Part shown: positions 1-45,274 of the stretch, piece by piece
Numbering within the stretch: position 1 is the first letter of the stretch
How the letters are laid out: the number at the start of each line of letters is the position of its first letter
Virus record (IMG/VR): IMGVR_UViG_3300044739_000022
Span: 1-45,274 of that record
DNA length: 45,274 bases
From: a virus
Strand: one strand, 5' to 3'
Program-made: the position numbers and the translations under genes
Notes under the pieces: generated by a model
Told to the model about the DNA's origin: nothing
The model's database searches: none
The model's input: the letters and a program-made list of their open reading frames with translations, nothing else

Positions 1-204
1 CTGCTCCTGGACGGCGGCACGCTCGACCTGGGCATGGTGCGCGACTCCGACCTGAACAAGCGGAACCGCTACCAGACCTTCATCGAGACGTTCGAGGGTG
101 TGGCGTTCACCGGCAAGGAGTCCTTGCGCGTGGTCCTGCCGCTCCGTCCGGACGGCTCTGCCGCTGGCACGAAGGCCGTCCCCACTGGCGGCTGGGACGC
201 CTGA
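1..204 (+). CDS. Major capsid protein, C-terminal fragment (partial)
   Basis: The reading frame is open at the left edge and ends with TGA at 202-204, leaving 67 residues. It contains a DLGMVRDS-type stretch followed by an N-x-Y-x-x-F-x-E-x-FE-G segment and an ES-x-R-V-V-L-P strand. This is the usual end of HK97-fold major capsid proteins of actinophages, which build the icosahedral shell. The position directly before head-tail connector and tail genes supports the call. The N-terminal part, including any E-loop, lies outside the window, so fold assignment rests on the C-terminal pattern and the context. Confidence 0.75.
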   Translation: MLLDGGTLDLGMVRDSDLNKRNRYQTFIETFEGVAFTGKESLRVVLPLRPDGSAAGTKAVPTGGWDA

Positions 205-210
205 TCTCTT

Positions 211-243
211 CCGCCCGGCCCCTCCCCGACGGGGGCCGGGCGG
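211..243 (+). terminator. Hairpin terminator or attenuator after the capsid gene
   Basis: A near-perfect 12-bp GC stem (211-222 with 232-243, loop about 9 nt) starts seven bases after the capsid stop. The T tract is very short (TT), so it may only reduce read-through. That would keep capsid mRNA more abundant than the following genes, a common arrangement in phage structural operons. Confidence 0.6.
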
Positions 244-276
244 TTGATCACTTAGGCGTTCGAGAGGAGACCACAG

Positions 277-1098
277 GTGCCCACGTACTTCGTCGAGACC
301 ACAGCTCCAGCCGCTGCCGCCCAGTCGTCGGCGAACCTGCTCGCGTCCGCCCCGCCGGACAACTCCGGGGACTGGGAGAACGGCCTTTCGTTCATCGGCG
401 AGGGCTGCCCCACGCTGGAGATCTTCGACCCCTGCGAGGAAACGGACACGATGGACGGCACTCCGGGTGCCGTCACGTTCCTGTCCCCGCTCGGGTACCG
501 GCTCACCAGCGAGTGCACCACGCTCGGGGTGGACCTGAAGGAGGCCCTGGCGCGCGTGACTCGGCAGGCCAACGCGGTGGCGTCCTTCGCCCTCGCGCGC
601 GAGCTGGCCGAAGGCGCGGGCACCCAGGCAGCTCCGTTCGACGTGACCGCCACCGGCGAGACGGGCGTGATGAACCCGTACTTCTCCGACGGGAACGCGG
701 AGGTGCTGACCGCCGCCACGTCGCTGCTCCAGGGTGTGGGCCTGCTGGAGCAGGCCGCGCGCGACAAGACGAAGGGCCAGCGGGTCTATCTGCATATCCC
801 GATCGTCATCGCGACCCAGGTCGCGGCGAACCTGTTCAAGGTGGGCAACGAGATCCAGACCGCGACCGGCGCCGTGGTGATCGCGGACGCCGGGTACACC
901 GGCAAGGGTCCGGGCGTGCAGGCGGGAACCTGGGGCTACGCAACGGGTCCTGTCTTCACGCGACTGTCCACAGTGTCCACCATGGGCGACCCGGCCATGA
1001 CCATCGACCGCCGGACCAACCGGCAGCAGGTCTGGGCGGACGCCCTCTTCGTCGCTGGATACGACCCATGTTCCAGCGTCGCGATCAAGTTCCCGTAA
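277..1098 (+). CDS. Phage structural protein, possible second capsid-like subunit
   Basis: The 273-residue product starts at GTG 277 behind a GAGAGGAG ribosome site. It lies between the major capsid gene and the tail/connector genes, so a virion role is likely. Residues about 85-115 form an amphipathic helix. A later segment has a helix (IPIVIATQVAANLF) followed by a beta-rich stretch (GAVVIADAGY) that loosely resembles the order of elements in the HK97 P-domain. No catalytic motif is visible. It could be a pentamer/penton-type capsid paralogue, a decoration or minor capsid protein, or a connector component. I do not recognise the family with certainty. Confidence 0.45.
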   Translation: MPTYFVETTAPAAAAQSSANLLASAPPDNSGDWENGLSFIGEGCPTLEIFDPCEETDTMDGTPGAVTFLSPLGYRLTSECTTLGVDLKEALARVTRQANAVASFALARELAEGAGTQAAPFDVTATGETGVMNPYFSDGNAEVLTAATSLLQGVGLLEQAARDKTKGQRVYLHIPIVIATQVAANLFKVGNEIQTATGAVVIADAGYTGKGPGVQAGTWGYATGPVFTRLSTVSTMGDPAMTIDRRTNRQQVWADALFVAGYDPCSSVAIKFP

Positions 1099-1117
1099 TC
1101 GGCTAGAGGAGAAGGAT

Positions 1118-1783
1118 ATGACCTACGACGGTGCGGGAACGCTGTTCGCCCTCGGGGTGCGCGTCGCGAAGCTGGACGTGGACGGCAAGCCCTCCGTGGG
1201 CACGACGAACGCGTACGTGTCCGACGCCCTGGTGAAGGTGGAGCTGGGCCTGGAGTACGAAGACGCGAAGCAGGTGACCCAGCTCAACGGCTCGGGCGTC
1301 GCGTGCGTCAACTACCAGGCGCCGTACACCCTGAAGCGCGGCTCGATCAAGGGCTTCCAGATCTGCTCCCCGGATCCGAACCTGCTGGCGTTCCTGATCG
1401 GTGGCGACGTGATCAACGACGCCGCCACCACGCCCAACCAGATCGGCTACCGCGCGCCCCAGACCGGCGTGGAGGAGACCCCGAACGGCGTCTCCCTGGA
1501 GTTCTGGACGAAGGCGGTCATCGGCTCCGCGCTGGCCACCAACCTCCCGTACTTCCACTGGGTCGTGCCGCGCGCGTTCCTGATCCCCTCGGGGTCGTGG
1601 CAGCTGAGCGGGGACGCGGCCCTGCTGCCCGAGTTCGACGGCTACAGCACCCAGAATGCCGGGTGGGGCTCGGGGCCGAACGACGACTTCGACTCGCCGT
1701 CGGACCGCGTCTGGCAGTACGTCCGGGAGGCCACCGTGCCCAACCTGGACGCCGGTCTGGTGCCGGTGGTCGCTCAGGTATGA
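1118..1783 (+). CDS. Candidate major tail (tube) protein
   Basis: This 221-residue protein has a clean GGAGAAGG ribosome site before ATG 1118. It is beta-rich and contains a GSALATNLPYFHWVVPRAF segment (about residues 132-150) and a later P-x-F-x-G-Y...GWGSGP region. These resemble major tail or tube proteins of actinophages as I remember them. The position is unusual: tube genes normally lie just before the tail assembly chaperone, but no other tube candidate exists between here and the chaperone. An alternative is another head structural protein. The stop overlaps the next start by four bases. Confidence 0.45.
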   Translation: MTYDGAGTLFALGVRVAKLDVDGKPSVGTTNAYVSDALVKVELGLEYEDAKQVTQLNGSGVACVNYQAPYTLKRGSIKGFQICSPDPNLLAFLIGGDVINDAATTPNQIGYRAPQTGVEETPNGVSLEFWTKAVIGSALATNLPYFHWVVPRAFLIPSGSWQLSGDAALLPEFDGYSTQNAGWGSGPNDDFDSPSDRVWQYVREATVPNLDAGLVPVVAQV

Positions 1784-2640
1784 GCAGCCCGGTCCCGCTT
1801 CCGATTCCGGATGTCCCGCCCGCACAGGCCAGCTCCATCCTGTGCGGGCCGTGGGCGTCCCCGAGCGATGTCCCCGAGAAGTGGCGCCAGCGGGCCAGCT
1901 CGAACCAGTGGCTGGTCATCCTGATGATGGCCTCCGAGCTGCTCTACCAGCTCAGTGGTCACCGGTGGAGGGGCGCTGGCTGCCACGAGCAGGCGGAGAT
2001 CCGGAGCCGGCCGCTGGCCGTCGGGAGCGGGACCTGGCCATTCCAGGACATCGGCGCGTGCGGGTGCTGGTTCCAGGCGCCCGGCCTGAGCTACGCCACG
2101 AACTACGCGGACGCCTGGCTGTTCAACGCGGCATGGCGCGGCGCCCACCCGCGACCGATCGCCGTGGAGCTGGACCCGAGTGCGACCGCCGTCACCGAGG
2201 TGCGCACCGCCGACGGACAGGTGATGGATCCGGGCCGGTACGAACTGCTGGCATCGGGCTGGCTCCAGCGCACCGACGGGAAGGGCTGGTCCGGGTGCGG
2301 TGACGAAGGCCCGACCACGGTCCTGTACGACCGGGGTTACCTGCCGCCCGTCGGCGGGATCTCCGCGTGCGTGACGCTGGCCATTGAGCTGGTGCGCTCC
2401 TGGTGCGGCGAGGCCGGGTGTGCGATCCCGGCGAACGCGAGCACGGTCACGCGGCAGGGCATCACGGTCACCATGGATGTCTCGAAGTTCCTGGAAGAGC
2501 ACCGCACCGGTGTGCCGACCGTGGACATGTGGCTGGAGTCGGTGAACCCCCGCCGGAAGAACGGCACCCGCCCGACCCGGATGGCCAGCGTGTGGAGCCC
2601 GGACCTGCCCACTGCTACGCGGATCGCACCCCCCGCGTAA
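1780..2640 (+). CDS. Head-to-tail adaptor (connector) protein
   Basis: The 286-residue product starts at ATG 1780, overlapping the previous stop (ATGA). Order and character fit the large actinophage head-tail adaptor: an N-terminal helical part around residues 20-65 (KWRQRASSNQWLVILMMASELLYQLSG) resembles the gp6/gp15-type connector helix bundle, followed by a large Cys- and Trp-containing beta region. At the C-terminus comes a V-T-R-Q-G-I-T-V-T-M-D strand, then a basic tail. It would sit under the portal ring. The call is mainly from this helix pattern and gene order. Confidence 0.6.
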   Translation: MSSPVPLPIPDVPPAQASSILCGPWASPSDVPEKWRQRASSNQWLVILMMASELLYQLSGHRWRGAGCHEQAEIRSRPLAVGSGTWPFQDIGACGCWFQAPGLSYATNYADAWLFNAAWRGAHPRPIAVELDPSATAVTEVRTADGQVMDPGRYELLASGWLQRTDGKGWSGCGDEGPTTVLYDRGYLPPVGGISACVTLAIELVRSWCGEAGCAIPANASTVTRQGITVTMDVSKFLEEHRTGVPTVDMWLESVNPRRKNGTRPTRMASVWSPDLPTATRIAPPA

Positions 2641-2645
2641 TGGGG

Positions 2646-2669
2646 TGACATTGGGTTACGCTGGCCGCC
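2646..2669 (+). promoter_or_regulatory. Putative internal promoter with leaderless geometry
   Basis: A TACGCT -10-like box at 2657-2662 lies exactly seven bases before ATG 2670, the same spacing as the other leaderless candidates here. A loose palindrome (CCCC at 2631-2634, GGGG at 2642-2645) lies upstream, but no good -35 is seen. It overlaps the end of the preceding gene region. Weak evidence on its own. Confidence 0.35.
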
Positions 2670-2888
2670 ATGGCAGATGACGACCTGATCAGGGCCCACG
2701 ATCCGTTCTCCGGGCATGAGCCGTCACCCCCGGCCGATGACGCCAGCGAGCCCGAGAAGCCCGCAGAGGCGCCCAAGCAGGAGCCGGAACCGGCCACGAA
2801 GCCCCCCGCGCGCAAGGCTGGCCGGCGCCCGCGTCGCACGCCCAGTTCCAGCGAGGTGGAGAGCACCCGCCGGAGGGCCCGCCGATGA
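2670..2888 (+). CDS. Small disordered Pro/Glu/Lys-rich protein
   Basis: This 72-residue product begins with an acidic stretch, continues with Pro-Glu-Ala-Lys low-complexity sequence (residues 18-48) and ends in a strongly basic tail with many Arg. It is probably disordered. There is no clear ribosome site before ATG 2670, but a TACGCT box seven bases upstream would allow leaderless translation. It overlaps the next gene by four bases (ATGA). The function is unknown; its place among connector genes suggests a minor virion or assembly role. Confidence 0.55.
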   Translation: MADDDLIRAHDPFSGHEPSPPADDASEPEKPAEAPKQEPEPATKPPARKAGRRPRRTPSSSEVESTRRRARR

Positions 2889-3430
2889 AGCCCAGTCAGC
2901 TCCCCATCGAGCCGCCGGACCTGCTCACGTGGGCCCAGGGCGTCATCCCCGCGCTGGTGACGTACTTCGCCCAGCACGACGTGGAGTTGCCAGCACGGCG
3001 CCGCATCGTCCCCGGCCAGCTCCAGCTTGACGCCTGGGATTGCGAGCAGGTGTCCGTGGGCTTCGCCGGGATCACCGACCCGACCCGTCAGGGCACGACC
3101 TCCGGCGCCCCGCGCACCGGCACGCCGTTCTCCGCGATGAAGCGACGCCAGACCGCGTACGGGATCCAGATCGTCCGGTGCGCCGGGTCGTGCGACCAAC
3201 CGACGTGGAGCACGGACACGGACGCCTTCGGTGTGGCCGGGGAGGCCCAGCTACGGGACGCGGCCCTGCTCTCACAGTTCATGGTCAACATGGCCAGCTC
3301 GCCGCCGGACTGGCACCCCAAGGAGATCAACGCCGACGCGGGCGACGTGACGCCGATCGGCCCCGAGGGCGGCATGTACGCGCTGGAGGCGTCGGTGATC
3401 TTCGACCTCATGGCGAGGGTGGCGAACTAG
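2885..3430 (+). CDS. Head-tail connector / neck protein
   Basis: This 181-residue protein is in the slot between head-tail adaptor and the gp10-like protein. The N-terminal helix (residues 10-30) and the following mixed alpha/beta region with a VSVGFAGI strand and a IQIVRCAG strand look like a small neck or tail terminator fold. The stop TAG overlaps the next GTG start. No catalytic motif is seen. Calling it a tail terminator is equally possible. Confidence 0.5.
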   Translation: MKPSQLPIEPPDLLTWAQGVIPALVTYFAQHDVELPARRRIVPGQLQLDAWDCEQVSVGFAGITDPTRQGTTSGAPRTGTPFSAMKRRQTAYGIQIVRCAGSCDQPTWSTDTDAFGVAGEAQLRDAALLSQFMVNMASSPPDWHPKEINADAGDVTPIGPEGGMYALEASVIFDLMARVAN

Positions 3431-3861
3431 TGGCACGAGTGGTGATCACCCAGCGGTCCGGGAAGGTGGACGACGCGGAGTACGCGCGCTTCGTGAACGC
3501 GCCCGACGGCCCGATCCGGCACGAACTTCGTCGCCGGGCGACGCTGGTCCAGCAGTACCAGATCCGCCGGGCGAACCGTCGAACCGGCCGGCTGGTCTCC
3601 ACCTCGCGTAAGCGGGAGACCTCGCGCGGCCCGCTCCGCCCCGCCGTCGAGGTGATCATCGGCAAGGACGGGCTTACGCCGTACCTCGGGTACATCCTGT
3701 TCGGCACGCACGCGCACGTGATCCGGGCGATCCCGAACCGGCCGAACGCGCACCTGCGCTTCATGGCCGGCGGCCAGGTGCGCTTCGCCAAGGAGGTCAT
3801 GCACCCTGGCACGCGGGCGAACAACTTCGTGCGCGACTCGCTCAGGATGGCGCGCGGATGA
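3430..3861 (+). CDS. HK97 gp10-like minor tail / head-closure protein
   Basis: The 143-residue basic protein starts at GTG 3430. It has an early helix with RHELRRRATLVQQYQI and a central beta part (AVEVIIGKDGLTPYLGYILFGTHAH). Both match the layout of HK97 gp10-type proteins, where residues before and after a Y-x-x-x-L-x-x-G-T motif are conserved. These proteins help close the head or terminate the tail tube. It directly precedes the tail assembly chaperone region, as expected. Confidence 0.6.
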   Translation: MARVVITQRSGKVDDAEYARFVNAPDGPIRHELRRRATLVQQYQIRRANRRTGRLVSTSRKRETSRGPLRPAVEVIIGKDGLTPYLGYILFGTHAHVIRAIPNRPNAHLRFMAGGQVRFAKEVMHPGTRANNFVRDSLRMARG

Positions 3862-3971
3862 TCCCGGATCCGGTGGACCAGGTCGTCGCCTCCGGGCTCA
3901 CCGGCCTGGCCGCCGCCTACAGCCTGTACCTGCTGGCCAGCTTCACAATCCACATGATCAAGGAGTGCATC

Positions 3972-4553
3972 ATGCCGAAGACGTACGGCCCGGACACGGT
4001 CCCCGAGGTCCCGAAGATCGAGTTCGACCTTCGGGCGATCCACGAGAACCCGGAGACCAGCGAGAAGACGATCAAGACGCACCACTTCACCGCCGCGCCG
4101 GACCCCGGCGCCGGTGACTTCCACCGGTTCGCGCTCGCCTCCCAGAAGGGCGGCGGGGACCTGCTGATCGTGCTCGGGGACATCATGCCGCGCATGATCG
4201 TCAACGACGACGGCGTCCCGGCCCAGTGGAAGTACAAGGAGCTGCCCGCGAAGGTCGTGCGTAACGAGCTGCCGACCGCGAGCCCGACGGAACTCCAGCG
4301 CACCGGTGAGGGCGCGCTGGTGCTCGGGACGATGGACGACGGTGACCCGGTGCCGCACTTCCGGGGGCCCGACGGCCAGATCTACCCGGAGCCCGACCGG
4401 AAGCGGTTCGAGGAGTTCGAGGCGGGCAGCTCGCGGCGGCGGCTCTACAACCTCATGTTCGAGGATGTGAACGTGAAGGTGCACATGCAGACCGTGGCGG
4501 AGATCATGAAGGACTTGTTCGAGGCAGCGGGAAAAGGCCGTGGGTCCGACTGA
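3972..4553 (+). CDS. Tail assembly chaperone, short (G-like) form
   Basis: The 193-residue form begins at ATG 3972, which has an AAGGAG ribosome site eight bases upstream. The same frame is open back to ATG 3858 and would add 38 residues with a hydrophobic stretch, so the true start is not certain. The protein is acidic and helical near its end. A GGGAAAA slip site sits six codons before its stop. It should bind the tape measure during tail assembly and not be in the finished virion. Function is inferred from position and the frameshift signal. Confidence 0.75.
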   Translation: MPKTYGPDTVPEVPKIEFDLRAIHENPETSEKTIKTHHFTAAPDPGAGDFHRFALASQKGGGDLLIVLGDIMPRMIVNDDGVPAQWKYKELPAKVVRNELPTASPTELQRTGEGALVLGTMDDGDPVPHFRGPDGQIYPEPDRKRFEEFEAGSSRRRLYNLMFEDVNVKVHMQTVAEIMKDLFEAAGKGRGSD

Positions 4554-4822
4554 AGACCCTCCACGCGATCGCTAACGCTACGTACCGGAACTACTACACA
4601 AACGGCAGGCTCGCGCTGGCCGGGATCGGTCCGTGGACACCGCTCGCCGACTGGATGGATGCCGTGTTCGTCATCATCTTGGAGACCGACACGGACCAGA
4701 TCAAGCGGCTGGAAGAACAGCTGGCCGTCGCCGACGCCCAGGTGGATCCGAAGGCCGCGCGGGAGACGTGGGGTGCCACGCCGGAGCAGCAGGGCTTGGG
4801 CGGGCGGCTGATGGAGGGTTGA
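3972..4822 (+). CDS. Tail assembly chaperone, -1 frameshift (GT-like) form
   Basis: A -1 slip at 4529-4535 joins the upstream frame to a downstream frame that runs 4535-4822 and ends in TGA at 4820-4822. The added 95 residues include a helical HAIANATYRNYYTNGRLAL segment and a coiled coil (IKRLEEQLAVADAQ). This downstream frame has no convincing start of its own, as expected for a gpT-like extension. The stop is three bases before the tape measure start. Slip-site class and position match the lambda G/GT rule. Confidence 0.8.
4529..4535 (+). other. Programmed -1 ribosomal frameshift slippery site
   Basis: The heptamer GGGAAAA is read as G GGA AAA in the zero frame and GGG AAA after slipping, the classic X XXY YYZ arrangement. 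It lies 15 bases before the zero-frame stop (4551-4553), just ahead of the tape measure gene. Confidence 0.85.
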
Positions 4823-4825
4823 CAC

Positions 4826-7800
4826 GTGCTGATCGGGGAAGCGTCGATCCGGCTGGACGCCATCGCCGACGACCTGAAGCGCACGATCGACCGGGACATC
4901 AACGACGCGCTGGCCGGGGTCAAGATCGACAACGACCCCCTGGTGAAGATGACCCAGAACCTCCGCAAGGCGGAGCTGGACCTGATCAACGCCGAAGATG
5001 GGCTCAACGCCGCGCACCGGGGCACCATCGAATCGGAAGCCCAGCTGGAGAACCTCCGGCGGAGCGGGACCGCGACCGCGAACCAGGTCAGCACGGCGGA
5101 GCGGAACCTCACCCGGGCGCGCGCGGAGGAGGCGGTGGCCGCCGACAAGGTCACCGCCTCCACCCAGAAGCTGGCCGTTGCGCACGGCACTCTGACGAAG
5201 TCCCAAAAGGACGGCGAGGCCCAGCAGAAGAGCTGGGTTCGCTCGGTGCTCGGGTCCTCTACGGTGATCGACTCCGTGGTCTCGAAGCTGAACATCTTCG
5301 GCCGGCGGAACAAGGACGCCGGTGACGAGAGCACCCGCACCGGCAAGAAGTTCCGTGACTCCGGGATCGACGCCAGCGGCCTGGGCAAGGTGCTGGACGG
5401 CGCACTGGGCGGCGCGCTCAACCTGGTGTCCGGCCAGTTCTCCGCGATGGGCAGCGCGGGCAGCGGCATGTTCTCCCTGCTCACCTCGAAGGCCGTGCTG
5501 CTACCGGCCGCGCTGGCCCCGCTGCTCGGGGTCGTCGGCGGGCTGATCATCGCGCTGCCCGCGCTCGCGGCCGTGGGTGGCGTGGCGCTCGGGGCCATCG
5601 CCCTCGGGATGGACGGGATCAAGCGGGCGTTCAAGCCGCTGTCCGACGACATCGACGCCCTGAAGTCCAAGGTGTCGGCCAGCTTCGAGTCCGCGCTAGC
5701 GCCAGCCGTGGCCAAGATGCCTGCGCTCTTCGGAGCCGCCACGTCGGGGCTCCAGAGCATGGCTACCGCGCTCGGTGGCACGGTCACTCAGCTGACCAAC
5801 ATGCTGACCACCAGCGAGAACCTGACCAAGATCCGGGACCTGTTCAACCAGACGGCCCAGTTCATCCAGGGCATGCAGCCGGGGATCAAGGCCTTCACCC
5901 AGGGGTTCCTCAACCTGGCGTCGGCGGTCGGCCCCCAGCTGAAGGAGCTGGGCTCCGCGCTGGGCTCGATCCTGAGTTCCATCGGTGACGCGTTCAACCG
6001 CCTCCAGACCCTGGGGCTGGTGAAGCCCGCGATCGACGGGCTGGCCCAGGTCTTCCGCTCGATCGGCACGCTGCTCGGGCCGATCCTGGAACTGTTCGGC
6101 CGGCTCGCGGCCACGCTCCAGGGGCCGCTGGCCACGGTGATCACGGCGATCGCGAACGGGCTCAAGGCCGCGATGCCGGGGATCCAGGCGTTCGCCGACG
6201 GGATCGGCAAGGCGCTCACGGCCCTGGCTCCCGCGCTCCAGGCGATCCTCCCGCTGGTCGGCCAGGTGGCCGGCCTGATCGGTGGCGTGCTCGGGACCGC
6301 GATCGCCACGCTGGCCCCGCCGCTGACCACCCTGATCCAGGGGCTGACCTCCGGGCTCGCGCCGGTGCTGCCAGCGATCTCGAAGGCGTTCGTCGACCTG
6401 GGGGCCGCGCTCGGGCCGGTGCTCCAGCAACTCGCCGTCGCCCTGGTGGCCGGGATCAACCAGCTGCTCCCGATCATCCCCCAGCTGCTCGGGGCGATCA
6501 CCCAGCTGGCGCCGATCTTCCTCCAGCTGGTGAGCGCGATCATCCCGCTGATCCCGCCGCTGGTCCAGCTGGCCGCCACCCTGCTGCCGCCGCTGATCCG
6601 GCTGTGGTTGCTGGTCGAGAAGCCCATGCTGAACTTCGCGGTGACCATCGTCAACACGGTGGTGCCCGCGCTGCTCGACCTGATCAACATCGTGCAGAAG
6701 GTCGTCACGGGAGTCGTCAACTTCTTCACCGATTTCGACACGAATGTGGGGAAGATCTGGGGCAATATCGTCAGTTTCTTCAAGGGAATTGGCGACGCCA
6801 TTGGTTCATTCTTCAGTGGAATTGGCGACAAGATCGTCAGCTGGTTCCAGTCCGGTGTGGACTTCCTCGCCGCGCTCCCGGGCAGGGTAGGAGACTTCCT
6901 GGCCTCGCTGCCGGGCATCGTGGGCAACGCCTTGTACCAGGCCGCCGTGGCTATGGGTAACGCCGCGATCCAGGGCGTTGAGTGGGTGCTGGCGGAGATG
7001 ATCGCCCTACCGGTCCAGATCGTCTTCGCCCTGGGCTCCCTGGCCGTCCAGCTCGGGACGTGGATCAACGACGGGTTTCACGCGGCGGTTGACGCGATCA
7101 CGACCGGAATCGCGAACGTGGTCGTGTTCTTCAGCCAGCTCCCCGGCCGGGTGCTTGTGGCCGTAAGCAGCCTGCTCGGCAGTTTCAGCGCCTGGTGGAA
7201 TGGCGTCTGGAATTCGGCGAAGCAGGCCGTGATCACGGGGATCGCGAACGTCGTGGTCTTCTTCAGCCAGCTCCCCGGCCGCGTCCTGGCCGCCGTGGGT
7301 TCCCTCGCGAACCAGCTCTTCAACTGGATGGCCAACGCCTGGAACTCGGCCAAGAACGCGGCCGCCAGCGGCGGTGAGAGCGTGGTCGGCTTCGTGCGCG
7401 GGCTGCCCGGCCGGATCCTGGGCGCCCTGGGCGACTTCGGGAACATGCTCTACAACGCCGGTAAGGCGATAATCCAGGGCTTGATCAACGGCATCAAGAA
7501 CGCGGCGGGCGCGGTCGCCGGTGCCATCGGCGACGTGCTGGCGAAGGCGCGGCGCCTGCTGCCCTTCTCGCCCGCGAAGGAGGGCCCGTTCTCCGGGCGC
7601 GGCTGGGTGCTCTACTCGGGCATGTCGATCCCGCTGGCGATCGCCGACGGGATCCGGCGGATGGCCGGCTCCGCGATCGGGGAGGCCGCCGCCCTCGCGG
7701 CCGCCGTCCAGGCCGAACTCAACCTCACGCCGACGATCGACACATCGGCCCTGAGCGCCACCACGCCGAACGTGCCGAACCTCTCGGGCTCCAGCACCCA

Positions 7801-7984
7801 GCAGGCCACGGCGGCCGCCCAGCTGGCCACGCTCCAGGCGCTGGTGGACTCCCTGGCCGCCCAGGGCAAGACACTCCCGGACGACCTCGCGGCGGCGCTG
7901 GAGAAGCTGCGTGTCGTAGTGTCCGCCGATGAGGTGGCCAGCGGCGTGAAGTCCGTCGACCAGTCGAACGCCCGGAGGCGGTAA
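4826..7984 (+). CDS. Tape measure protein
   Basis: At 1052 residues this is the largest gene in the window. It starts at GTG 4826 with GGAGG nine bases upstream. The N-terminal 130 residues are coiled coil. Residues 220-265 and many later stretches are Ala/Gly/Leu-rich and hydrophobic, with long leucine-proline repeats around 480-590. Around residues 630-690 there is an aromatic Gly-rich membrane-type region, followed by about 44-residue repeats. The last 120 residues are helical. It sets tail length and is ejected during infection. At about 1.5 angstrom per residue it predicts a tail near 150-160 nm, typical for a siphovirus. Confidence 0.93.
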   Translation: MLIGEASIRLDAIADDLKRTIDRDINDALAGVKIDNDPLVKMTQNLRKAELDLINAEDGLNAAHRGTIESEAQLENLRRSGTATANQVSTAERNLTRARAEEAVAADKVTASTQKLAVAHGTLTKSQKDGEAQQKSWVRSVLGSSTVIDSVVSKLNIFGRRNKDAGDESTRTGKKFRDSGIDASGLGKVLDGALGGALNLVSGQFSAMGSAGSGMFSLLTSKAVLLPAALAPLLGVVGGLIIALPALAAVGGVALGAIALGMDGIKRAFKPLSDDIDALKSKVSASFESALAPAVAKMPALFGAATSGLQSMATALGGTVTQLTNMLTTSENLTKIRDLFNQTAQFIQGMQPGIKAFTQGFLNLASAVGPQLKELGSALGSILSSIGDAFNRLQTLGLVKPAIDGLAQVFRSIGTLLGPILELFGRLAATLQGPLATVITAIANGLKAAMPGIQAFADGIGKALTALAPALQAILPLVGQVAGLIGGVLGTAIATLAPPLTTLIQGLTSGLAPVLPAISKAFVDLGAALGPVLQQLAVALVAGINQLLPIIPQLLGAITQLAPIFLQLVSAIIPLIPPLVQLAATLLPPLIRLWLLVEKPMLNFAVTIVNTVVPALLDLINIVQKVVTGVVNFFTDFDTNVGKIWGNIVSFFKGIGDAIGSFFSGIGDKIVSWFQSGVDFLAALPGRVGDFLASLPGIVGNALYQAAVAMGNAAIQGVEWVLAEMIALPVQIVFALGSLAVQLGTWINDGFHAAVDAITTGIANVVVFFSQLPGRVLVAVSSLLGSFSAWWNGVWNSAKQAVITGIANVVVFFSQLPGRVLAAVGSLANQLFNWMANAWNSAKNAAASGGESVVGFVRGLPGRILGALGDFGNMLYNAGKAIIQGLINGIKNAAGAVAGAIGDVLAKARRLLPFSPAKEGPFSGRGWVLYSGMSIPLAIADGIRRMAGSAIGEAAALAAAVQAELNLTPTIDTSALSATTPNVPNLSGSSTQQATAAAQLATLQALVDSLAAQGKTLPDDLAAALEKLRVVVSADEVASGVKSVDQSNARRR
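7109..7450 (+). repeat. Internal 44-residue repeats in the tape measure gene
   Basis: Two nearly identical blocks starting at about 7109 and 7241 (132 bases apart) both encode GIANVVVFFSQLPGRVL. A third, weaker copy near 7375 encodes VVGFVRGLPGRILGAL. The unit length of 44 residues suggests an alpha-helical repeat that can change tail length by duplication. Confidence 0.8.
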
Positions 7985-8856
7985 TGGAGCGGATCTACCT
8001 CGGGCCGGTCGGCCGGCTGATGGCGATCGACGTTCCGTCGGCGGGCTACACGCACGACTTCGTGGAGTACGGCACCGAGCACATCCCGCTGTCCGGCCAG
8101 CGCACGAAGGACGTGTTCAGCCGTCGCCACGAGTTCGCGATCGACACCGACGGCCTGACCCCGCGCGCGCTCTCGTGGTTCCGGATGCTCTACACGGAGG
8201 CGATCACCGGGCCGCTGTACCTGCGCGAGTCCTCGGAGAAGAACCTGCTCCGGGGTCGGATCAGCTCGACCACGTCCACGATCTTCATGCTGCCGGGTTC
8301 CACCGACTGGAGCGCGCCGGGCGCGGGCGACACCGTGACCTCCGTGGCCGCCACGAACTTGCTACTGCCCGCCGCCACGCCGGGCGAGGAGCTGAGCCCG
8401 GGGCCCTCGAAGGCGGTCAGCTGGTTCGCCAACAACGCGAATCGACTGATGACCGATACGGCCGTGATCCCGGTGCTGCCGGGCGAGAAGCTGTGCTTCT
8501 CCGCCTACGCCCAGTCCGGCACGCCGACCCTGGAGATCGTGCCCTACAACGCCGCCCTGGTCGCTCAGGCGCCGGTCACCGGAACCGTGGTCGTCGCGGG
8601 CACGCCGCCGCGCCGGTATGTCCCGTACACCGTGCCGACGAACGGGACCATCGTGGCCGTCCAGGTCCAGCTTCGACAAGCCACCAGTGGAACTGCGGTC
8701 ACGCACGGCTGGCAGCTGGAGAGCGGCGTGCTGGTGCCGACCTCCTGGGTGCTCGGGCTCGGAGTGCCCAAGGTGATGATGGTCGAGAGCGCGGCCGGCT
8801 CCCGGCAAGCCGTCGGGCCGTACACCAATGGCACGTTCAGCTTTAAGGAGATCTAG
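7984..8856 (+). CDS. Distal tail (Dit-like) / minor tail protein
   Basis: This 290-residue product follows the tape measure directly (overlap of one base). The first 110 residues match the layout of Dit-type baseplate proteins, with an L-S-G-Q-R-T-K-D-V-F-S-R-R-H-E-F stretch. From about residue 135 a jelly-roll, carbohydrate-binding-like region follows, ending with a W-x-L-E-S-G motif, common in tail proteins that touch the cell surface. It likely forms the hub joining tube and receptor-binding parts. Confidence 0.65.
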   Translation: MERIYLGPVGRLMAIDVPSAGYTHDFVEYGTEHIPLSGQRTKDVFSRRHEFAIDTDGLTPRALSWFRMLYTEAITGPLYLRESSEKNLLRGRISSTTSTIFMLPGSTDWSAPGAGDTVTSVAATNLLLPAATPGEELSPGPSKAVSWFANNANRLMTDTAVIPVLPGEKLCFSAYAQSGTPTLEIVPYNAALVAQAPVTGTVVVAGTPPRRYVPYTVPTNGTIVAVQVQLRQATSGTAVTHGWQLESGVLVPTSWVLGLGVPKVMMVESAAGSRQAVGPYTNGTFSFKEI

Positions 8857-11406
8857 GTGCAGCAGGCAGGAGACGCCAACCTGGCCGCCGCGCTCGCGCC
8901 CGGCCAGAAGCGGTACCACGGGACCGTGCTGAAGATCGACTGGGCGCGGAACAACACCTTCGCCGACCCGCTGTCGGACCTTTCGGCGAACGTGGAGGAG
9001 TGGAGCCTGGATCGCCAGCTGGCCGGCGTGGTGCCGGACGAACTCCAGACCACCGAGGGCTACTCCACGGCGAAGATCACGATCAAGCTGAGCGGCAACA
9101 CGCCCACCGGCGACGGCACTCCACTGTGGAAGGTCTTCAGCCCGTTCAGCGCGTACGGGACGTACGGCTCCGGCGCCGCGCTGAACATCCCCATGCTGCT
9201 CCAGTCCACGGTCCAAAGCCCGCTGGGTTTCTGGCAGGTGGACCAGATCACCGGCTGGATCGACAGCGCGGTCCCCAACCTCGCGAGCGGCAGCGTGACG
9301 ATGGTCTGCTTCGACGGCGGCGGCCAGCTGGAGACCGGCGTGACGATCAGCCGCTGGGCGGCCGACGCCTACCGCCGGGAGAGCTACTTCGGCGACACCG
9401 CCGCGAACACCGGCGAGGCGCTGGAGTCCGGCACGATGTCCGCGTGCTGGCTCCTGGACTCCGTGCTCCGCCGTTCGGGCTTCTACGAAGGGCCGCCCTG
9501 GCACCCGGGGTGCGTCGTCGGCTGGACGCTGCGCGGCGGGGCGCTGCCCGAGGTCGGCGCCTGGAACCAGATCACCCAGTGGAACTTCACCAACACCTAC
9601 GACTTCGGGATGCGGCAGAGCCTGCCGAACCAGACGCCCGCGTGCCAGACCACTGGTGAGCTGTGGAGCAAGGCGGCCGGGAAGTACGGGCCCGCGTTCA
9701 AGGGGAAGTACAACCTGGGCAACTACTCCACCACCGGCTCCCGGGGCATCACGGAGATCGACACCAACGTCCAGGCCGCCGCGTGGTACGGCGCCGACAC
9801 CTACGCCGGGAACAACTCGAACCTGGTCGGCTTCGCCGGATGGGTGTACGTCGACACCGCGTCGGCCAGCGACCCGTGGACCACCAGCCAGTTCTTCCTC
9901 TCCGCGTACCACCAGAACTTCAGTGGCTCGGACCGGTACCCGGCGAACGTCGTGGTCACGCTCAAGCACAAGACGGCCAGCGCCAAGCTGGAGGTCAACA
10001 ACGAGGGGTACACGAAGAACTGGGCGTGGACGATCAGCCTGGGCACGACGGGGTGGCACTACTACTCAGCAGTGGTCCAGTTCACCAGCACCCAGGTGTT
10101 CGGCTCCGTGTGGCTGGACGGCGCGCAGGTCGTCAACCACACCAACGGCGGGCTGGTCGGGGCGCTCGGAGCGCTCACGTACCAGTGGATCGAAGGCATG
10201 ACGAACACGGTGCTGTTGAACGTGGAGGGCACCGCCCAGTATCTACAGTGGACGCTAGGGTACGACACGCCGATAGCGAACTACGTCCAGCCCCAGTCCA
10301 CTCCGCCCACGGCGCCACGCCAACAGGCGAAGGTGGACCTGGCCGGCCAGCGGCTGATCTGGCTGCCGAACATCGAGAGCGACGCGGCGGGCGACGTGAT
10401 CAAGGCGATCACGTCGGCGGACCTGGGTGCCTTCTACTTCACGGAGCAGGGCGTGGCGACGTTCGACAGCCGGGCCACGGTGAAGGGCCGACAGCTGTCG
10501 GCGAACTCCGTTTTCGATGTGACGATCGACAACGCCCTGAACCTCACGCCGGTGGCCGCGTATCTATCGGTCGCCAACCGGATCGGCTACACGGCGAACA
10601 CGAAGCTGGCCGTGCCCTACTCGACCGTGTACGCGGCCAGCAAGCCTGACCAGTTCCTGACCCAGCCCGGGAAGACGCCTCGGTTCAACGTGACCATGTC
10701 GGATGTCCAGTCGTTCTACTGTGGACAGATCCCGGCATTGACGTTCCCGCAGGGCTACGACCCGGGGCTGAGCCCGCCCACGCTGTACTGGCAGCAGTAC
10801 ATGCAATTTTACACTCCGTCGTACTACAACAACGGTCTGTGCCTGTACGTCCCGGGCACGCGCCCGAGCAACGGCCCGCCGCCGGTCGGCGCGAACATGG
10901 CCGTCTACGCCCTCCCCGGCTGGTTCAACATCGACGCGAACAACCGGCACCTCCGGATCGCCATCCTGGGCAGCTTCTCCAGCCAGACGGAGCTGGCCGT
11001 GGACGACTCCACCGCGTTCCTGAAGATCGGCGGGACCGTGCTCGCCGACCGGCCCCAGGTGGTCGAGTCGGTCAGCGACAGCACGTCGATCGCCCGGTTC
11101 AAGGAGCGCGTCTACAACATCCCCGCGAGCGAATGGACCCAGGACATCCTCTGGCTGCGCTCGCTGTCCGCCTCACTGCTGGCCGACACGAAGAACCCCA
11201 CGGTCCAGTTCCAGGAGATCGAAGTGGTGGGCGACCCCCGCCGCCAGCTCCAGGACGTGTGCCGGGTGATCCACCGCGACGCGGCCGGCGGGCAGCCCGG
11301 GATGACCGGCGCGACCCAGGCCTACGGCTCCGTGGTGGGGATCAAGCGGACGTGCTCGGGCGGCAAGCTGACCGACAAACTCACGATCCGCACCTTCCCG
11401 GGGTAA
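8857..11406 (+). CDS. Large minor tail protein with LamG-like domain (baseplate hub)
   Basis: The 849-residue protein starts at GTG 8857 with AAGGAG upstream. Residues 1-290 and 470-849 appear to be a tail-hub framework. A concanavalin/LamG-like module sits at about 310-460 (FAGWVYVD, a GWHYYSAVVQF strand, SVWLDGAQV), typical of carbohydrate recognition. The layout resembles minor tail proteins in which a sugar-binding domain is inserted in the hub. It probably acts at the tail tip in host recognition. The structural operon ends here, followed by a terminator. Confidence 0.7.
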   Translation: MQQAGDANLAAALAPGQKRYHGTVLKIDWARNNTFADPLSDLSANVEEWSLDRQLAGVVPDELQTTEGYSTAKITIKLSGNTPTGDGTPLWKVFSPFSAYGTYGSGAALNIPMLLQSTVQSPLGFWQVDQITGWIDSAVPNLASGSVTMVCFDGGGQLETGVTISRWAADAYRRESYFGDTAANTGEALESGTMSACWLLDSVLRRSGFYEGPPWHPGCVVGWTLRGGALPEVGAWNQITQWNFTNTYDFGMRQSLPNQTPACQTTGELWSKAAGKYGPAFKGKYNLGNYSTTGSRGITEIDTNVQAAAWYGADTYAGNNSNLVGFAGWVYVDTASASDPWTTSQFFLSAYHQNFSGSDRYPANVVVTLKHKTASAKLEVNNEGYTKNWAWTISLGTTGWHYYSAVVQFTSTQVFGSVWLDGAQVVNHTNGGLVGALGALTYQWIEGMTNTVLLNVEGTAQYLQWTLGYDTPIANYVQPQSTPPTAPRQQAKVDLAGQRLIWLPNIESDAAGDVIKAITSADLGAFYFTEQGVATFDSRATVKGRQLSANSVFDVTIDNALNLTPVAAYLSVANRIGYTANTKLAVPYSTVYAASKPDQFLTQPGKTPRFNVTMSDVQSFYCGQIPALTFPQGYDPGLSPPTLYWQQYMQFYTPSYYNNGLCLYVPGTRPSNGPPPVGANMAVYALPGWFNIDANNRHLRIAILGSFSSQTELAVDDSTAFLKIGGTVLADRPQVVESVSDSTSIARFKERVYNIPASEWTQDILWLRSLSASLLADTKNPTVQFQEIEVVGDPRRQLQDVCRVIHRDAAGGQPGMTGATQAYGSVVGIKRTCSGGKLTDKLTIRTFPG

Positions 11407-11449
11407 TCTGGCAGTGCCGTGCTGGGCAGGTGCGGTGTTCCTCCAGCGG

Positions 11450-11480
11450 AGCCCCCGAGGCAGCGACTCGGGGGCTTTCG
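11450..11480 (+). terminator. Intrinsic terminator of the structural operon
   Basis: A perfect 10-bp stem AGCCCCCGAG (11450-11459) with CTCGGGGGCT (11467-11476) is followed by TTTC. It lies 44 bases after the tail gene stop and between convergent genes. Confidence 0.85.
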
Positions 11481-11484
11481 CATG

Positions 11485-11946
11485 TCAGCGGTACTGCGAG
11501 CCTCGCGGGCGCGTCGCCGGTACCGGCCGTTGCTCCGCCTCCAGCTTCCGCCAGCAGTGCCGCTGAGCACGCTCGGTGAGCACGCCGAAGTCGCCCTGTT
11601 CGTCCAGCACCACCCAGTTCTTACCCCGGTAGAGCACCGGCGTGATGGCCATGGCTTCGTCATCCACGTGCGCGGACAGCAGGTATCCGCGCGGACGGCT
11701 CCAGCTCGGGAGCTGGTGCACGCTCCACGGCGCGCCGTTGTGCACCTCGGGATCGAGCGCGAGCAGGTTGCACGGCGAGTCGGTCAGCGGCCGGTACGTC
11801 CCGCCCATGCCCTTCAGGCGCCGGTGGTGCCGGTCGAACGTGTCGCGATCCAGCGCGCGCCCGCTCACCTCGCAAAACCCCTCCGACCTGGTCCACAGCA
11901 GCTCGGTGATCTCGCGCCAGTTCGGGTCCGGTCGCTTCTTGCCCAT
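11485..11946 (-). CDS. HNH-type endonuclease
   Basis: The 153-residue product begins at the ATG at 11946 with AAGGAG about eight bases upstream. A longer form from 11979 would overlap the promoter region. It has CEVSG, then a D-R-H-H-R-R-L-K-G-M-G-G motif, then N-L-L-A-L-D-x-x-V-H-N-G, which together make a degenerate beta-beta-alpha metal HNH nuclease with only one of the usual zinc cysteines. It stands alone, opposite to all neighbours, between tail and recombination genes. It could be a homing-type nuclease or help in packaging. It is likely controlled from the shared divergent region at 11970-12011. Confidence 0.7.
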   Translation of the reverse strand: MGKKRPDPNWREITELLWTRSEGFCEVSGRALDRDTFDRHHRRLKGMGGTYRPLTDSPCNLLALDPEVHNGAPWSVHQLPSWSRPRGYLLSAHVDDEAMAITPVLYRGKNWVVLDEQGDFGVLTERAQRHCWRKLEAEQRPVPATRPRGSQYR

Positions 11947-11973
11947 CGTAGTGGTCTCCTTGGCCAGCGGGTC

Positions 11974-12011
11974 TTGCACTTCCCCCCATTATAGGGGGTA
12001 AGATGGCGAGC
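11974..12011 (+). promoter_or_regulatory. Palindrome promoter P1 (C6-N5-G6 operator), leaderless
   Basis: -35 TTGCAC (11974-11979), palindrome 11982-11998 (CCCCCC ATTAT AGGGGG) and -10 TAAGAT (11999-12004). ATG 12012 follows seven bases later, so the message would be leaderless. On the minus strand the palindrome centre reads TATAAT, which could serve the divergent HNH gene. Confidence 0.7.
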
Positions 12012-12434
12012 ATGAACAGCACGGTAACCCCCGAAGAGGCGGAGGAGAGGAAGGTCCCGGAAGAGATCATGATCCGGACCGACCTGTACGAAGCCGCCAT
12101 GACACGCGCCCTCTACCAGGGCGAAACGTTGGCCAGTGTGACCCGCGCGTGTTACTTCGCGGCGGCCGCGCTGGCCAAGCCGATCGACGGCGGGAAGGCG
12201 CGAATCCGTCCCCGGCCGTACGGCGAAGACCGCGAGCGCATCCGCTTCCGCGTCCCGAAGGGCCAGCGAACGGCCACCCGGGACACCATCGAGTCCGCCG
12301 GGATCAGCGTTCCGGCGGCGGTGGAGCAGATGCTGGAGTACTACGTGGAGCACGGCTCGATCATTGGCTTCGCTGCGCTGGTGATCACGGAGCCCGAGAC
12401 CACGCCGAAGAGCACCACCGAGGAGAGCGAGTAA
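12012..12434 (+). CDS. Putative tandem ribbon-helix-helix DNA-binding protein
   Basis: The 140-residue protein starts at ATG 12012; an in-frame ATG at 12003 lies inside the -10 box and cannot be the start. Two units look like ribbon-helix-helix folds. The first runs about residues 18-50: strand EEIMIRTD, a helix, then GETLASVTRACYF. The second is about residues 75-112: strand RIRFRVPK, a helix, then GISVPAAVEQMLEYYV. Such tandem units bind palindromic operators through paired strands in the major groove. It sits just behind one of the palindromes, so autoregulation is plausible. ERF and SSB genes follow downstream. This is pattern recognition, not a confirmed family hit. Confidence 0.55.
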   Translation: MNSTVTPEEAEERKVPEEIMIRTDLYEAAMTRALYQGETLASVTRACYFAAAALAKPIDGGKARIRPRPYGEDRERIRFRVPKGQRTATRDTIESAGISVPAAVEQMLEYYVEHGSIIGFAALVITEPETTPKSTTEESE

Positions 12435-12436
12435 CG

Positions 12437-13327
12437 ATGACCGCGCCTGCCCAGGACGACCAGACCAGCGCGCCCGCCGCACCAGCGATCTACGCGGCGG
12501 TGGCCGCCGTCATGAAGCAAGTCACCTACGTGCCGAAGGCCGGTCAGTACGACGGCGGCCGGTCGGGAAGCTACGCCTTCCGCAAGTTCGAGGACACCGC
12601 CGCCGCGCTCGCGGTCGCGTTCCGCCAGCACGGCATCTTCGTGGGTTCCCGCGTCGTCGCCTCCAGCCACGAGATCGACAAGAAGCCGTTCAAGGACGGT
12701 GGCGGCTACCAGGCGTGGATGTCCGCCTTCGTGACCATGGAGTACACGTTCACCAGCCTGGTGGATGGCTCCTCGGTGACGGCCGGGTCGATCGGCGAGG
12801 GCAAGGACACCAGCGACAAGGCCAGCGCCAAGGCGATGACCATGGCGATGAAGTCCGCACTGACCCAGGCGTTCATGATCGCGACCGACGACCCGGACCC
12901 CGATGGTGAGCGCCCCGGCGACTACTCCCCGCCCGTCGGCGGCGGCGAGGGCTACGACCCGAACCAGGCCGCCCGTGACCGCCACGCCGCCCAGCGCCAG
13001 GCTGCGGGCGACGCCGGTGTCAACCCGCCCCAGGCCCAGGGCACGCGCGCGGAGAAGGTTGCCCAGTGGGTCGACTGGGTCCGGCGCGAGTTCACCAACG
13101 AAGCCATGACGCTGGAGCGCCTGGCCTTCATCCACATGTTGACCAGCCAGAAGCAGTTGCTGGGCGTTGACGCCGGTGGCGTGCCGCTGGAGACGCGGAT
13201 CAAGGCGGAGTTGGCGCGCTGGCAGCTCAACCCGAATGGCGCGATGCCCACCCCCGAGCAGGCCGCCGCGTACATGGCCCGCCAGCAGGAGGGCACCACG
13301 AACCACCCGAGCGAGGTTGAGAGCTGA
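12437..13327 (+). CDS. ERF-family single-strand annealing protein
   Basis: The 296-residue protein starts at ATG 12437, two bases after the previous stop. Residues 20-150 carry the ERF core: YAFRKFEDTAAALAVAFRQHG, then a MEYTFTSLVDGSSV strand pair, then GEGKDTSDKASAKAMTMAMKSAL and the ATDDPD end. The C-terminal half is a Pro/Gln-rich linker and a helical domain. ERF proteins form rings on single-stranded DNA and anneal homologous strands. The nearby SSB and a RusA-like resolvase (22.7 kb) could form a recombination set with it. Confidence 0.88.
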   Translation: MTAPAQDDQTSAPAAPAIYAAVAAVMKQVTYVPKAGQYDGGRSGSYAFRKFEDTAAALAVAFRQHGIFVGSRVVASSHEIDKKPFKDGGGYQAWMSAFVTMEYTFTSLVDGSSVTAGSIGEGKDTSDKASAKAMTMAMKSALTQAFMIATDDPDPDGERPGDYSPPVGGGEGYDPNQAARDRHAAQRQAAGDAGVNPPQAQGTRAEKVAQWVDWVRREFTNEAMTLERLAFIHMLTSQKQLLGVDAGGVPLETRIKAELARWQLNPNGAMPTPEQAAAYMARQQEGTTNHPSEVES

Positions 13328-14583
13328 TGGCCGGAGAGGTGAAGTCCGCCCAGATCACGATCTCCGAGACGTGGCCGGAGCACGTCCACTGCAAGACCGT
13401 GGGCAAGGCGCCGCGCTGGGTCGCCGCTACCGGCATCGTCTGCGCGTGCGGCGAGGTGCTCGGCTGGCCGGACCCTGAGCACCAGGAGACGCTGAGCCAG
13501 TACACGAAGCGCGTGGCCTCCGAACGGGTCGACACCGCGAGCGCGCCCGGCCGCGTGAAGGGTGCCTTCGGGGTGTACGGCGGCGAGCAGGTAGCCGACC
13601 CGGACCCGACGCCCGGACCCGACGATGGCCCTACCCCGGTCCACCCGGACGAAGAGCACGACGGCGACCCCGGCCCAGAAGAGCCGGAGGTGGACTGGGG
13701 CGAGCCGCCCGAGGATGAGCCGGACCCCGAGCCGCTGGCGATCGAGCCCGAAGAGGACGCGCCCAGCTTCGCGGGGAAGACGCTCACCGGCGTGGCCCCT
13801 GTAGACGCGGATGAAGCCCAGACGGCGCCGTGGGGTGCGAGCCCGCCGCCGGTCGAGCCGCCCTCATGGCAGGGCGTGGATGACCGGCCGGAGCACGCCG
13901 TGGGCGACCAGGTCACCGTGGCCGGGGTCGAGTTCGTGAAGCACTCCGAGAGCCCGTTCCCCGAGCACAACGCCCCGACGCTGGCCGATGCGGCGGGCCA
14001 GGTGGCCGACGACGGGCCGCCGTGGGACGCCTATGAGGATCATGACGGCGGTCCGAAACCCTCAAATGAGGGAATTCCGGAGGAGCCCTCCGTGGGTTCC
14101 GCCGTCGTGCCGTACCGGGGTACGCCGATCATGCCCGGCGCGGGCCAGGAGCTGGACCCGCTGTCCGGCCGGCTGGCTCCGCTGGACCCGACGTTGCCGT
14201 ACACCCCGCAGGACGTGGAACTGAAGATCGTGGAGATCCTGCGCCAGCTGGAGAACTCGGAGCTGTTCCTTCGGCAACAGCTCGCGCGGCTCCACCAGGC
14301 CACGCACAACCACGATTTCCGCTACAACCTGGCGCTGGCCAAGTCCGACCAGCGCGCGGCGGACCAGCGGAAGGCGGAAGCCTGGCTGGCCACCGAGAAG
14401 GAGCGCCACGAGATGACGGAGGCGGACATGCTGGTGCGCGCGCTGCGCGACTCCCAGCACAACCTCCGCTCTCAGCTCTCGGGCTTCCAGTCCGTCGCCC
14501 GCTCCCTCGCGGTGTCGATGGTCAACGCGCTGGACGGGCGCGAGCGGCCGCCGCTGCCGCCCGAGCCGCCGCGCTACAACTGA
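13327..14583 (+). CDS. Long acidic accessory protein with coiled-coil end
   Basis: The 418-residue product starts at ATG 13327 overlapping the ERF stop. Residues 15-45 hold a small Cys/His cluster (HVHC...CACG). Residues 80-270 are low-complexity, rich in Pro, Asp and Glu, likely disordered. Residues 300-395 form a long helical coiled coil, including a H-N-H-D-F-R-Y-N-L segment. It is placed between ERF and SSB, so a role in recombination or replication complexes is possible, but no known family is recognised. Confidence 0.6.
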   Translation: MAGEVKSAQITISETWPEHVHCKTVGKAPRWVAATGIVCACGEVLGWPDPEHQETLSQYTKRVASERVDTASAPGRVKGAFGVYGGEQVADPDPTPGPDDGPTPVHPDEEHDGDPGPEEPEVDWGEPPEDEPDPEPLAIEPEEDAPSFAGKTLTGVAPVDADEAQTAPWGASPPPVEPPSWQGVDDRPEHAVGDQVTVAGVEFVKHSESPFPEHNAPTLADAAGQVADDGPPWDAYEDHDGGPKPSNEGIPEEPSVGSAVVPYRGTPIMPGAGQELDPLSGRLAPLDPTLPYTPQDVELKIVEILRQLENSELFLRQQLARLHQATHNHDFRYNLALAKSDQRAADQRKAEAWLATEKERHEMTEADMLVRALRDSQHNLRSQLSGFQSVARSLAVSMVNALDGRERPPLPPEPPRYN

Positions 14584-14621
14584 TGACCTGCCCTTTCTAG
14601 ATCAACAACGGAGGAACAATC

Positions 14622-15188
14622 ATGGCTGGCAACGCGCAAATCTCGTTCATCGGCAACCTCGGGGGTGACCCCGAACTCCGCTTCACGCCGTCCGGCGCGG
14701 CGGTGGTGAACTTCAGCGTGGGCGTCGCGGAGCGCAAGAAGGACGGGGACAACTGGGTCGACGGGGAAACCACCTGGTACCGCTGCAACGCCTGGCGCAC
14801 GCTCGCGGAGAACATCGCGGAGTCCCTGACCCGAGGCGCCCGCGTGGTCGTCACTGGGACGATCAAGTCCCGTTCGTACGAGAACCGCGAGGGCGGCAAG
14901 GGTGTCTCGTGGGAGGTGGAGGTGGACGGCATCGGGCTGGACCTCCGCTTCGCCACGGCGAAGGTCCAGCGCGCGGAGCGCTCGGGCGGGGGCGCCCCGC
15001 AGGGTGGCGGTGGCTGGAACCAGGGCGGGCAGCAACGCCAGCAGGGCGGCGGCGGCCAGTACAACCAGGGTGGCCAGTACGGCGGCGGCCAACAGCGAGG
15101 CGCGGCGCCGGCCGACGACCCGTGGGGCTCCGCCCCGCAGGGTGGCGGCGGTTACCAGGGCGGCTTCACCGACGAACCGCCCTTTTAG
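14622..15188 (+). CDS. ssb: Single-stranded DNA-binding protein
   Basis: The 188-residue protein has a strong GGAGG site before ATG 14622. Residues 1-115 are the OB fold (ISFIGNLGGDPELRFT, WYRCNAWRTLAENIAESL, GARVVVTGTI). A Gly/Gln-rich flexible tail follows, ending in the acidic tip DEPPF. The tip is the usual partner-binding end of bacterial SSBs. It coats single strands in replication and cooperates with the ERF annealase two genes upstream. Confidence 0.96.
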   Translation: MAGNAQISFIGNLGGDPELRFTPSGAAVVNFSVGVAERKKDGDNWVDGETTWYRCNAWRTLAENIAESLTRGARVVVTGTIKSRSYENREGGKGVSWEVEVDGIGLDLRFATAKVQRAERSGGGAPQGGGGWNQGGQQRQQGGGGQYNQGGQYGGGQQRGAAPADDPWGSAPQGGGGYQGGFTDEPPF

Positions 15189-15348
15189 GCCGAAGCGGCG
15201 GCGGTGCGAACGCGTCGACCTGGGCAACGGGATGACGGCGATCGTCTGTAGCTGATCGACTCCCGGCGGTAGTGGCGCTGTTGCCGGTGAGCGCGAATCT
15301 CCTGTTCGCCAACCGTGTGCCAGCACGGAGGAGATGAACGCGAAGCAG

Positions 15349-15385
15349 TAGAGCCCCGGGGAGTGACGGCCCCCGGGGCTCTACT
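15349..15385 (+). terminator. Intrinsic terminator after ssb
   Basis: A perfect 13-bp stem (TAGAGCCCCGGGG at 15349-15361 with its complement at 15371-15383) ends the ssb transcript, directly before the next palindrome promoter. The 160 bases between the ssb stop and this stem have two weak hairpins (around 15239-15258 and 15292-15310) and no convincing gene. Confidence 0.85.
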
Positions 15386-15420
15386 TGTGTCCCCCCAAAA
15401 TGGGGGGTACGATCTCAACC
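15385..15420 (+). promoter_or_regulatory. Palindrome promoter P2, leaderless
   Basis: -35 TTGTGT (15385-15390), perfect palindrome CCCCCCAAAATGGGGGG exactly filling the 17-bp spacer (15391-15407), -10 TACGAT (15408-15413). The start codon at 15421 follows seven bases later. Confidence 0.8.
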
Positions 15421-15705
15421 ATGACCACCGCGCGCCACGACCCTCCCAGCATCACCGGCCGCCCTGCCGTTCACCTGATCTTCCGCGAAGTCTGGGCGGA
15501 CCAGGTCGACAACTACGGCGACGCCTGCCCCGTGTGCCAGCTCGAAGGCCGCACGATCGAGTGCAACGTCTACGTGCCCGTGATCTATGAGCGCGACGGC
15601 GTGATGCTCTCCGCCTGCCGTTGCTGCGCCCCCGCCGCCGTGCTCGACCACCACGCGCTGGACACCGACCACGATGCCGTCATCGAATACGCGAAGGAGA
15701 AGTAG
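15421..15705 (+). CDS. Small Cys-rich protein, leaderless
   Basis: The 94-residue product has no ribosome site; ATG 15421 sits seven bases after the -10 box. It carries a CPVC pair near residue 36 and CRCC near residue 67, which could bind a metal such as zinc. The short C-terminus is acidic. It is the first gene of an operon running to about 17.7 kb. Family not recognised. Confidence 0.65.
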   Translation: MTTARHDPPSITGRPAVHLIFREVWADQVDNYGDACPVCQLEGRTIECNVYVPVIYERDGVMLSACRCCAPAAVLDHHALDTDHDAVIEYAKEK

Positions 15706-15708
15706 ATC

Positions 15709-16410
15709 ATGACCGAGCCGGACGCTGGCCTGATCTTGCACGACGGCCAGCAACTGCCCACCACGAAAAACCTGCGGACCGTGCTCCGCGAAGGGCTGGA
15801 CGCGGTCCAGGCGGAGGAGTACGCGAAGCGCGGCGGAGCGGAGATCGAGAAGCCCGAGGACGCGTACGCGCTGCTCCGTCGCTACGGCGCGATGGCGGAG
15901 ACCGCGACCGACTACAGCCGCGCCTTCGCCGACTTCGCCAAGGACGTGAAGAGCCGCTCCGGCGAGCAGCTGTCGATCATGTACGGCGAGCAGGACGGCG
16001 TGCCCAACGGCGACGCATCCGTGCCGGACCTGGACGGCACCACGATCAAGGTCCAGCGCGAGCACGAGAACAAGTACACGTTCGACCTGGACTCGATCAT
16101 CACCGGCGTTGTCGTCGGCATGATGGCCGACGCCGAGGTGAACGAAGCCCTGGCGGAGATGTTCCAGGCGGAGTTCCGTGGGGACGCGGAGAACTCGATC
16201 TCCTCGCTGTCCTGGGTGCTCGGGCAGGCCGTCCACCGCGTGCTGGCCACCGGCAAGTTCGAGGCTCAGGTGACGAAGGTGAAGGCGCTGGCGAAGGCCG
16301 CCGCCGCCGCCGGGGACGACGCGCTGTCGAGCACGGTCACCGGGGCGATCAAGAAGACCACCCGCCTGAAGGGCATCAAGGTGGAACGCGAATACCCAAG
16401 GGAGAAGTAG
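15709..16410 (+). CDS. Unknown 233-residue acidic helical protein
   Basis: The gene starts four bases after the previous stop (AAGGAGAAG ribosome site). The protein is mostly helical. A central hydrophobic stretch (SIITGVVVGMMADAEV, about residues 130-145) is amphipathic rather than clearly transmembrane. It ends with a basic region (KKTTRLKGIKVEREY). No catalytic motifs are seen. The operon context (15.4-17.7 kb) is of small unknown genes, so function is not assigned. Confidence 0.6.
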   Translation: MTEPDAGLILHDGQQLPTTKNLRTVLREGLDAVQAEEYAKRGGAEIEKPEDAYALLRRYGAMAETATDYSRAFADFAKDVKSRSGEQLSIMYGEQDGVPNGDASVPDLDGTTIKVQREHENKYTFDLDSIITGVVVGMMADAEVNEALAEMFQAEFRGDAENSISSLSWVLGQAVHRVLATGKFEAQVTKVKALAKAAAAAGDDALSSTVTGAIKKTTRLKGIKVEREYPREK

Positions 16411-16413
16411 ATC

Positions 16414-16590
16414 ATGGATGCGAAGAAGCTGGACTCCGAAGAGCTGGCCACCTGGGTACAGGACCAGCTCCTGGATGCTGACACCCAGGCGACGGCGAGC
16501 CCGCCCGTGACCGTGGCGAACAGCTCGAACTTCGAGCTGACCACCGCCGCCGGTGAGCGAGCGCTGATCACGGTGGAACTGTTGGCATGA
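16414..16590 (+). CDS. Small unknown protein
   Basis: The 58-residue frame starts at ATG 16414 with GGGAGAAG eight bases before and ends at 16590, overlapping the next start (ATGA). It has an N-terminal helix (KLDSEELATWVQDQLL) and two short strands. Spacing and overlap support translation. Function unknown. Confidence 0.6.
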   Translation: MDAKKLDSEELATWVQDQLLDADTQATASPPVTVANSSNFELTTAAGERALITVELLA

Positions 16591-16865
16591 CCGACCGCGA
16601 CGCCTACGTCCTCGAACAGACGGACGCCCGGCGGCACACGCTGGCCCAGGTGCTCCACGGCGAGCTGGAGTGCCCGCGCGGTGCGGACCCCGTGTACCGG
16701 GGTACTCCGCCGTCCGGTACGCACCCGATGGTGGTGCCGGAGGCGTACCGCGACCTGGCCCGCGCCGGGCTGGTGATCGGCGACCAGATCACCGGACGCG
16801 GGTACCGCGCGGCGGAGGACTGGGGCCTGGACCCCGCCAGCCACTTCGGGAAGGGGAAACGATGA
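16587..16865 (+). CDS. Small unknown protein, paralogue A of a tandem pair
   Basis: The 92-residue protein has a C-terminal pattern DLARAGLVIGDQITGRGYRAAEDWGLDPASHFGKGKR-like in layout, shared with the next gene (D-L-x-R-x-G-L-V...T-x-R-G-Y-x-A-A-x-x-W-G-L-D-P-x-x-H). This part looks like the end of a small winged-helix or helical DNA-binding domain (L-x-x-x-G-L-V typical of a wing). It overlaps neighbours by four bases at both ends. Confidence 0.6.
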   Translation: MTDRDAYVLEQTDARRHTLAQVLHGELECPRGADPVYRGTPPSGTHPMVVPEAYRDLARAGLVIGDQITGRGYRAAEDWGLDPASHFGKGKR

Positions 16866-17137
16866 CGGAGAGCATGAGCTGGGGCGTGTTCCACCGGGAG
16901 ATGCTGGAGCACGCCGTCCGGGGCCGGATCTACACCTGGGCGGGCGAGCCCCTGCGCAAGGGTGCCGCCGCCCACGCCGAACGCTTCACGACGGAGCAGC
17001 AGGCCGCCTGGGCGGACCTGGTGCGCGACGGGCTGGTCACCAGTACGAGTGCGAGCGTCACCGCGCGCGGCTACATGGCCGCCGACACCTGGGGCCTGGA
17101 CCCCGATGAACACCTGAAGGGACGCGTTCGACCATGA
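16862..17137 (+). CDS. Small unknown protein, paralogue B of a tandem pair
   Basis: The 91-residue product starts at ATG 16862. Its C-terminal half is clearly related to that of the previous gene (DLVRDGLVTSTSASVTARGY, AADTWGLDP). The N-terminal halves differ more. A tandem duplication followed by divergence is the simplest reading. It overlaps the next start by four bases. Confidence 0.6.
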   Translation: MTESMSWGVFHREMLEHAVRGRIYTWAGEPLRKGAAAHAERFTTEQQAAWADLVRDGLVTSTSASVTARGYMAADTWGLDPDEHLKGRVRP

Positions 17138-17712
17138 GCCACTTCACCGACGCGCTGGCGTGCACGGAGCGCGCGCTGGCGCTCGCCCGGGATCTCGACA
17201 AGGTCCGAGACGCCGGGTCGCTCTCCCAGATCGCCTCCGGGCTCCGGCGCGAACTGGACTGCGCGATCCAGCGGCTCTCAGATGGCCTGGACGCGGCCGT
17301 CGGTGCCGCCACGGACGACTACGCCGGGAAGGTCCGAAACGACGCCATGGCGACCAGCCGGGCCGCCGCGCTGGCCGTCATGCGGCCGGGCTCGAAGCGC
17401 GCGGAGGTGCTACTGGCGCTTTACCGCTTCGGGGACCTGACCGACCTGGAGATCCAGGAGCGGCTCCAGATGGACCAGAACACCGAGCGGCCGCGCCGGG
17501 GCGAGCTGGTGGACGCCCAGCTGGCCACGACGGCCACCTTCTGGAACCAGGAGACGAACTTCCGCGAGTCGGCCACGCGCGCGCACAAGGGTCGGCAGTG
17601 GCAGATCTGGACGCTGACTTCGGCCGGCGTGGCGGCGGCGGAGAGGCTGACCGGAACGGAGGCCGCCTCCACTTCTCGGGCGGAAACCGTTGGGCCACAG
17701 CAGTTGTTCTGA
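17134..17712 (+). CDS. Winged-helix type protein
   Basis: This 192-residue product has a helical N-terminal half (residues 1-75) and a winged-helix-like half: KRAEVLLALYRFGDLTDLEIQERL (about 90-113), then M-D-Q-N-T-E-R-P-R-R-G-E-L-V-D as recognition helix with strand W-x-I-W-T-L-T-S-A-G as wing. This resembles small phage DNA-binding proteins that sense upstream sequence rules, but no effector site is seen. It closes the operon begun at 15.4 kb. It is a second, weaker candidate for the palindrome-binding factor. Confidence 0.6.
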   Translation: MSHFTDALACTERALALARDLDKVRDAGSLSQIASGLRRELDCAIQRLSDGLDAAVGAATDDYAGKVRNDAMATSRAAALAVMRPGSKRAEVLLALYRFGDLTDLEIQERLQMDQNTERPRRGELVDAQLATTATFWNQETNFRESATRAHKGRQWQIWTLTSAGVAAAERLTGTEAASTSRAETVGPQQLF

Positions 17713-17740
17713 TCCCTCACCACGGGGTTATGATCGGCGG
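17704..17740 (+). promoter_or_regulatory. Degenerate palindrome promoter P3
   Basis: TTGTTC (17704-17709), a weak palindrome (CCC 17714-17716, GGGG 17724-17727) and -10 TATGAT (17729-17734). The spacing is 18-19 bases. It lies at the end of the upstream gene and faces the leader and terminator at 17741-17858. Confidence 0.5.
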
Positions 17741-17858
17741 ACGCCCTACCGGGTGGGCCTGCCCTCCCGGACACCGAGCCACGAGAGGGCAAGCGCAATG
17801 ACGCTACAGGACCCGTAATACCGAAGAGCCGGACCCCCGACCAGGGTCCGGCTCTCGG
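17741..17858 (+). ncRNA. Attenuator-like leader RNA
   Basis: The RNA downstream of P3 contains a strong nested hairpin (17749-17770), a second pairing GCCCTC (17761-17766) with GAGGGC (17785-17790) that excludes the first, a six-codon frame (ATG 17798 to TAA 17818, MTLQDP) with AGAGGG upstream, and a terminator. The parts match a leader that decides whether transcription continues into the GIY-YIG gene. A free small RNA is the other option. Confidence 0.45.
17821..17858 (+). terminator. Intrinsic terminator before the GIY-YIG gene
   Basis: Perfect 11-bp stem GAGCCGGACCC (17826-17836) with GGGTCCGGCTC (17844-17854), extended by CCGA/TCGG. T tract is poor, as often in actinobacteria. Confidence 0.75.
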
Positions 17859-17925
17859 TGCTGGTTGAGTCGCCCGAACGACGCCAGCGAAGTCCTCCGC
17901 AGTCCACCACGAACTGGAGTACGAC

Positions 17926-18327
17926 GTGAGTGTAACAACATCTACTGACGTTTTTTGGTCGAGTCCCCCACCGCTCGTGCTCCGAAGCCGCGAAGGTGTC
18001 CTGCTGGGTGAGTGGCCGTGCACCTTCACCGGGTGGCACCGGCATTCCGGTCACGGCTTCGCGGGCTGGGTGTACACCCTGGTTGACGACCAGGACCGCG
18101 TGGCCTACGTCGGCCAGACCGGATTGATCACCAAGCGCTTGAAGCAGCACGGCCGGACGAAGCGGTTTGCCTGGTGGTACGCCTTCGGGACGAACGACTG
18201 GCGCGCCGACGAAACGGCGCACATCGAGCGATGCCGCCCGTACCTGTTCAGCGACGGCTCGGAGTGCCGGAACCCCGGCAACTCCCGGGTGATCTTCTAC
18301 ACCGACGTGCTGGCTGGTGAGCGGTGA
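17926..18327 (+). CDS. GIY-YIG nuclease family protein
   Basis: The 133-residue product starts at GTG 17926 with GGAG upstream. The nuclease core is clear: GWVYTLVDD (residues 47-55, the GIY strand), VAYVGQTG (59-66, the YIG strand), then R71 and H75 in TKRLKQH and a E-T-A-H-I-E motif (96-101) with the metal-binding Glu. The first 30 bases are unusually AT-rich with a T6 run, unlike the rest. It could be a free-standing homing nuclease or a repair nuclease. It overlaps the replication gene start (GTGA) and sits behind an attenuator-like leader. Confidence 0.8.
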   Translation: MSVTTSTDVFWSSPPPLVLRSREGVLLGEWPCTFTGWHRHSGHGFAGWVYTLVDDQDRVAYVGQTGLITKRLKQHGRTKRFAWWYAFGTNDWRADETAHIERCRPYLFSDGSECRNPGNSRVIFYTDVLAGER

Positions 18328-19097
18328 GCATTCGACTGATGACCGACGTGTGGGACACCGCCGTCTCCCCGGCGACCACGCGCCTGGTGCTGCTTGCGCT
18401 GGCCGACCAGGCGAACGATGACGGGGTGTGCTGGCCGTACATGGCGACCATCGCGAGCCGCGCCGGGTGCGGGCTCTCGACCGCGCGCAAGGCCTGCGCC
18501 GAACTGGAGACCCAGGGCCTGCTCCGGCGCGAGTTCCGGAAGGCCGAAGACGGCGACAACGATCGCAGCATCTACGTGGTCAACGCGGAGAAGCTGGCGG
18601 ACTTGGCGGGGGCCGCTCGATCTGAGCGGAGGGCCGCCAAGAAGGAGCGAGGGGGGCCGCTCAAATCTGGCGGGGGGGCCGCTCAGATCGAGCGGCATAA
18701 CCCCCAGGTGAACCCCCAGGTAGAACCTTTAGCCGCCGCTACCGCGTCGGGAGCGCTTTTCGAGGTTCCCGAGCAGGGACGCGAAGAGGCCAAGGAGCCC
18801 AAGCCGCCGACGATCAACCAGCGGGCGAACGTCCTCGCCGGGCGCCATTACGAGCGGCTCGGGAAGATGGGCAACGTGCCCGCCTTCGCGAAGATCGTCA
18901 AGCAGGCGCTGACCGCTGGCTGGCAGGACGCCGCCGTGGACGCGGCGATGGCCTTCATCGCGGAGAACCGGTGGACGCTCACCGCCGAACGGCTCGCCAA
19001 CACGCTCAAGGGCGGCCCCAAGCCCGCTTCCCGCCCGGCCCCGGCCCGGCCCACCAACGGCGCGAAGCGCGTCGGTAACCAGATCCTGGAGTACTGA
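18324..19097 (+). CDS. Replication initiator / replisome organiser-like protein
   Basis: The 257-residue protein has an N-terminal winged helix-turn-helix (residues 5-75: SPATTRLVLLALADQAND, then Y-M-A-T-I-A-S-R-A-G-C-G-L-S-T-A-R-K-A), a low-complexity linker (95-145) and a C-terminal helical domain (160-240). This layout, next to a replicative helicase, matches helix-turn-helix replication proteins of phages that load the helicase, in the manner of lambda O or DnaD-like proteins. The linker-encoding DNA holds iteron-like repeats, see the repeat entry. Start GTG 18324 overlaps the upstream stop; ATG 18339 is an alternative. Confidence 0.65.
   Translation: MSIRLMTDVWDTAVSPATTRLVLLALADQANDDGVCWPYMATIASRAGCGLSTARKACAELETQGLLRREFRKAEDGDNDRSIYVVNAEKLADLAGAARSERRAAKKERGGPLKSGGGAAQIERHNPQVNPQVEPLAAATASGALFEVPEQGREEAKEPKPPTINQRANVLAGRHYERLGKMGNVPAFAKIVKQALTAGWQDAAVDAAMAFIAENRWTLTAERLANTLKGGPKPASRPAPARPTNGAKRVGNQILEY
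18606..18723 (+). repeat. Iteron-like repeats, candidate replication origin inside the initiator gene
   Basis: Units of the form CCGCTC-N5-GAGCGG occur at 18613-18629 and 18679-18695 (both palindromic). Weaker copies lie at about 18634-18650 and 18657-18673. The period is 21-23 bases, about two helical turns, and each unit follows a G-run. One copy (18657) is in a different reading frame, so the protein alone does not force the pattern. A direct repeat CCCCCAGGT (18701, 18713) follows. This recalls lambda, where origin iterons lie within gene O. Confidence 0.55.
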
Positions 19098-19099
19098 CC

Positions 19100-20419
19100 A
19101 TGGCACGCAACGCGCACGACGTGTTCACGGAGCGGGCCATGCTCGCCGCGATGATGTCCACGCCCGAGCAGGTGACGGCGGCCTTCCTGTCCGTGCCCAC
19201 GGAGGCGTTCTACCTGATGAAGCACCAGACGATCGCCGCGATCATCCGCGAGCTGTTGATCCGCCGGACGCCGGTGGACGCGACCACCGTGCACGCCGCG
19301 ATCCTGGACCAGGGTCTGGCCTCCCGGATCCACGCCGTGGAGCTGTTCGAGATCGTCCAGCAAGGTGCCTTCGGCGGGGTGGGCTCCGTGGCCGCGTACG
19401 CGGAGCGGCTGTGCGAGCTGTACGCCCGCCGCCGGATGGCGGAGGAGTTCGTGCGCGAGGTCCAGCACCTGGATGCCCAGTGGGAGTCCGGCGAGAGCAC
19501 GCCCGTGGCGCCGACGATCGAGCGGGTCCGGATCATGCTGGAGGACATGGCGCGGCTGGCCTCCCCGTCGGCGGAGTGGGCACCTCCGACGCTGGCCGAC
19601 CTGCTGGCGGGCGAGTCCACCTACGACTGGATCGTGCCGGGCCTGCTGGAGAAGATGGACCGCGTGATGCTGACCGGGGACGAAGGCTTCGGCAAGACGG
19701 AGCTGGTGACCCAGATCCTGTGCGCGATCGCGGCGGGCATCCACCCGTTCACCACCGAGCCGATCCAGGGCGTGGGCGAACTCCGGGTCACGGTCATGGA
19801 TTGCGAGAACAGCCCGGCGCAGTCCCGCCGCCGGTACCGCCGCATGGTCGGGCTGGTCGATTCGATGCGCGCCCAGAACGGCCTCCCGCCGGCCAGCTGG
19901 GACAAGCGGCTGTTCATCGACTTCGCGCCGGGCGGGCTCGACCTCCTGAACGGCGCGGACATGATCCGGCTGGAGCGCTTCGTCTCCGCGACGGCGCCGG
20001 ACGTGCTCGCCATCGGGCCGCTGTACAAACTCCACCGCGCGGACATGAACAACGAGGAGGCCGCGCGCCAGCTGGTCTCCCAGCTGGACCAGCTCCGCGA
20101 GCGGTACGGCGTCGCGATCATCACCGAGGCGCACGCGGGGAACTCGAAGGACTCGGAGGGTAACCGCTTCATGCGGCCCCGTGGGTCGTCGCTGTTCCTC
20201 GGGTGGCCGGAGTTCGGGCTGGGGCTCCGGCGCGACCGTGAGGACCCGGACAAGCTGGCGCAGGTGATCAGCTGGCGCGGCCACCGTGATGAGCGGAGCT
20301 GGCCGCAAGACCTTACGAAGACCCACGGCGAAGGGATCTTGCCGTGGGCGCTCGGGCCGATCTCGCTGGAGAAGGCCTACGACATGCCTACGCACTGGGA
20401 CCCGATCGGCGATCAGTAG
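19100..20419 (+). CDS. DnaB/RepA-type replicative helicase
   Basis: The 439-residue protein has a DnaB-like N-terminal helical domain (residues 5-110, ERAMLAAMMSTPEQV...TEAFYLMKHQTIAAII) and a RecA-like ATPase core with Walker A GDEGFGKTEL (about 193-202), a V-M-D-C-E-N-S Walker-B-like strand, and D-V-L-A-I-G-P-L-Y-K-L later. The core is of the AAA_25/RepA type. It would unwind the fork after loading by the helix-turn-helix protein encoded just upstream. The gene starts three bases after that gene's stop. Confidence 0.85.
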   Translation: MARNAHDVFTERAMLAAMMSTPEQVTAAFLSVPTEAFYLMKHQTIAAIIRELLIRRTPVDATTVHAAILDQGLASRIHAVELFEIVQQGAFGGVGSVAAYAERLCELYARRRMAEEFVREVQHLDAQWESGESTPVAPTIERVRIMLEDMARLASPSAEWAPPTLADLLAGESTYDWIVPGLLEKMDRVMLTGDEGFGKTELVTQILCAIAAGIHPFTTEPIQGVGELRVTVMDCENSPAQSRRRYRRMVGLVDSMRAQNGLPPASWDKRLFIDFAPGGLDLLNGADMIRLERFVSATAPDVLAIGPLYKLHRADMNNEEAARQLVSQLDQLRERYGVAIITEAHAGNSKDSEGNRFMRPRGSSLFLGWPEFGLGLRRDREDPDKLAQVISWRGHRDERSWPQDLTKTHGEGILPWALGPISLEKAYDMPTHWDPIGDQ

Positions 20420-20426
20420 CGGTCCG

Positions 20427-20482
20427 CACTCACCCCCCGAACTGGGGGGTGAGTCGCGTAGGCTGCCCTCGGAGGTAGCCAC
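20427..20482 (+). promoter_or_regulatory. Palindrome promoter P4 before the lysis genes
   Basis: Perfect palindrome CCCCCC GAACT GGGGGG at 20433-20449. The flanking boxes (CACTCA, TGAGTC) are poor as -35/-10. A TAGGCT box at 20459-20464 may be the real -10, in which case the palindrome covers the -35 region. ATG 20483 has its own GGAGGT site. Confidence 0.65.
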
Positions 20483-21274
20483 ATGGGCAAGCACTTCGAC
20501 GAAGACGGCGACGGCGTGGCGGATCGGTATGACCGCGAGCACGGCAGGGACTTCGACATGGGAGTCCCACACGTCGCCGGTCAATATTTCCATCGACTGG
20601 AGCAGGCTCCCGGGCTCGGGCGCCACGTGCTCCACGACGCTCGCTCGCTCGACTACGACGCGGCCACGCTGGTCGAACACGTCACCCGCGAGCGGACGAC
20701 CTACCACCCCCGCCAGGGCGAGATCTTCGACCAGGGCGACGTGGGCGCCTGCACGGCGATGGCCGCGCTCGGTGTGCTGAACACCGAGCCCTTCGCCCGG
20801 TCGTCGCTGTTCACCACCCGGGACGCGCTGGCGTTCTACGGCCTGGAGACCCAGCTGGACGACAGCCAGATCCCCGGCCGCTACCCGCCGGACGACACGG
20901 GCAGCACCGGCTTGTGGAGCATGAAGGCGCTCAAGCACGAGAAGCTGATCGACGCCTACCGGCACGCCTTCAGTCTCACCACGGTGAAGAAGCTGCTCCA
21001 GGTGTCACCGGTCAGCATCGGGATCCCCTGGTTCAACTCCATGTTCACCGTGGACCGGGACGGCTTCGTGGTGGTCCAGACCTTCAGCGGGCTGGCCGGC
21101 GGGCACCAGATCGTCGGCTCCGGCGTCGACTTCGAGCGCCAGGCCGTGGAGATCACGAACAGCTGGGGTGAGGACTGGGGCAAGAAGGGCCGCGCCTTCA
21201 TCCGGTTCACGCACCTGGACCAGCTGTTGAAGCTGCACGGTGACGTGAGCGTGCCCACCGGGAGGATCGGATGA
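20483..21274 (+). CDS. Papain-like (C1A) cysteine protease
   Basis: The 263-residue protein shows the papain triad with the expected order: oxyanion Gln84 and catalytic Cys90 in DQGDVGACTAMAA, His208 in AGGHQIVG, and Asn226 in ITNSWGEDWG, the classic N-S-W-G motif. Residues 6-17 (D-x-D-G-D-G-x-x-D-x-x-D) form a calcium-binding loop of dockerin/TSP3 type. No signal peptide is seen. It starts the lysis operon and overlaps the lysin gene by four bases. It may cut cell-surface proteins at lysis, or act in the virion. Family assignment is strong; the target is unknown. Confidence 0.85.
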   Translation: MGKHFDEDGDGVADRYDREHGRDFDMGVPHVAGQYFHRLEQAPGLGRHVLHDARSLDYDAATLVEHVTRERTTYHPRQGEIFDQGDVGACTAMAALGVLNTEPFARSSLFTTRDALAFYGLETQLDDSQIPGRYPPDDTGSTGLWSMKALKHEKLIDAYRHAFSLTTVKKLLQVSPVSIGIPWFNSMFTVDRDGFVVVQTFSGLAGGHQIVGSGVDFERQAVEITNSWGEDWGKKGRAFIRFTHLDQLLKLHGDVSVPTGRIG

Positions 21275-22287
21275 GCGAAGGCGTCGACCTCTACACGAAG
21301 TACCAGACCGTGAGCGACTGGTCCGCGCTTCGCCGCGCTGGCAAGACGTTCGCCTACTTCAAGGGCACCGACGGGCTCACCACCCGCGACACCGCCGACT
21401 GGCCGGCCGCCGCGCGGAGCGTCGGGATCGCGTGCGGGCTCTACGGCTACGCCCAGCCGGGCTCCGCCGTGGACCAGTACAACCTCCTGCTCCGGACCGC
21501 CTACGACCGGAACGCGGTGGACCTGTCCCCGGCCCTGGACCTCGAAGACCCGTTCGTCCCCGGCAACGCGGCCGCGCAGTTCGCGATCGCCTGGCTGGGC
21601 CGCGCGGCGTCCATCGGTCAGCTGCCGGTCTTCTACGCGAACGACAGCATGATGAGCTACCTCCTGGCGACCGTGCGCAACTCGGTGCCCGGGGTGTGGC
21701 CGTGGATCGCGCGGTACGGCGCCACGCCGAAGAACCCGTACCGCACGTGGCAGTTCGGCAGCACGCGCAAGGTGCCCGGCGTGGTCGCCTCCGGCGTGGA
21801 TGAGAACACCGGCGACGCTCCGGTCATGCGGAGCGGGGGCGCGACTCCCACGCCCACCCCAACCCCGAGCGGTCGGCTGTCGATCGCACGAATGGAGGAA
21901 GTTGTGAGCACTCCAGTGATCCACGGCCCGACGCCGGTCATCAAGGACGGCGGCGGCCCCGGCAAGGACACGCAAGTCGAGTTCGCGGCCCAGGTCGTGA
22001 TCCCGTGCGGTGGTCAGCTGATCGTCCAGCCGCTGGACCCCGCCACCTGCTTCTTCGGCAACGCGGAGCCGGACGCGCCGGTGGGTTGCTGGGGCCCCGG
22101 CGGCGGAACGGGCGGCGGCCACTCGGTGGTCCCGGCCGCGAAGTGGAAGGACGGCACCGAGCGTCGGTGCGACTGGAACAACGCGCAGGCGTACGAGGTG
22201 CCGAAGGGCACGACGCGGGTCACGTACTCGCTGTCCAGCAACGGACGCACGTCCGTCCAGTTCGTCCCGAGCTACCTGCTCGGGTGA
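21271..22287 (+). CDS. GH25-type muramidase endolysin with C-terminal binding domain
   Basis: Residues 1-190 match the GH25 lysozyme layout: GVDLYTKYQTVSDW (first catalytic Asp6), F-A-Y-F-K-G-T-D-G, G-I-A-C-G-L-Y-G-Y-A, and the D-L-E catalytic pair at 90-92. A Thr-Pro linker (about 192-201) leads to a beta-rich 130-residue domain that likely binds the cell wall. Inside the gene, GTG 21904 has its own GGAGG site and would give the binding domain alone. It cleaves glycan strands at lysis once the holin opens the membrane. The holin follows directly. Confidence 0.85.
   Translation: MSEGVDLYTKYQTVSDWSALRRAGKTFAYFKGTDGLTTRDTADWPAAARSVGIACGLYGYAQPGSAVDQYNLLLRTAYDRNAVDLSPALDLEDPFVPGNAAAQFAIAWLGRAASIGQLPVFYANDSMMSYLLATVRNSVPGVWPWIARYGATPKNPYRTWQFGSTRKVPGVVASGVDENTGDAPVMRSGGATPTPTPTPSGRLSIARMEEVVSTPVIHGPTPVIKDGGGPGKDTQVEFAAQVVIPCGGQLIVQPLDPATCFFGNAEPDAPVGCWGPGGGTGGGHSVVPAAKWKDGTERRCDWNNAQAYEVPKGTTRVTYSLSSNGRTSVQFVPSYLLG
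21894..21906 (+). other. Internal ribosome site and in-frame start in the endolysin gene
   Basis: GGAGG at 21894-21898 lies five bases before GTG 21904-21906, in frame with the lysin (codon 212). Translation here would give a 127-residue free wall-binding domain. Multimeric lysins made this way are known in some Gram-positive phages. Confidence 0.55.
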
Positions 22288-22307
22288 CACCGAAAGGAAA
22301 CACGATC

Positions 22308-22670
22308 ATGAGGGTATTCGGCCGGGACCCCCTGGCGTGGACTACGGCAATCGCCGCGCTGGTCCAGTTCCTGTCCGCCTTCGTCTTCCACGCATCCGTG
22401 GAGCAGGAAGGCGTGATCGCCGCCGTGTCGCTCGCGGTCTTCGGCCTGATCGGTGCCGTCGCGCTGCACGACGGCACCTGGGCCGCTGCGGTGGTCACCC
22501 TGATCAAGGCCGGGATCGCGCTCGGGCTGGCGTACGGCCTGGCGTGGGCACCTGAGCAGCAGGCCACGGTCATGTTCGCCGTCCAGGCCGTGCTCCACCT
22601 GCTCGTGCGTGAGCAGGTCACGGCGCCGGTGGACGCGGCCGGCGACACGATCGGGAGCCGGGCACTGTGA
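22308..22670 (+). CDS. Holin
   Basis: The 120-residue protein has AAAGGAAA upstream and three hydrophobic helices (residues 10-29, 35-53, 60-80) plus a fourth weaker one (85-100), with a short charged N-terminus and a polar C-terminus. The position directly after the endolysin gene fits a holin that permeabilises the membrane and lets the lysin out. No other membrane gene exists in the cassette. Confidence 0.8.
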   Translation: MRVFGRDPLAWTTAIAALVQFLSAFVFHASVEQEGVIAAVSLAVFGLIGAVALHDGTWAAAVVTLIKAGIALGLAYGLAWAPEQQATVMFAVQAVLHLLVREQVTAPVDAAGDTIGSRAL

Positions 22671-23239
22671 GCGAAGGGCGGGGGTGGTCGTTCGTGCTGC
22701 CGTACGAGCGGCCGCCCCTGTCCGCCAACCGACGGAAGCACTGGTCACCAGCCCACAGGGAGTACCGCGAGACCCGAAATGACCTGTTCTACCTGGGCAA
22801 GCACTGGCAGCAGAAGCACGGCCTGGCCATCACGCCGGGCGCCCGGGTGGACGTGACGCTGTATTGGTATACAGGCTCCGACCGCGTGGCCGACAGCGAC
22901 AACCAGACCGACAGCCTGAAGCCGATCCTGGACGGGCTCAAGCTGGCTGGCGTCTTTCCGGACGATCGAGCGCGCTACGTCCGGCGCGCGGCGGCGGAGG
23001 TCGTCCCGCGTTCGTACGACCCCGAGCACCGCACCTCTCCTACAGTGATCCTGGAGATCCGGGAGGTGGCGTGTGACGGAGCCGATAGGGCGCCGGGGGA
23101 CGGTGATCAACTCGCTGATGGACGGGACCGGCCGGGCCCTCCAGAACGTCACCGTGCGGATCAAGCTGATCGCGCCGGGCGATCCATTCCTGACCAACGG
23201 AATCGGCGAAGTGCTGGCCGATACGGCCGTCGACACTGA
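22667..23239 (+). CDS. RusA-like Holliday junction resolvase
   Basis: The 190-residue frame begins at GTG 22667. The first 135 residues match RusA: P-L-S-A-N-R-R-K-H-W near 17-26, then D-x-D-N (76-79) with K85, ILDGLKLAGVFPDD (87-100). These are the metal-binding Asp residues and dimer core. RusA proteins are about 120-140 residues long, and here the family part ends near residue 135 (ILEIREV). The remaining 50 residues overlap the next gene in another frame and look like shadow sequence (D-R-A-P-G-D-G...). A short indel near 23070 or a genuine overlap are both possible. Confidence 0.75.
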   Translation: MSEGRGWSFVLPYERPPLSANRRKHWSPAHREYRETRNDLFYLGKHWQQKHGLAITPGARVDVTLYWYTGSDRVADSDNQTDSLKPILDGLKLAGVFPDDRARYVRRAAAEVVPRSYDPEHRTSPTVILEIREVACDGADRAPGDGDQLADGRDRPGPPERHRADQADRAGRSIPDQRNRRSAGRYGRRH

Positions 23240-23732
23240 CCACACCGGCCAGTGGTCGGCCACCCTGCTGCTGAACTCCGAGTTCGAGCAGGCTGGCAAC
23301 TACTACCTGGCGGACGAACGGTGTGCGCCGAACGGCATCGCCTGGCCCTTCCGGATCACGGCGGAGGGGGAGACGCACTGGCTGAGCGAACTGCTGATCG
23401 CCGTCCCACCGCCGGGCACCGACCCGCCGTGGTCGATGGCCCTGGACGACCTCTCCGACGTGGACACCGCCGGGAAGCAGGTCGGCGACCACCTCACGTA
23501 CGGATCGGCCGGCCAGTGGATCGCCCAGCGTTCGCCCGCGCTCGGGCAGTCCAAGCCCTTCGCGACGCCTACGCAGATCTGGGAGTTCATCCACGGCCTG
23601 GGCCGTCACCCCTTTCCCACGACCCGTGATCAGAACGGGAAGCAGTTCTACGGCGCGGTCAGCTGGCCGGATGCCAACACCGTGAAGGTCGAGTTCAACG
23701 ACCCGGTCATCGGCACGATGGAGGTCACCTGA
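23073..23732 (+). CDS. Minor tail protein with Ig/transthyretin-like domain
   Basis: The 219-residue product starts at GTG 23073 (GGGAGG upstream). Residues 1-110 look like a beta-sandwich with a surface loop: V-T-V-R-I-K-L-I-A-P, D-T-D-H-T-G-Q-W-S-A-T-L-L-L, N-Y-Y-L-A-D. Residues 160-219 (a W-E-F-I-H-G-L-G-R-H-P motif and a P-D-A-N-T-V-K-V-E-F-N-D-P-V-I-G-T strand) form the C-terminal fold seen in actinophage fibres. It is likely a tail-tip adsorption protein whose gene lies away from the tail operon. Confidence 0.65.
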   Translation: MTEPIGRRGTVINSLMDGTGRALQNVTVRIKLIAPGDPFLTNGIGEVLADTAVDTDHTGQWSATLLLNSEFEQAGNYYLADERCAPNGIAWPFRITAEGETHWLSELLIAVPPPGTDPPWSMALDDLSDVDTAGKQVGDHLTYGSAGQWIAQRSPALGQSKPFATPTQIWEFIHGLGRHPFPTTRDQNGKQFYGAVSWPDANTVKVEFNDPVIGTMEVT

Positions 23733-23733
23733 G

Positions 23734-24996
23734 ATGCCCGCTTCGATCCCGTTCATCGCTTCCCTGGAGCTGAACAACTACCCGCCCCTGGACCTGAACA
23801 TCGAGCCCGTGGGCTCGCTGCCCACCGCGACCGCCGCCATGACCGGCCGACTGGTGTGGTTCTCGGGCACGCTCTGGGAGTGCACCGGCTCCGCCTGGAA
23901 GAAGCCCGACGCCAGCAACGCGGACACCGCGACGAACGCCACGAACGCCACCCACGCGACGACGGCCGACGACGCCACCCACGCGACGAACGCGGACCAC
24001 GCGACCGCCGCCGACAGCGCCACGACGGCCACGACCGCGACCACCGCCACCACGGCGACGACGGCGCTGGACTCGAACAAGCTGGGCGGACAGACCCTCG
24101 CCCAGGTCCGCGACTTCTCGCTGACCACCGGCGTCCGGCCGTCGTCGGCGATCTCGGGGTTCGCGACCGACGCGGCCGCCGCCGCCACTGCTGACCGGTT
24201 GGACCAGTTCGCCGCGCCCACCTCTGCGCTGAACATCAACTCCCAGCGGCTCACCGCCGTGGGCACCCCGACGACCGGCACCGACGGCGCGAACAAGACG
24301 TACGTGGACACCGCCGTGGCGAACGCGACGGCCGGCCTGGACGTGAAGAACGACGTGGCCGTGCTGGCGACCACGAACGTCACGAAGTCCGGCCTGACCA
24401 CGATCGACGGCTACACCCTGCTGGCTGGTGACCGGGTGCTCCAGGCGGTCGCCGGTGGGCACGTCCAGAACGGCGTGTGGTTGGCGGCGGCGGGGAGCTG
24501 GACGCGGGTCACCCCGCAGGAGGAGTTGCCGGGCGCGTTCTGGTTCGTCAAGAACGGCACCGCGAACGGCGCCACCCAGTGGATCACGACCAACGCCACC
24601 AACCCCGTCATCGGCACCGACCCGGTGGTGATCCGCCAGTTCGGCGCCCAGGTGACCTACACGGGCACGAACGGCGTCCAGGTGGTCGGTTCCACCATCT
24701 CCGCCGTTGCGACCGGTGGCGGCGGGATCAGCACCACGGGCGGGCTCGCCGTTGACAACACGGTCTCCCGCTCCGCTACCGTGAGCGTTCCGGCGCCCGG
24801 CTCGGGAACGGCCGTGACGATCACGTCACCGTTCGCGCCACCGGCCGGGCGTCGGCTCGCGGTCACCGTGTACCGCGTCTCCGACAACGCCCAGGTCTAC
24901 TGCTCGGTAGTGAACGCGGCCGGCTCCGCCAGCGTGACGCTGGACTTCGGCACCGCCCCGACCGCCGCGCAGTACTCGGCTGAGATCCGGAGCTGA
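23734..24996 (+). CDS. Tail fibre protein with Ala-Thr repeats
   Basis: The 420-residue protein has a short N-terminal part, then a low-complexity block (about residues 60-112) of Ala-Thr-Xaa units such as NATHATTADD. A Y-V-D-x-A-x-A-N-A-T-A-G-L-D-V-K motif near 192-205 is typical of trimeric fibre segments. The C-terminus is a beta-rich head domain. The ATG is two bases after the previous stop. It probably recognises host glycans. Confidence 0.7.
   Translation: MPASIPFIASLELNNYPPLDLNIEPVGSLPTATAAMTGRLVWFSGTLWECTGSAWKKPDASNADTATNATNATHATTADDATHATNADHATAADSATTATTATTATTATTALDSNKLGGQTLAQVRDFSLTTGVRPSSAISGFATDAAAAATADRLDQFAAPTSALNINSQRLTAVGTPTTGTDGANKTYVDTAVANATAGLDVKNDVAVLATTNVTKSGLTTIDGYTLLAGDRVLQAVAGGHVQNGVWLAAAGSWTRVTPQEELPGAFWFVKNGTANGATQWITTNATNPVIGTDPVVIRQFGAQVTYTGTNGVQVVGSTISAVATGGGGISTTGGLAVDNTVSRSATVSVPAPGSGTAVTITSPFAPPAGRRLAVTVYRVSDNAQVYCSVVNAAGSASVTLDFGTAPTAAQYSAEIRS
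23929..24069 (+). repeat. Ala-Thr-rich tandem repeat in the fibre gene
   Basis: Repeating GCN-ACN-GCN/AAC-type codons with near-identical triplets (gccacg, gacgcc) encode A-T-x units. Direct DNA repeats such as ACGAACGCC and CCACGGCGACGACG suggest slippage-prone length variation. Confidence 0.7.
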
Positions 24997-24999
24997 TCC

Positions 25000-25830
25000 A
25001 TGGCGGCCTCCATCATCCTGCCGGGGCCGGTCACGGCAGGCGGGGACATCAGCTTCGGCGGCTTCAAGGCCACCAACCTGGCGGCCCCGACGGCGACCAC
25101 CGACGGCGCGACGAAGGCCTATGTGGACGCCAAGGGGCCGGGCATCATCACCGGCACCGGGACCGGCGGCCGGCCGGTGGCGCCCCAGGCCGGTCAGGGT
25201 TATTGGCGCCTGGACAAGAACTTCCTGGAGACCTACGACGGCACGAACTGGCGCGTCTTCGGCACGGTCGTGGTCTCCGCGCTGACCGACATCACCAGCC
25301 CGTACACCGGCCAGATGGTCGTCCACTCCGGTGACCACTTCCGGCTGTGGCAGTACGACGGCGCCACCTGGGTGCTGTTCGGACTGATGACCAACCAGAT
25401 GACCGGCGGCGAGTGGCTCACGAACAACGCCCTGCCCGGGGACCAGTCGCTGCCCGCCGGTTCAACGAAGCTGACCTTCTCCGCTACGGCGGCGATCGGG
25501 CCCTGGGGTGACATCACGTTCAACGGCTCGAACCAGTGGACGGTGGGATCAGACGGCCTGTACATATTCGATCTTCAGCTTCGCACCACCGCCGCTGTGG
25601 CCGGAGGGCCGGCCATCGGGCTGGCCACCTACGCGGACAACACCCTGCTTGTCCCTGCTCGAAGCGTGGCCGCCGGACCCTGGGGAGACGCGGGCACCAG
25701 CGCCCCGGTGTGGCTCACGTCCGGTGCCATCTTCTGCGCCTGGTTCTACAACAACGGCGCAACCACGACCGTGGCGAACGGGACGCGTCGCGGCCGGTTG
25801 CGGGTCTGGAAGGCCCAGGCCGCCGCGTAG
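25000..25830 (+). CDS. Tail fibre / adhesin with C1q-like head
   Basis: The 276-residue protein starts with a short trimerisation-like segment (AASIILPGPVTAGGDISFGGFKATNLAAP, D-G-A-T-K-A-Y-V-D) that is shared in style with the previous fibre gene. Residues 60-130 hold W-x-Y-D/L-W-Q-Y-D-G motifs typical of small beta modules. Residues 150-276 form a jelly-roll layout similar to C1q/TNF heads, with aromatic and Gly-rich strands. It most likely forms part of the adsorption apparatus with the two genes upstream. Confidence 0.65.
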   Translation: MAASIILPGPVTAGGDISFGGFKATNLAAPTATTDGATKAYVDAKGPGIITGTGTGGRPVAPQAGQGYWRLDKNFLETYDGTNWRVFGTVVVSALTDITSPYTGQMVVHSGDHFRLWQYDGATWVLFGLMTNQMTGGEWLTNNALPGDQSLPAGSTKLTFSATAAIGPWGDITFNGSNQWTVGSDGLYIFDLQLRTTAAVAGGPAIGLATYADNTLLVPARSVAAGPWGDAGTSAPVWLTSGAIFCAWFYNNGATTTVANGTRRGRLRVWKAQAAA

Positions 25831-25840
25831 GCTGCCCGGC
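25828..25840 (+). promoter_or_regulatory. TANNNT box with leaderless spacing
   Basis: TAGGCT (25828-25833) lies seven bases before ATG 25841. No palindrome or good -35 is seen upstream. The box sits in the end of the fibre gene. Confidence 0.35.
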
Positions 25841-26122
25841 ATGACTGCTGACTACGTGCGCAATGCCCGTCGCTGGACTCGGGTCGTGTTCGACGGGGAC
25901 CCGGACACACTGCGGACCACGCTCCAGACCGAAGCGGTGCCCTGGGGCACTCAGGTCTTTTACGACAGCTCGAACTCTTCCGCCCTGGTCTCGTTTGTGC
26001 TCGGAGGCAACCAGCTCCAGCTTGGCGTGGGCACCGGCGGCGCGATCTACATCCCGAATGACGGCACCTCGGTGCCGGAGGTCCACTACAGCGACGAAGG
26101 CGACTACTTCAGCCACGTCTAG
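25841..26122 (+). CDS. Small unknown protein, possibly leaderless
   Basis: The 93-residue product has no ribosome site; TAGGCT lies seven bases upstream. The protein has an aromatic N-terminus and two strands (QVFYDSSNSSALVSFVLGGNQLQLGVG). It shows no motif I recognise. Position after the fibres could suggest a fibre-associated protein or a small early gene. Confidence 0.5.
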   Translation: MTADYVRNARRWTRVVFDGDPDTLRTTLQTEAVPWGTQVFYDSSNSSALVSFVLGGNQLQLGVGTGGAIYIPNDGTSVPEVHYSDEGDYFSHV

Positions 26123-26128
26123 CGGCGC

Positions 26129-26175
26129 GTCTCCCGGTCTCGCGTTGTCTCACCCCCCGAATTAGGGGTTATGAT
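26129..26175 (+). promoter_or_regulatory. Palindrome promoter P5 before the packaging genes
   Basis: Palindrome CCCCCC GAATT AGGGGT at 26153-26169, -10 TATGAT at 26170-26175; -35 could be TTGTCT (26145-26150). Three GTCTC motifs (26129, 26137, 26147) precede the C-run. Confidence 0.7.
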
Positions 26176-26212
26176 CACCAGGTCGGGTGATCAGTGAGGC
26201 CGGGAGTTCCGC

Positions 26213-26845
26213 ATGAGCAAGATCCTTTTCGTTGTCGGAGAGCCGGGGGTCGGGAAGTCCACACTGCTGGGGACGGCCTTCGAGGGCTTCCACCGCGCAG
26301 AAGTCGACCACCTGGAGGCGGGCGGCCCGATGCGCGAGTTGCTGTGGGATGACTCCCGGCTCTTCGGGTGCGAGCTGGGGCGACGGCTGGGCAAGCACCC
26401 CGAGGGCTACCCGGGCACCGACACCATGAGCCAGACCGCGATCGTGGGCGTGGACGAATGGCTCCGCGCGGGCGCCGACGACCTGGCCGTGATCGCCCTC
26501 GAAGGCACGCGGCTGATGAACAAGCGCTTCGTGAACGCGGCCCTGGCCGGTGACCACCAGCTGATGGTCTTCTACCTGTACGGCCCGCAGATCGCCCGCG
26601 AGCGGCGAGACGAACGCGGCTCGAACCAGAACGCCCAGTGGCTGAAGGGCCGCCAGACCGCCGCCGCGAACTTCTACCAGCTGTGCGACCGGATGGCCTC
26701 CGAGCGCGCACGGCTGAAGGCCTTGGACGGCGTGAAGGGCGGCATCGGGACGCACGTCCTACCCGCACACCGCGAGCTGGAGGAGAACGCCCGATTCCTG
26801 CTGGCCATGGCCGGTCTCGCGAGGCCCCGTCTCCCGCTGGTCTGA
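26213..26845 (+). CDS. P-loop ATPase/GTPase-like protein
   Basis: The 210-residue protein begins with a clear Walker A, GEPGVGKST (residues 9-17), in the usual strand-loop-helix. A Walker-B-like strand DDLAVIALEGTR follows at about 89-100. The remaining helices contain a N-Q-N-A-Q-W-L-K-G-R-Q-T-A-A-A-N-F motif. It resembles small nucleotide kinases or packaging-associated P-loop proteins. It starts the packaging operon, followed by small terminase, so a packaging link is possible but not shown. Confidence 0.65.
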   Translation: MSKILFVVGEPGVGKSTLLGTAFEGFHRAEVDHLEAGGPMRELLWDDSRLFGCELGRRLGKHPEGYPGTDTMSQTAIVGVDEWLRAGADDLAVIALEGTRLMNKRFVNAALAGDHQLMVFYLYGPQIARERRDERGSNQNAQWLKGRQTAAANFYQLCDRMASERARLKALDGVKGGIGTHVLPAHRELEENARFLLAMAGLARPRLPLV

Positions 26846-26874
26846 CCCAGTCGCACGCCAGGAAGGAGACGGCC

Positions 26875-27447
26875 GTGCCAGCCAGGAAGGGCAACCTGCG
26901 GGCAGTGAGCGCCCGCCAGCGATCAACACCGCGTGCCACGGCGGCCCAGCTGATGGAGCAGGGAGACAGGCTTTTCCAGCTGGTCGCCCAGGGTCTCACG
27001 ATCACCGAGGCTGGCCAGGAGTTCGATCCGCCGCTCTCCCAGCAAAAGGCCTCGAAGCTGTTCAACGACGCCCTGGAGCGCACTGCCCAGGCGGACACCT
27101 CGCTCCGGCAAGCCATGCTGGAGCGCGAGCTGGAGACGCTACGCCAGCTGAAGAAGCACTGGATGCACAAGGCTCTCCACGGCGACGACAAGGCCGCGAA
27201 CATCGTGCTCAAGGTGATCGACCGGGTGGCGAACCTGGCCGGCCTGAACCAGTCGCTCAAGATCCAGATCAGCAACCAGCGCGTGGACGCGACCGTGGCG
27301 GAGCTGGTCAATCTGCTGGAGGGCGACGCCGCCGACCAGGTGCCGCGCCTGCTGGAGACCGGCGTCCTGATGATCGACGCACCGGTGGTGCTCGAAGACG
27401 ACGGCGAGGACCAGGAGCCCGACGAAGACGACAAGGCGGCGGGATGA
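26875..27447 (+). CDS. Terminase small subunit
   Basis: The 190-residue protein starts at GTG 26875 with a strong GGAAGGAG site. Its basic N-terminus is followed by a helix-turn-helix (MEQGDRLFQLVAQGLTITEAGQ), then a coiled coil and an acidic C-terminus. Directly downstream is the large terminase, overlapping by four bases. The small subunit recognises the packaging site. Confidence 0.7.
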   Translation: MPARKGNLRAVSARQRSTPRATAAQLMEQGDRLFQLVAQGLTITEAGQEFDPPLSQQKASKLFNDALERTAQADTSLRQAMLERELETLRQLKKHWMHKALHGDDKAANIVLKVIDRVANLAGLNQSLKIQISNQRVDATVAELVNLLEGDAADQVPRLLETGVLMIDAPVVLEDDGEDQEPDEDDKAAG

Positions 27448-29282
27448 ATGAAGATGACCTGGTCGCCCAGATCCGGGCGAAGCTTGACACGCTGAACGGC
27501 GGGGAGCGACGCCTGGCCCAGCTCCGTCTTGACCGGATCCTCCGCCGGAAGCGCGCCCTGGCCACCTACCCGAGCCCCGGCCACCTGGCCAAGTTGCTGG
27601 CGCCGGACACGGTCCAGACGAAGATGATGACCGCGCTCGATCAGATCGCCATCGCGGCGGATGCGGGCTTTCAGCGCCAGTGGATCATCTCCACGCCGCC
27701 CCAGGAGGGCAAGACGATGCGCATGGGGACCGCCGTCCCCCTGTGGCTGTTGATGCGCAACCCCCAGCGGCGGATCATCATCGCGAGCTATGAGCAGACG
27801 CTGGCCGCGCGCTCCACGCTCGCCGTCCGGCAGGCCATCGAGACCTTCGGCGCCGGGTACAAGGGTGACCGGAACTACCTGAACCAGGAAGACCAGCTGG
27901 GCCTCATCCTGGACCCGGACCAGGCGAAGCAGGCGAACTGGAACCTGATCGACGGCCCCGGCCGGCGGAACGGCGGCATGGTCGCGGTCGGTGTCGGCGG
28001 CTCGCTGACCGGCCGCTCCGCCGACGTGATGATCATCGACGACGCGGTGAAGAACGCCCTTCAGGCCGACAACCCCGTCCAGCGGCAGGCCGTGTGGGAC
28101 TGGTACCAGTCCGTCGCGTCGACCCGCCTTTCCCCTGGCGCCATCGTGATCGTGATCGGGACCCGCTGGCACGAAGACGACCTGATCGGCCGGATCATCA
28201 AGGACGACCAATCCGGCGGCGGAGTGCCCAGCTTCCAACAGCTGGTCATCCCGGCCATCGCGAAGGGCAAGGACCCGCTGGGTCGTAGTCCTGGCCAGTA
28301 CCTGGTCTCCACCCGCAGGCGCACGGTGCGCGAGTGGAAAGCGATCCGGAAGCGTGTCGGTGAGCGCTTCTGGTCCGCGATGTACATGGGCGAGCCACAT
28401 CCCCCGGCCGGGGGAATTTTCAAGCTGGAGTGGATCGAGAACCACCGGCGACCAGTGGCACCGGAGCTGTCCGTGGTGGAGGTCTTCGTGGACCCCGCCG
28501 ACAACGAGGGCGACGGCGACGAAGCAGGCGTGATCACGATGGGGCGCGGCGCGGCGGACGGCCACCTGTACGTGCTCGCCGACGACAGCGGCCACATGAC
28601 CTCGGGCCGCTGGTTTCGGGTCGCCTACCTCGCCGCGCTCCGGCACGACGCCTCCGCCGTGCGCTATGAGAAGTCGCTGTCCGGGCTCCGCCGGATCGGC
28701 CGGCGCGCGTGGAAGGACTTGCTCCGCGAGGCCAAGAAGTTGCACGAGCTGGACCCGTTCAAGCACCTGGAGGTGGCGCGGCGCCCGGAGATCCCGGACG
28801 AAGAGCTGATCTTCGAGGCGGCCAATCAGCTGGCGCGCGACGACGCGGAGCCCGAGGAGCTGGTGAAGCTGCGCCGCGACCTCACCGAGCTGTGGCCGCT
28901 GGTGCCGAAGGTGCTGGAGACCCAGGAGACCGGCATCCCGGTCCAGTCGATCGCGGCCAAGGGCACGAAGACGCACCGCGCGAAGATGACCGGCCCGATG
29001 CACGAGTGGGGACACGTGCACTGGGTCGGCGACTTCGTGGAGCTGAAGTACCAGCTGGTGGCGTGGCAGGAGAGCCAGGACAGCCCGGACCGGATGGACG
29101 CCTACGTGCACGGCGTGACGAAGCTGGGCCAGACCGGCGACTCGATCATGACCCCGCCGTCCAGCGGCGACCGCCAGCGGGATCTCCCGAAGCGCCCGAA
29201 CGCGGTAGGCAGCCAGGTGCTCCAGCGGCAAGGCGTGACGCGCGCCGGGTTGGGGGTCGCGGCGGGACGGTACGGCCCATGA
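27444..29282 (+). CDS. terL: Terminase large subunit
   Basis: The 612-residue protein has a Walker-A-like S-T-P-P-Q-E-G-K-T (83-91) and Walker B V-M-I-I-D-D (about 192-198). A G-T-R-W-H-E-D-D-L-I-G-R motif follows near residue 233. The C-terminal half has an RNase-H-like nuclease layout with V-F-V-D-P-A-D and later acidic residues. It drives DNA into the capsid and cuts concatemers. The capsid and portal genes are not next to it: the capsid lies at the left edge of the window. Confidence 0.93.
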   Translation: MNEDDLVAQIRAKLDTLNGGERRLAQLRLDRILRRKRALATYPSPGHLAKLLAPDTVQTKMMTALDQIAIAADAGFQRQWIISTPPQEGKTMRMGTAVPLWLLMRNPQRRIIIASYEQTLAARSTLAVRQAIETFGAGYKGDRNYLNQEDQLGLILDPDQAKQANWNLIDGPGRRNGGMVAVGVGGSLTGRSADVMIIDDAVKNALQADNPVQRQAVWDWYQSVASTRLSPGAIVIVIGTRWHEDDLIGRIIKDDQSGGGVPSFQQLVIPAIAKGKDPLGRSPGQYLVSTRRRTVREWKAIRKRVGERFWSAMYMGEPHPPAGGIFKLEWIENHRRPVAPELSVVEVFVDPADNEGDGDEAGVITMGRGAADGHLYVLADDSGHMTSGRWFRVAYLAALRHDASAVRYEKSLSGLRRIGRRAWKDLLREAKKLHELDPFKHLEVARRPEIPDEELIFEAANQLARDDAEPEELVKLRRDLTELWPLVPKVLETQETGIPVQSIAAKGTKTHRAKMTGPMHEWGHVHWVGDFVELKYQLVAWQESQDSPDRMDAYVHGVTKLGQTGDSIMTPPSSGDRQRDLPKRPNAVGSQVLQRQGVTRAGLGVAAGRYGP

Positions 29283-29770
29283 CCGAACCACTCCGGCGCC
29301 AGGGGGAGACGCACGTCCCGGGCGGGCTTGGGATGTCTCGCGCCGGGCACCAGGTCCGGGCCGTCAACCTGGTGGTGGAGACGCTGCCGGACGGCGGGGT
29401 GCGGGTATCGAGCCCGCAGGCGCGCGGCTGGGCGGGCGTGGCGCGCAACCCGGGCGAGCTGGCGCGCGTCGTCGCCTCCGCCTTCTCGGAGGTACAGGTG
29501 GCCGCGTACGCCGCCTGGAAGGGGCAGCTCTACGACTTGGATGAGATGACCGACGTGGACCCCGGCGACCCGATCACGGCTCTGCCGGCTCCGCCGAAGC
29601 GGCGCAACCGCACGGTGCGCACCGATGCCCAGCACCCCGCCGACTGGCGACGGCTGGAAGACGGCCGGTGGCGCTCCCCGGGCGGCCGGGTCTATCGCGA
29701 CGGGTGCCAGATGGTCGAGCGGGTGAAGGCGAACCGTCGGGCGCTGGGGATTGCGGACCCACCCGGATAG
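29279..29770 (+). CDS. Unknown basic protein following terminase
   Basis: The 163-residue product starts at ATG 29279, overlapping the terminase stop (ATGA). It has a central helix-strand region (RAVNLVVETLPDGGVRVSSP, E-L-A-R-V-V-A-S-A-F) and a basic C-terminus with W-R-R-L-E-D-G-R-W. No family is recognised. Overlap and codon use support translation. Confidence 0.55.
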   Translation: MTEPLRRQGETHVPGGLGMSRAGHQVRAVNLVVETLPDGGVRVSSPQARGWAGVARNPGELARVVASAFSEVQVAAYAAWKGQLYDLDEMTDVDPGDPITALPAPPKRRNRTVRTDAQHPADWRRLEDGRWRSPGGRVYRDGCQMVERVKANRRALGIADPPG

Positions 29771-29774
29771 GCCC

Positions 29775-29812
29775 TTGTCTGCCCCCCAAAATAGGGGGTA
29801 GCATCCGGTGCC
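29775..29812 (+). promoter_or_regulatory. Palindrome promoter P6, leaderless
   Basis: -35 TTGTCT (29775-29780), palindrome CCCCCC AAAAT AGGGGG (29782-29798), -10 TAGCAT (29799-29804). ATG 29813 follows eight bases later with no ribosome site. Confidence 0.75.
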
Positions 29813-30025
29813 ATGACCACCACGACACCGAGCAGCGACGTGGAAACAGCCGTCGCCGACATGAACGATCGGACACTGGCGATCACCGAAGCAGTGTCGT
29901 ACGCGCTCCACGCGGAGCCCGGCTCCACGAGTCGCGACAACTTCGCCGTGGACGCCCTGGCGAACCTCGAAGACCTGGAGAACGTCCTGCGCACCGTGCG
30001 CACCGCCGTGGAGGCACTGCCGTGA
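29813..30025 (+). CDS. Small acidic coiled-coil protein, leaderless
   Basis: The 70-residue product is acidic and helical in its second half (DALANLEDLENVLRTVRTAVEAL). It begins right after the P6 -10 box without a ribosome site. It starts a run of three similar small helical proteins (29813, 30022, 30186). Function unknown. Confidence 0.6.
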   Translation: MTTTTPSSDVETAVADMNDRTLAITEAVSYALHAEPGSTSRDNFAVDALANLEDLENVLRTVRTAVEALP

Positions 30026-30189
30026 CCCCCGAGCAGCTGAACCAGCTCCAGCAGGCGGTCAACGCGCTGGATGAGGCGTACTGGAACCACCAGGACACCG
30101 ACTACGCGGAGGCCCTCGCGACCATCGTGGAGGTCTCGACCGCCGCCCAGGAAAAGCTGATCGAAGAGAAGTCGCGGTGGGGACGATGA
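30022..30189 (+). CDS. Small helical protein
   Basis: This 55-residue frame runs from GTG 30022 (overlapping the previous stop) to TGA 30187-30189. It is almost all helix (EQLNQLQQAVNALDEAYW) and acidic, and overlaps the next start. Its size and the style of its neighbours suggest one set of small helical proteins. Function unknown. Confidence 0.6.
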   Translation: MTPEQLNQLQQAVNALDEAYWNHQDTDYAEALATIVEVSTAAQEKLIEEKSRWGR

Positions 30190-30350
30190 TGACACCCGAG
30201 GTGCGTGCCGAGAATCTGCGGGACCTGGCCTACCGGGTCGAGACCGCATCGGTGGAGCTGAAGGCCATCGCGGACGGCACGCTGTACGACCTGAACCAGA
30301 CTGTCCGGTACCTCGAAGAGGCCGTGGACGATCTGAAGGCACTGCGATGA
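30186..30350 (+). CDS. Small helical protein, heptad-type
   Basis: The 54-residue product, from ATG 30186 to TGA 30348, is an acidic coiled-coil-like helix (NLRDLAYRVETASVELKAIA, TVRYLEEAVDDLKAL). It overlaps both neighbours by four bases, which supports it being real despite its size. Function unknown. Confidence 0.6.
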   Translation: MMTPEVRAENLRDLAYRVETASVELKAIADGTLYDLNQTVRYLEEAVDDLKALR

Positions 30351-31027
30351 TGGCCCGGGGGCACTTCCTCTCAGGACTGACGACGGGCCTGCTCTCCTCG
30401 CCCGTGACAGCCGTTCTCGCCCCCACTGGGGTGGATACGCCTGCTCGGGCTCTCGCGCTCTCAGCGGCCTTCTCAGCCCTGGTTGGCGTCGGCGCGCTCT
30501 GGCCGGACATCGACCACAAGCCTGCGCTCATCTCCAAGATCATCCCCGGGGTCAGCCAGCTGGTGTGCTGGGTCATGCGCCACCTCTCCATGGCCGTGTA
30601 CGAAGCGACCCGGACGAACAAGGACCGCGAGGGCGGGTGTCACCGGACCTTCACCCACACCCTGCCGTTCGTACTGATCACCGGTGGCGGAGTGGCCGCG
30701 CTGATGGCCTCCACCGGCCCGCTGGGCGTCACCAACCTGGGCCCCTGGGCCGCCTTCGTGGGCGTTGCGCTCGGGCTGGGCACGCTGGTGCACATCCTGG
30801 GCGACGCCATGACGCTGTCCGGCGTCCCCGTGCGCTGGCCGCTGCTCGACAAGAAGGGCCGCCGCTGGAGCACCTGGGGCTTCCGCTGGTTCCGCGCGGG
30901 CGGCCCCGTCGGCGAGCGCATCGCCACGCTGGTCTTCACCGGTCTCACGGCCGGTCTCACCCTGCTTGTCCTGATCGCGGGCGGGGCGCCCTGGTGGTCG
31001 CCCGTGTTCGCGCTGATCGGAGGTTGA
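30347..31027 (+). CDS. YdjM-type (DUF457) membrane metal-dependent hydrolase-like protein
   Basis: The 226-residue protein has five or so hydrophobic helices. Family residues are visible: H6 near the N-terminus (ARGHFLSGL), G-A-L-W-P-D-I-D-H (about 45-53), H-R-T-F-T-H-T (about 102-108) and H-I-L-G-D-A-M-T-L-S-G (about 149-159). These His/Asp positions could hold a metal in the membrane. The bacterial relative YdjM is inner-membrane and LexA-controlled, function not settled. In this phage it lies in an accessory operon and may modify the host envelope. It overlaps the upstream gene. Confidence 0.75.
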   Translation: MMARGHFLSGLTTGLLSSPVTAVLAPTGVDTPARALALSAAFSALVGVGALWPDIDHKPALISKIIPGVSQLVCWVMRHLSMAVYEATRTNKDREGGCHRTFTHTLPFVLITGGGVAALMASTGPLGVTNLGPWAAFVGVALGLGTLVHILGDAMTLSGVPVRWPLLDKKGRRWSTWGFRWFRAGGPVGERIATLVFTGLTAGLTLLVLIAGGAPWWSPVFALIGG

Positions 31028-31028
31028 C

Positions 31029-31364
31029 ATGTCTCGCCGCCAGTTGCCCAAGCGCGCCAGGAGCCGGAACCGTCTCACCGGGCGCGGCTCCCACGTCGGC
31101 CAGCCCGACGACTTCGTGACCATGCAGGCCCAGTCCATCGCTCGCCAGTACGCGCGCAAGGACCGTGGCGGGCGCCCGCTGCACTGCCACGCCCAGCTGA
31201 AGCTGATGTACGACACGCAGGAGGTCGCCCAGTCCACCGGCGAGGCCTTGGAGCGCGTCCGTGGCATGCAGTACACGACCTACGAATGCCGCCACGGTCG
31301 GCACTTCCACCTGACCACGCGGTTCCAGGCTGAAGAGGACGCGCGCCGTGAAGCACGAAGCTGA
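31029..31364 (+). CDS. Small basic protein with His/Cys-rich end
   Basis: The 111-residue product starts at ATG 31029 right after the membrane gene. It is strongly basic at its N-terminus (SRRQLPKRARSRNR) and ends in a possible zinc-ribbon-like stretch (YECRHGRHFHLTTRF). A nucleic-acid role is plausible. No family recognised. Confidence 0.6.
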   Translation: MSRRQLPKRARSRNRLTGRGSHVGQPDDFVTMQAQSIARQYARKDRGGRPLHCHAQLKLMYDTQEVAQSTGEALERVRGMQYTTYECRHGRHFHLTTRFQAEEDARREARS

Positions 31365-31761
31365 TGAGGACGGCCGGTGCCGCGCCACCGATCTACTGGT
31401 CACCGACTGCTCCGGGTGCCGGGGCAGTGACGAGTCCTTCGTGAACGCCCTGCTGAAGACGGAGCACGGGCCCTGGAGTTCGGACCAGGAGCCCGAGCTG
31501 GGCCCTGCGCCCGACGAAGAGGGGCGCTACCCGGACGACCGGGTGTCGGGCGACATGACGAACCGGGGCCGGCCGATGGCGCGGAAGTGGTGGCTGGACA
31601 CCGGACCGCCCACGGACGTGGTGGCCGACAGCCACGCGTTCAAGTCGAGCTACAACAGCGGCCCGTGCAAGTCCTGCGGTCGGCCGATCATGACCGGCCA
31701 GCGGATCGTCCACGTGAACGTCGGCGGGTACGCCCACGTCCAGTGCCTGGAGGCGAAGTGA
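31348..31761 (+). CDS. Protein with two Cys clusters
   Basis: This 137-residue product (GTG 31348) has CRATDLLVTDCSGC at residues 11-24 and CKSCGRPIM near residue 108. Both look like metal-binding CxxC sites separated by an acidic linker. It overlaps the previous gene by 17 bases. The rest of the protein is low-complexity. Function unknown; zinc binding is an inference from the Cys pattern. Confidence 0.55.
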   Translation: MKHEADEDGRCRATDLLVTDCSGCRGSDESFVNALLKTEHGPWSSDQEPELGPAPDEEGRYPDDRVSGDMTNRGRPMARKWWLDTGPPTDVVADSHAFKSSYNSGPCKSCGRPIMTGQRIVHVNVGGYAHVQCLEAK

Positions 31762-32111
31762 GTGGCCTGGAGACCCGTCGCTGGAAGGCCTGGGCGAAGC
31801 GCGGTCTGCGCACCTCGCGGGTGAGCCCCGACGGCGTGCGGGCCTGCATGGCCGGCCACTGGTACGTCTACCTGGACGGCGAGAGCGTGGGCTGGATCCA
31901 GCCCACCGCCAGCGGCACCTGCTGGTGTGCCTACCGCTACCGCGCGCCGGAGGGCAAAGCGCACCTGGAGACGGACTGGGACGGCGAGCCGCTCCGGGAC
32001 ACAGGGGATCGGGCCGGGGACCTCGCTGCCTTCGGCCACAAGACCAAACGGGGGGCGCTGTACGCGCTGCTCGTGGAGTGCACCACCACACCGAGGAGGA
32101 AGACAGCATGA
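31758..32111 (+). CDS. Unknown Trp-rich protein
   Basis: The 117-residue product starts at GTG 31758 (overlap with stop). A W-Y-V-Y-L-D-G-E-S-V-G-W-I strand pair is followed by C-W-C-A-Y-R-Y and a basic C-terminus. The middle looks like a small beta-sheet domain. Codon use and overlap are normal for this region. Confidence 0.55.
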   Translation: MSGLETRRWKAWAKRGLRTSRVSPDGVRACMAGHWYVYLDGESVGWIQPTASGTCWCAYRYRAPEGKAHLETDWDGEPLRDTGDRAGDLAAFGHKTKRGALYALLVECTTTPRRKTA

Positions 32112-32392
32112 GTGACCTCACCACCGAAAAGGTCGTAGTCGAAGCCCGCAACGAGGCGCTCGACAAGGCCCAGCAGATGAACAACGCGGGCGTGTCCAGC
32201 CGCGCCCAGGAGTACGCCGCGCTGAAGTTCGAGGTGGCCTCCGCGAACTGCTTCACGGCGGTCAACCCCGAGAGCGACCGGATCGACCTGGTGGACATGG
32301 TGCTGGACGCGGTGGAGGCGCGGATGCCCCTGGAGTTCATGCCGCACCGCGACGGGAACGGCCAGCAGACGGTTTACTGGCACCAGGTCTGA
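32108..32392 (+). CDS. Small unknown helical protein
   Basis: The 94-residue product (ATG 32108, GAGGAAG upstream) is mixed helical (NEALDKAQQMNNAGVSSRAQ, IDLVDMVLDAVEARM). It ends the accessory operon, followed by a strong terminator. Family not recognised. Confidence 0.55.
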   Translation: MSDLTTEKVVVEARNEALDKAQQMNNAGVSSRAQEYAALKFEVASANCFTAVNPESDRIDLVDMVLDAVEARMPLEFMPHRDGNGQQTVYWHQV

Positions 32393-32403
32393 TCAACACC
32401 GCG

Positions 32404-32450
32404 AAAAGGCCCCCGGCGAGCGAGATTTTCGCTCCGGCCGGGGGCCTTTT
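32404..32450. terminator. Bidirectional intrinsic terminator
   Basis: Stem AAAAGGCCCCCGGC (32404-32417) pairs with GCCGGGGGCCTTTT (32437-32450), with an inner GAGCGA/TCGCTC stem. A-tract and T-tract on both sides make it work in both directions. It separates the + accessory operon from the convergent minus-strand transfer operon. Confidence 0.9.
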
Positions 32451-32466
32451 CAGTGCCCTGGAGGGC

Positions 32467-32494
32467 TTGTGTCCCCCCAGGTGGGGGGTATGTC
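32467..32494 (+). promoter_or_regulatory. Palindrome promoter P7 without an evident gene
   Basis: -35 TTGTGT (32467-32472), CCCCCC AGGT GGGGGG (32473-32488, one base shorter than the rest), -10 TATGTC (32489-32494). The + strand downstream has only the end of the convergent tra gene, so it may control a short RNA or the site may serve another role. Confidence 0.65.
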
Positions 32495-32495
32495 C

Positions 32496-32564
32496 GTCTC
32501 AAGTCTCGCCGGTCTCACGTCTGCGCACGTTACGTGCGACGCGCAGCGGACGAGATCATGAGAC
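32496..32564. repeat. GTCTC direct repeats and nested palindrome beyond the tra gene
   Basis: GTCTC occurs at 32496, 32503 and 32512. GTCTCA (32512-32517) pairs with TGAGAC (32559-32564), CTGCGC (32521-32526) with GCGCAG (32541-32546), and CGCACGT with ACGTGCG around 32531. The block lies 21 bases beyond the 3' end of the tra-like gene. It has no coding potential I trust. Site-like: possible transfer locus, operator or origin. Confidence 0.45.
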
Positions 32565-32584
32565 GCGCGTACCCGTAACGCTCG

Positions 32585-34516
32585 CTACGCGTCCACGCGC
32601 TCGCCCGTGCTCACAGGCACGCGCGTGTCGCCCACGCGTGCGAAGCGCCCGCGCCCAAGCTTGCGGATCCGCTCTTCACCCAGGCTGGCCAGGCGCTTGT
32701 ACGTCTGCGCCCTGCTCAGGCCGGTGATCTCGGACAGCTCGGAGCGGGTGAGGATGCCGGTCGCACTGTCGTCCAGCGCCCGCAGGATGGCGTCCCGCTC
32801 GCGCGCCGGGACGACCTCGCCCGGGACGACGACCACGACACCGTTCGTGCCCATGAGCGCGTCCCAAGCCTCCTTCTCCGCCATCTTGAGCAGGCGGCCG
32901 GCCGCGACGGCGGCCAGGCGACGCTCCGGCTTCGGGACCCACCAGCCCTTGGACATGCGGGGCGTCTGGTGCTCGGGGTCGCGGAGCCGGAATTCGCCCT
33001 TGCCCAGGCCAACCGAGGTCCAGCCCACCCGGACTTCGTTGCCCCACAGGTTCTTGTTCTGCTGGTCGGACAGCAGCAGGCCCACCGTGGTGACCAGCTG
33101 GCCCTTGAACTCCGTCTTGCCCATGTCCTCTTTCGTCGGGTTCTGGGCGCCGATGATGATCCGGACGCCGCACTTACGGGCCTTCTTGGCGATCCGGCCC
33201 AGCAGGTTGTTCAGGTACTTTTCCCAGGTCAGCTGCGGTTCCTTCTCGCCCATGCCCCGCGCGGCGGCGATCAAATCGGGGAACTCGTCGATGATCAGGA
33301 ACAGCCAGGGCCGGCCGGGGCCAGGCTCGAACTCGTCAGCGTCGTCGTCGTCCATCGCGTCGGAACCCAGCTCGCGCTCCCTGGTCTCCACGAAACGCAT
33401 GACGGCTTCGAGGTGGAGAATCGCCTGGTCGAAGTCCTTCGCGATCGGCAGGGCGAACGCCTCACGCCAAGCGTTGAACGACGCGCCACCGGCCATGTCG
33501 ATCGCCACCATGATCGCATCGGTGGCGCCGGCCAGCCAGCGGATGATGTTGTGGAGGAAGCCCGACTTCCCGCCGCCGGACTGGCCGTAGACGCCCGCGT
33601 GGCTGATGTCCCACTCGATCTCGCGCCCGTCGGTGTAGATCCCGAGCGGGATCTTCTTGCCCATCGACCGCAGGGAGTACGTCCCGACCTCGGGCGCCGG
33701 GTGCTTGAGCATGCCTTCGAACGGGTTCTTCGGCATGAAGTCCAGCCAGGCTTCGTTGGACTTGTTCGGGTCTCGGTGCGGGAAGATCGAATCCGGCCGG
33801 GCCCTGTAGAAGCTGTGCAGGGCGTCCATAGACCGCTGGAGCACGGCGAAGGTGGCCGCCTCGGGGAGACGGACGTGGAGTTCCGCGACGTGGCCGCGAG
33901 ACCGCGAGGCCAGGACTTTGGTACCGGCGATCGCCTTCAGGTTGTCGGGGCAGCGGTCCCGGTCCGTGATCCGGTTCCACTTCCGGGCCACCTTCTCGGA
34001 CCGGCCGGCGGACCGGATGCGCCGGTGGTACCACCACATGCCGCCGAAGCCCAGTACCGCCGCCTCCCACAGGTACCCGGTGAAGTCGGACCCACCGAGC
34101 CCGGACCGGACCGTGACGTACACGCCGATGGCGGTACCGAGGGCCGCGAGGTAGATCCGCTCCGGCGGCCGGTCCAGCACGCCGTCCTTACCCCGGTCCA
34201 GGCCCGCCGGTACCACCCGGGTGACCAGGCGGGACCACCGCTCGTTCAGGACCGGTCCGAAGTAGGCCAGGGTCCCGGTACCGGCGGGGACCAGCAGGCC
34301 CAGCAGGGACCACCAACCGGGGTCGAACGCGGACCAGATCGCAGACAGCATCCAGACCAGCCCGCCGAAGACGACGGGCGTGAGGGCCCGCCGCCAGCGG
34401 AAGGCCAGGCGCTTGATGCCGCGAGCGCTCTTCCCGGTCGTCCAGATAAACAGCCTGGCCAGGAGGGTGCCCCACATGATGTCCCAGGCACCCCCTTGCT
34501 GCTTGTTCCTACTCAT
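32585..34516 (-). CDS. FtsK/SpoIIIE-type DNA translocase (Tra-like)
   Basis: The 643-residue protein starts at the ATG at 34516 with GGAGG upstream. Residues 40-70 and 110-160 hold hydrophobic membrane helices. Then a motor domain follows: Walker A GQSGGGKSG (about 311-319) and Walker B L-F-L-I-I-D-E-F (about 402-409), then I-I-I-G-A-Q-N-P. The C-terminus (580-640) is a winged helix-like domain, as in Streptomyces TraB/FtsK proteins, where it reads DNA sites. It is the third gene of a minus-strand operon with SpdB-like proteins. It probably pumps double-stranded DNA across the hyphal membrane. Virion packaging is less likely. Confidence 0.85.
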   Translation of the reverse strand: MSRNKQQGGAWDIMWGTLLARLFIWTTGKSARGIKRLAFRWRRALTPVVFGGLVWMLSAIWSAFDPGWWSLLGLLVPAGTGTLAYFGPVLNERWSRLVTRVVPAGLDRGKDGVLDRPPERIYLAALGTAIGVYVTVRSGLGGSDFTGYLWEAAVLGFGGMWWYHRRIRSAGRSEKVARKWNRITDRDRCPDNLKAIAGTKVLASRSRGHVAELHVRLPEAATFAVLQRSMDALHSFYRARPDSIFPHRDPNKSNEAWLDFMPKNPFEGMLKHPAPEVGTYSLRSMGKKIPLGIYTDGREIEWDISHAGVYGQSGGGKSGFLHNIIRWLAGATDAIMVAIDMAGGASFNAWREAFALPIAKDFDQAILHLEAVMRFVETRERELGSDAMDDDDADEFEPGPGRPWLFLIIDEFPDLIAAARGMGEKEPQLTWEKYLNNLLGRIAKKARKCGVRIIIGAQNPTKEDMGKTEFKGQLVTTVGLLLSDQQNKNLWGNEVRVGWTSVGLGKGEFRLRDPEHQTPRMSKGWWVPKPERRLAAVAAGRLLKMAEKEAWDALMGTNGVVVVVPGEVVPARERDAILRALDDSATGILTRSELSEITGLSRAQTYKRLASLGEERIRKLGRGRFARVGDTRVPVSTGERVDA

Positions 34517-35537
34517 CGGTAGCAACCTCCACGGTGCCGATCTCCTTGGCGAGAGTGAGGAGACGGAGCGCGCGCCCCGACCCCACGGCGTGCTCCGCCA
34601 TCACCTCGCGCTTCGAGGGCCAGCCGCCGTCCAGCGCCTGGTTCCGGATCCACTTCACGATCACGTCATCGCCCGCCCCCGGCTGGACGACCTTGCGCCG
34701 CGTCGCGGTGGGCTTCGCCTCGCGCGGCTTCTCGCGCTCACCGGCCGCCACGGCTCGAAGCTTCTCGGAGAAGTCAGCCCGGTTGTCCGCATGGGTGCCC
34801 TCGCCCAGGTGTGCAGGGTTACAGCAAGCCCGGTTGTCGCACCTCATGTGCCGGACCAGGAGGTCCGACCGGACCGTCTGGTTGTTCGCGATGGACCAGG
34901 CGACGCGATGGGCCCGGTACTGCTTGCCGCCGATGTAGAAGATCCCGTACCCGTCCCTGGTCCGGGACCCCTGGTACGGCCAGCACTCGTCAGCGGTACC
35001 AACGTCCACCCGGTTCCAGAACTGGTCCCGGTTCCGCTCGAACTCCACGAAAGGGTCCGTCGGTCCAATCGGCCGGACCAGGCGGTCCGGGACCGTGTAC
35101 GTCAGGACCGCATCCTGGACCACGCGGACCGCCGCGTCCGGACCGGACCGGACCGACGCGGTACCGGACGCGTGTCGGTGCAGTACCGCGAGCAGCGCGG
35201 CGAGCATCCCCGGCGGTACCGCACCCAGTACCGCAGGGAGCAAGTCCTTCGAGGAGATCCAGTGGTCCACCACGTTGCCGATCAGGGACCCGATGATGGC
35301 CGCCAGCGCGAGCGCGCGCGCCTGCTTCCAGGCGGGAGACCGGGTGACCCAGAGGTCCATACCGAAGGCGGCCACGGCGTCCAGGGTCAGCGGGAAGATC
35401 CAGGCCAGCTTGCCGAAGTGCGCGTACTCCGCGAGATGCCGGATCGAGTCGAACGAGATCACGGCGGTGGCCGTGATCGTGATGGCAGCGAAGATCCGCA
35501 GACGCGGACCGGGATCGAGCACGCTGGGCAGGCGCAT
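34509..35537 (-). CDS. DUF2637 (SpdB2-like) membrane protein with embedded HNH endonuclease
   Basis: The 342-residue protein has four hydrophobic helices in residues 14-120, in the style of DUF2637/SpdB2 spread proteins (SIRHLAEYAHFGKLAWIFPLTLDAVAAFGMDL). Residues 171-255 are an HNH nuclease of the HNH_3 type: C185-W-P, a Y-R-A-H-R-V-A-W strand, H230-x-x-C-x4-C-C-N-P-x-H-L, then G-T-H-A-D-N. Residues 288-333 resume a DUF2637-like C-terminal helix-turn-helix (WPSKREVMAEHAVGSGRA). No intein splice motifs are seen. The nuclease appears to be inserted in the linker. The stop overlaps the start of the Tra-like gene. Confidence 0.75.
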   Translation of the reverse strand: MRLPSVLDPGPRLRIFAAITITATAVISFDSIRHLAEYAHFGKLAWIFPLTLDAVAAFGMDLWVTRSPAWKQARALALAAIIGSLIGNVVDHWISSKDLLPAVLGAVPPGMLAALLAVLHRHASGTASVRSGPDAAVRVVQDAVLTYTVPDRLVRPIGPTDPFVEFERNRDQFWNRVDVGTADECWPYQGSRTRDGYGIFYIGGKQYRAHRVAWSIANNQTVRSDLLVRHMRCDNRACCNPAHLGEGTHADNRADFSEKLRAVAAGEREKPREAKPTATRRKVVQPGAGDDVIVKWIRNQALDGGWPSKREVMAEHAVGSGRALRLLTLAKEIGTVEVATDE

Positions 35538-35555
35538 GGTGGTGGTCCTCCTGAG

Positions 35556-35759
35556 CTAGTTCCGCGAGGTCCAGTGGACCCCGTGGTGGCGGCGGACCGG
35601 TCCGGCCTGCCAGCCGTGGTGCTTGGCGCTCCGGGCCGACAGCACGGACCAGAGCAGGACTCCCGCGAGCGGTCCGACCATCAGCCACCAGGTGCCGGTG
35701 TAGACACCAGCGGCGAAGGCGGCCAGGAGAGCCAGTCCGGTACCAGTGATCAGCCTCAT
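35556..35759 (-). CDS. Small membrane protein (SpdB1-like candidate)
   Basis: The 67-residue product starts at the ATG at 35759. It has two hydrophobic helices (residues 5-20 and 24-40) followed by a basic His/Arg-rich tail. It heads the minus-strand operon with the SpdB2-like and Tra-like genes. Small two-helix Spd proteins are usual in Streptomyces plasmid spread loci. Size and position only. Confidence 0.55.
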   Translation of the reverse strand: MRLITGTGLALLAAFAAGVYTGTWWLMVGPLAGVLLWSVLSARSAKHHGWQAGPVRRHHGVHWTSRN

Positions 35760-35800
35760 GTGTCCAGGGTAGTACCGGACCCCCATTTTGGGGGAGAGAC
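35757..35800 (-). promoter_or_regulatory. Palindrome site P8, minus strand, transfer operon
   Basis: CCCCC-N5-GGGGG at 35780-35794 (centre ATTTT on the + strand, AAAAT on the minus strand). It is upstream of the minus-strand operon. GAGAC elements (35796, 35809) flank it and would read GTCTC on the minus strand. The -10 is not obvious (TACTAC-like at best). Confidence 0.6.
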
Positions 35801-35850
35801 TTCGCGCTGAGACCTTGCTGAGAATCCGGGACCGGGCCGGACCGGTCCGC

Positions 35851-35886
35851 TTGACACCCCCCATTTTGGGGGGTTAGATTGGAGAA
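35851..35886 (+). promoter_or_regulatory. Palindrome promoter P9 (best match)
   Basis: Consensus -35 TTGACA (35851-35856), perfect CCCCCC ATTTT GGGGGG filling the 17-bp spacer (35857-35873), -10 TTAGAT (35874-35879). It points at the gene starting at 35926. P8 on the opposite strand is 62 bases away, so the two form a divergent control region. Confidence 0.85.
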
Positions 35887-35925
35887 GTCAAGCAGTACCG
35901 GACCACCAACCCGGAGGAGTACCAC

Positions 35926-36435
35926 GTGGCTGAATCGGACCGCAGGCCCGGCGAGAGCGATCGGGACCGTGACCGGCGGCTGGCGGAGATGGCCGCCCGC
36001 AAGAAGCGGGAGCGACGAGACCAGGGCATCCAGGACAGCCTGGACGCCCAGGCGGAGGCGGCGGAGATCCGCGAGGCGCTCGGGGATGAGGTCTGGCTGG
36101 CGGACATCACGAAGGATCTGTTCGGCATGACGCCGGACGAAGTGGACGCGGCCATGCTGGCGGGCACGAAGTCGTCGAACTGGGACGCCAAGGACCAGGC
36201 CGCGATGGACGCCTACGACCGGGCCAAGAAGCCCCGCGTGTTCGAGGGCAAGAAGGGCCGGAACAGGCGGGTGGCGAAGCACCTCCGGCAGAACAAAGGC
36301 AAGATCGAGAAGGCCGCCAAGAAGGGCAAGAGCGGGTGCGCCTGGGCGTTCGCACTGCTGGCCGTCGCCGGGGGCGGCGCGCTCTACGGGATCTTCGAGG
36401 CGGGCTCCGCCGTCGTCTCGGCTCTCGGGCACTGA
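35926..36435 (+). CDS. Basic coiled-coil protein with C-terminal membrane segment
   Basis: The 169-residue product starts at GTG 35926 with GGAGGAG upstream. It is highly charged (long run of Arg/Asp/Lys in the first 50 residues), with a lysine-rich stretch (KKGRNRRVAKHLRQNKGKIEKAAKKGKSG) before one hydrophobic helix (CAWAFALLAVAGGGALYGIF, about 139-158). The layout suggests a tail-anchored nucleic-acid-binding or DNA-anchoring protein. Family unknown. Confidence 0.6.
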   Translation: MAESDRRPGESDRDRDRRLAEMAARKKRERRDQGIQDSLDAQAEAAEIREALGDEVWLADITKDLFGMTPDEVDAAMLAGTKSSNWDAKDQAAMDAYDRAKKPRVFEGKKGRNRRVAKHLRQNKGKIEKAAKKGKSGCAWAFALLAVAGGGALYGIFEAGSAVVSALGH

Positions 36436-36440
36436 TCATC

Positions 36441-36472
36441 GGCGGGTCGTCCACCTCCCTGGGCGGCCCGCC
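36441..36472 (+). terminator. Hairpin between the charged protein and methyltransferase genes
   Basis: 12-bp stem (36441-36452 with 36461-36472, two G-U pairs), loop about 8 nt, followed by GCTTC. T tract weak; may be a partial terminator. Confidence 0.5.
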
Positions 36473-36508
36473 GCTTCACGTCTCATCCATCACCAGTAGG
36501 AGTGCACG

Positions 36509-37501
36509 ATGGCCCAGAGGATCTTGGACGCCACCGACCTGTTCAGCGGCGGCGGCGGCGCCTCCGAGGGGCTAAAGCAGGCGGGCTGGTGGCTCGCGTG
36601 CGCCGCGAACCACGACCCCGTCTCGGTGGCCACGCACAAGCTGAACCACCCGGACACGGATCACCGACTGAAGGACTTGAAGGAGGTCGACTGGCGGACG
36701 TTCCCGTCCACTACTGCGCTATGGGTCTCGCCGTCGTGCGTCTGGCACGCGCGCTCCGGCGGCCGGAAGCAGCTCCCGGAAGAGGTCGAGCTGCTCCGCG
36801 CCGACGAAGGCTCGATCGACCGGGCGACCGCCTTCGCCGTGATCGAAGCGGCGGAGGTCCACCGGTATCCGGTGATCTTCATCGAGAACGTCCCCGAGTT
36901 CATGGCCTGGGTGCTCTACCCGCTGTGGCTGGAGATGCTTCGGACGCTCGGGTACCACGTGGAGGTGCTAATGCTGGACGCGGCGGACTTCGGCCACGCC
37001 CAGATCCGGAAGCGCATGTTCATGGTCGCGACGTTCGACGGCCTACGGCTCGACCTCTCCATGGAGAACCTCACGAAGGGCATCCAGCCCGTGTACGCGG
37101 CGGACATCCTGGACTCGGACCCGGGCAAGCCGTTGACGCGCGAGCTGTACATCAGCCCCCAGATCGCGGAGATCCGGGAGGAGTACGTGCCGCACCTGGT
37201 CGTCTACCGCCGCCACGCGCACGCCCTGCGGGCCAGCTCGAACCGGCTGGCGACCATCACGGCCGGGGGGAACCACCACGCGGTGGCGCAGATCCGCGAC
37301 GGCGTGCGGTACCAGCGGATCATCACCGATCGGGAGTGCGCGCTGGCCCAGGGGTTCCCCGAGCACTATCAGTTCGTCGGCTCGCCGAAGGCCCGCAAGG
37401 GCGCGGCCACGGACAAGGTGGTGAAGAAGCAGATCGGCAACGCGGTGGCCGTGGGGATCGCCCGCCGGCTGGGCGCGATCGCGGCGGAGGCCTTGGCCTG
37501 A
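36509..37501 (+). CDS. Orphan DNA cytosine-5 methyltransferase
   Basis: The 330-residue protein carries the C5 motifs in order: motif I DLFSGGGGASEG (10-21), motif IV V-S-P-S-C77 (catalytic Cys; here P-S-C rather than P-P-C), motif VI E-N-V (126-128), motif VIII Q-I-R-K-R (165-169) and motif X Q-I-G-N-A-V near 313-318. No restriction partner lies beside it. A lone methyltransferase in a phage usually protects its DNA from host restriction or marks it. It has AGTAGGAG before ATG 36509. Confidence 0.9.
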   Translation: MAQRILDATDLFSGGGGASEGLKQAGWWLACAANHDPVSVATHKLNHPDTDHRLKDLKEVDWRTFPSTTALWVSPSCVWHARSGGRKQLPEEVELLRADEGSIDRATAFAVIEAAEVHRYPVIFIENVPEFMAWVLYPLWLEMLRTLGYHVEVLMLDAADFGHAQIRKRMFMVATFDGLRLDLSMENLTKGIQPVYAADILDSDPGKPLTRELYISPQIAEIREEYVPHLVVYRRHAHALRASSNRLATITAGGNHHAVAQIRDGVRYQRIITDRECALAQGFPEHYQFVGSPKARKGAATDKVVKKQIGNAVAVGIARRLGAIAAEALA

Positions 37502-37540
37502 CCCATCCGGGTGAGTTTCCACCGGTGACAGGTAGAACCA

Positions 37541-37576
37541 TTGACACCCCCCAAAATGGGGGGCATGATGGTCCTA
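37541..37576 (+). promoter_or_regulatory. Palindrome promoter P10
   Basis: -35 TTGACA (37541-37546), CCCCCCAAAATGGGGGG (37547-37563), -10 CATGAT (37564-37569). Reads toward the DUF932 gene, which has its own GGAGGA site, so the message has a leader of about 29 bases. Confidence 0.85.
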
Positions 37577-37604
37577 TCACCAACCGAGCACCACGGAGGA
37601 CACC

Positions 37605-38642
37605 ATGCACGAGTTCGAGTCCGGCTTCGCGGTCCGAGTCCCCAGCTGGCACGGCCTGGAGACCCTGGTGGCCGAAGAGGACCGCCCGATGAACTGGGAG
37701 GACGCGCGCAAGGTCGCCGGGCTCACCTGGGACTGGCGGGAGGAGCCGCTGTACCAGCGCATGGTCCGCGTGGTTGAGGGCCAGGAGACCGTGACCTACC
37801 GCGAGGTGCCGAACCAGCGCATCATCTCCCGCACCGACACCGGCGCCGTCGTTCACACCCAGCGCGAGACCCGCACCCTGATCACGATCAAGGACATGGG
37901 CGAGATCGCCCACGCCATCACCGAGCAGACTCACCTCCCGATCGAGACCATGGGCTCCGTCCGCGAGGGCCGCTCGATCTACGGCCTGGCGGTCCTGGGC
38001 GAGGACCGGCACATCGGTGACGATCCCTCCGCCACCCGGCCGTACCTCGGGGTCGTCTGCCACGCCGACGGGAAGGGCGGGGCGCGGGCGTACCCCACCT
38101 CCATCCGGATCGTCTGCTGGAACACCCTCTCCGCTGCCGACGCTCGCGCCGACCAGGAGAACACCGTGGCCACCTTCGCTCACCGGGGCGACTGGCGGGA
38201 CCGCATCGAAGAGGCCCGGAAGGCGATCTTCGGCGCCCGCCGTGCTTTCGACAAGTGGACCCGGATCGGCGAGGAACTCCAGAAGGTCTTGATCTCGGAG
38301 GCCCAGGCGGAGGAGTTCGTGCGCTCCTTCATCCCCGAGCCCAAGAACACCGAGTTCGTGACGGAGCGCGTCATGCGCAACATCAACGGCGAGCGGGACA
38401 AGCTTCGGGGCGCGCTGAAGAGCCGCACCAGCGAGGGGATCGAAGGCTCCGCCTACTGGCTGGTCCAGGGTGCGGCGGAGTACCTGGACCACCTGCGCAA
38501 GTTCAAGAACCGTGAGACCTACGTGGCCCGCACGCTGGTGGACGTGAACGTGGGCAAGGGCCTGGCCACGAAGCACGCGCTGGAGATCGCGGGTGCGGAC
38601 GACCTCTTCGGCCGGATCAGCGCCGACCTGGTCAGCGCCTGA
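37605..38642 (+). CDS. DUF932 (TIGR03299-type) phage/plasmid protein
   Basis: The 345-residue product has the familiar start H-E-F-E-S-G-F-A-V-R-V-P-S-W-H-G, the S-I-Y-G-L-A-V-L-G-E segment and a helical C-terminal half with Y-L-D-H-L-R-K-F-K. DUF932/TIGR03299 proteins are common in actinophages and plasmids; the biochemical role is not settled. It forms a one-gene unit between palindrome promoter P10 and a terminator. Such high, independent control suggests an early, dosage-sensitive protein. Confidence 0.8.
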   Translation: MHEFESGFAVRVPSWHGLETLVAEEDRPMNWEDARKVAGLTWDWREEPLYQRMVRVVEGQETVTYREVPNQRIISRTDTGAVVHTQRETRTLITIKDMGEIAHAITEQTHLPIETMGSVREGRSIYGLAVLGEDRHIGDDPSATRPYLGVVCHADGKGGARAYPTSIRIVCWNTLSAADARADQENTVATFAHRGDWRDRIEEARKAIFGARRAFDKWTRIGEELQKVLISEAQAEEFVRSFIPEPKNTEFVTERVMRNINGERDKLRGALKSRTSEGIEGSAYWLVQGAAEYLDHLRKFKNRETYVARTLVDVNVGKGLATKHALEIAGADDLFGRISADLVSA

Positions 38643-38644
38643 CC

Positions 38645-38690
38645 GGAAGGCCCGAGTCCTCTCCCGTGGGGCTCGGGCCTTCCCCCTTTC
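38645..38690 (+). terminator. Intrinsic terminator after the DUF932 gene
   Basis: Perfect 12-bp stem GGAAGGCCCGAG (38645-38656) with CTCGGGCCTTCC (38672-38683), followed by CCCTTTC. Three bases after the stop. Confidence 0.88.
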
Positions 38691-38722
38691 TCTCCCCCCA
38701 TATTGGGGGTAAGATCCAGGGT
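38687..38722 (+). promoter_or_regulatory. Palindrome promoter P11
   Basis: CCCCCC ATATT GGGGG (38694-38709), -10 TAAGAT (38710-38715); -35 region TTTCTC/TTCTCT is poor. Faces ATG 38750, which has GAGGAGG upstream. Confidence 0.72.
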
Positions 38723-38749
38723 GCCACCTACCACCGAGGAGGCTCGCCG

Positions 38750-39175
38750 ATGGGCAAGCCCAAGCACCGCAAGTCGAAGCGCCGGGGAACCTTCTGGCGG
38801 ACGATCTTCCGCTACTACGCGTGGGCGGCCCGCGCCCGAGTGCGCCGCACCTTCCTCCGCGCGACCGGCCCGAAAGAGGTCGCCCGCGCGAGCCGGGACT
38901 ACGACAAGGACGGGACGTACATCCGCCCGGTGATCCAGCCCTACCAGTGGCGGCACTACGTCGCGCCGGAAGACCTGGAGCGCTACGAAGCCAGCATCGG
39001 CGGCTGGGTCTTCGCCTTCGAGCTGTGGCCCGGAGACGGCCACGAGATCCGGAAGGCCGCCTACGACGCGGCGGAGGAGAACTTCGGCCCGTACGTCGAC
39101 TCCCAGCCGCTCGACTACATCAAGGCCGACAACGACCGCGCGGCCGCCGCCCTGCCCGAGATGATCACGAAATGA
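38750..39175 (+). CDS. Basic protein, first gene of the long accessory operon
   Basis: The 141-residue product starts at ATG 38750 with GAGGAGG before it. The first 45 residues are very basic (GKPKHRKSKRRGTFWRTIFRYYAWAARARVRRTF). The rest is acidic-helical with aromatics (YQWRHYVAPEDLERYEASIGGWVF). It may bind nucleic acid. No family recognised. It begins a run of about 10 tightly packed small genes. Confidence 0.6.
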   Translation: MGKPKHRKSKRRGTFWRTIFRYYAWAARARVRRTFLRATGPKEVARASRDYDKDGTYIRPVIQPYQWRHYVAPEDLERYEASIGGWVFAFELWPGDGHEIRKAAYDAAEENFGPYVDSQPLDYIKADNDRAAAALPEMITK

Positions 39176-39181
39176 GGAGCT

Positions 39182-39526
39182 ATGCCTGAGCCCGAAGAGT
39201 GGTACGCGGCGAACAACGACGAGCAACACATGGTCTCGCTGGCCGACCGGATCGAGCTGATGGCCGTGGTCGTGGGCGTCGGCGACACCATGGTGCTGAG
39301 CGACCCGGACGACGAAACGCCCGAGCGCCCCGCCGGGGTGGAAGAGCTGCCGCTGGTGGTGCTCGACCTGATCGGCCACCTCCACGTGGCGGATCAGTGC
39401 CTGCCCGCACGCACGCCCTTTCTCGTCACCTCCGTGGCGCTGGATGAGCTGCTCGCCGGGCTGCTCGAAGCCCGCGACGAACTGGACGCCCGGTACCCGC
39501 ACCGCGAGCGCGGAGCCAAGAAGTGA
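39182..39526 (+). CDS. Small acidic protein
   Basis: The 114-residue product starts at ATG 39182 (AGGAGC upstream). Two hydrophobic strands (ELMAVVVGVGDTMVL, ELPLVVLDLIGHLHVAD) suggest a compact alpha/beta fold. It overlaps the WhiB-like gene by four bases. Function unknown. Confidence 0.6.
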   Translation: MPEPEEWYAANNDEQHMVSLADRIELMAVVVGVGDTMVLSDPDDETPERPAGVEELPLVVLDLIGHLHVADQCLPARTPFLVTSVALDELLAGLLEARDELDARYPHRERGAKK

Positions 39527-39927
39527 TCCGGCCAAGATGGTCCGCGCGACCGGGCCACGGATCCGTCATGAACAGCGAGCAGACCGCGCGTGCTCTCCGG
39601 CACGTCATCGCCGACCTGCTGGCCGGACCGGACCTCGCAGGCGCCGCGTGCACCACCACCGACCCGGACGCCTGGTTCCCGGAGCAGGGCGACGGAGCGT
39701 CGTCGCGGGCGGCGAAGACGATTTGCAAGGGCGGGGTGTACCACGGTCGCCGCATCCCGCCGTGCCCGGTCCGCGCCGCGTGCCTGTCCCGGGCGCTGGA
39801 CGCCCCCGATGTGATCACCCACTGGGGCATGTGGGCGGGCTACACCGCGCCGAAGATCCGCCGGATGCGCAAGCTTCGCGCCGGGCTCCGCCGGGCCATC
39901 CCGCCCGCCAGCGATCAGGCCGCGTGA
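39523..39927 (+). CDS. WhiB-like iron-sulfur transcription factor with expanded Cys spacing
   Basis: The 134-residue product carries four Cys in WhiB order: C43 (AAC), C68 (TIC), C81 (PPCPV), C87 (RAAC), then G-M-W-A-G near 102-106, the equivalent of the G-V/I-W-G-G turn, and a basic end (KIRRMRKLR). Canonical WhiB has C-x2-C-x5-C. Here twelve residues lie between the second and third Cys. The start GTG 39523 overlaps the previous stop; ATG 39568 is possible. WhiB proteins are actinobacterial [4Fe-4S] regulators that bind the sigma factor. A phage copy could redirect host transcription. Confidence 0.8.
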   Translation: MIRPRWSARPGHGSVMNSEQTARALRHVIADLLAGPDLAGAACTTTDPDAWFPEQGDGASSRAAKTICKGGVYHGRRIPPCPVRAACLSRALDAPDVITHWGMWAGYTAPKIRRMRKLRAGLRRAIPPASDQAA

Positions 39928-40178
39928 TGGCCTGCCGGAAGACTGGCCGCTTCCCGTCGGAGGAGTCGGCCATGCGCCGGGTGCGGCGGATCTGGGACGA
40001 CCTGGCGGCCGGCCGGGCGACGATGCGCGATCACACCCCGCACGCCGCCGTCTGGTGCTACGCGCACAGCTGTTGGCACCTGACCAGCAACGCGATCAAG
40101 CCGAAGGGTCGCGGGAAGCGCGGCCGGCTGGCGAACGGCCTGCGGGCCAACGACCGGCGAGCGAGGAGCTACCGATGA
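39927..40178 (+). CDS. Small basic protein with Trp/His motif
   Basis: The 83-residue product (ATG 39927 overlapping stop) has a W-C-Y-A-H-S-C-W-H-L-T segment at 43-53 and a strongly basic C-terminus. It might bind metal or nucleic acid, but nothing is recognised. It overlaps the next start by four bases. Confidence 0.55.
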   Translation: MACRKTGRFPSEESAMRRVRRIWDDLAAGRATMRDHTPHAAVWCYAHSCWHLTSNAIKPKGRGKRGRLANGLRANDRRARSYR

Positions 40179-40357
40179 ACATGATCAAGAATTGGCTGAG
40201 CGACGCCCTGGATCGCGTCGCGTCGGCACCGGAGCGTCGACTGGAGCGCGCGCTGGCGTGCCCCGAGTGCTCTCACAGCACGGTGGAGGCGTCGCCGGAT
40301 TGCTACTGCACGGACCCGGGGTGCCTGTGCGTCGAACTCCACGAGAGCCAGCGGTGA
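40175..40357 (+). CDS. Small Cys-rich protein
   Basis: The 60-residue product (ATG 40175, GAGGAG upstream) has C-P-E-C at 29-32 and C-Y-C-T-D-P-G-C-L-C at 43-52, six Cys in total. A metal-binding mini-domain is likely. Function unknown. Confidence 0.6.
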   Translation: MNMIKNWLSDALDRVASAPERRLERALACPECSHSTVEASPDCYCTDPGCLCVELHESQR

Positions 40358-40704
40358 CCGGCCAGTGGCTGGCGCCGGTCGCCGGTGAGCACCGGTGCCG
40401 CACGCCCTTCATCCTGCCGTTCCGCGTTCGGACCGGTGACCGCTGGAAGTGCGCGGCGCGGCTCTACGAAGGCGAAGTATGCGGCCGGACCTGGCGCGTC
40501 ACGGTCGATCCGTACAGCCGCACGCGGGAGTGGACCTTGGAGAACCCGGACCAGCCGGAGGCGTGGAAGGTCTTCCGTCCGGTGAGCACCGAGCAGCTGA
40601 ACTACTGGCTGGAGCAGGAGCTGGGCGCGGCGTCCAAGACGAAGACGGCTACCGACGTGGTGGCCGCGATCCTGAAGCACTTCGAGGTAGGGAGCAGGCA
40701 GTGA
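40354..40704 (+). CDS. Small unknown Arg/Trp-rich protein
   Basis: The 116-residue product begins at GTG 40354 over the previous stop. The middle is basic and beta-like (FRVRTGDRWKCAARLYEGEVC); the C-terminus is helical (TKTATDVVAAILKHFEV). No domain recognised. Confidence 0.55.
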   Translation: MTGQWLAPVAGEHRCRTPFILPFRVRTGDRWKCAARLYEGEVCGRTWRVTVDPYSRTREWTLENPDQPEAWKVFRPVSTEQLNYWLEQELGAASKTKTATDVVAAILKHFEVGSRQ

Positions 40705-41354
40705 GCGAATCCCGGAAGAGGATCAAGGCCCCGATGCCGGACGGCTGGCAGGAGCTGGCCGCCGCCGTGCGCGAGGTGCGGGACCAGATCCGCGAGTCCT
40801 TCGGCCCGCGCGTCGAAGTCCGCGAGATCGGCGGCATGGTCCTCCGGGGCATGGCGGAAGACCTGGACCAGGTTCGCGAACTCAAGTTCGAGCCGACCGA
40901 CGCGGAGCGGTTCGGTGGACATGGGGAGCTGATCTGCCGCGAAGACCTGGAGGCGATGGAGCAGCCAGCGGCCCGCGTCGGCCGGCTGAAGCGCGAGGTC
41001 CGTGACCGCGTCCTGGAGCTGTGCGGCTGGGAGGACGGCGCGGAGACCACCGCCAGCGGAAGCCAGGACAACGACCTGGCCGCCGAACGCGCGGACGCCG
41101 TCATGGCCTTCCTGGGCCTCGCCCGGGGCCACTCCTTGCCGAACAAGCTGTTGCCGCGCGGCGAGCACCCGGGCGACTGGCTGACCCCGGGTACCGAGGT
41201 GACCGTGCTCGGGCGACACCCGGCCGTCGTGATGCCGCGCCGGGATATGGTCACCGTGAAGCTGGAGGGGAGCGACGTAGTCACCGAGTTCCCCCGCATG
41301 TCGATCACAAAGAGGGGTGAGGCGTGGACGCCGCCGAAGCGCACGGACGACTGA
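40701..41354 (+). CDS. Unknown protein with helical N-terminus and SH3-like end
   Basis: This 217-residue product (GTG 40701) has two long helices (residues 10-40, 85-115) and a final 60-residue beta region (TPGTEVTVLGRHPAVVMPRRDMVTVKLEG) reminiscent of a KOW/SH3-like fold. The stop overlaps the next frame. Function unknown. Confidence 0.55.
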   Translation: MSESRKRIKAPMPDGWQELAAAVREVRDQIRESFGPRVEVREIGGMVLRGMAEDLDQVRELKFEPTDAERFGGHGELICREDLEAMEQPAARVGRLKREVRDRVLELCGWEDGAETTASGSQDNDLAAERADAVMAFLGLARGHSLPNKLLPRGEHPGDWLTPGTEVTVLGRHPAVVMPRRDMVTVKLEGSDVVTEFPRMSITKRGEAWTPPKRTDD

Positions 41355-41713
41355 TGGCCGCCACCGGAGGACAGCCGTACACCCCGAAGCTGGAGGAGCC
41401 CACACCGGCCGAACCGAGCACGGCCCAGGCTGTCGTTCCGGGCCACGGCGGCATGGTCGAGCCCGAGCGCACCGAGACGACCGCCACCGTGCTGCCTGGC
41501 GGCCTGAACGGCGTCGCCCTCGCGATCGGGCAGGCCACCACCACGCTGGAGGAGTTCGCCGACGCGGCGCGGAAGCTGGTCGAGACGGCCGAAGAGGTCG
41601 TCGACCAGGACGGCCGGGAGATCTGGCTGACCGCCGGTGAGGTCGAGCTGGACCAGTGGACCCAGCGCCTGACCGACGCGGCCGCCGTCGTCCGGCGGCA
41701 ACTCGGGGGCTAA
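41324..41713 (+). CDS. Unknown acidic protein
   Basis: The 129-residue product may start at GTG 41324, preceded by AAGAGGGG, or at ATG 41354 (TGATG overlap). I prefer 41324 because of the ribosome site. The C-terminal half is helical (TTLEEFADAARKLVETAEEVV). It ends the operon directly before a palindrome site. Function unknown. Confidence 0.55.
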   Translation: MDAAEAHGRLMAATGGQPYTPKLEEPTPAEPSTAQAVVPGHGGMVEPERTETTATVLPGGLNGVALAIGQATTTLEEFADAARKLVETAEEVVDQDGREIWLTAGEVELDQWTQRLTDAAAVVRRQLGG

Positions 41714-41715
41714 TG

Positions 41716-41741
41716 TTGCCCCCCATCCTGGGGGTGTGGTA
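41716..41741 (+). promoter_or_regulatory. Palindrome promoter P12 for a structured RNA
   Basis: CCCCCC ATCCT GGGGG (41719-41734) with TGTGGT or TGGTAC as -10 (41735-41742) and TTGC overlapping the C-run. It lies six bases after the preceding stop and faces an untranslated hairpin-rich region. Confidence 0.6.
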
Positions 41742-41884
41742 CCTTCGGTTTTGCGAAGTGCTGGCGCCAAACCAGGCGCGGACACCGGTAGCGCACCGGC
41801 AGTCACGTACTGGGGCAACGCCTCCCCACGTCGCACCAGCAGCCGTCTGGCCGTCTCTCCGAGAATGGTCCAGGCGGCTTTCTG
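41742..41884 (+). ncRNA. Candidate structured non-coding RNA with its own terminator
   Basis: Between P12 and the next promoter lie five consecutive hairpins: 41743-41758 (CTTCG/CGAAG), 41764-41779 (GCGCC/GGCGC), 41785-41799 (CCGGT/ACCGG), 41811-41828 (TGGGG/CCCCA) and a final 10-bp stem 41841-41850 with 41870-41879. The last ends in TTCT and works as terminator. The only open frame here crosses the terminator and next promoter, so it is not credible as a gene. It does not match a tRNA or riboswitch I know. Confidence 0.55.
41841..41884 (+). terminator. Intrinsic terminator of the candidate RNA
   Basis: Stem AGCCGTCTGG with CCAGGCGGCT (one G-U pair), inner TCTC/GAGA hairpin, followed by TTCT. 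Confidence 0.65.
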
Positions 41885-41890
41885 GTGTGT

Positions 41891-41931
41891 ATGGGTTCCC
41901 CCAGAATGGGGGGTGAGATAGACTCGCGGGC
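41891..41931 (+). promoter_or_regulatory. Palindrome promoter P13, leaderless
   Basis: CCCCC AGAAT GGGGGG (41898-41913), then TAGACT (41919-41924) as -10. ATG 41932 starts seven bases later. -35 not clear. Confidence 0.65.
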
Positions 41932-42327
41932 ATGACCGCATCTACCACTCAGATCCAAGTCCCGGAGCGGGTGTACGCGGAGTACTGGCCGGCGAACGTG
42001 CTCATGCCGGACGGCACCATCCGCCGGAAGGTCCGCGTGTATCTGACGGACACCGGAGCGCACCTGTTCTTCACGAAGCCCTCGGACGAACTGGCACCGG
42101 GCTTCACCGCGAAGATCGACTACGCCGCCACCGAACCGCCGGACCTTCACGCCTTCAACGTGGGCGTGGACATCGTGCTGGCGAACCAGGCACACGTGGT
42201 GGTCGACGGCCAGCACGAACGGCCGATGCTGGTGATCACGCCCACCGGCGGATGCGGATGCGGCACCACGCTCCGGACCTGGCGGCCCAGCTGGTCACAT
42301 GAGGTGTCGCCGTGGCCGGGCCTGTAG
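41932..42327 (+). CDS. Unknown protein, first gene of the terminal operon, leaderless
   Basis: The 131-residue product starts at ATG 41932 without ribosome site. It is beta-rich (RVYAEYWPANVLMPDG, KVRVYLTDTGAHLFF, NVGVDIVLANQAHVVV) with a small GCGCGTT motif at the end. It overlaps the next gene by 16 bases. Function unknown. Confidence 0.6.
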   Translation: MTASTTQIQVPERVYAEYWPANVLMPDGTIRRKVRVYLTDTGAHLFFTKPSDELAPGFTAKIDYAATEPPDLHAFNVGVDIVLANQAHVVVDGQHERPMLVITPTGGCGCGTTLRTWRPSWSHEVSPWPGL

Positions 42328-42542
42328 CGCCCCGGCGCGAGCAACCCGCCTTCCGGGTCGGCGCCTACCTGATCTTCGCCATGCTGCTCGGGGTGACGCT
42401 GAGCGCCCTCGGGCTGGGCGACTGGGTCTTCCCGATCTACGCGGCGGTGGGCCTGATGGAAGTCAGCGTCACCGTGGCACTGATGTTCCGTCGTCGGCGA
42501 GCTCAACGCCGCCCCGGCCCGCGAGCGGAGTGGATCGACTGA
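42312..42542 (+). CDS. Small two-helix membrane protein
   Basis: The 76-residue product starts at GTG 42312. Two hydrophobic helices (residues 17-33 and 38-58) are followed by a very basic tail (RRRRAQRRPGPR). A phage membrane accessory protein; no family recognised. Confidence 0.65.
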   Translation: MAGPVAPRREQPAFRVGAYLIFAMLLGVTLSALGLGDWVFPIYAAVGLMEVSVTVALMFRRRRAQRRPGPRAEWID

Positions 42543-43456
42543 TGGCACAACACATCCTGATGGTTCTTCCGTCCACAAAGGACGAGAAGCCGCGCATGGT
42601 CGGGCCGTTCCTCACCGAGGCGACCGCCACGGCGTGGGCCGTCCGCGAGGGCATCGATCAGGCGCGCTGCGTGATCCGCCCGCTGGAGCCGCCCACCTCG
42701 CTCTACGGCTACGGCCGTCACGCGCTGATCCCGAGCCCGCGCCCGCGCAAGGCCCGGTGGCCCGGCGAGCCGGGAACGATCATGTCCGACGAAGACGCCG
42801 TCAAGATCGTCGGACAGCCGACGGATGAGCCCGAGCGTGCCCGGCGGATCACGATCACCGGCGAGCCCGAGCACGTCCCGGCTGGCGCGCTCACCGGCGG
42901 GATCAAGCACTGGGTCACCGGCGAAGCCCTGGATGCCGCGCCCCACAACGTGCTCAACGACGCGGACGCGGTAGCCACCTGGTCCGGCCGGATGGCGCAC
43001 TTCGGCGCGCCGACGGGCGACGGGCGCGTGCTGGAGCTGGACGGCCTGGGCTCGGGCGACTGGGTGGGCCACTTCGTGCGCATGCCGGTGGGCGTCTGGG
43101 TAATGGTGCCGAACGTCGGCGCGCTGCCCATCGGCCTGTGCGAACAGGTCACGGTGGAGGACGGCCGGCTGCTCGGGAAGGGCCGGATTTCCATCGGTCA
43201 CCTCCAGAAGGCCGCGCCCGAGCTGTACGCGAGGGCGTTCCCGTCGTGGGACACCGGGCAGCTCACGCCCGAGATGGACGTGCAGGACATCCCCGCCGCC
43301 ATCGACGTGACCAACGGGCAGCACACCTACACGGCCGGCCACCCGACCGTGAGCGGCCCGTGGGAGCTGGAGCGCGTGGTCTTCGGCTCGGTACCCGCCT
43401 GGCCTGGGTGCGCGGTCCGGTTCGACGACGTGCAGATGAAGGCGTTCCCGTCGTGA
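42542..43456 (+). CDS. Unknown 304-residue protein
   Basis: The product starts at ATG 42542 (TGATG). Residues 1-50 form a small alpha/beta part (TEATATAWAVREGIDQAR). Residues 95-170 and 190-290 look beta-rich with a MVPNVGALPIGLC strand. No catalytic motif found. It could be two fused domains. It is the largest gene in the terminal operon. Confidence 0.55.
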   Translation: MAQHILMVLPSTKDEKPRMVGPFLTEATATAWAVREGIDQARCVIRPLEPPTSLYGYGRHALIPSPRPRKARWPGEPGTIMSDEDAVKIVGQPTDEPERARRITITGEPEHVPAGALTGGIKHWVTGEALDAAPHNVLNDADAVATWSGRMAHFGAPTGDGRVLELDGLGSGDWVGHFVRMPVGVWVMVPNVGALPIGLCEQVTVEDGRLLGKGRISIGHLQKAAPELYARAFPSWDTGQLTPEMDVQDIPAAIDVTNGQHTYTAGHPTVSGPWELERVVFGSVPAWPGCAVRFDDVQMKAFPS

Positions 43457-43782
43457 CCTCGAAGAAGAAGCTTCGCAAGGCGCTCCGCTTCGAGCTGGAG
43501 TTGCACTGGGACGCCCTCGCTCACGCGGTCCGGATGGCCGTCGTGCCCGGCACCTGGACGATCGGGTGCGAGAACCACGCCGACGCGATCCGGCGCATCT
43601 CCGCACTGGTCGGCCCGACGAACTGGACGGCCGTCCCGACCTCCCTACTGCTGGACGGCACGTATCAGCGACTCAGCGGCGAGATGGGGTACGACGGCCC
43701 CGAGTTCACGCCGGACCTGGATTACATCGCTGACCTGGAGCAATGGGCCAGCGGAACGAGGACCACCACCGAAGGAGAATGA
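43453..43782 (+). CDS. Small unknown helical protein
   Basis: The 109-residue product begins at GTG 43453 over the previous stop. Basic N-terminus (TSKKKLRKALRFELELHWDALAHAV), then a mixed part. No family recognised. Confidence 0.55.
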   Translation: MTSKKKLRKALRFELELHWDALAHAVRMAVVPGTWTIGCENHADAIRRISALVGPTNWTAVPTSLLLDGTYQRLSGEMGYDGPEFTPDLDYIADLEQWASGTRTTTEGE

Positions 43783-43784
43783 TC

Positions 43785-44006
43785 ATGATCGAAGTCCGTC
43801 TCCGCCACGAAGACGACGCCCGAGCCGTCCACCTGTTCGAATGGGACCCGGCCGACCTGGACGGCGCTGTCCGCACGCTCATGGATGTGGGCGTCCGCGA
43901 CAGCGGCGGTAACCAGTACGCCGGTCGCGAGCACTTCACGTCGGAGGTCGTGTACGAAGACGGCGAAGCGTTCCTGGAGATCGTCTTCGGGTTCGGTGTC
44001 GCGTGA
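43785..44006 (+). CDS. Small unknown acidic protein
   Basis: 73 residues from ATG 43785; ATG 43779 is too close to GGAG (43774-43777). The protein shows strands M-I-E-V-R-L-R-H and a helix A-D-L-D-G-A-V-R-T-L-M-D. A small alpha/beta protein; function unknown. It overlaps the next start by four bases. Confidence 0.55.
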   Translation: MIEVRLRHEDDARAVHLFEWDPADLDGAVRTLMDVGVRDSGGNQYAGREHFTSEVVYEDGEAFLEIVFGFGVA

Positions 44007-44377
44007 TCGAAGTCGACGTGGAAGACGGCTGGCTCCTGGTCACCGCCATCAACCGGACCAACGGCGAGGCGACGACCGGCACCTACGCCCTGAAGACCGT
44101 GGGCGAGGGCAGCGGCGGCCGCCAGCGCCTGGTGGCCATCGGCATGAACGAGGAGGACCAGGACCAGACCTTCGTCCTGACCACCCGTCCGGCCGTGAGC
44201 GAGCCGCCCGAGGTCGAGCCGTACCAGGAGCTGATCCGCCAGATGATCGCGGCCGACGAAGCCTGTCCGTCCGGGCTCTGTCGAGTCACCATGATGGGCC
44301 ACCTCCTGGCGCGCGTGGCGGAGCCGCTGCGTGACCTGGTGAAGGCGCTCGACCCGGACCACCAGGAGGAAGTGTGA
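44003..44377 (+). CDS. Small unknown protein
   Basis: The 124-residue product (GTG 44003) has a beta N-terminal half (MIEVDVEDGWLLVTAINR) and a helical C-terminal half (EPYQELIRQMIAADEA). The start MIEV-V-like strand resembles the previous gene. Function unknown. Confidence 0.55.
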   Translation: MIEVDVEDGWLLVTAINRTNGEATTGTYALKTVGEGSGGRQRLVAIGMNEEDQDQTFVLTTRPAVSEPPEVEPYQELIRQMIAADEACPSGLCRVTMMGHLLARVAEPLRDLVKALDPDHQEEV

Positions 44378-44580
44378 TCACCTGGATTCCGATCGTCCTG
44401 GCCCTGGTCGCCATCGGGCTCGCCCTGTGGTCGCTCCGACTCGCCACGCGCGCCCGGCAGCTGGCGGAGCGGGCCATGGCGGAGCTGATCCTGGAGCGTC
44501 CGGCACGGCTGAGCGACGCCATCCGCACGATGGTCGGCGACGCCGCCAGCGCCCACCTGCGCACCCGGAGGCGACCGTGA
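44374..44580 (+). CDS. Small single-helix membrane protein
   Basis: The 68-residue product (GTG 44374) begins with a hydrophobic helix (WIPIVLALVAIGLALWSL) and ends basic. It overlaps both neighbours. Likely N-out or N-in single-span membrane protein of unknown role. Confidence 0.6.
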   Translation: MITWIPIVLALVAIGLALWSLRLATRARQLAERAMAELILERPARLSDAIRTMVGDAASAHLRTRRRP

Positions 44581-44822
44581 AGACCTGGACGGAGTACGCC
44601 GTGCGCATCCGGACCGGCGCCGGGGAGGTGCGGCACGTGGTGGTCGACGGCCCCGAGCCGCACCACGTCGGCCAGTACGCCCGGCGGCCGGCCGATGACG
44701 GCTCGAACCGCACGGTGCCCGATATGGACGCGCTCCGCCAGCGCACGGTCCGCGCCACCGAGTGGCGGCGCCCGAGCACGATCATGCTGGACGCGCTGAA
44801 GCGGAAGCTGGAGACCTCATGA
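44577..44822 (+). CDS. Small unknown basic protein
   Basis: The 81-residue product (GTG 44577) has a strand W-T-E-Y-A-V-R-I-R, a G-E-V-R-H-V-V-V strand and a basic helix at the end. Possible nucleic-acid binding; no family recognised. Confidence 0.5.
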   Translation: MKTWTEYAVRIRTGAGEVRHVVVDGPEPHHVGQYARRPADDGSNRTVPDMDALRQRTVRATEWRRPSTIMLDALKRKLETS

Positions 44823-44926
44823 ACCCGTGGTGGTTGCTCCTGATCGTCCCCGCCGCCCTCCTGGTCGGCGCCCTGCTGACGCTCCTGTACTTCGTGATCC
44901 TTTGGAACCGGAGCGACTCATGGTGA
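44819..44926 (+). CDS. Very small membrane protein
   Basis: 35 residues, ATG 44819 to TGA 44924-44926, one hydrophobic helix (LLLIVPAALLVGALLTLLYFVIL) with a short polar end. Overlaps neighbours on both sides, which supports translation. Below the size most gene finders call. Confidence 0.55.
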   Translation: MNPWWLLLIVPAALLVGALLTLLYFVILWNRSDSW

Positions 44927-45274
44927 GGCGCCGACGCGGTCCGGGCTGTTGCGGTGGGTGCGGCGGGGACGGCGTCGACCCGACCGCGTACGAGTCCAAC
45001 GGTCAGTGCTGGGACTGCTACGGCACCGGGCACGCGCACGACGGCTGGTGCCGCTCGCGCTTCCTGGACTGGTTCCACGTCCACTCGCTGGGGGTCATCC
45101 AGGCCTTGATCGTCTGGCTGTTGCTCGCTGGCATCGTCATGATCGCGCTCGCGGTCCACGACTACGTGTGGCCGGCCTACGTCTTCGCCGTCGTCTCGGG
45201 CGCGTGGTGGTTCGGCTGGCTCGTGCTCGACCTCGCCGCCGACCGGCAGATCGGGCGGTGCGGCCCGCTGCCCG
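44920..45274 (+). CDS. Cys-rich membrane protein, partial
   Basis: The frame starts at ATG 44920 (or GTG 44923) and runs off the window. It has a C-C-x-x-C and C-W-D-C cluster (residues 10-33) that could bind zinc, then two hydrophobic helices (about 57-77 and 82-105). The layout resembles a small zinc-finger domain fused to membrane helices. Function unknown. Confidence 0.55.
   Translation, partial: MVRRRRGPGCCGGCGGDGVDPTAYESNGQCWDCYGTGHAHDGWCRSRFLDWFHVHSLGVIQALIVWLLLAGIVMIALAVHDYVWPAYVFAVVSGAWWFGWLVLDLAADRQIGRCGPLP

Follow-up and report, generated by a model that had tools for sequence, protein, structure and literature searches.

In phage phiC31, one phage-encoded repressor is associated with many conserved inverted repeats near early promoters. 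Promoters of the MerR type carry a palindrome between -35 and -10 and have 19-20-bp spacers. The closest precedent for the sites described here is the ESAS promoters of Cluster K phages (TM4, Adephagia). These are dispersed intergenic SigA-like promoters with -35 and -10 hexamers 17-18 bp apart, overlapped by an inverted repeat with imperfect 15-17-bp arms and gaps of 4-14 bp; the repeat was suggested as binding site of an unidentified regulator, its consensus varies by subcluster, and a 13-bp SAS lies at the start codon (PMC3203893, PMC11373665). The operators and stoperators of L5 and other Cluster A phages number twenty to thirty per genome and are intergenic, with a lineage-specific consensus and a diverging repressor. 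They are 13 bp long, asymmetric, oriented and mostly located outside promoters, and the protein that binds them is a monomer carrying two DNA-binding domains (PMC6550527, PMC9283540).

The DNA analysed here (the window; 45,274 nt, record IMGVR_UViG_3300044739_000022) belongs to a family of uncultured, apparently actinobacterial phages. Its sites share with ESAS the SigA-like promoter and the 17-18-bp spacing overlapping an inverted repeat; they differ in their 6-bp arms, which fill the spacer at 65 of 70 promoter-like matches, and in that a candidate regulator can be named. The 13-bp SAS GGGATAGGAGCCC was searched at starts in the window with up to two mismatches and gave no match. As in Cluster A, the sites are intergenic and dispersed, and a lineage-specific consensus is paired with a diverging candidate repressor. 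Unlike Cluster A sites, they are palindromic and mostly lie in promoters, and the protein proposed to bind them is a predicted tandem ribbon-helix-helix (RHH) protein. The original prediction had compared them to the repeated operators of phiC31 and L5. The general look agrees, but the L5-type asymmetric 13-bp site in one orientation was not found, as C6-N5-G6 is symmetric and the two core orientations are about equally frequent (18 to 14). The likeness to phiC31 is one of description. Neither phiC31 inverted repeats nor dispersed operators together with Streptomyces turned up in searches of open papers, an absence that proves little. The palindrome between -35 and -10 is shared with MerR-type promoters; unlike those, most spacers are 17 bp long, though the g13 and g33 promoters have 19 bp, and no MerR_1 protein was found in 13 records.

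Palindromic spacers and start sites

All 12 predicted palindromes of the C6-N5-G6 type were recovered in the window (Table 1). Copies at 15391, 20433, 35857 and 37547 are perfect; those at 11982, 29782, 32473, 38694, 41719 and 41898 (best register 41897) carry one mismatch and that at 26153 two, and the site at 35780 is C5-N5-G5. The expected enrichment over shuffled DNA was borne out with 60 dinucleotide shuffles of the window: 4, 10 and 15 sites were found at 0, up to 1 and up to 2 mismatches, versus shuffle means of 0.02, 0.9 and 12.3 (maxima 1, 4 and 25). The excess is confined to 0-1 mismatch; at up to 3 mismatches there was none (108 found, 142.7 expected). On pattern alone, the two degenerate relatives that had been proposed, 2629 and 17714, are indistinguishable from chance, but the former has a look-alike in G012 and promoter hexamers flank the latter.

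In 21 records (the window and 20 relatives), a gap scan of C6-N-G6 gave 92 copies at gap 5 and 0-5 at other gaps; with reversed arms, gap 5 gave 0 copies and no other gap more than 3. Based on our own gene calls in these records, 182 of 185 sites were intergenic or at gene edges, as had been claimed, while 72% of bases are located deeper than 60 bp within genes. A logo of 77 sites, with arms preselected at up to two mismatches, showed a variable core used in both orientations (commonest ATTTT, 18/77, and AAAAT, 14/77), in which the first and last bases formed the pair A...T in 47 sites. Rfam and tRNA scans of the window gave no matches.

Table 1. Palindrome sites and the candidate regulator gene (positions in the window)
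Feature	Position	Strand	Arrangement
Degenerate relative	2629..2645	+	Look-alike with similar flanks in G012
g13 promoter-operator	11974..12004	+	TTGCAC, 19 bp with CCCCCCATTATAGGGGG (11982-11998), TAAGAT; ATG 7 nt downstream
g13	12012..12434	+	140 aa, predicted tandem RHH protein; candidate operator-binding regulator
Canonical spacer site	15385..15413	+	TTGTGT-CCCCCCAAAATGGGGGG-TACGAT; leaderless ATG of g17 at 15421
Degenerate relative	17704..17734	+	17714 palindrome inside TTGTTC-N19-TATGAT
Extended inverted repeat	20428..20454		ACTCACCCCCC-GAACT-GGGGGGTGAGT, 11-bp arms; between helicase g25 and g26
Degenerate spacer site	26145..26175	+	TTGTCT-N19 (CCCCCCGAATTAGGGGT at 26153)-TATGAT; upstream of g33 and terminase genes
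Spacer site	29775..29804	+	TTGTCT-N18 (CCCCCCAAAATAGGGGG at 29782)-TAGCAT; g37 ATG 8 nt downstream, 29813
Odd member	32467..32494	+	TTGTGT-CCCCCCAGGTGGGGGG-TATGTC (-10-like); 4-bp core, 16-bp spacer; between convergent g44 and g45
Shifted site	35779..35795	-	C5-N5-G5, 5 nt, -10-like TACTAC; precedes small gene 35556-35759 and DUF2637/FtsK genes g46, g45
Spacer site upstream of g47	35851..35880	+	TTGACA-CCCCCCATTTTGGGGGG(T)-TAGATT
Spacer site upstream of g49	37541..37569	+	TTGACA-CCCCCCAAAATGGGGGG-CATGAT; leader and ribosome-binding-like sequence present
Site upstream of g50	38694..38715	+	CCCCCCATATTGGGGG then directly TAAGAT; poor -35
Shifted site	41719..41745	+	CCCCCCATCCTGGGGG, 5 nt, TACCTT; precedes ~180-nt stretch without called gene
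Shifted site	41897..41924	+	TCCCCCAGAATGGGGGG, 5 nt, TAGACT, 7 nt, ATG at 41932

Promoter hexamers, a palindrome filling the spacer, fixed spacing and, at many sites, leaderless-type start codons were seen in the sequence. Seven of eight TTGnnn-N17-19-TAnnnT matches in the window coincide with the listed palindromes. The 70 matches mentioned above were obtained with TTGn3-N17-TAn3T, the palindrome being left out of the query; among those with an ATG 5-9 nt downstream, 35 of 36 contained it. An ATG follows the -10 by 6 or 7 nt in 34 of the 65 palindrome promoters, implying that many of them give leaderless mRNAs. The sites are read as candidate SigA-type phage promoters in which the 17-19-bp spacer (mostly 17 bp in group I) is itself the operator CCCCCCAnnnTGGGGGG. 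This supports the placement at starts of transcription units and, for the dispersed promoter family, the palindrome as spacer; the sites at 20433, 32473, 35780, 41719 and 41897 have other geometries. At 35780, 41719 and 41897 a -10-like hexamer follows about 5 nt behind the palindrome, so that these are not spacer sites, and the arrangement at 41897 recurs in G005, G021 and G025. Such a shift relative to -10 is expected of an operator, not of a promoter element. An RNA hairpin or terminator was rejected as general explanation because a palindrome in the spacer precedes the transcription start and is absent from its own transcript. It was retained for 20433, around which no fitting promoter was found and which may be a hairpin, a terminator or a stoperator-like site.

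The leaderless starts, the position of g13 directly behind 11982 and the five other geometries were absent from the original prediction, which had assigned g49 to DUF932.

Relatives and arm groups

Ninety-three viral loci were obtained, of which 41 were used to reach 40 records; 20 records, picked mostly for several sites or length, were read whole, group I and G008 being selected as motif carriers. Seventeen further records were collected by portal search (16) or capsid search (one), a sampling independent of the motif. Five of these hold C5-N7-G5, and 13 were read whole (G051, G052, G055 and G056 were left out). No near-identical named phage was found for window positions 20000-44900, the motif gave only weak partial matches in named phages and plasmids (E 3 or more), and among named portal relatives those ranking best share about 30% identity over 50-56% of the protein length.

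Across 32 records, 199 of the 231 promoter-like matches had a C-left/G-right spacer, sites common among relatives not being independent. For the portal-found relatives the shares were 21/23 (group II), 14/16 (G045), 14/17 (G046), 2/3 (G048) and 37/52 (group IV). As controls, G053/G054 gave 0/5, and a further set of 21 high-GC loci, which includes two pieces of G053 and G054, gave 0/10. The C-left/G-right architecture is conserved with lineage-specific arms, in at least four groups: C6/G6, CCCCG/CGGGG, ACACCC/GGGTGT-like and CCCAC/GTGGG.

A spacer acting without any binder, as a DNA-structure element in which C-run and G-run tune promoter strength, would fit group IV and G008, where C-left/G-right is kept despite poor exact symmetry: mean inverted-repeat arms were 4.27 and 4.25, not above the 4.40 of the 5 control matches (spacer-shuffled 3.24). 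Group IV is the weakest group, both in this respect and in its share of 37/52. In group I, however, arms were far longer than in spacer-shuffled sites (6.64 versus 3.36), and group II, G045 and G046 also exceeded them (5.0-5.6 versus 3.3-3.7). Palindromes of the same kind are also found 5 nt ahead of a -10 and, at 20433, without a promoter, and the A...T pair at the core ends likewise speaks against a purely structural role, which is considered highly improbable. The arm control left our weighing of the explanations unchanged, because it bears on group IV and G008 and not on the window's own group.

A predicted tandem ribbon-helix-helix protein as candidate binder

The start of g13 was reassigned from 12003 to 12012, a leaderless start. 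Its AlphaFold2 model (77 of 140 residues at pLDDT 90 or above) consists of two strand-helix-helix units (E14-22, H23-35, H40-54; E74-82, H83-95, H100-114), in which the two strands are predicted to pair into one ribbon as in RHH proteins. In the second ribbon, R76 and R78, both nearly invariant, are interleaved with I77 and F79. The best structural match was chain 9f0z_G of the F-plasmid relaxosome (Z 9.3; 97 residues at rmsd 3.0), followed by the viral regulator AvtR (Z 7.0; the tool's note calls values around 7 ordinary for models of this kind). The protein shares 4-15% identity with TraY-like chains and AvtR. Foldseek with the model gave no match at E up to 0.001, nor did the g13 sequence match solved RHH proteins. 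The predicted fold holds two RHH halves per chain, as do TraY and, by structural alignment, AvtR chain 4hv0_A. For F-plasmid TraY, PMC12117103 describes the two halves of the RHH dimer as lying in a single chain. AvtR and SvtR of archaeal viruses regulate transcription, SvtR acting as a repressor of its own promoter; text and figure legend of the review differ over whether AvtR or SvtR carries the fused motifs (PMC5569661).

A site lies directly upstream of the called start of the g13 homologue in 14 of 15 records; in the exception, G004, it falls inside an over-called start. In 8 records of other groups holding ERF and SSB, the RHH gene also sits behind such a promoter. Among the candidates tested, g13 was the only regulator-type DNA-binding protein found across lineages, and it is the best candidate for the binder. 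Portal, g12 (HNH), ERF, SSB, capsid and the small Cys protein g17 are equally widespread, and the co-occurrence of g13 and sites may reflect shared descent. Tblastn searches of 50,697 phage records gave no relative of the regulator for any of the three lineages tried; for g13 the threshold was E up to 0.01.

Another protein could bind the same operators: g17, the 100-aa cl43 protein, which is flanked by sites, or a host repressor. A site precedes cl43 in 10/10 and g17 in 12/13 family members, and homologues of g17 are present in 7 of the 10 records from other groups. Yet cl43 matched no Pfam family and was not found in the five records G043-G047 (E up to 0.01). Against a host protein, TTGn3-C5-N7-G5-TAnnAT, covering window-group arms, had 16 matches in 84,980 bacterial and archaeal genomes, none with a title naming an actinobacterium, and arms changing between phage lineages are not easily explained by a host protein. 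A binder other than g13 is thus regarded as quite unlikely. The suggested resemblance to CsoR-family operators was not supported: no Trns_repr_metal protein (PF02583) exceeded the cut-off in 29 phage records (sub-threshold 13.2 bits in G041 and G050), and the operator sequence differs by lineage. In 13 records no integrase (PF00589), resolvase (PF00239) or HTH_3 protein over cut-off was found (2 weak HTH_3 matches), leaving a lambda-like repressor without support here.

The WhiB protein g52, g20/21 and g22 were rejected as binder, having been found in 2, 0 and 2 of 10 other-group records (profile search, E up to 0.01, by which diverged copies may be missed). A family scan of relatives' proteins without window homologue covered 92 distinct of 133 listed proteins, leaving out proteins below 75 aa, all of G008 and some others. 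It returned portal, protease, exonuclease and superinfection exclusion, with no repressor family among the matches listed (25 of 49 PHROG rows).

Homology of the group IV protein to g13 is suggested by a weak sequence match (hmmsearch E 0.004; hhalign probability 37%, E 3.5e-4), predicted structure and position. The G047 protein is modelled as a three-helix domain plus two RHH units. Its extra domain resembles sigma region 4 (Sigma70_r4_2, E 5.4e-5, 23.2 bits versus the curated cut-off of 25.7; 1ku3, Z 6.5, residues 13-66), and the G043 and G044 proteins align across it. This putative domain could serve activation. The same operators might then be used by a g13-type activator, or dual regulator, that recruits or remodels RNA polymerase at the spacer; group IV, whose promoters carry consensus TTGACA, would be the clearest case. 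However, HTH domains of the LuxR and response-regulator types fit the extra domain about equally well, the aligned group I and II proteins do not have it, and most promoters of group I combine a 17-bp spacer with good hexamers at -35 and -10 and would need no help. Activation is therefore possible but unlikely.

Proposed regulation and its meaning

A bound protein blocking RNA polymerase, as originally predicted, is the most plausible reading of the sites. The palindromic spacers are probably the landing site of one phage-encoded RHH regulator with genome-wide control and a lineage-specific target. Each C-run or G-run arm would be contacted by one pseudo-dimeric beta-ribbon of g13, with two molecules on one face of the spacer and arm centres 11 bp apart. 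Bound g13 would keep RNA polymerase off the -35/-10 pair and thereby repress its own gene and most other promoters at once. We infer both binding and its sign, which would make g13 an autoregulated global repressor. That such a switch operates at most phage promoters including its own is the reading we favour with reasonable confidence. It could act in early shut-off or in a quiescent state; a gene that represses itself at the front of a recombination/SSB operon does not resemble a classical lysogeny repressor. We know of no RHH protein that controls dozens of promoters through their spacers.

For the family as a whole, the g13/operator pairs may have diverged into several specificity groups. 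The chances seem about even that one tandem-RHH protein reads the spacers of nearly every SigA-type promoter of its own phage, protein and spacer having co-diverged into at least four specificity groups as mutually orthogonal sets. Within this promoter code, the regulator of the ACACCC/GGGTGT-like group, in which symmetry is least certain, would have gained the sigma-region-4-like domain.

For most actinobacterial phages, neither promoters nor regulators are well defined, and even the ESAS promoters of the well-studied Cluster K are without a named regulator (PMC11373665). In this family, sequence alone yields promoters, likely start points, an operator and a leading candidate protein. If the proposal is true, these phages would provide a natural series for the joint specificity change of an operator and a beta-ribbon regulator across many promoters, and possibly an orthogonal set of repressible promoters for high-GC hosts.

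Palindromes in the promoter spacer

Every C6-N5-G6 palindrome named in the original prediction was found in the window. Near-perfect copies were enriched over 60 shuffles of the window (4 versus 0.02 without mismatches, 10 versus 0.9 with at most one mismatch); at up to two mismatches, 15 sites stood against 12.3 in the shuffles, the excess being limited to near-perfect copies. The proposed role as promoter spacer was borne out as well: seven of eight window matches to TTGnnn-N17-19-TAnnnT coincided with listed palindromes, including the degenerate site at 17714, and the only remaining match was located at 24752.

Relatives were collected by scanning viral contigs with C6N5G6TAnnAT (66 stretches) and TTGnnnC5N7G5TAnnAT (62 stretches). 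Many matches were high-GC contigs with several sites each; AT-rich or middling-GC matches look like chance or other elements. Across 257 billion bases of genomes from bacteria and archaea, the second pattern matched only 16 times, never under the title of an actinobacterium. Twenty relatives, 18.6-61.4 kb long, were analysed over their full length, giving 21 records with the window (group I and G008). All shared core families, g13 and several virion families were each present in 15/21 records, and identity of the putative capsid protein to the reference fell as low as 49%. The 21 records contained 92 C6-N5-G6 copies, as against 0-5 for any other C6-N-G6 gap; the reversed control was absent with a gap of 5 and reached no more than 3 copies with the others.

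In 23 records, a query without the palindrome retrieved 70 distinct TTGnnn-N17-TAnnnT matches, 65 of which carried it in the spacer (35/36 with an ATG 5-9 nt past the -10). Spacers of 18 and 19 nt carried it, at any position, in 10/11 matches each; spacers of 10-16 nt yielded 9 matches in total and those of 20-25 nt 8. An ATG was located 6 or 7 nt past the -10 in 34 of the 65 palindrome promoters, and many of the mRNAs are probably leaderless, because this is where transcription is expected to begin. Judged from the sequences, the palindrome replaces the promoter spacer and start codons stand at a fixed distance.

The -35 was TTGACA at 23 and TTGTGT at 22 of 77 sites, besides other variants; a start codon 5-8 nt past the -10 was lacking at 16/23 TTGACA sites versus 18/50 in the TTG[TC]nT-and-other class. 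A second geometry, with the palindrome about 5 nt farther upstream of TAnnnT, comprised nine site-orientations at offset 5, six of them with a start codon; window site 41897 has this geometry. Upstream of g17, a terminator-like hairpin abuts the -35 directly. Intergenic or gene-edge placement, also predicted, applied to 182/185 sites. Among 73 gene families tested, 56 never had a site directly upstream and six had one in 85-100% of members. In the group-I family cl43, a 100-aa protein with an acidic tail, the site was directly upstream in 10/10 records, each of which had another site no more than 700 bp away.

Three further elements were noted (table). Five records had ACTCA/TGAGT as the outer stem of the long inverted repeat, and G002, G009, G015 and G022 had a GTGCTCT/AGAGCAC-like one, the C/G arms being unchanged; because the stem changes are compensatory, an RNA hairpin, a terminator or a stoperator-like element is suggested. 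The site between convergent genes had look-alikes in G005, G006, G017 and G021, was followed by a TCTCAAGTCTC-like tract in some of its records, and may encode a small RNA. An Rfam scan of the window matched nothing in the stretch of about 180 nt between two operator sites.

The phage and its group-specific arms

The IMG/VR virus record (45,274 bases, about 69% G+C) carries a tailed-phage gene set according to gene calls and family scans. WhiB, DUF2637/FtsK and helicase relatives suggest an actinobacterial host. The window is probably a fragment of a larger genome, because two relatives mapped in full with matching gene order, G007 and G009, measure about 61 kb; their portal-region families are missing from the window. 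The FtsK-like and DUF2637/HNH genes resemble Streptomyces plasmid transfer genes. One protein of the relatives contained an Acb2/Tad1 hairpin domain (E 5e-9), a name which we take to suggest an anti-CBASS-type role.

Relatives were also sampled without the motif, by portal homology (57 loci) and a capsid search (23), and 17 records were taken. C5-N7-G5 was missing from 12 of these. In the closer portal-found relatives, promoters kept a spacer that is C-rich on the left and G-rich on the right, with differing arms; the arms are group-specific. Such spacers were present in 2/3 promoter matches of G048, in 0/5 of the less related G053 and G054, and in 0/10 from further high-GC relatives (21 loci, including two pieces, from G053 and G054). 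Mean inverted-repeat arms exceeded those of spacer-shuffled sites in group I (6.64 versus 3.36), group II (5.22 versus 3.70), G045 (5.00 versus 3.28) and G046 (5.59 versus 3.66). Values for group IV (4.27 versus 3.38) and G008 (4.25 versus 3.24) exceeded shuffles but not five control matches (4.40 versus 3.24), so exact symmetry was not established for these two.

Features of the window and its relatives
Feature	Gene or record	Position	Basis or remark
ERF recombinase	g14		gene calls and scans
SSB	g16		read from sequence
Replication initiator	g24		gene calls and scans
DnaB-like helicase	g25		gene calls and scans
Terminase	g35		gene calls and scans
FtsK-like	g45		gene calls and scans
DUF2637/HNH	g46		gene calls and scans
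Methyltransferase	g48		read from sequence
DUF932	g49		name from the original prediction
WhiB	g52		gene calls and scans
Long inverted repeat	window	20428-20454	separates helicase from papain-like lysis-region gene; counterpart at ~30752 in L127 (G009)
Promoter-like site, 4-bp core	window	32467-32590	between convergent genes
FtsK-like and DUF2637/HNH genes	window	32585-35759, minus strand	divergent operator pair at 35779 and 35857
Stretch without called gene	window	41735-41931	flanked by two operator sites
cl43 protein	example	L129:2061-2363
Lipoprotein_Ltp superinfection-exclusion homologue	G009	L126:13076-13687	E 2.9e-25
Tandem-RHH homologue fused to sigma-region-4-like HTH		L274:11206-11805, L268:5566-6165, L278:15460-16056	profile, identity, model
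Arms TTGTGCCCCGC...GCGGGGTACATT-like	group II (G041, G042, G049, G050)		C-left/G-right 21/23
Arms TTGACACCC...GGGTGTAGCGT-like	group IV (G043, G044, G047)		C-left/G-right 37/52
Arms TTGACCCCC...GGGGGTGTA	G046		C-left/G-right 14/17
Arms TTGACACCCCCAC...GTGGGCTACAGT	G045		C-left/G-right 14/16

The candidate regulator g13

The gene g13, for a predicted tandem ribbon-helix-helix (RHH) protein, starts directly behind the 11982 site. Its AlphaFold2 model consisted of two strand-helix-helix units. The best structural neighbours were F-plasmid relaxosome chains (Z 9.3), then AvtR (Z 7.0); Foldseek gave weak E-values (best 0.074). The matched relaxosome chain G is presumably TraY, described as an RHH monomer containing the entire dimer fold (PMC12117103).

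Profile searches detected homologues in G041, G042, G049, G045 and G046, and weakly in G047 (E 0.004), whose protein shares 72 and 60% identity with those of G043 and G044. Homologues of G041-G047 and G049 each lie behind such a promoter; those of G041, G042 and G049 are leaderless, and the other five have a leader. None was found in G048 and G050, short records (16.6 and 30.8 kb) also without ERF and SSB matches. The g13-type proteins of G043, G044 and G047 carry an added HTH like sigma region 4 (profile E 5.4e-5 for G047); its model matched 1ku3 (Z 6.5) and resembled LuxR-type domains equally.

In 14 aligned family members, E18 and F79 were invariant and R76, I77 and R78 nearly so. Across all groups R78 was nearly invariant (lysine in G008); groups I and II retained R76 (G008 has lysine), while in G043-G047 another residue stood there. 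In this small sample, the pattern would agree with a common G core and differing flanks.

Other candidate binders were compared in 10 other-group records. WhiB, g20-g22 and the replication initiator were present in 0-3 of them, and cl43 in five, none among G043-G047. Portal, g12, ERF, SSB, capsid and g17 were as widespread as g13; to our knowledge they are not regulators, for g17 only through lack of information. The suggested likeness to CsoR operators found no match in the proteins, CsoR being absent above cut-off among 29 phage records. A phage-encoded MerR-type regulator found no support either (no MerR protein above cut-off in 13 records). No integrase or resolvase, and no HTH_3 above threshold, was found in 13 records.

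It is likely that g13 binds the palindrome-spacer promoters. Two chains with two RHH units each would occupy one palindrome, one beta-ribbon lying in each C/G arm; by the geometry deduced, the arm centres would be 11 bp apart on the same DNA face, and guanines would be recognised by R76 and R78, which alternate with core residues. For RelB, RHH dimers occupying a single DNA face have been documented, their protected regions being spaced by 9-10 bp (PMC2812701). We infer that g13 is a repressor: its site spans the spacer up to both hexamers, the -35/-10 distance is mostly such that remodelling is not needed, and the gene of the regulator itself bears this site.

Relation to known systems and possible role

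The nearest described case is the Cluster K ESAS, in which an inverted repeat overlaps SigA-like promoters whose hexamers are separated by 17-18 bp; a regulator is suspected but not named (PMC11373665). Arms, gap and SAS differ from the window sites in the account of PMC3203893. Cluster A stoperators are likewise dispersed and diverge in specificity (PMC6550527) but are unlike the window sites in symmetry and promoter placement. Because of these differences the system, measured against the open-access literature, is a variant of the dispersed phage promoter-operator kind that belongs to neither. Control by g13 may serve as early shut-off in a lytic phage. Alternatively, it may keep an extrachromosomal phage quiet, a role compatible with the missing integrase (13 records), the superinfection-exclusion lipoprotein of G009 and the FtsK/DUF2637 pair.

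Follow-up and report, generated by a model that had tools for sequence, protein, structure and literature searches.

A probable lambda-type replication origin inside the HTH_36 O-like initiator gene of an IMG/VR phage

The replication region and the initiator protein

The sequence analyzed here, referred to below as the window, is the whole of a virus record from IMG/VR (45,274 bases, 69% GC). Its replication region includes the following genes:

14622-15188, + strand: single-strand DNA-binding protein gene (Pfam SSB, E 7e-28)
18324-19097, + strand: O-like replication initiator gene, 257 aa (HTH_36, E 4.5e-11; phrog_391, E 2.2e-27)
19100-20419, + strand: the phage's own DnaB-type helicase gene (Pfam DnaB N-terminal domain, E 2.4e-9; AAA_25, E 4.4e-28)

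The HTH_36 match covers the N-terminal part of the initiator, and the PHROG 391 profile (“replication initiation O-like”) matches its residues 1-134. HTH_36 was the sole Pfam family reported for this protein, with no match to the Phage_rep_O family (PF04492). In the AlphaFold model, a winged helix-turn-helix occupies residues 1-87 (pLDDT of about 95 for the N-terminal domain), and a helix runs on to residue 108. Residues 109-163 have no secondary structure, with the lowest confidence at 138-147, and a helical C-terminal domain spans residues 164-228. With this model, a fold search gave nothing beyond weak winged-helix hits (best E 3e-3), chiefly MarR-type and TFIIE/TFE proteins. A PDB sequence search produced nothing relevant, and a scan of genome contigs with the initiator as the query found no relative. 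The C-terminal domain displayed no detectable similarity to the C termini of lambda O and of a Klebsiella phage O, in what were thin alignments.

The helicase gene follows the initiator gene directly, as the preliminary description of this DNA had it. Its relatives in the phage collection belong mainly to Gordonia and Arthrobacter phages, with one from a Brevibacterium phage, so that the host of the window phage is likely to be an actinobacterium. The gene immediately upstream of the initiator gene (17926-18327) has a weak match to GIY-YIG endonucleases, under the curated cut-off. Right behind the helicase gene, the segment 20483-22287 carries a papain-family cysteine protease gene and a glycosyl hydrolase 25 gene, likely lysis functions adjoining the replication genes. 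A C-5 cytosine DNA methylase gene is found at 36509-37501.

Iterons in the linker of the initiator gene

The initiator gene contains four 17-bp units of the form CCGCTC-N5-GAGCGG:

18613-18629, + strand: iteron 1, CCGCTC-GATCT-GAGCGG, perfect palindrome
18634-18650, + strand: iteron 2, CCGCCA-AGAAG-GAGCGA, degenerate, 3 mismatches
18657-18673, + strand: iteron 3, CCGCTC-AAATC-TGGCGG, 2 mismatches
18679-18695, + strand: iteron 4, CCGCTC-AGATC-GAGCGG, perfect palindrome

Their starts (18613, 18634, 18657, and 18679) are 21, 23, and 22 bp apart, which confirms the four repeats every 21-23 bases that had been read from the sequence initially. The repeats correspond to residues 97-124 and hence to the linker between the helix-turn-helix and the C-terminal domain, where they had been placed. 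Iterons 1 and 4 are exact reverse complements of each other. The units occupy codon phases 1, 1, 0, and 1, the copy at 18657 being the odd one, as previously stated. The exact 12-base motif formed by the two arms is absent elsewhere in the 45-kb record, and no other 180-nt segment of the record reaches the palindrome-plus-identity score of the four units. That score was attained by 1 of 2,000 synonymous recodings that followed the codon usage of the record and by 0 of 2,000 that used the gene's own codons, in line with the earlier contention that coding alone is insufficient to explain the repeat. Loose matches to the motif (up to 3 mismatches) number 80 in the whole record versus 98 expected. 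As they are not enriched, the signal resides in the cluster, and only the cluster is taken here as evidence.

The sole close relative compared, the IMG/VR contig L001, encodes an initiator with 70% protein identity and contains four units with the identical spacing of 21, 23, and 22 bp. Iteron 1 is the same in both sequences. Iteron 2 reads CCGCCA-AGATC-GAGCGG in L001, and iteron 4 has identical arms and a centre that agrees at 1 of 5 positions. In iteron 3, a DNA difference that changes the protein (LKTSGG in L001, LKSGGG in the window) gives L001 the perfect palindrome CCGCTC-AAAAC-GAGCGG, CCGCTCAAAACGAGCGG. Overall, the palindrome arms are identical at 45 of 48 positions, the 5-base centres at 13 of 20, the bases between the units at 9 of 15, and the remaining gene at 499 of 673; the difference between the arms and the rest of the gene has a p of 0.0014. 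Among the codons that specify the same amino acid in both genes, 19 of 21 are unchanged inside the array and 98 of 157 outside it (p 0.013). Thus, the repeats are better kept at the DNA level than the rest of the gene, the outcome that had been proposed as a check. The G-runs that were said to precede each unit are missing in L001 before units 1 and 3; accordingly, they have been left outside the motif and rejected as part of the iteron unit.

Iteron arrays in the family of HTH_36 O-like initiators

To assemble a wider family set, viral contigs were scanned with the N-terminal domain, and named phages were added for comparison. Its arrays have a constant 6-N5-6 geometry, mostly repeat every 22-23 bp, and occur in several codon phases, and their arm letters vary: CCCGTG-N5-CACGGG in L017, GGTCTC-N5-GAGACC in L105 and L109, CCTGAA-N5-TTCAGG in L126, CGTCGC-N5-GCGACT in L120, and CCCGCA-N5-TGCACC in the Pseudomonas phage MD8. 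In the 34 best-scoring arrays anchored by the AACC element described below, spacings of 22 or 23 bp account for 58 of the 68, and 32 of these arrays use more than one codon phase. Accordingly, the same conservation check also held across the wider family, where the repeat geometry persists while the linker protein and the arm letters change. The array detector found none in some members, such as L111, L113, and L117, so the rule is common rather than universal.

Similarity of the helix-turn-helix domains predicts similarity of the arms (Mantel r 0.287, p 0.0075; 32 non-redundant, AACC-anchored genes), and similarity of the C-terminal domains is unrelated to it (Mantel r -0.011). With a strict palindrome cut-off, which left 14 genes, the helix-turn-helix/arm correlation was not significant. 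Natural swaps of domains point in the same direction. L105 combines a C-terminal domain like that of the window with the iteron type of L109, whose C-terminal domain is different; and L002, L003, L005, L006, and L007 share the C-terminal domain with the window and differ from it in the N-terminal domains and linker repeats. Both the correlation and the swaps would be expected of iterons that are read by the helix-turn-helix domain.

Other kinds of linker repeats were seen in the course of these scans. Shorter palindrome-like repeats of the CCGGGAAAACCCCGG type are found in L002 (5271-5345), L005 (5150-5225), and L006 (4820-4895); in L002 and L006, they recur at intervals of about 15-16 bp. A-rich stretches containing AAGAAGAC or AAAGAGAGAC come next, and judging by these repeats, the three loci apparently represent a different origin type that goes with the same C-terminal domain. 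In L011, L012, and enterobacterial loci such as L020-L037, TCA-AAATC-TGA recurs every 15-18 bp and is followed by repeats of GATCC[AG]TCA, which may be a variant form of the AACC element. In the Gordonia phage Dardanus, gp47 (L268), an initiator without detectable helix-turn-helix similarity encoded upstream of a related helicase, has linker repeats of the GTGTCGAC type at 2069-2132, with spacings of 23 and 22 bp; arrays of this intragenic kind may therefore be common among phages of actinobacteria.

A second element: the AACC array

The iterons are followed by another set of repeats:

18699-18735, + strand: AACC array (AACC at 18699, 18711, and 18724), the proposed opening or loading element

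The copies are 12-13 bp apart, and the first one begins 3 bp past iteron 4. The CCCCCAGGT direct repeat that had been noted after the units is indeed present, as the first two copies of this longer array. The array occupies the same position in L001, L105, L017, L109, and other relatives. Repeats of 10-13 bp that contain AACC also stand right after the iterons in L114, L118, L120, L126, L138, and many of the loci L148-L227. In 27 of the 34 best-scoring arrays, a gap of 2-3 bp separates the first AACC from the last palindrome; across the family, the AACC copies that follow the iterons are 10-14 bp apart. When 25 genes were picked by their iterons alone, AACC proved to be the commonest spaced 4-mer downstream; two or more spaced copies were found in 17 of them, whereas 1,000 synonymous recodings gave 5.2 such genes on average and never more than 11.

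Viral contigs were also scanned blind for the pattern AACC[AG]TCA-N(2-4)-AACC[AG]TCA-N(2-4)-AACC, which was present at 80 loci or more. Among the 80 matches listed, 56 are preceded at a short distance, on the same strand, by a frame with an O-like helix-turn-helix, where about 2.8% would be expected at random positions in those loci; 7 lie within 300 nt of a contig end, where the upstream gene could not be judged. No initiator domain was found for the remaining 17, most of which are simple repeats of AACCGT/GGAACC. Across 54 distinct arrays, the AACC copies are spread over the three codon phases (41/99/41), and 22 individual arrays have copies in each of them, so this is a DNA (or RNA) element and not a peptide. 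The window and its nearest relatives carry AACCC forms (AACCCCCAG, AACCCAAA) and the scan pattern describes the AACC[AG]TCA form; the wider statistics therefore characterize the family and, for the window itself, bear directly only on the AACC core.

The AACC array may thus represent a widespread second element of HTH_36 O-like origins, with an AACC core (often AACC[AG]TCA) in a 10-13-bp repeat set 2-3 bp from the last iteron, and read by something common to phages with differing iterons. According to this proposal, the iterons would specify the replication type and AACC would serve strand opening or helicase loading, the likely role of the array; the reader could be either a host protein that is conserved or the initiator itself, through a conserved face that acts on single strands once they are opened. 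We put the chances of the proposal, including its being previously undescribed, at about even. No description of an AACC element beside phage iterons was found in the literature searched, which covered few subscription journals and so speaks only weakly for novelty. The segment 18696-18735 has 57.5% GC, placing it among the lowest 6.5% of the 40-bp stretches of the record. This is only mildly richer in A+T than the surroundings, so one might guess that AACC acts by specific recognition and not by easy melting.

Comparison with lambda and other known systems

The closest known system is the lambda origin, with which the Stx-phage origins are grouped. It is likewise intragenic and lies between the DNA-binding and C-terminal parts of O. 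Gene O of lambda has four annotated palindromic iterons of 18 bp with a 5-base centre, spaced at 20, 24, and 23 bp, compared with 17 bp and 21, 23, and 22 bp in the window, which thus shares with lambda-type origins an iteron array in the linker and about four palindromic iterons of 17-19 bp placed 20-24 bp apart. The lambda iteron core CTC-AAAAC-GAG is also present in unit 3 of L001. Dimers of lambda O bind to the iterons, which are inverted repeats, and open an adjacent A+T-rich stretch of 40 bp (PMC5043065; PMC7466680).

The initial suggestion that the origin is kept here just as in lambda therefore stands for the location in the initiator linker and for the geometry, but not for the components. 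Lambda O belongs to Phage_rep_O (PF04492), whereas the window initiator is of the HTH_36 type. The lambda iterons are flanked by an A+T-rich tract, some 40 bp long, in which one strand carries almost all of the purines (PMC5043065); in the window, no A+T-rich, purine-asymmetric opening tract was found and the flank is the AACC array, which lambda lacks at the corresponding place. Finally, lambda recruits the host DnaB through P, whereas no gene for a P-type loader was found beside the window initiator, and 19100-20419 encodes the helicase itself. Because of the missing opening tract, the locus would be a variant that works like a lambda-type origin rather than a plain member of that type.

Repeats in the O-like gene of phage MD8 have been noted before (PMC8508860). 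Its initiator has the same domain family, and the units are spaced at 21, 23, and 22 bp with an AACC array 3 bp after them; it differs from the window in the arm letters and in the P-like gene that follows. The IMG/VR contigs L001, L105, L017, and L109 all combine the O-like domain, linker iterons, AACC at 3 bp, and a DnaB-type helicase gene next to the initiator gene; L105, L109, and L017 differ from the window in the arms, and L109 also in the C-terminal domain. The iteron plasmids RK2, P1, and F similarly have phased initiator sites beside an opening region, but the units in the window are palindromes.

Origin reading and its alternatives

The O-like profile match, the DNA conservation in L001, the family-wide geometry, and the likeness to lambda support the original reading of this locus as an origin within the initiator gene; on these sequence comparisons, the segment 18613-18735 is very probably the replication origin of the phage, of the lambda type, working by the following mechanism. 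Dimers of the N-terminal winged helix-turn-helix would bind the four hyphenated palindromes, spaced at about two helical turns, and would form a compact complex. Such a complex could strain the adjoining DNA at the AACC array, where the strands would open and the phage's own DnaB-type helicase would be loaded, probably held by the C-terminal domain of the initiator. Several points count against this reading: a GC content of 57.5% over 40 bp in a 69% GC record does not make easy melting evident, iteron 2 is a poor match, and part of the likeness between units 1, 2, and 4, which share a codon phase and an AAxxER peptide, could be protein repetition. The close comparison covers a single relative, L001, and the lack of detectable C-terminal similarity to lambda O and the non-significant 14-gene test also weigh on this side.

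Winged helix-turn-helix proteins often bind palindromes of this kind, and the initiator model weakly resembles MarR-type regulators; the palindromes might therefore be operators through which the protein represses or times its own operon, with replication starting elsewhere. However, the sites are 290 bp inside the gene, a scan for sigma-70-type promoters found no promoter-like site around them, and the intragenic position, the multi-unit array, and the AACC flank recur in many different phages, all of which makes an operator function improbable.

Even less credence can be given to the view that the repeat is a by-product of a repetitive AAxxER linker peptide and G+C-rich codon use, devoid of any function in DNA. 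Units 1, 2, and 4, in one phase, do encode AARSER, AAKKER, and AAQIER, but unit 3 is out of phase, synonymous recoding almost never restores the score, the palindromes are kept in L001 across protein-changing differences, and nearly all the family arrays scored (32 of 34) mix codon phases. Equally improbable are RNA hairpins in the initiator mRNA that would control translation or transcription past the linker: each unit could form a stem of 6 bp capped by a 5-base loop, and there is an 18-base complementarity between units 1 and 4, but hairpins would not need a spacing near two DNA helical turns, which is kept across many phages, and a terminator scan found no terminator-like site.

Implications

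The origin reading extends the lambda paradigm of an origin inside the initiator gene to a phage with helicase relatives among phages that infect actinobacteria. In the case of mycobacterial prophages, a lambda-like origin inside repA has only been suggested as one possibility, and the region examined had no repeats (PMC7157519). The family rule that emerges, a constant geometry with private arm letters that track the helix-turn-helix domain, could let origins and their specificity types be read from the sequence. As for the site of opening or loading, which is the step understood least, the AACC array offers a specific candidate that can be tested.
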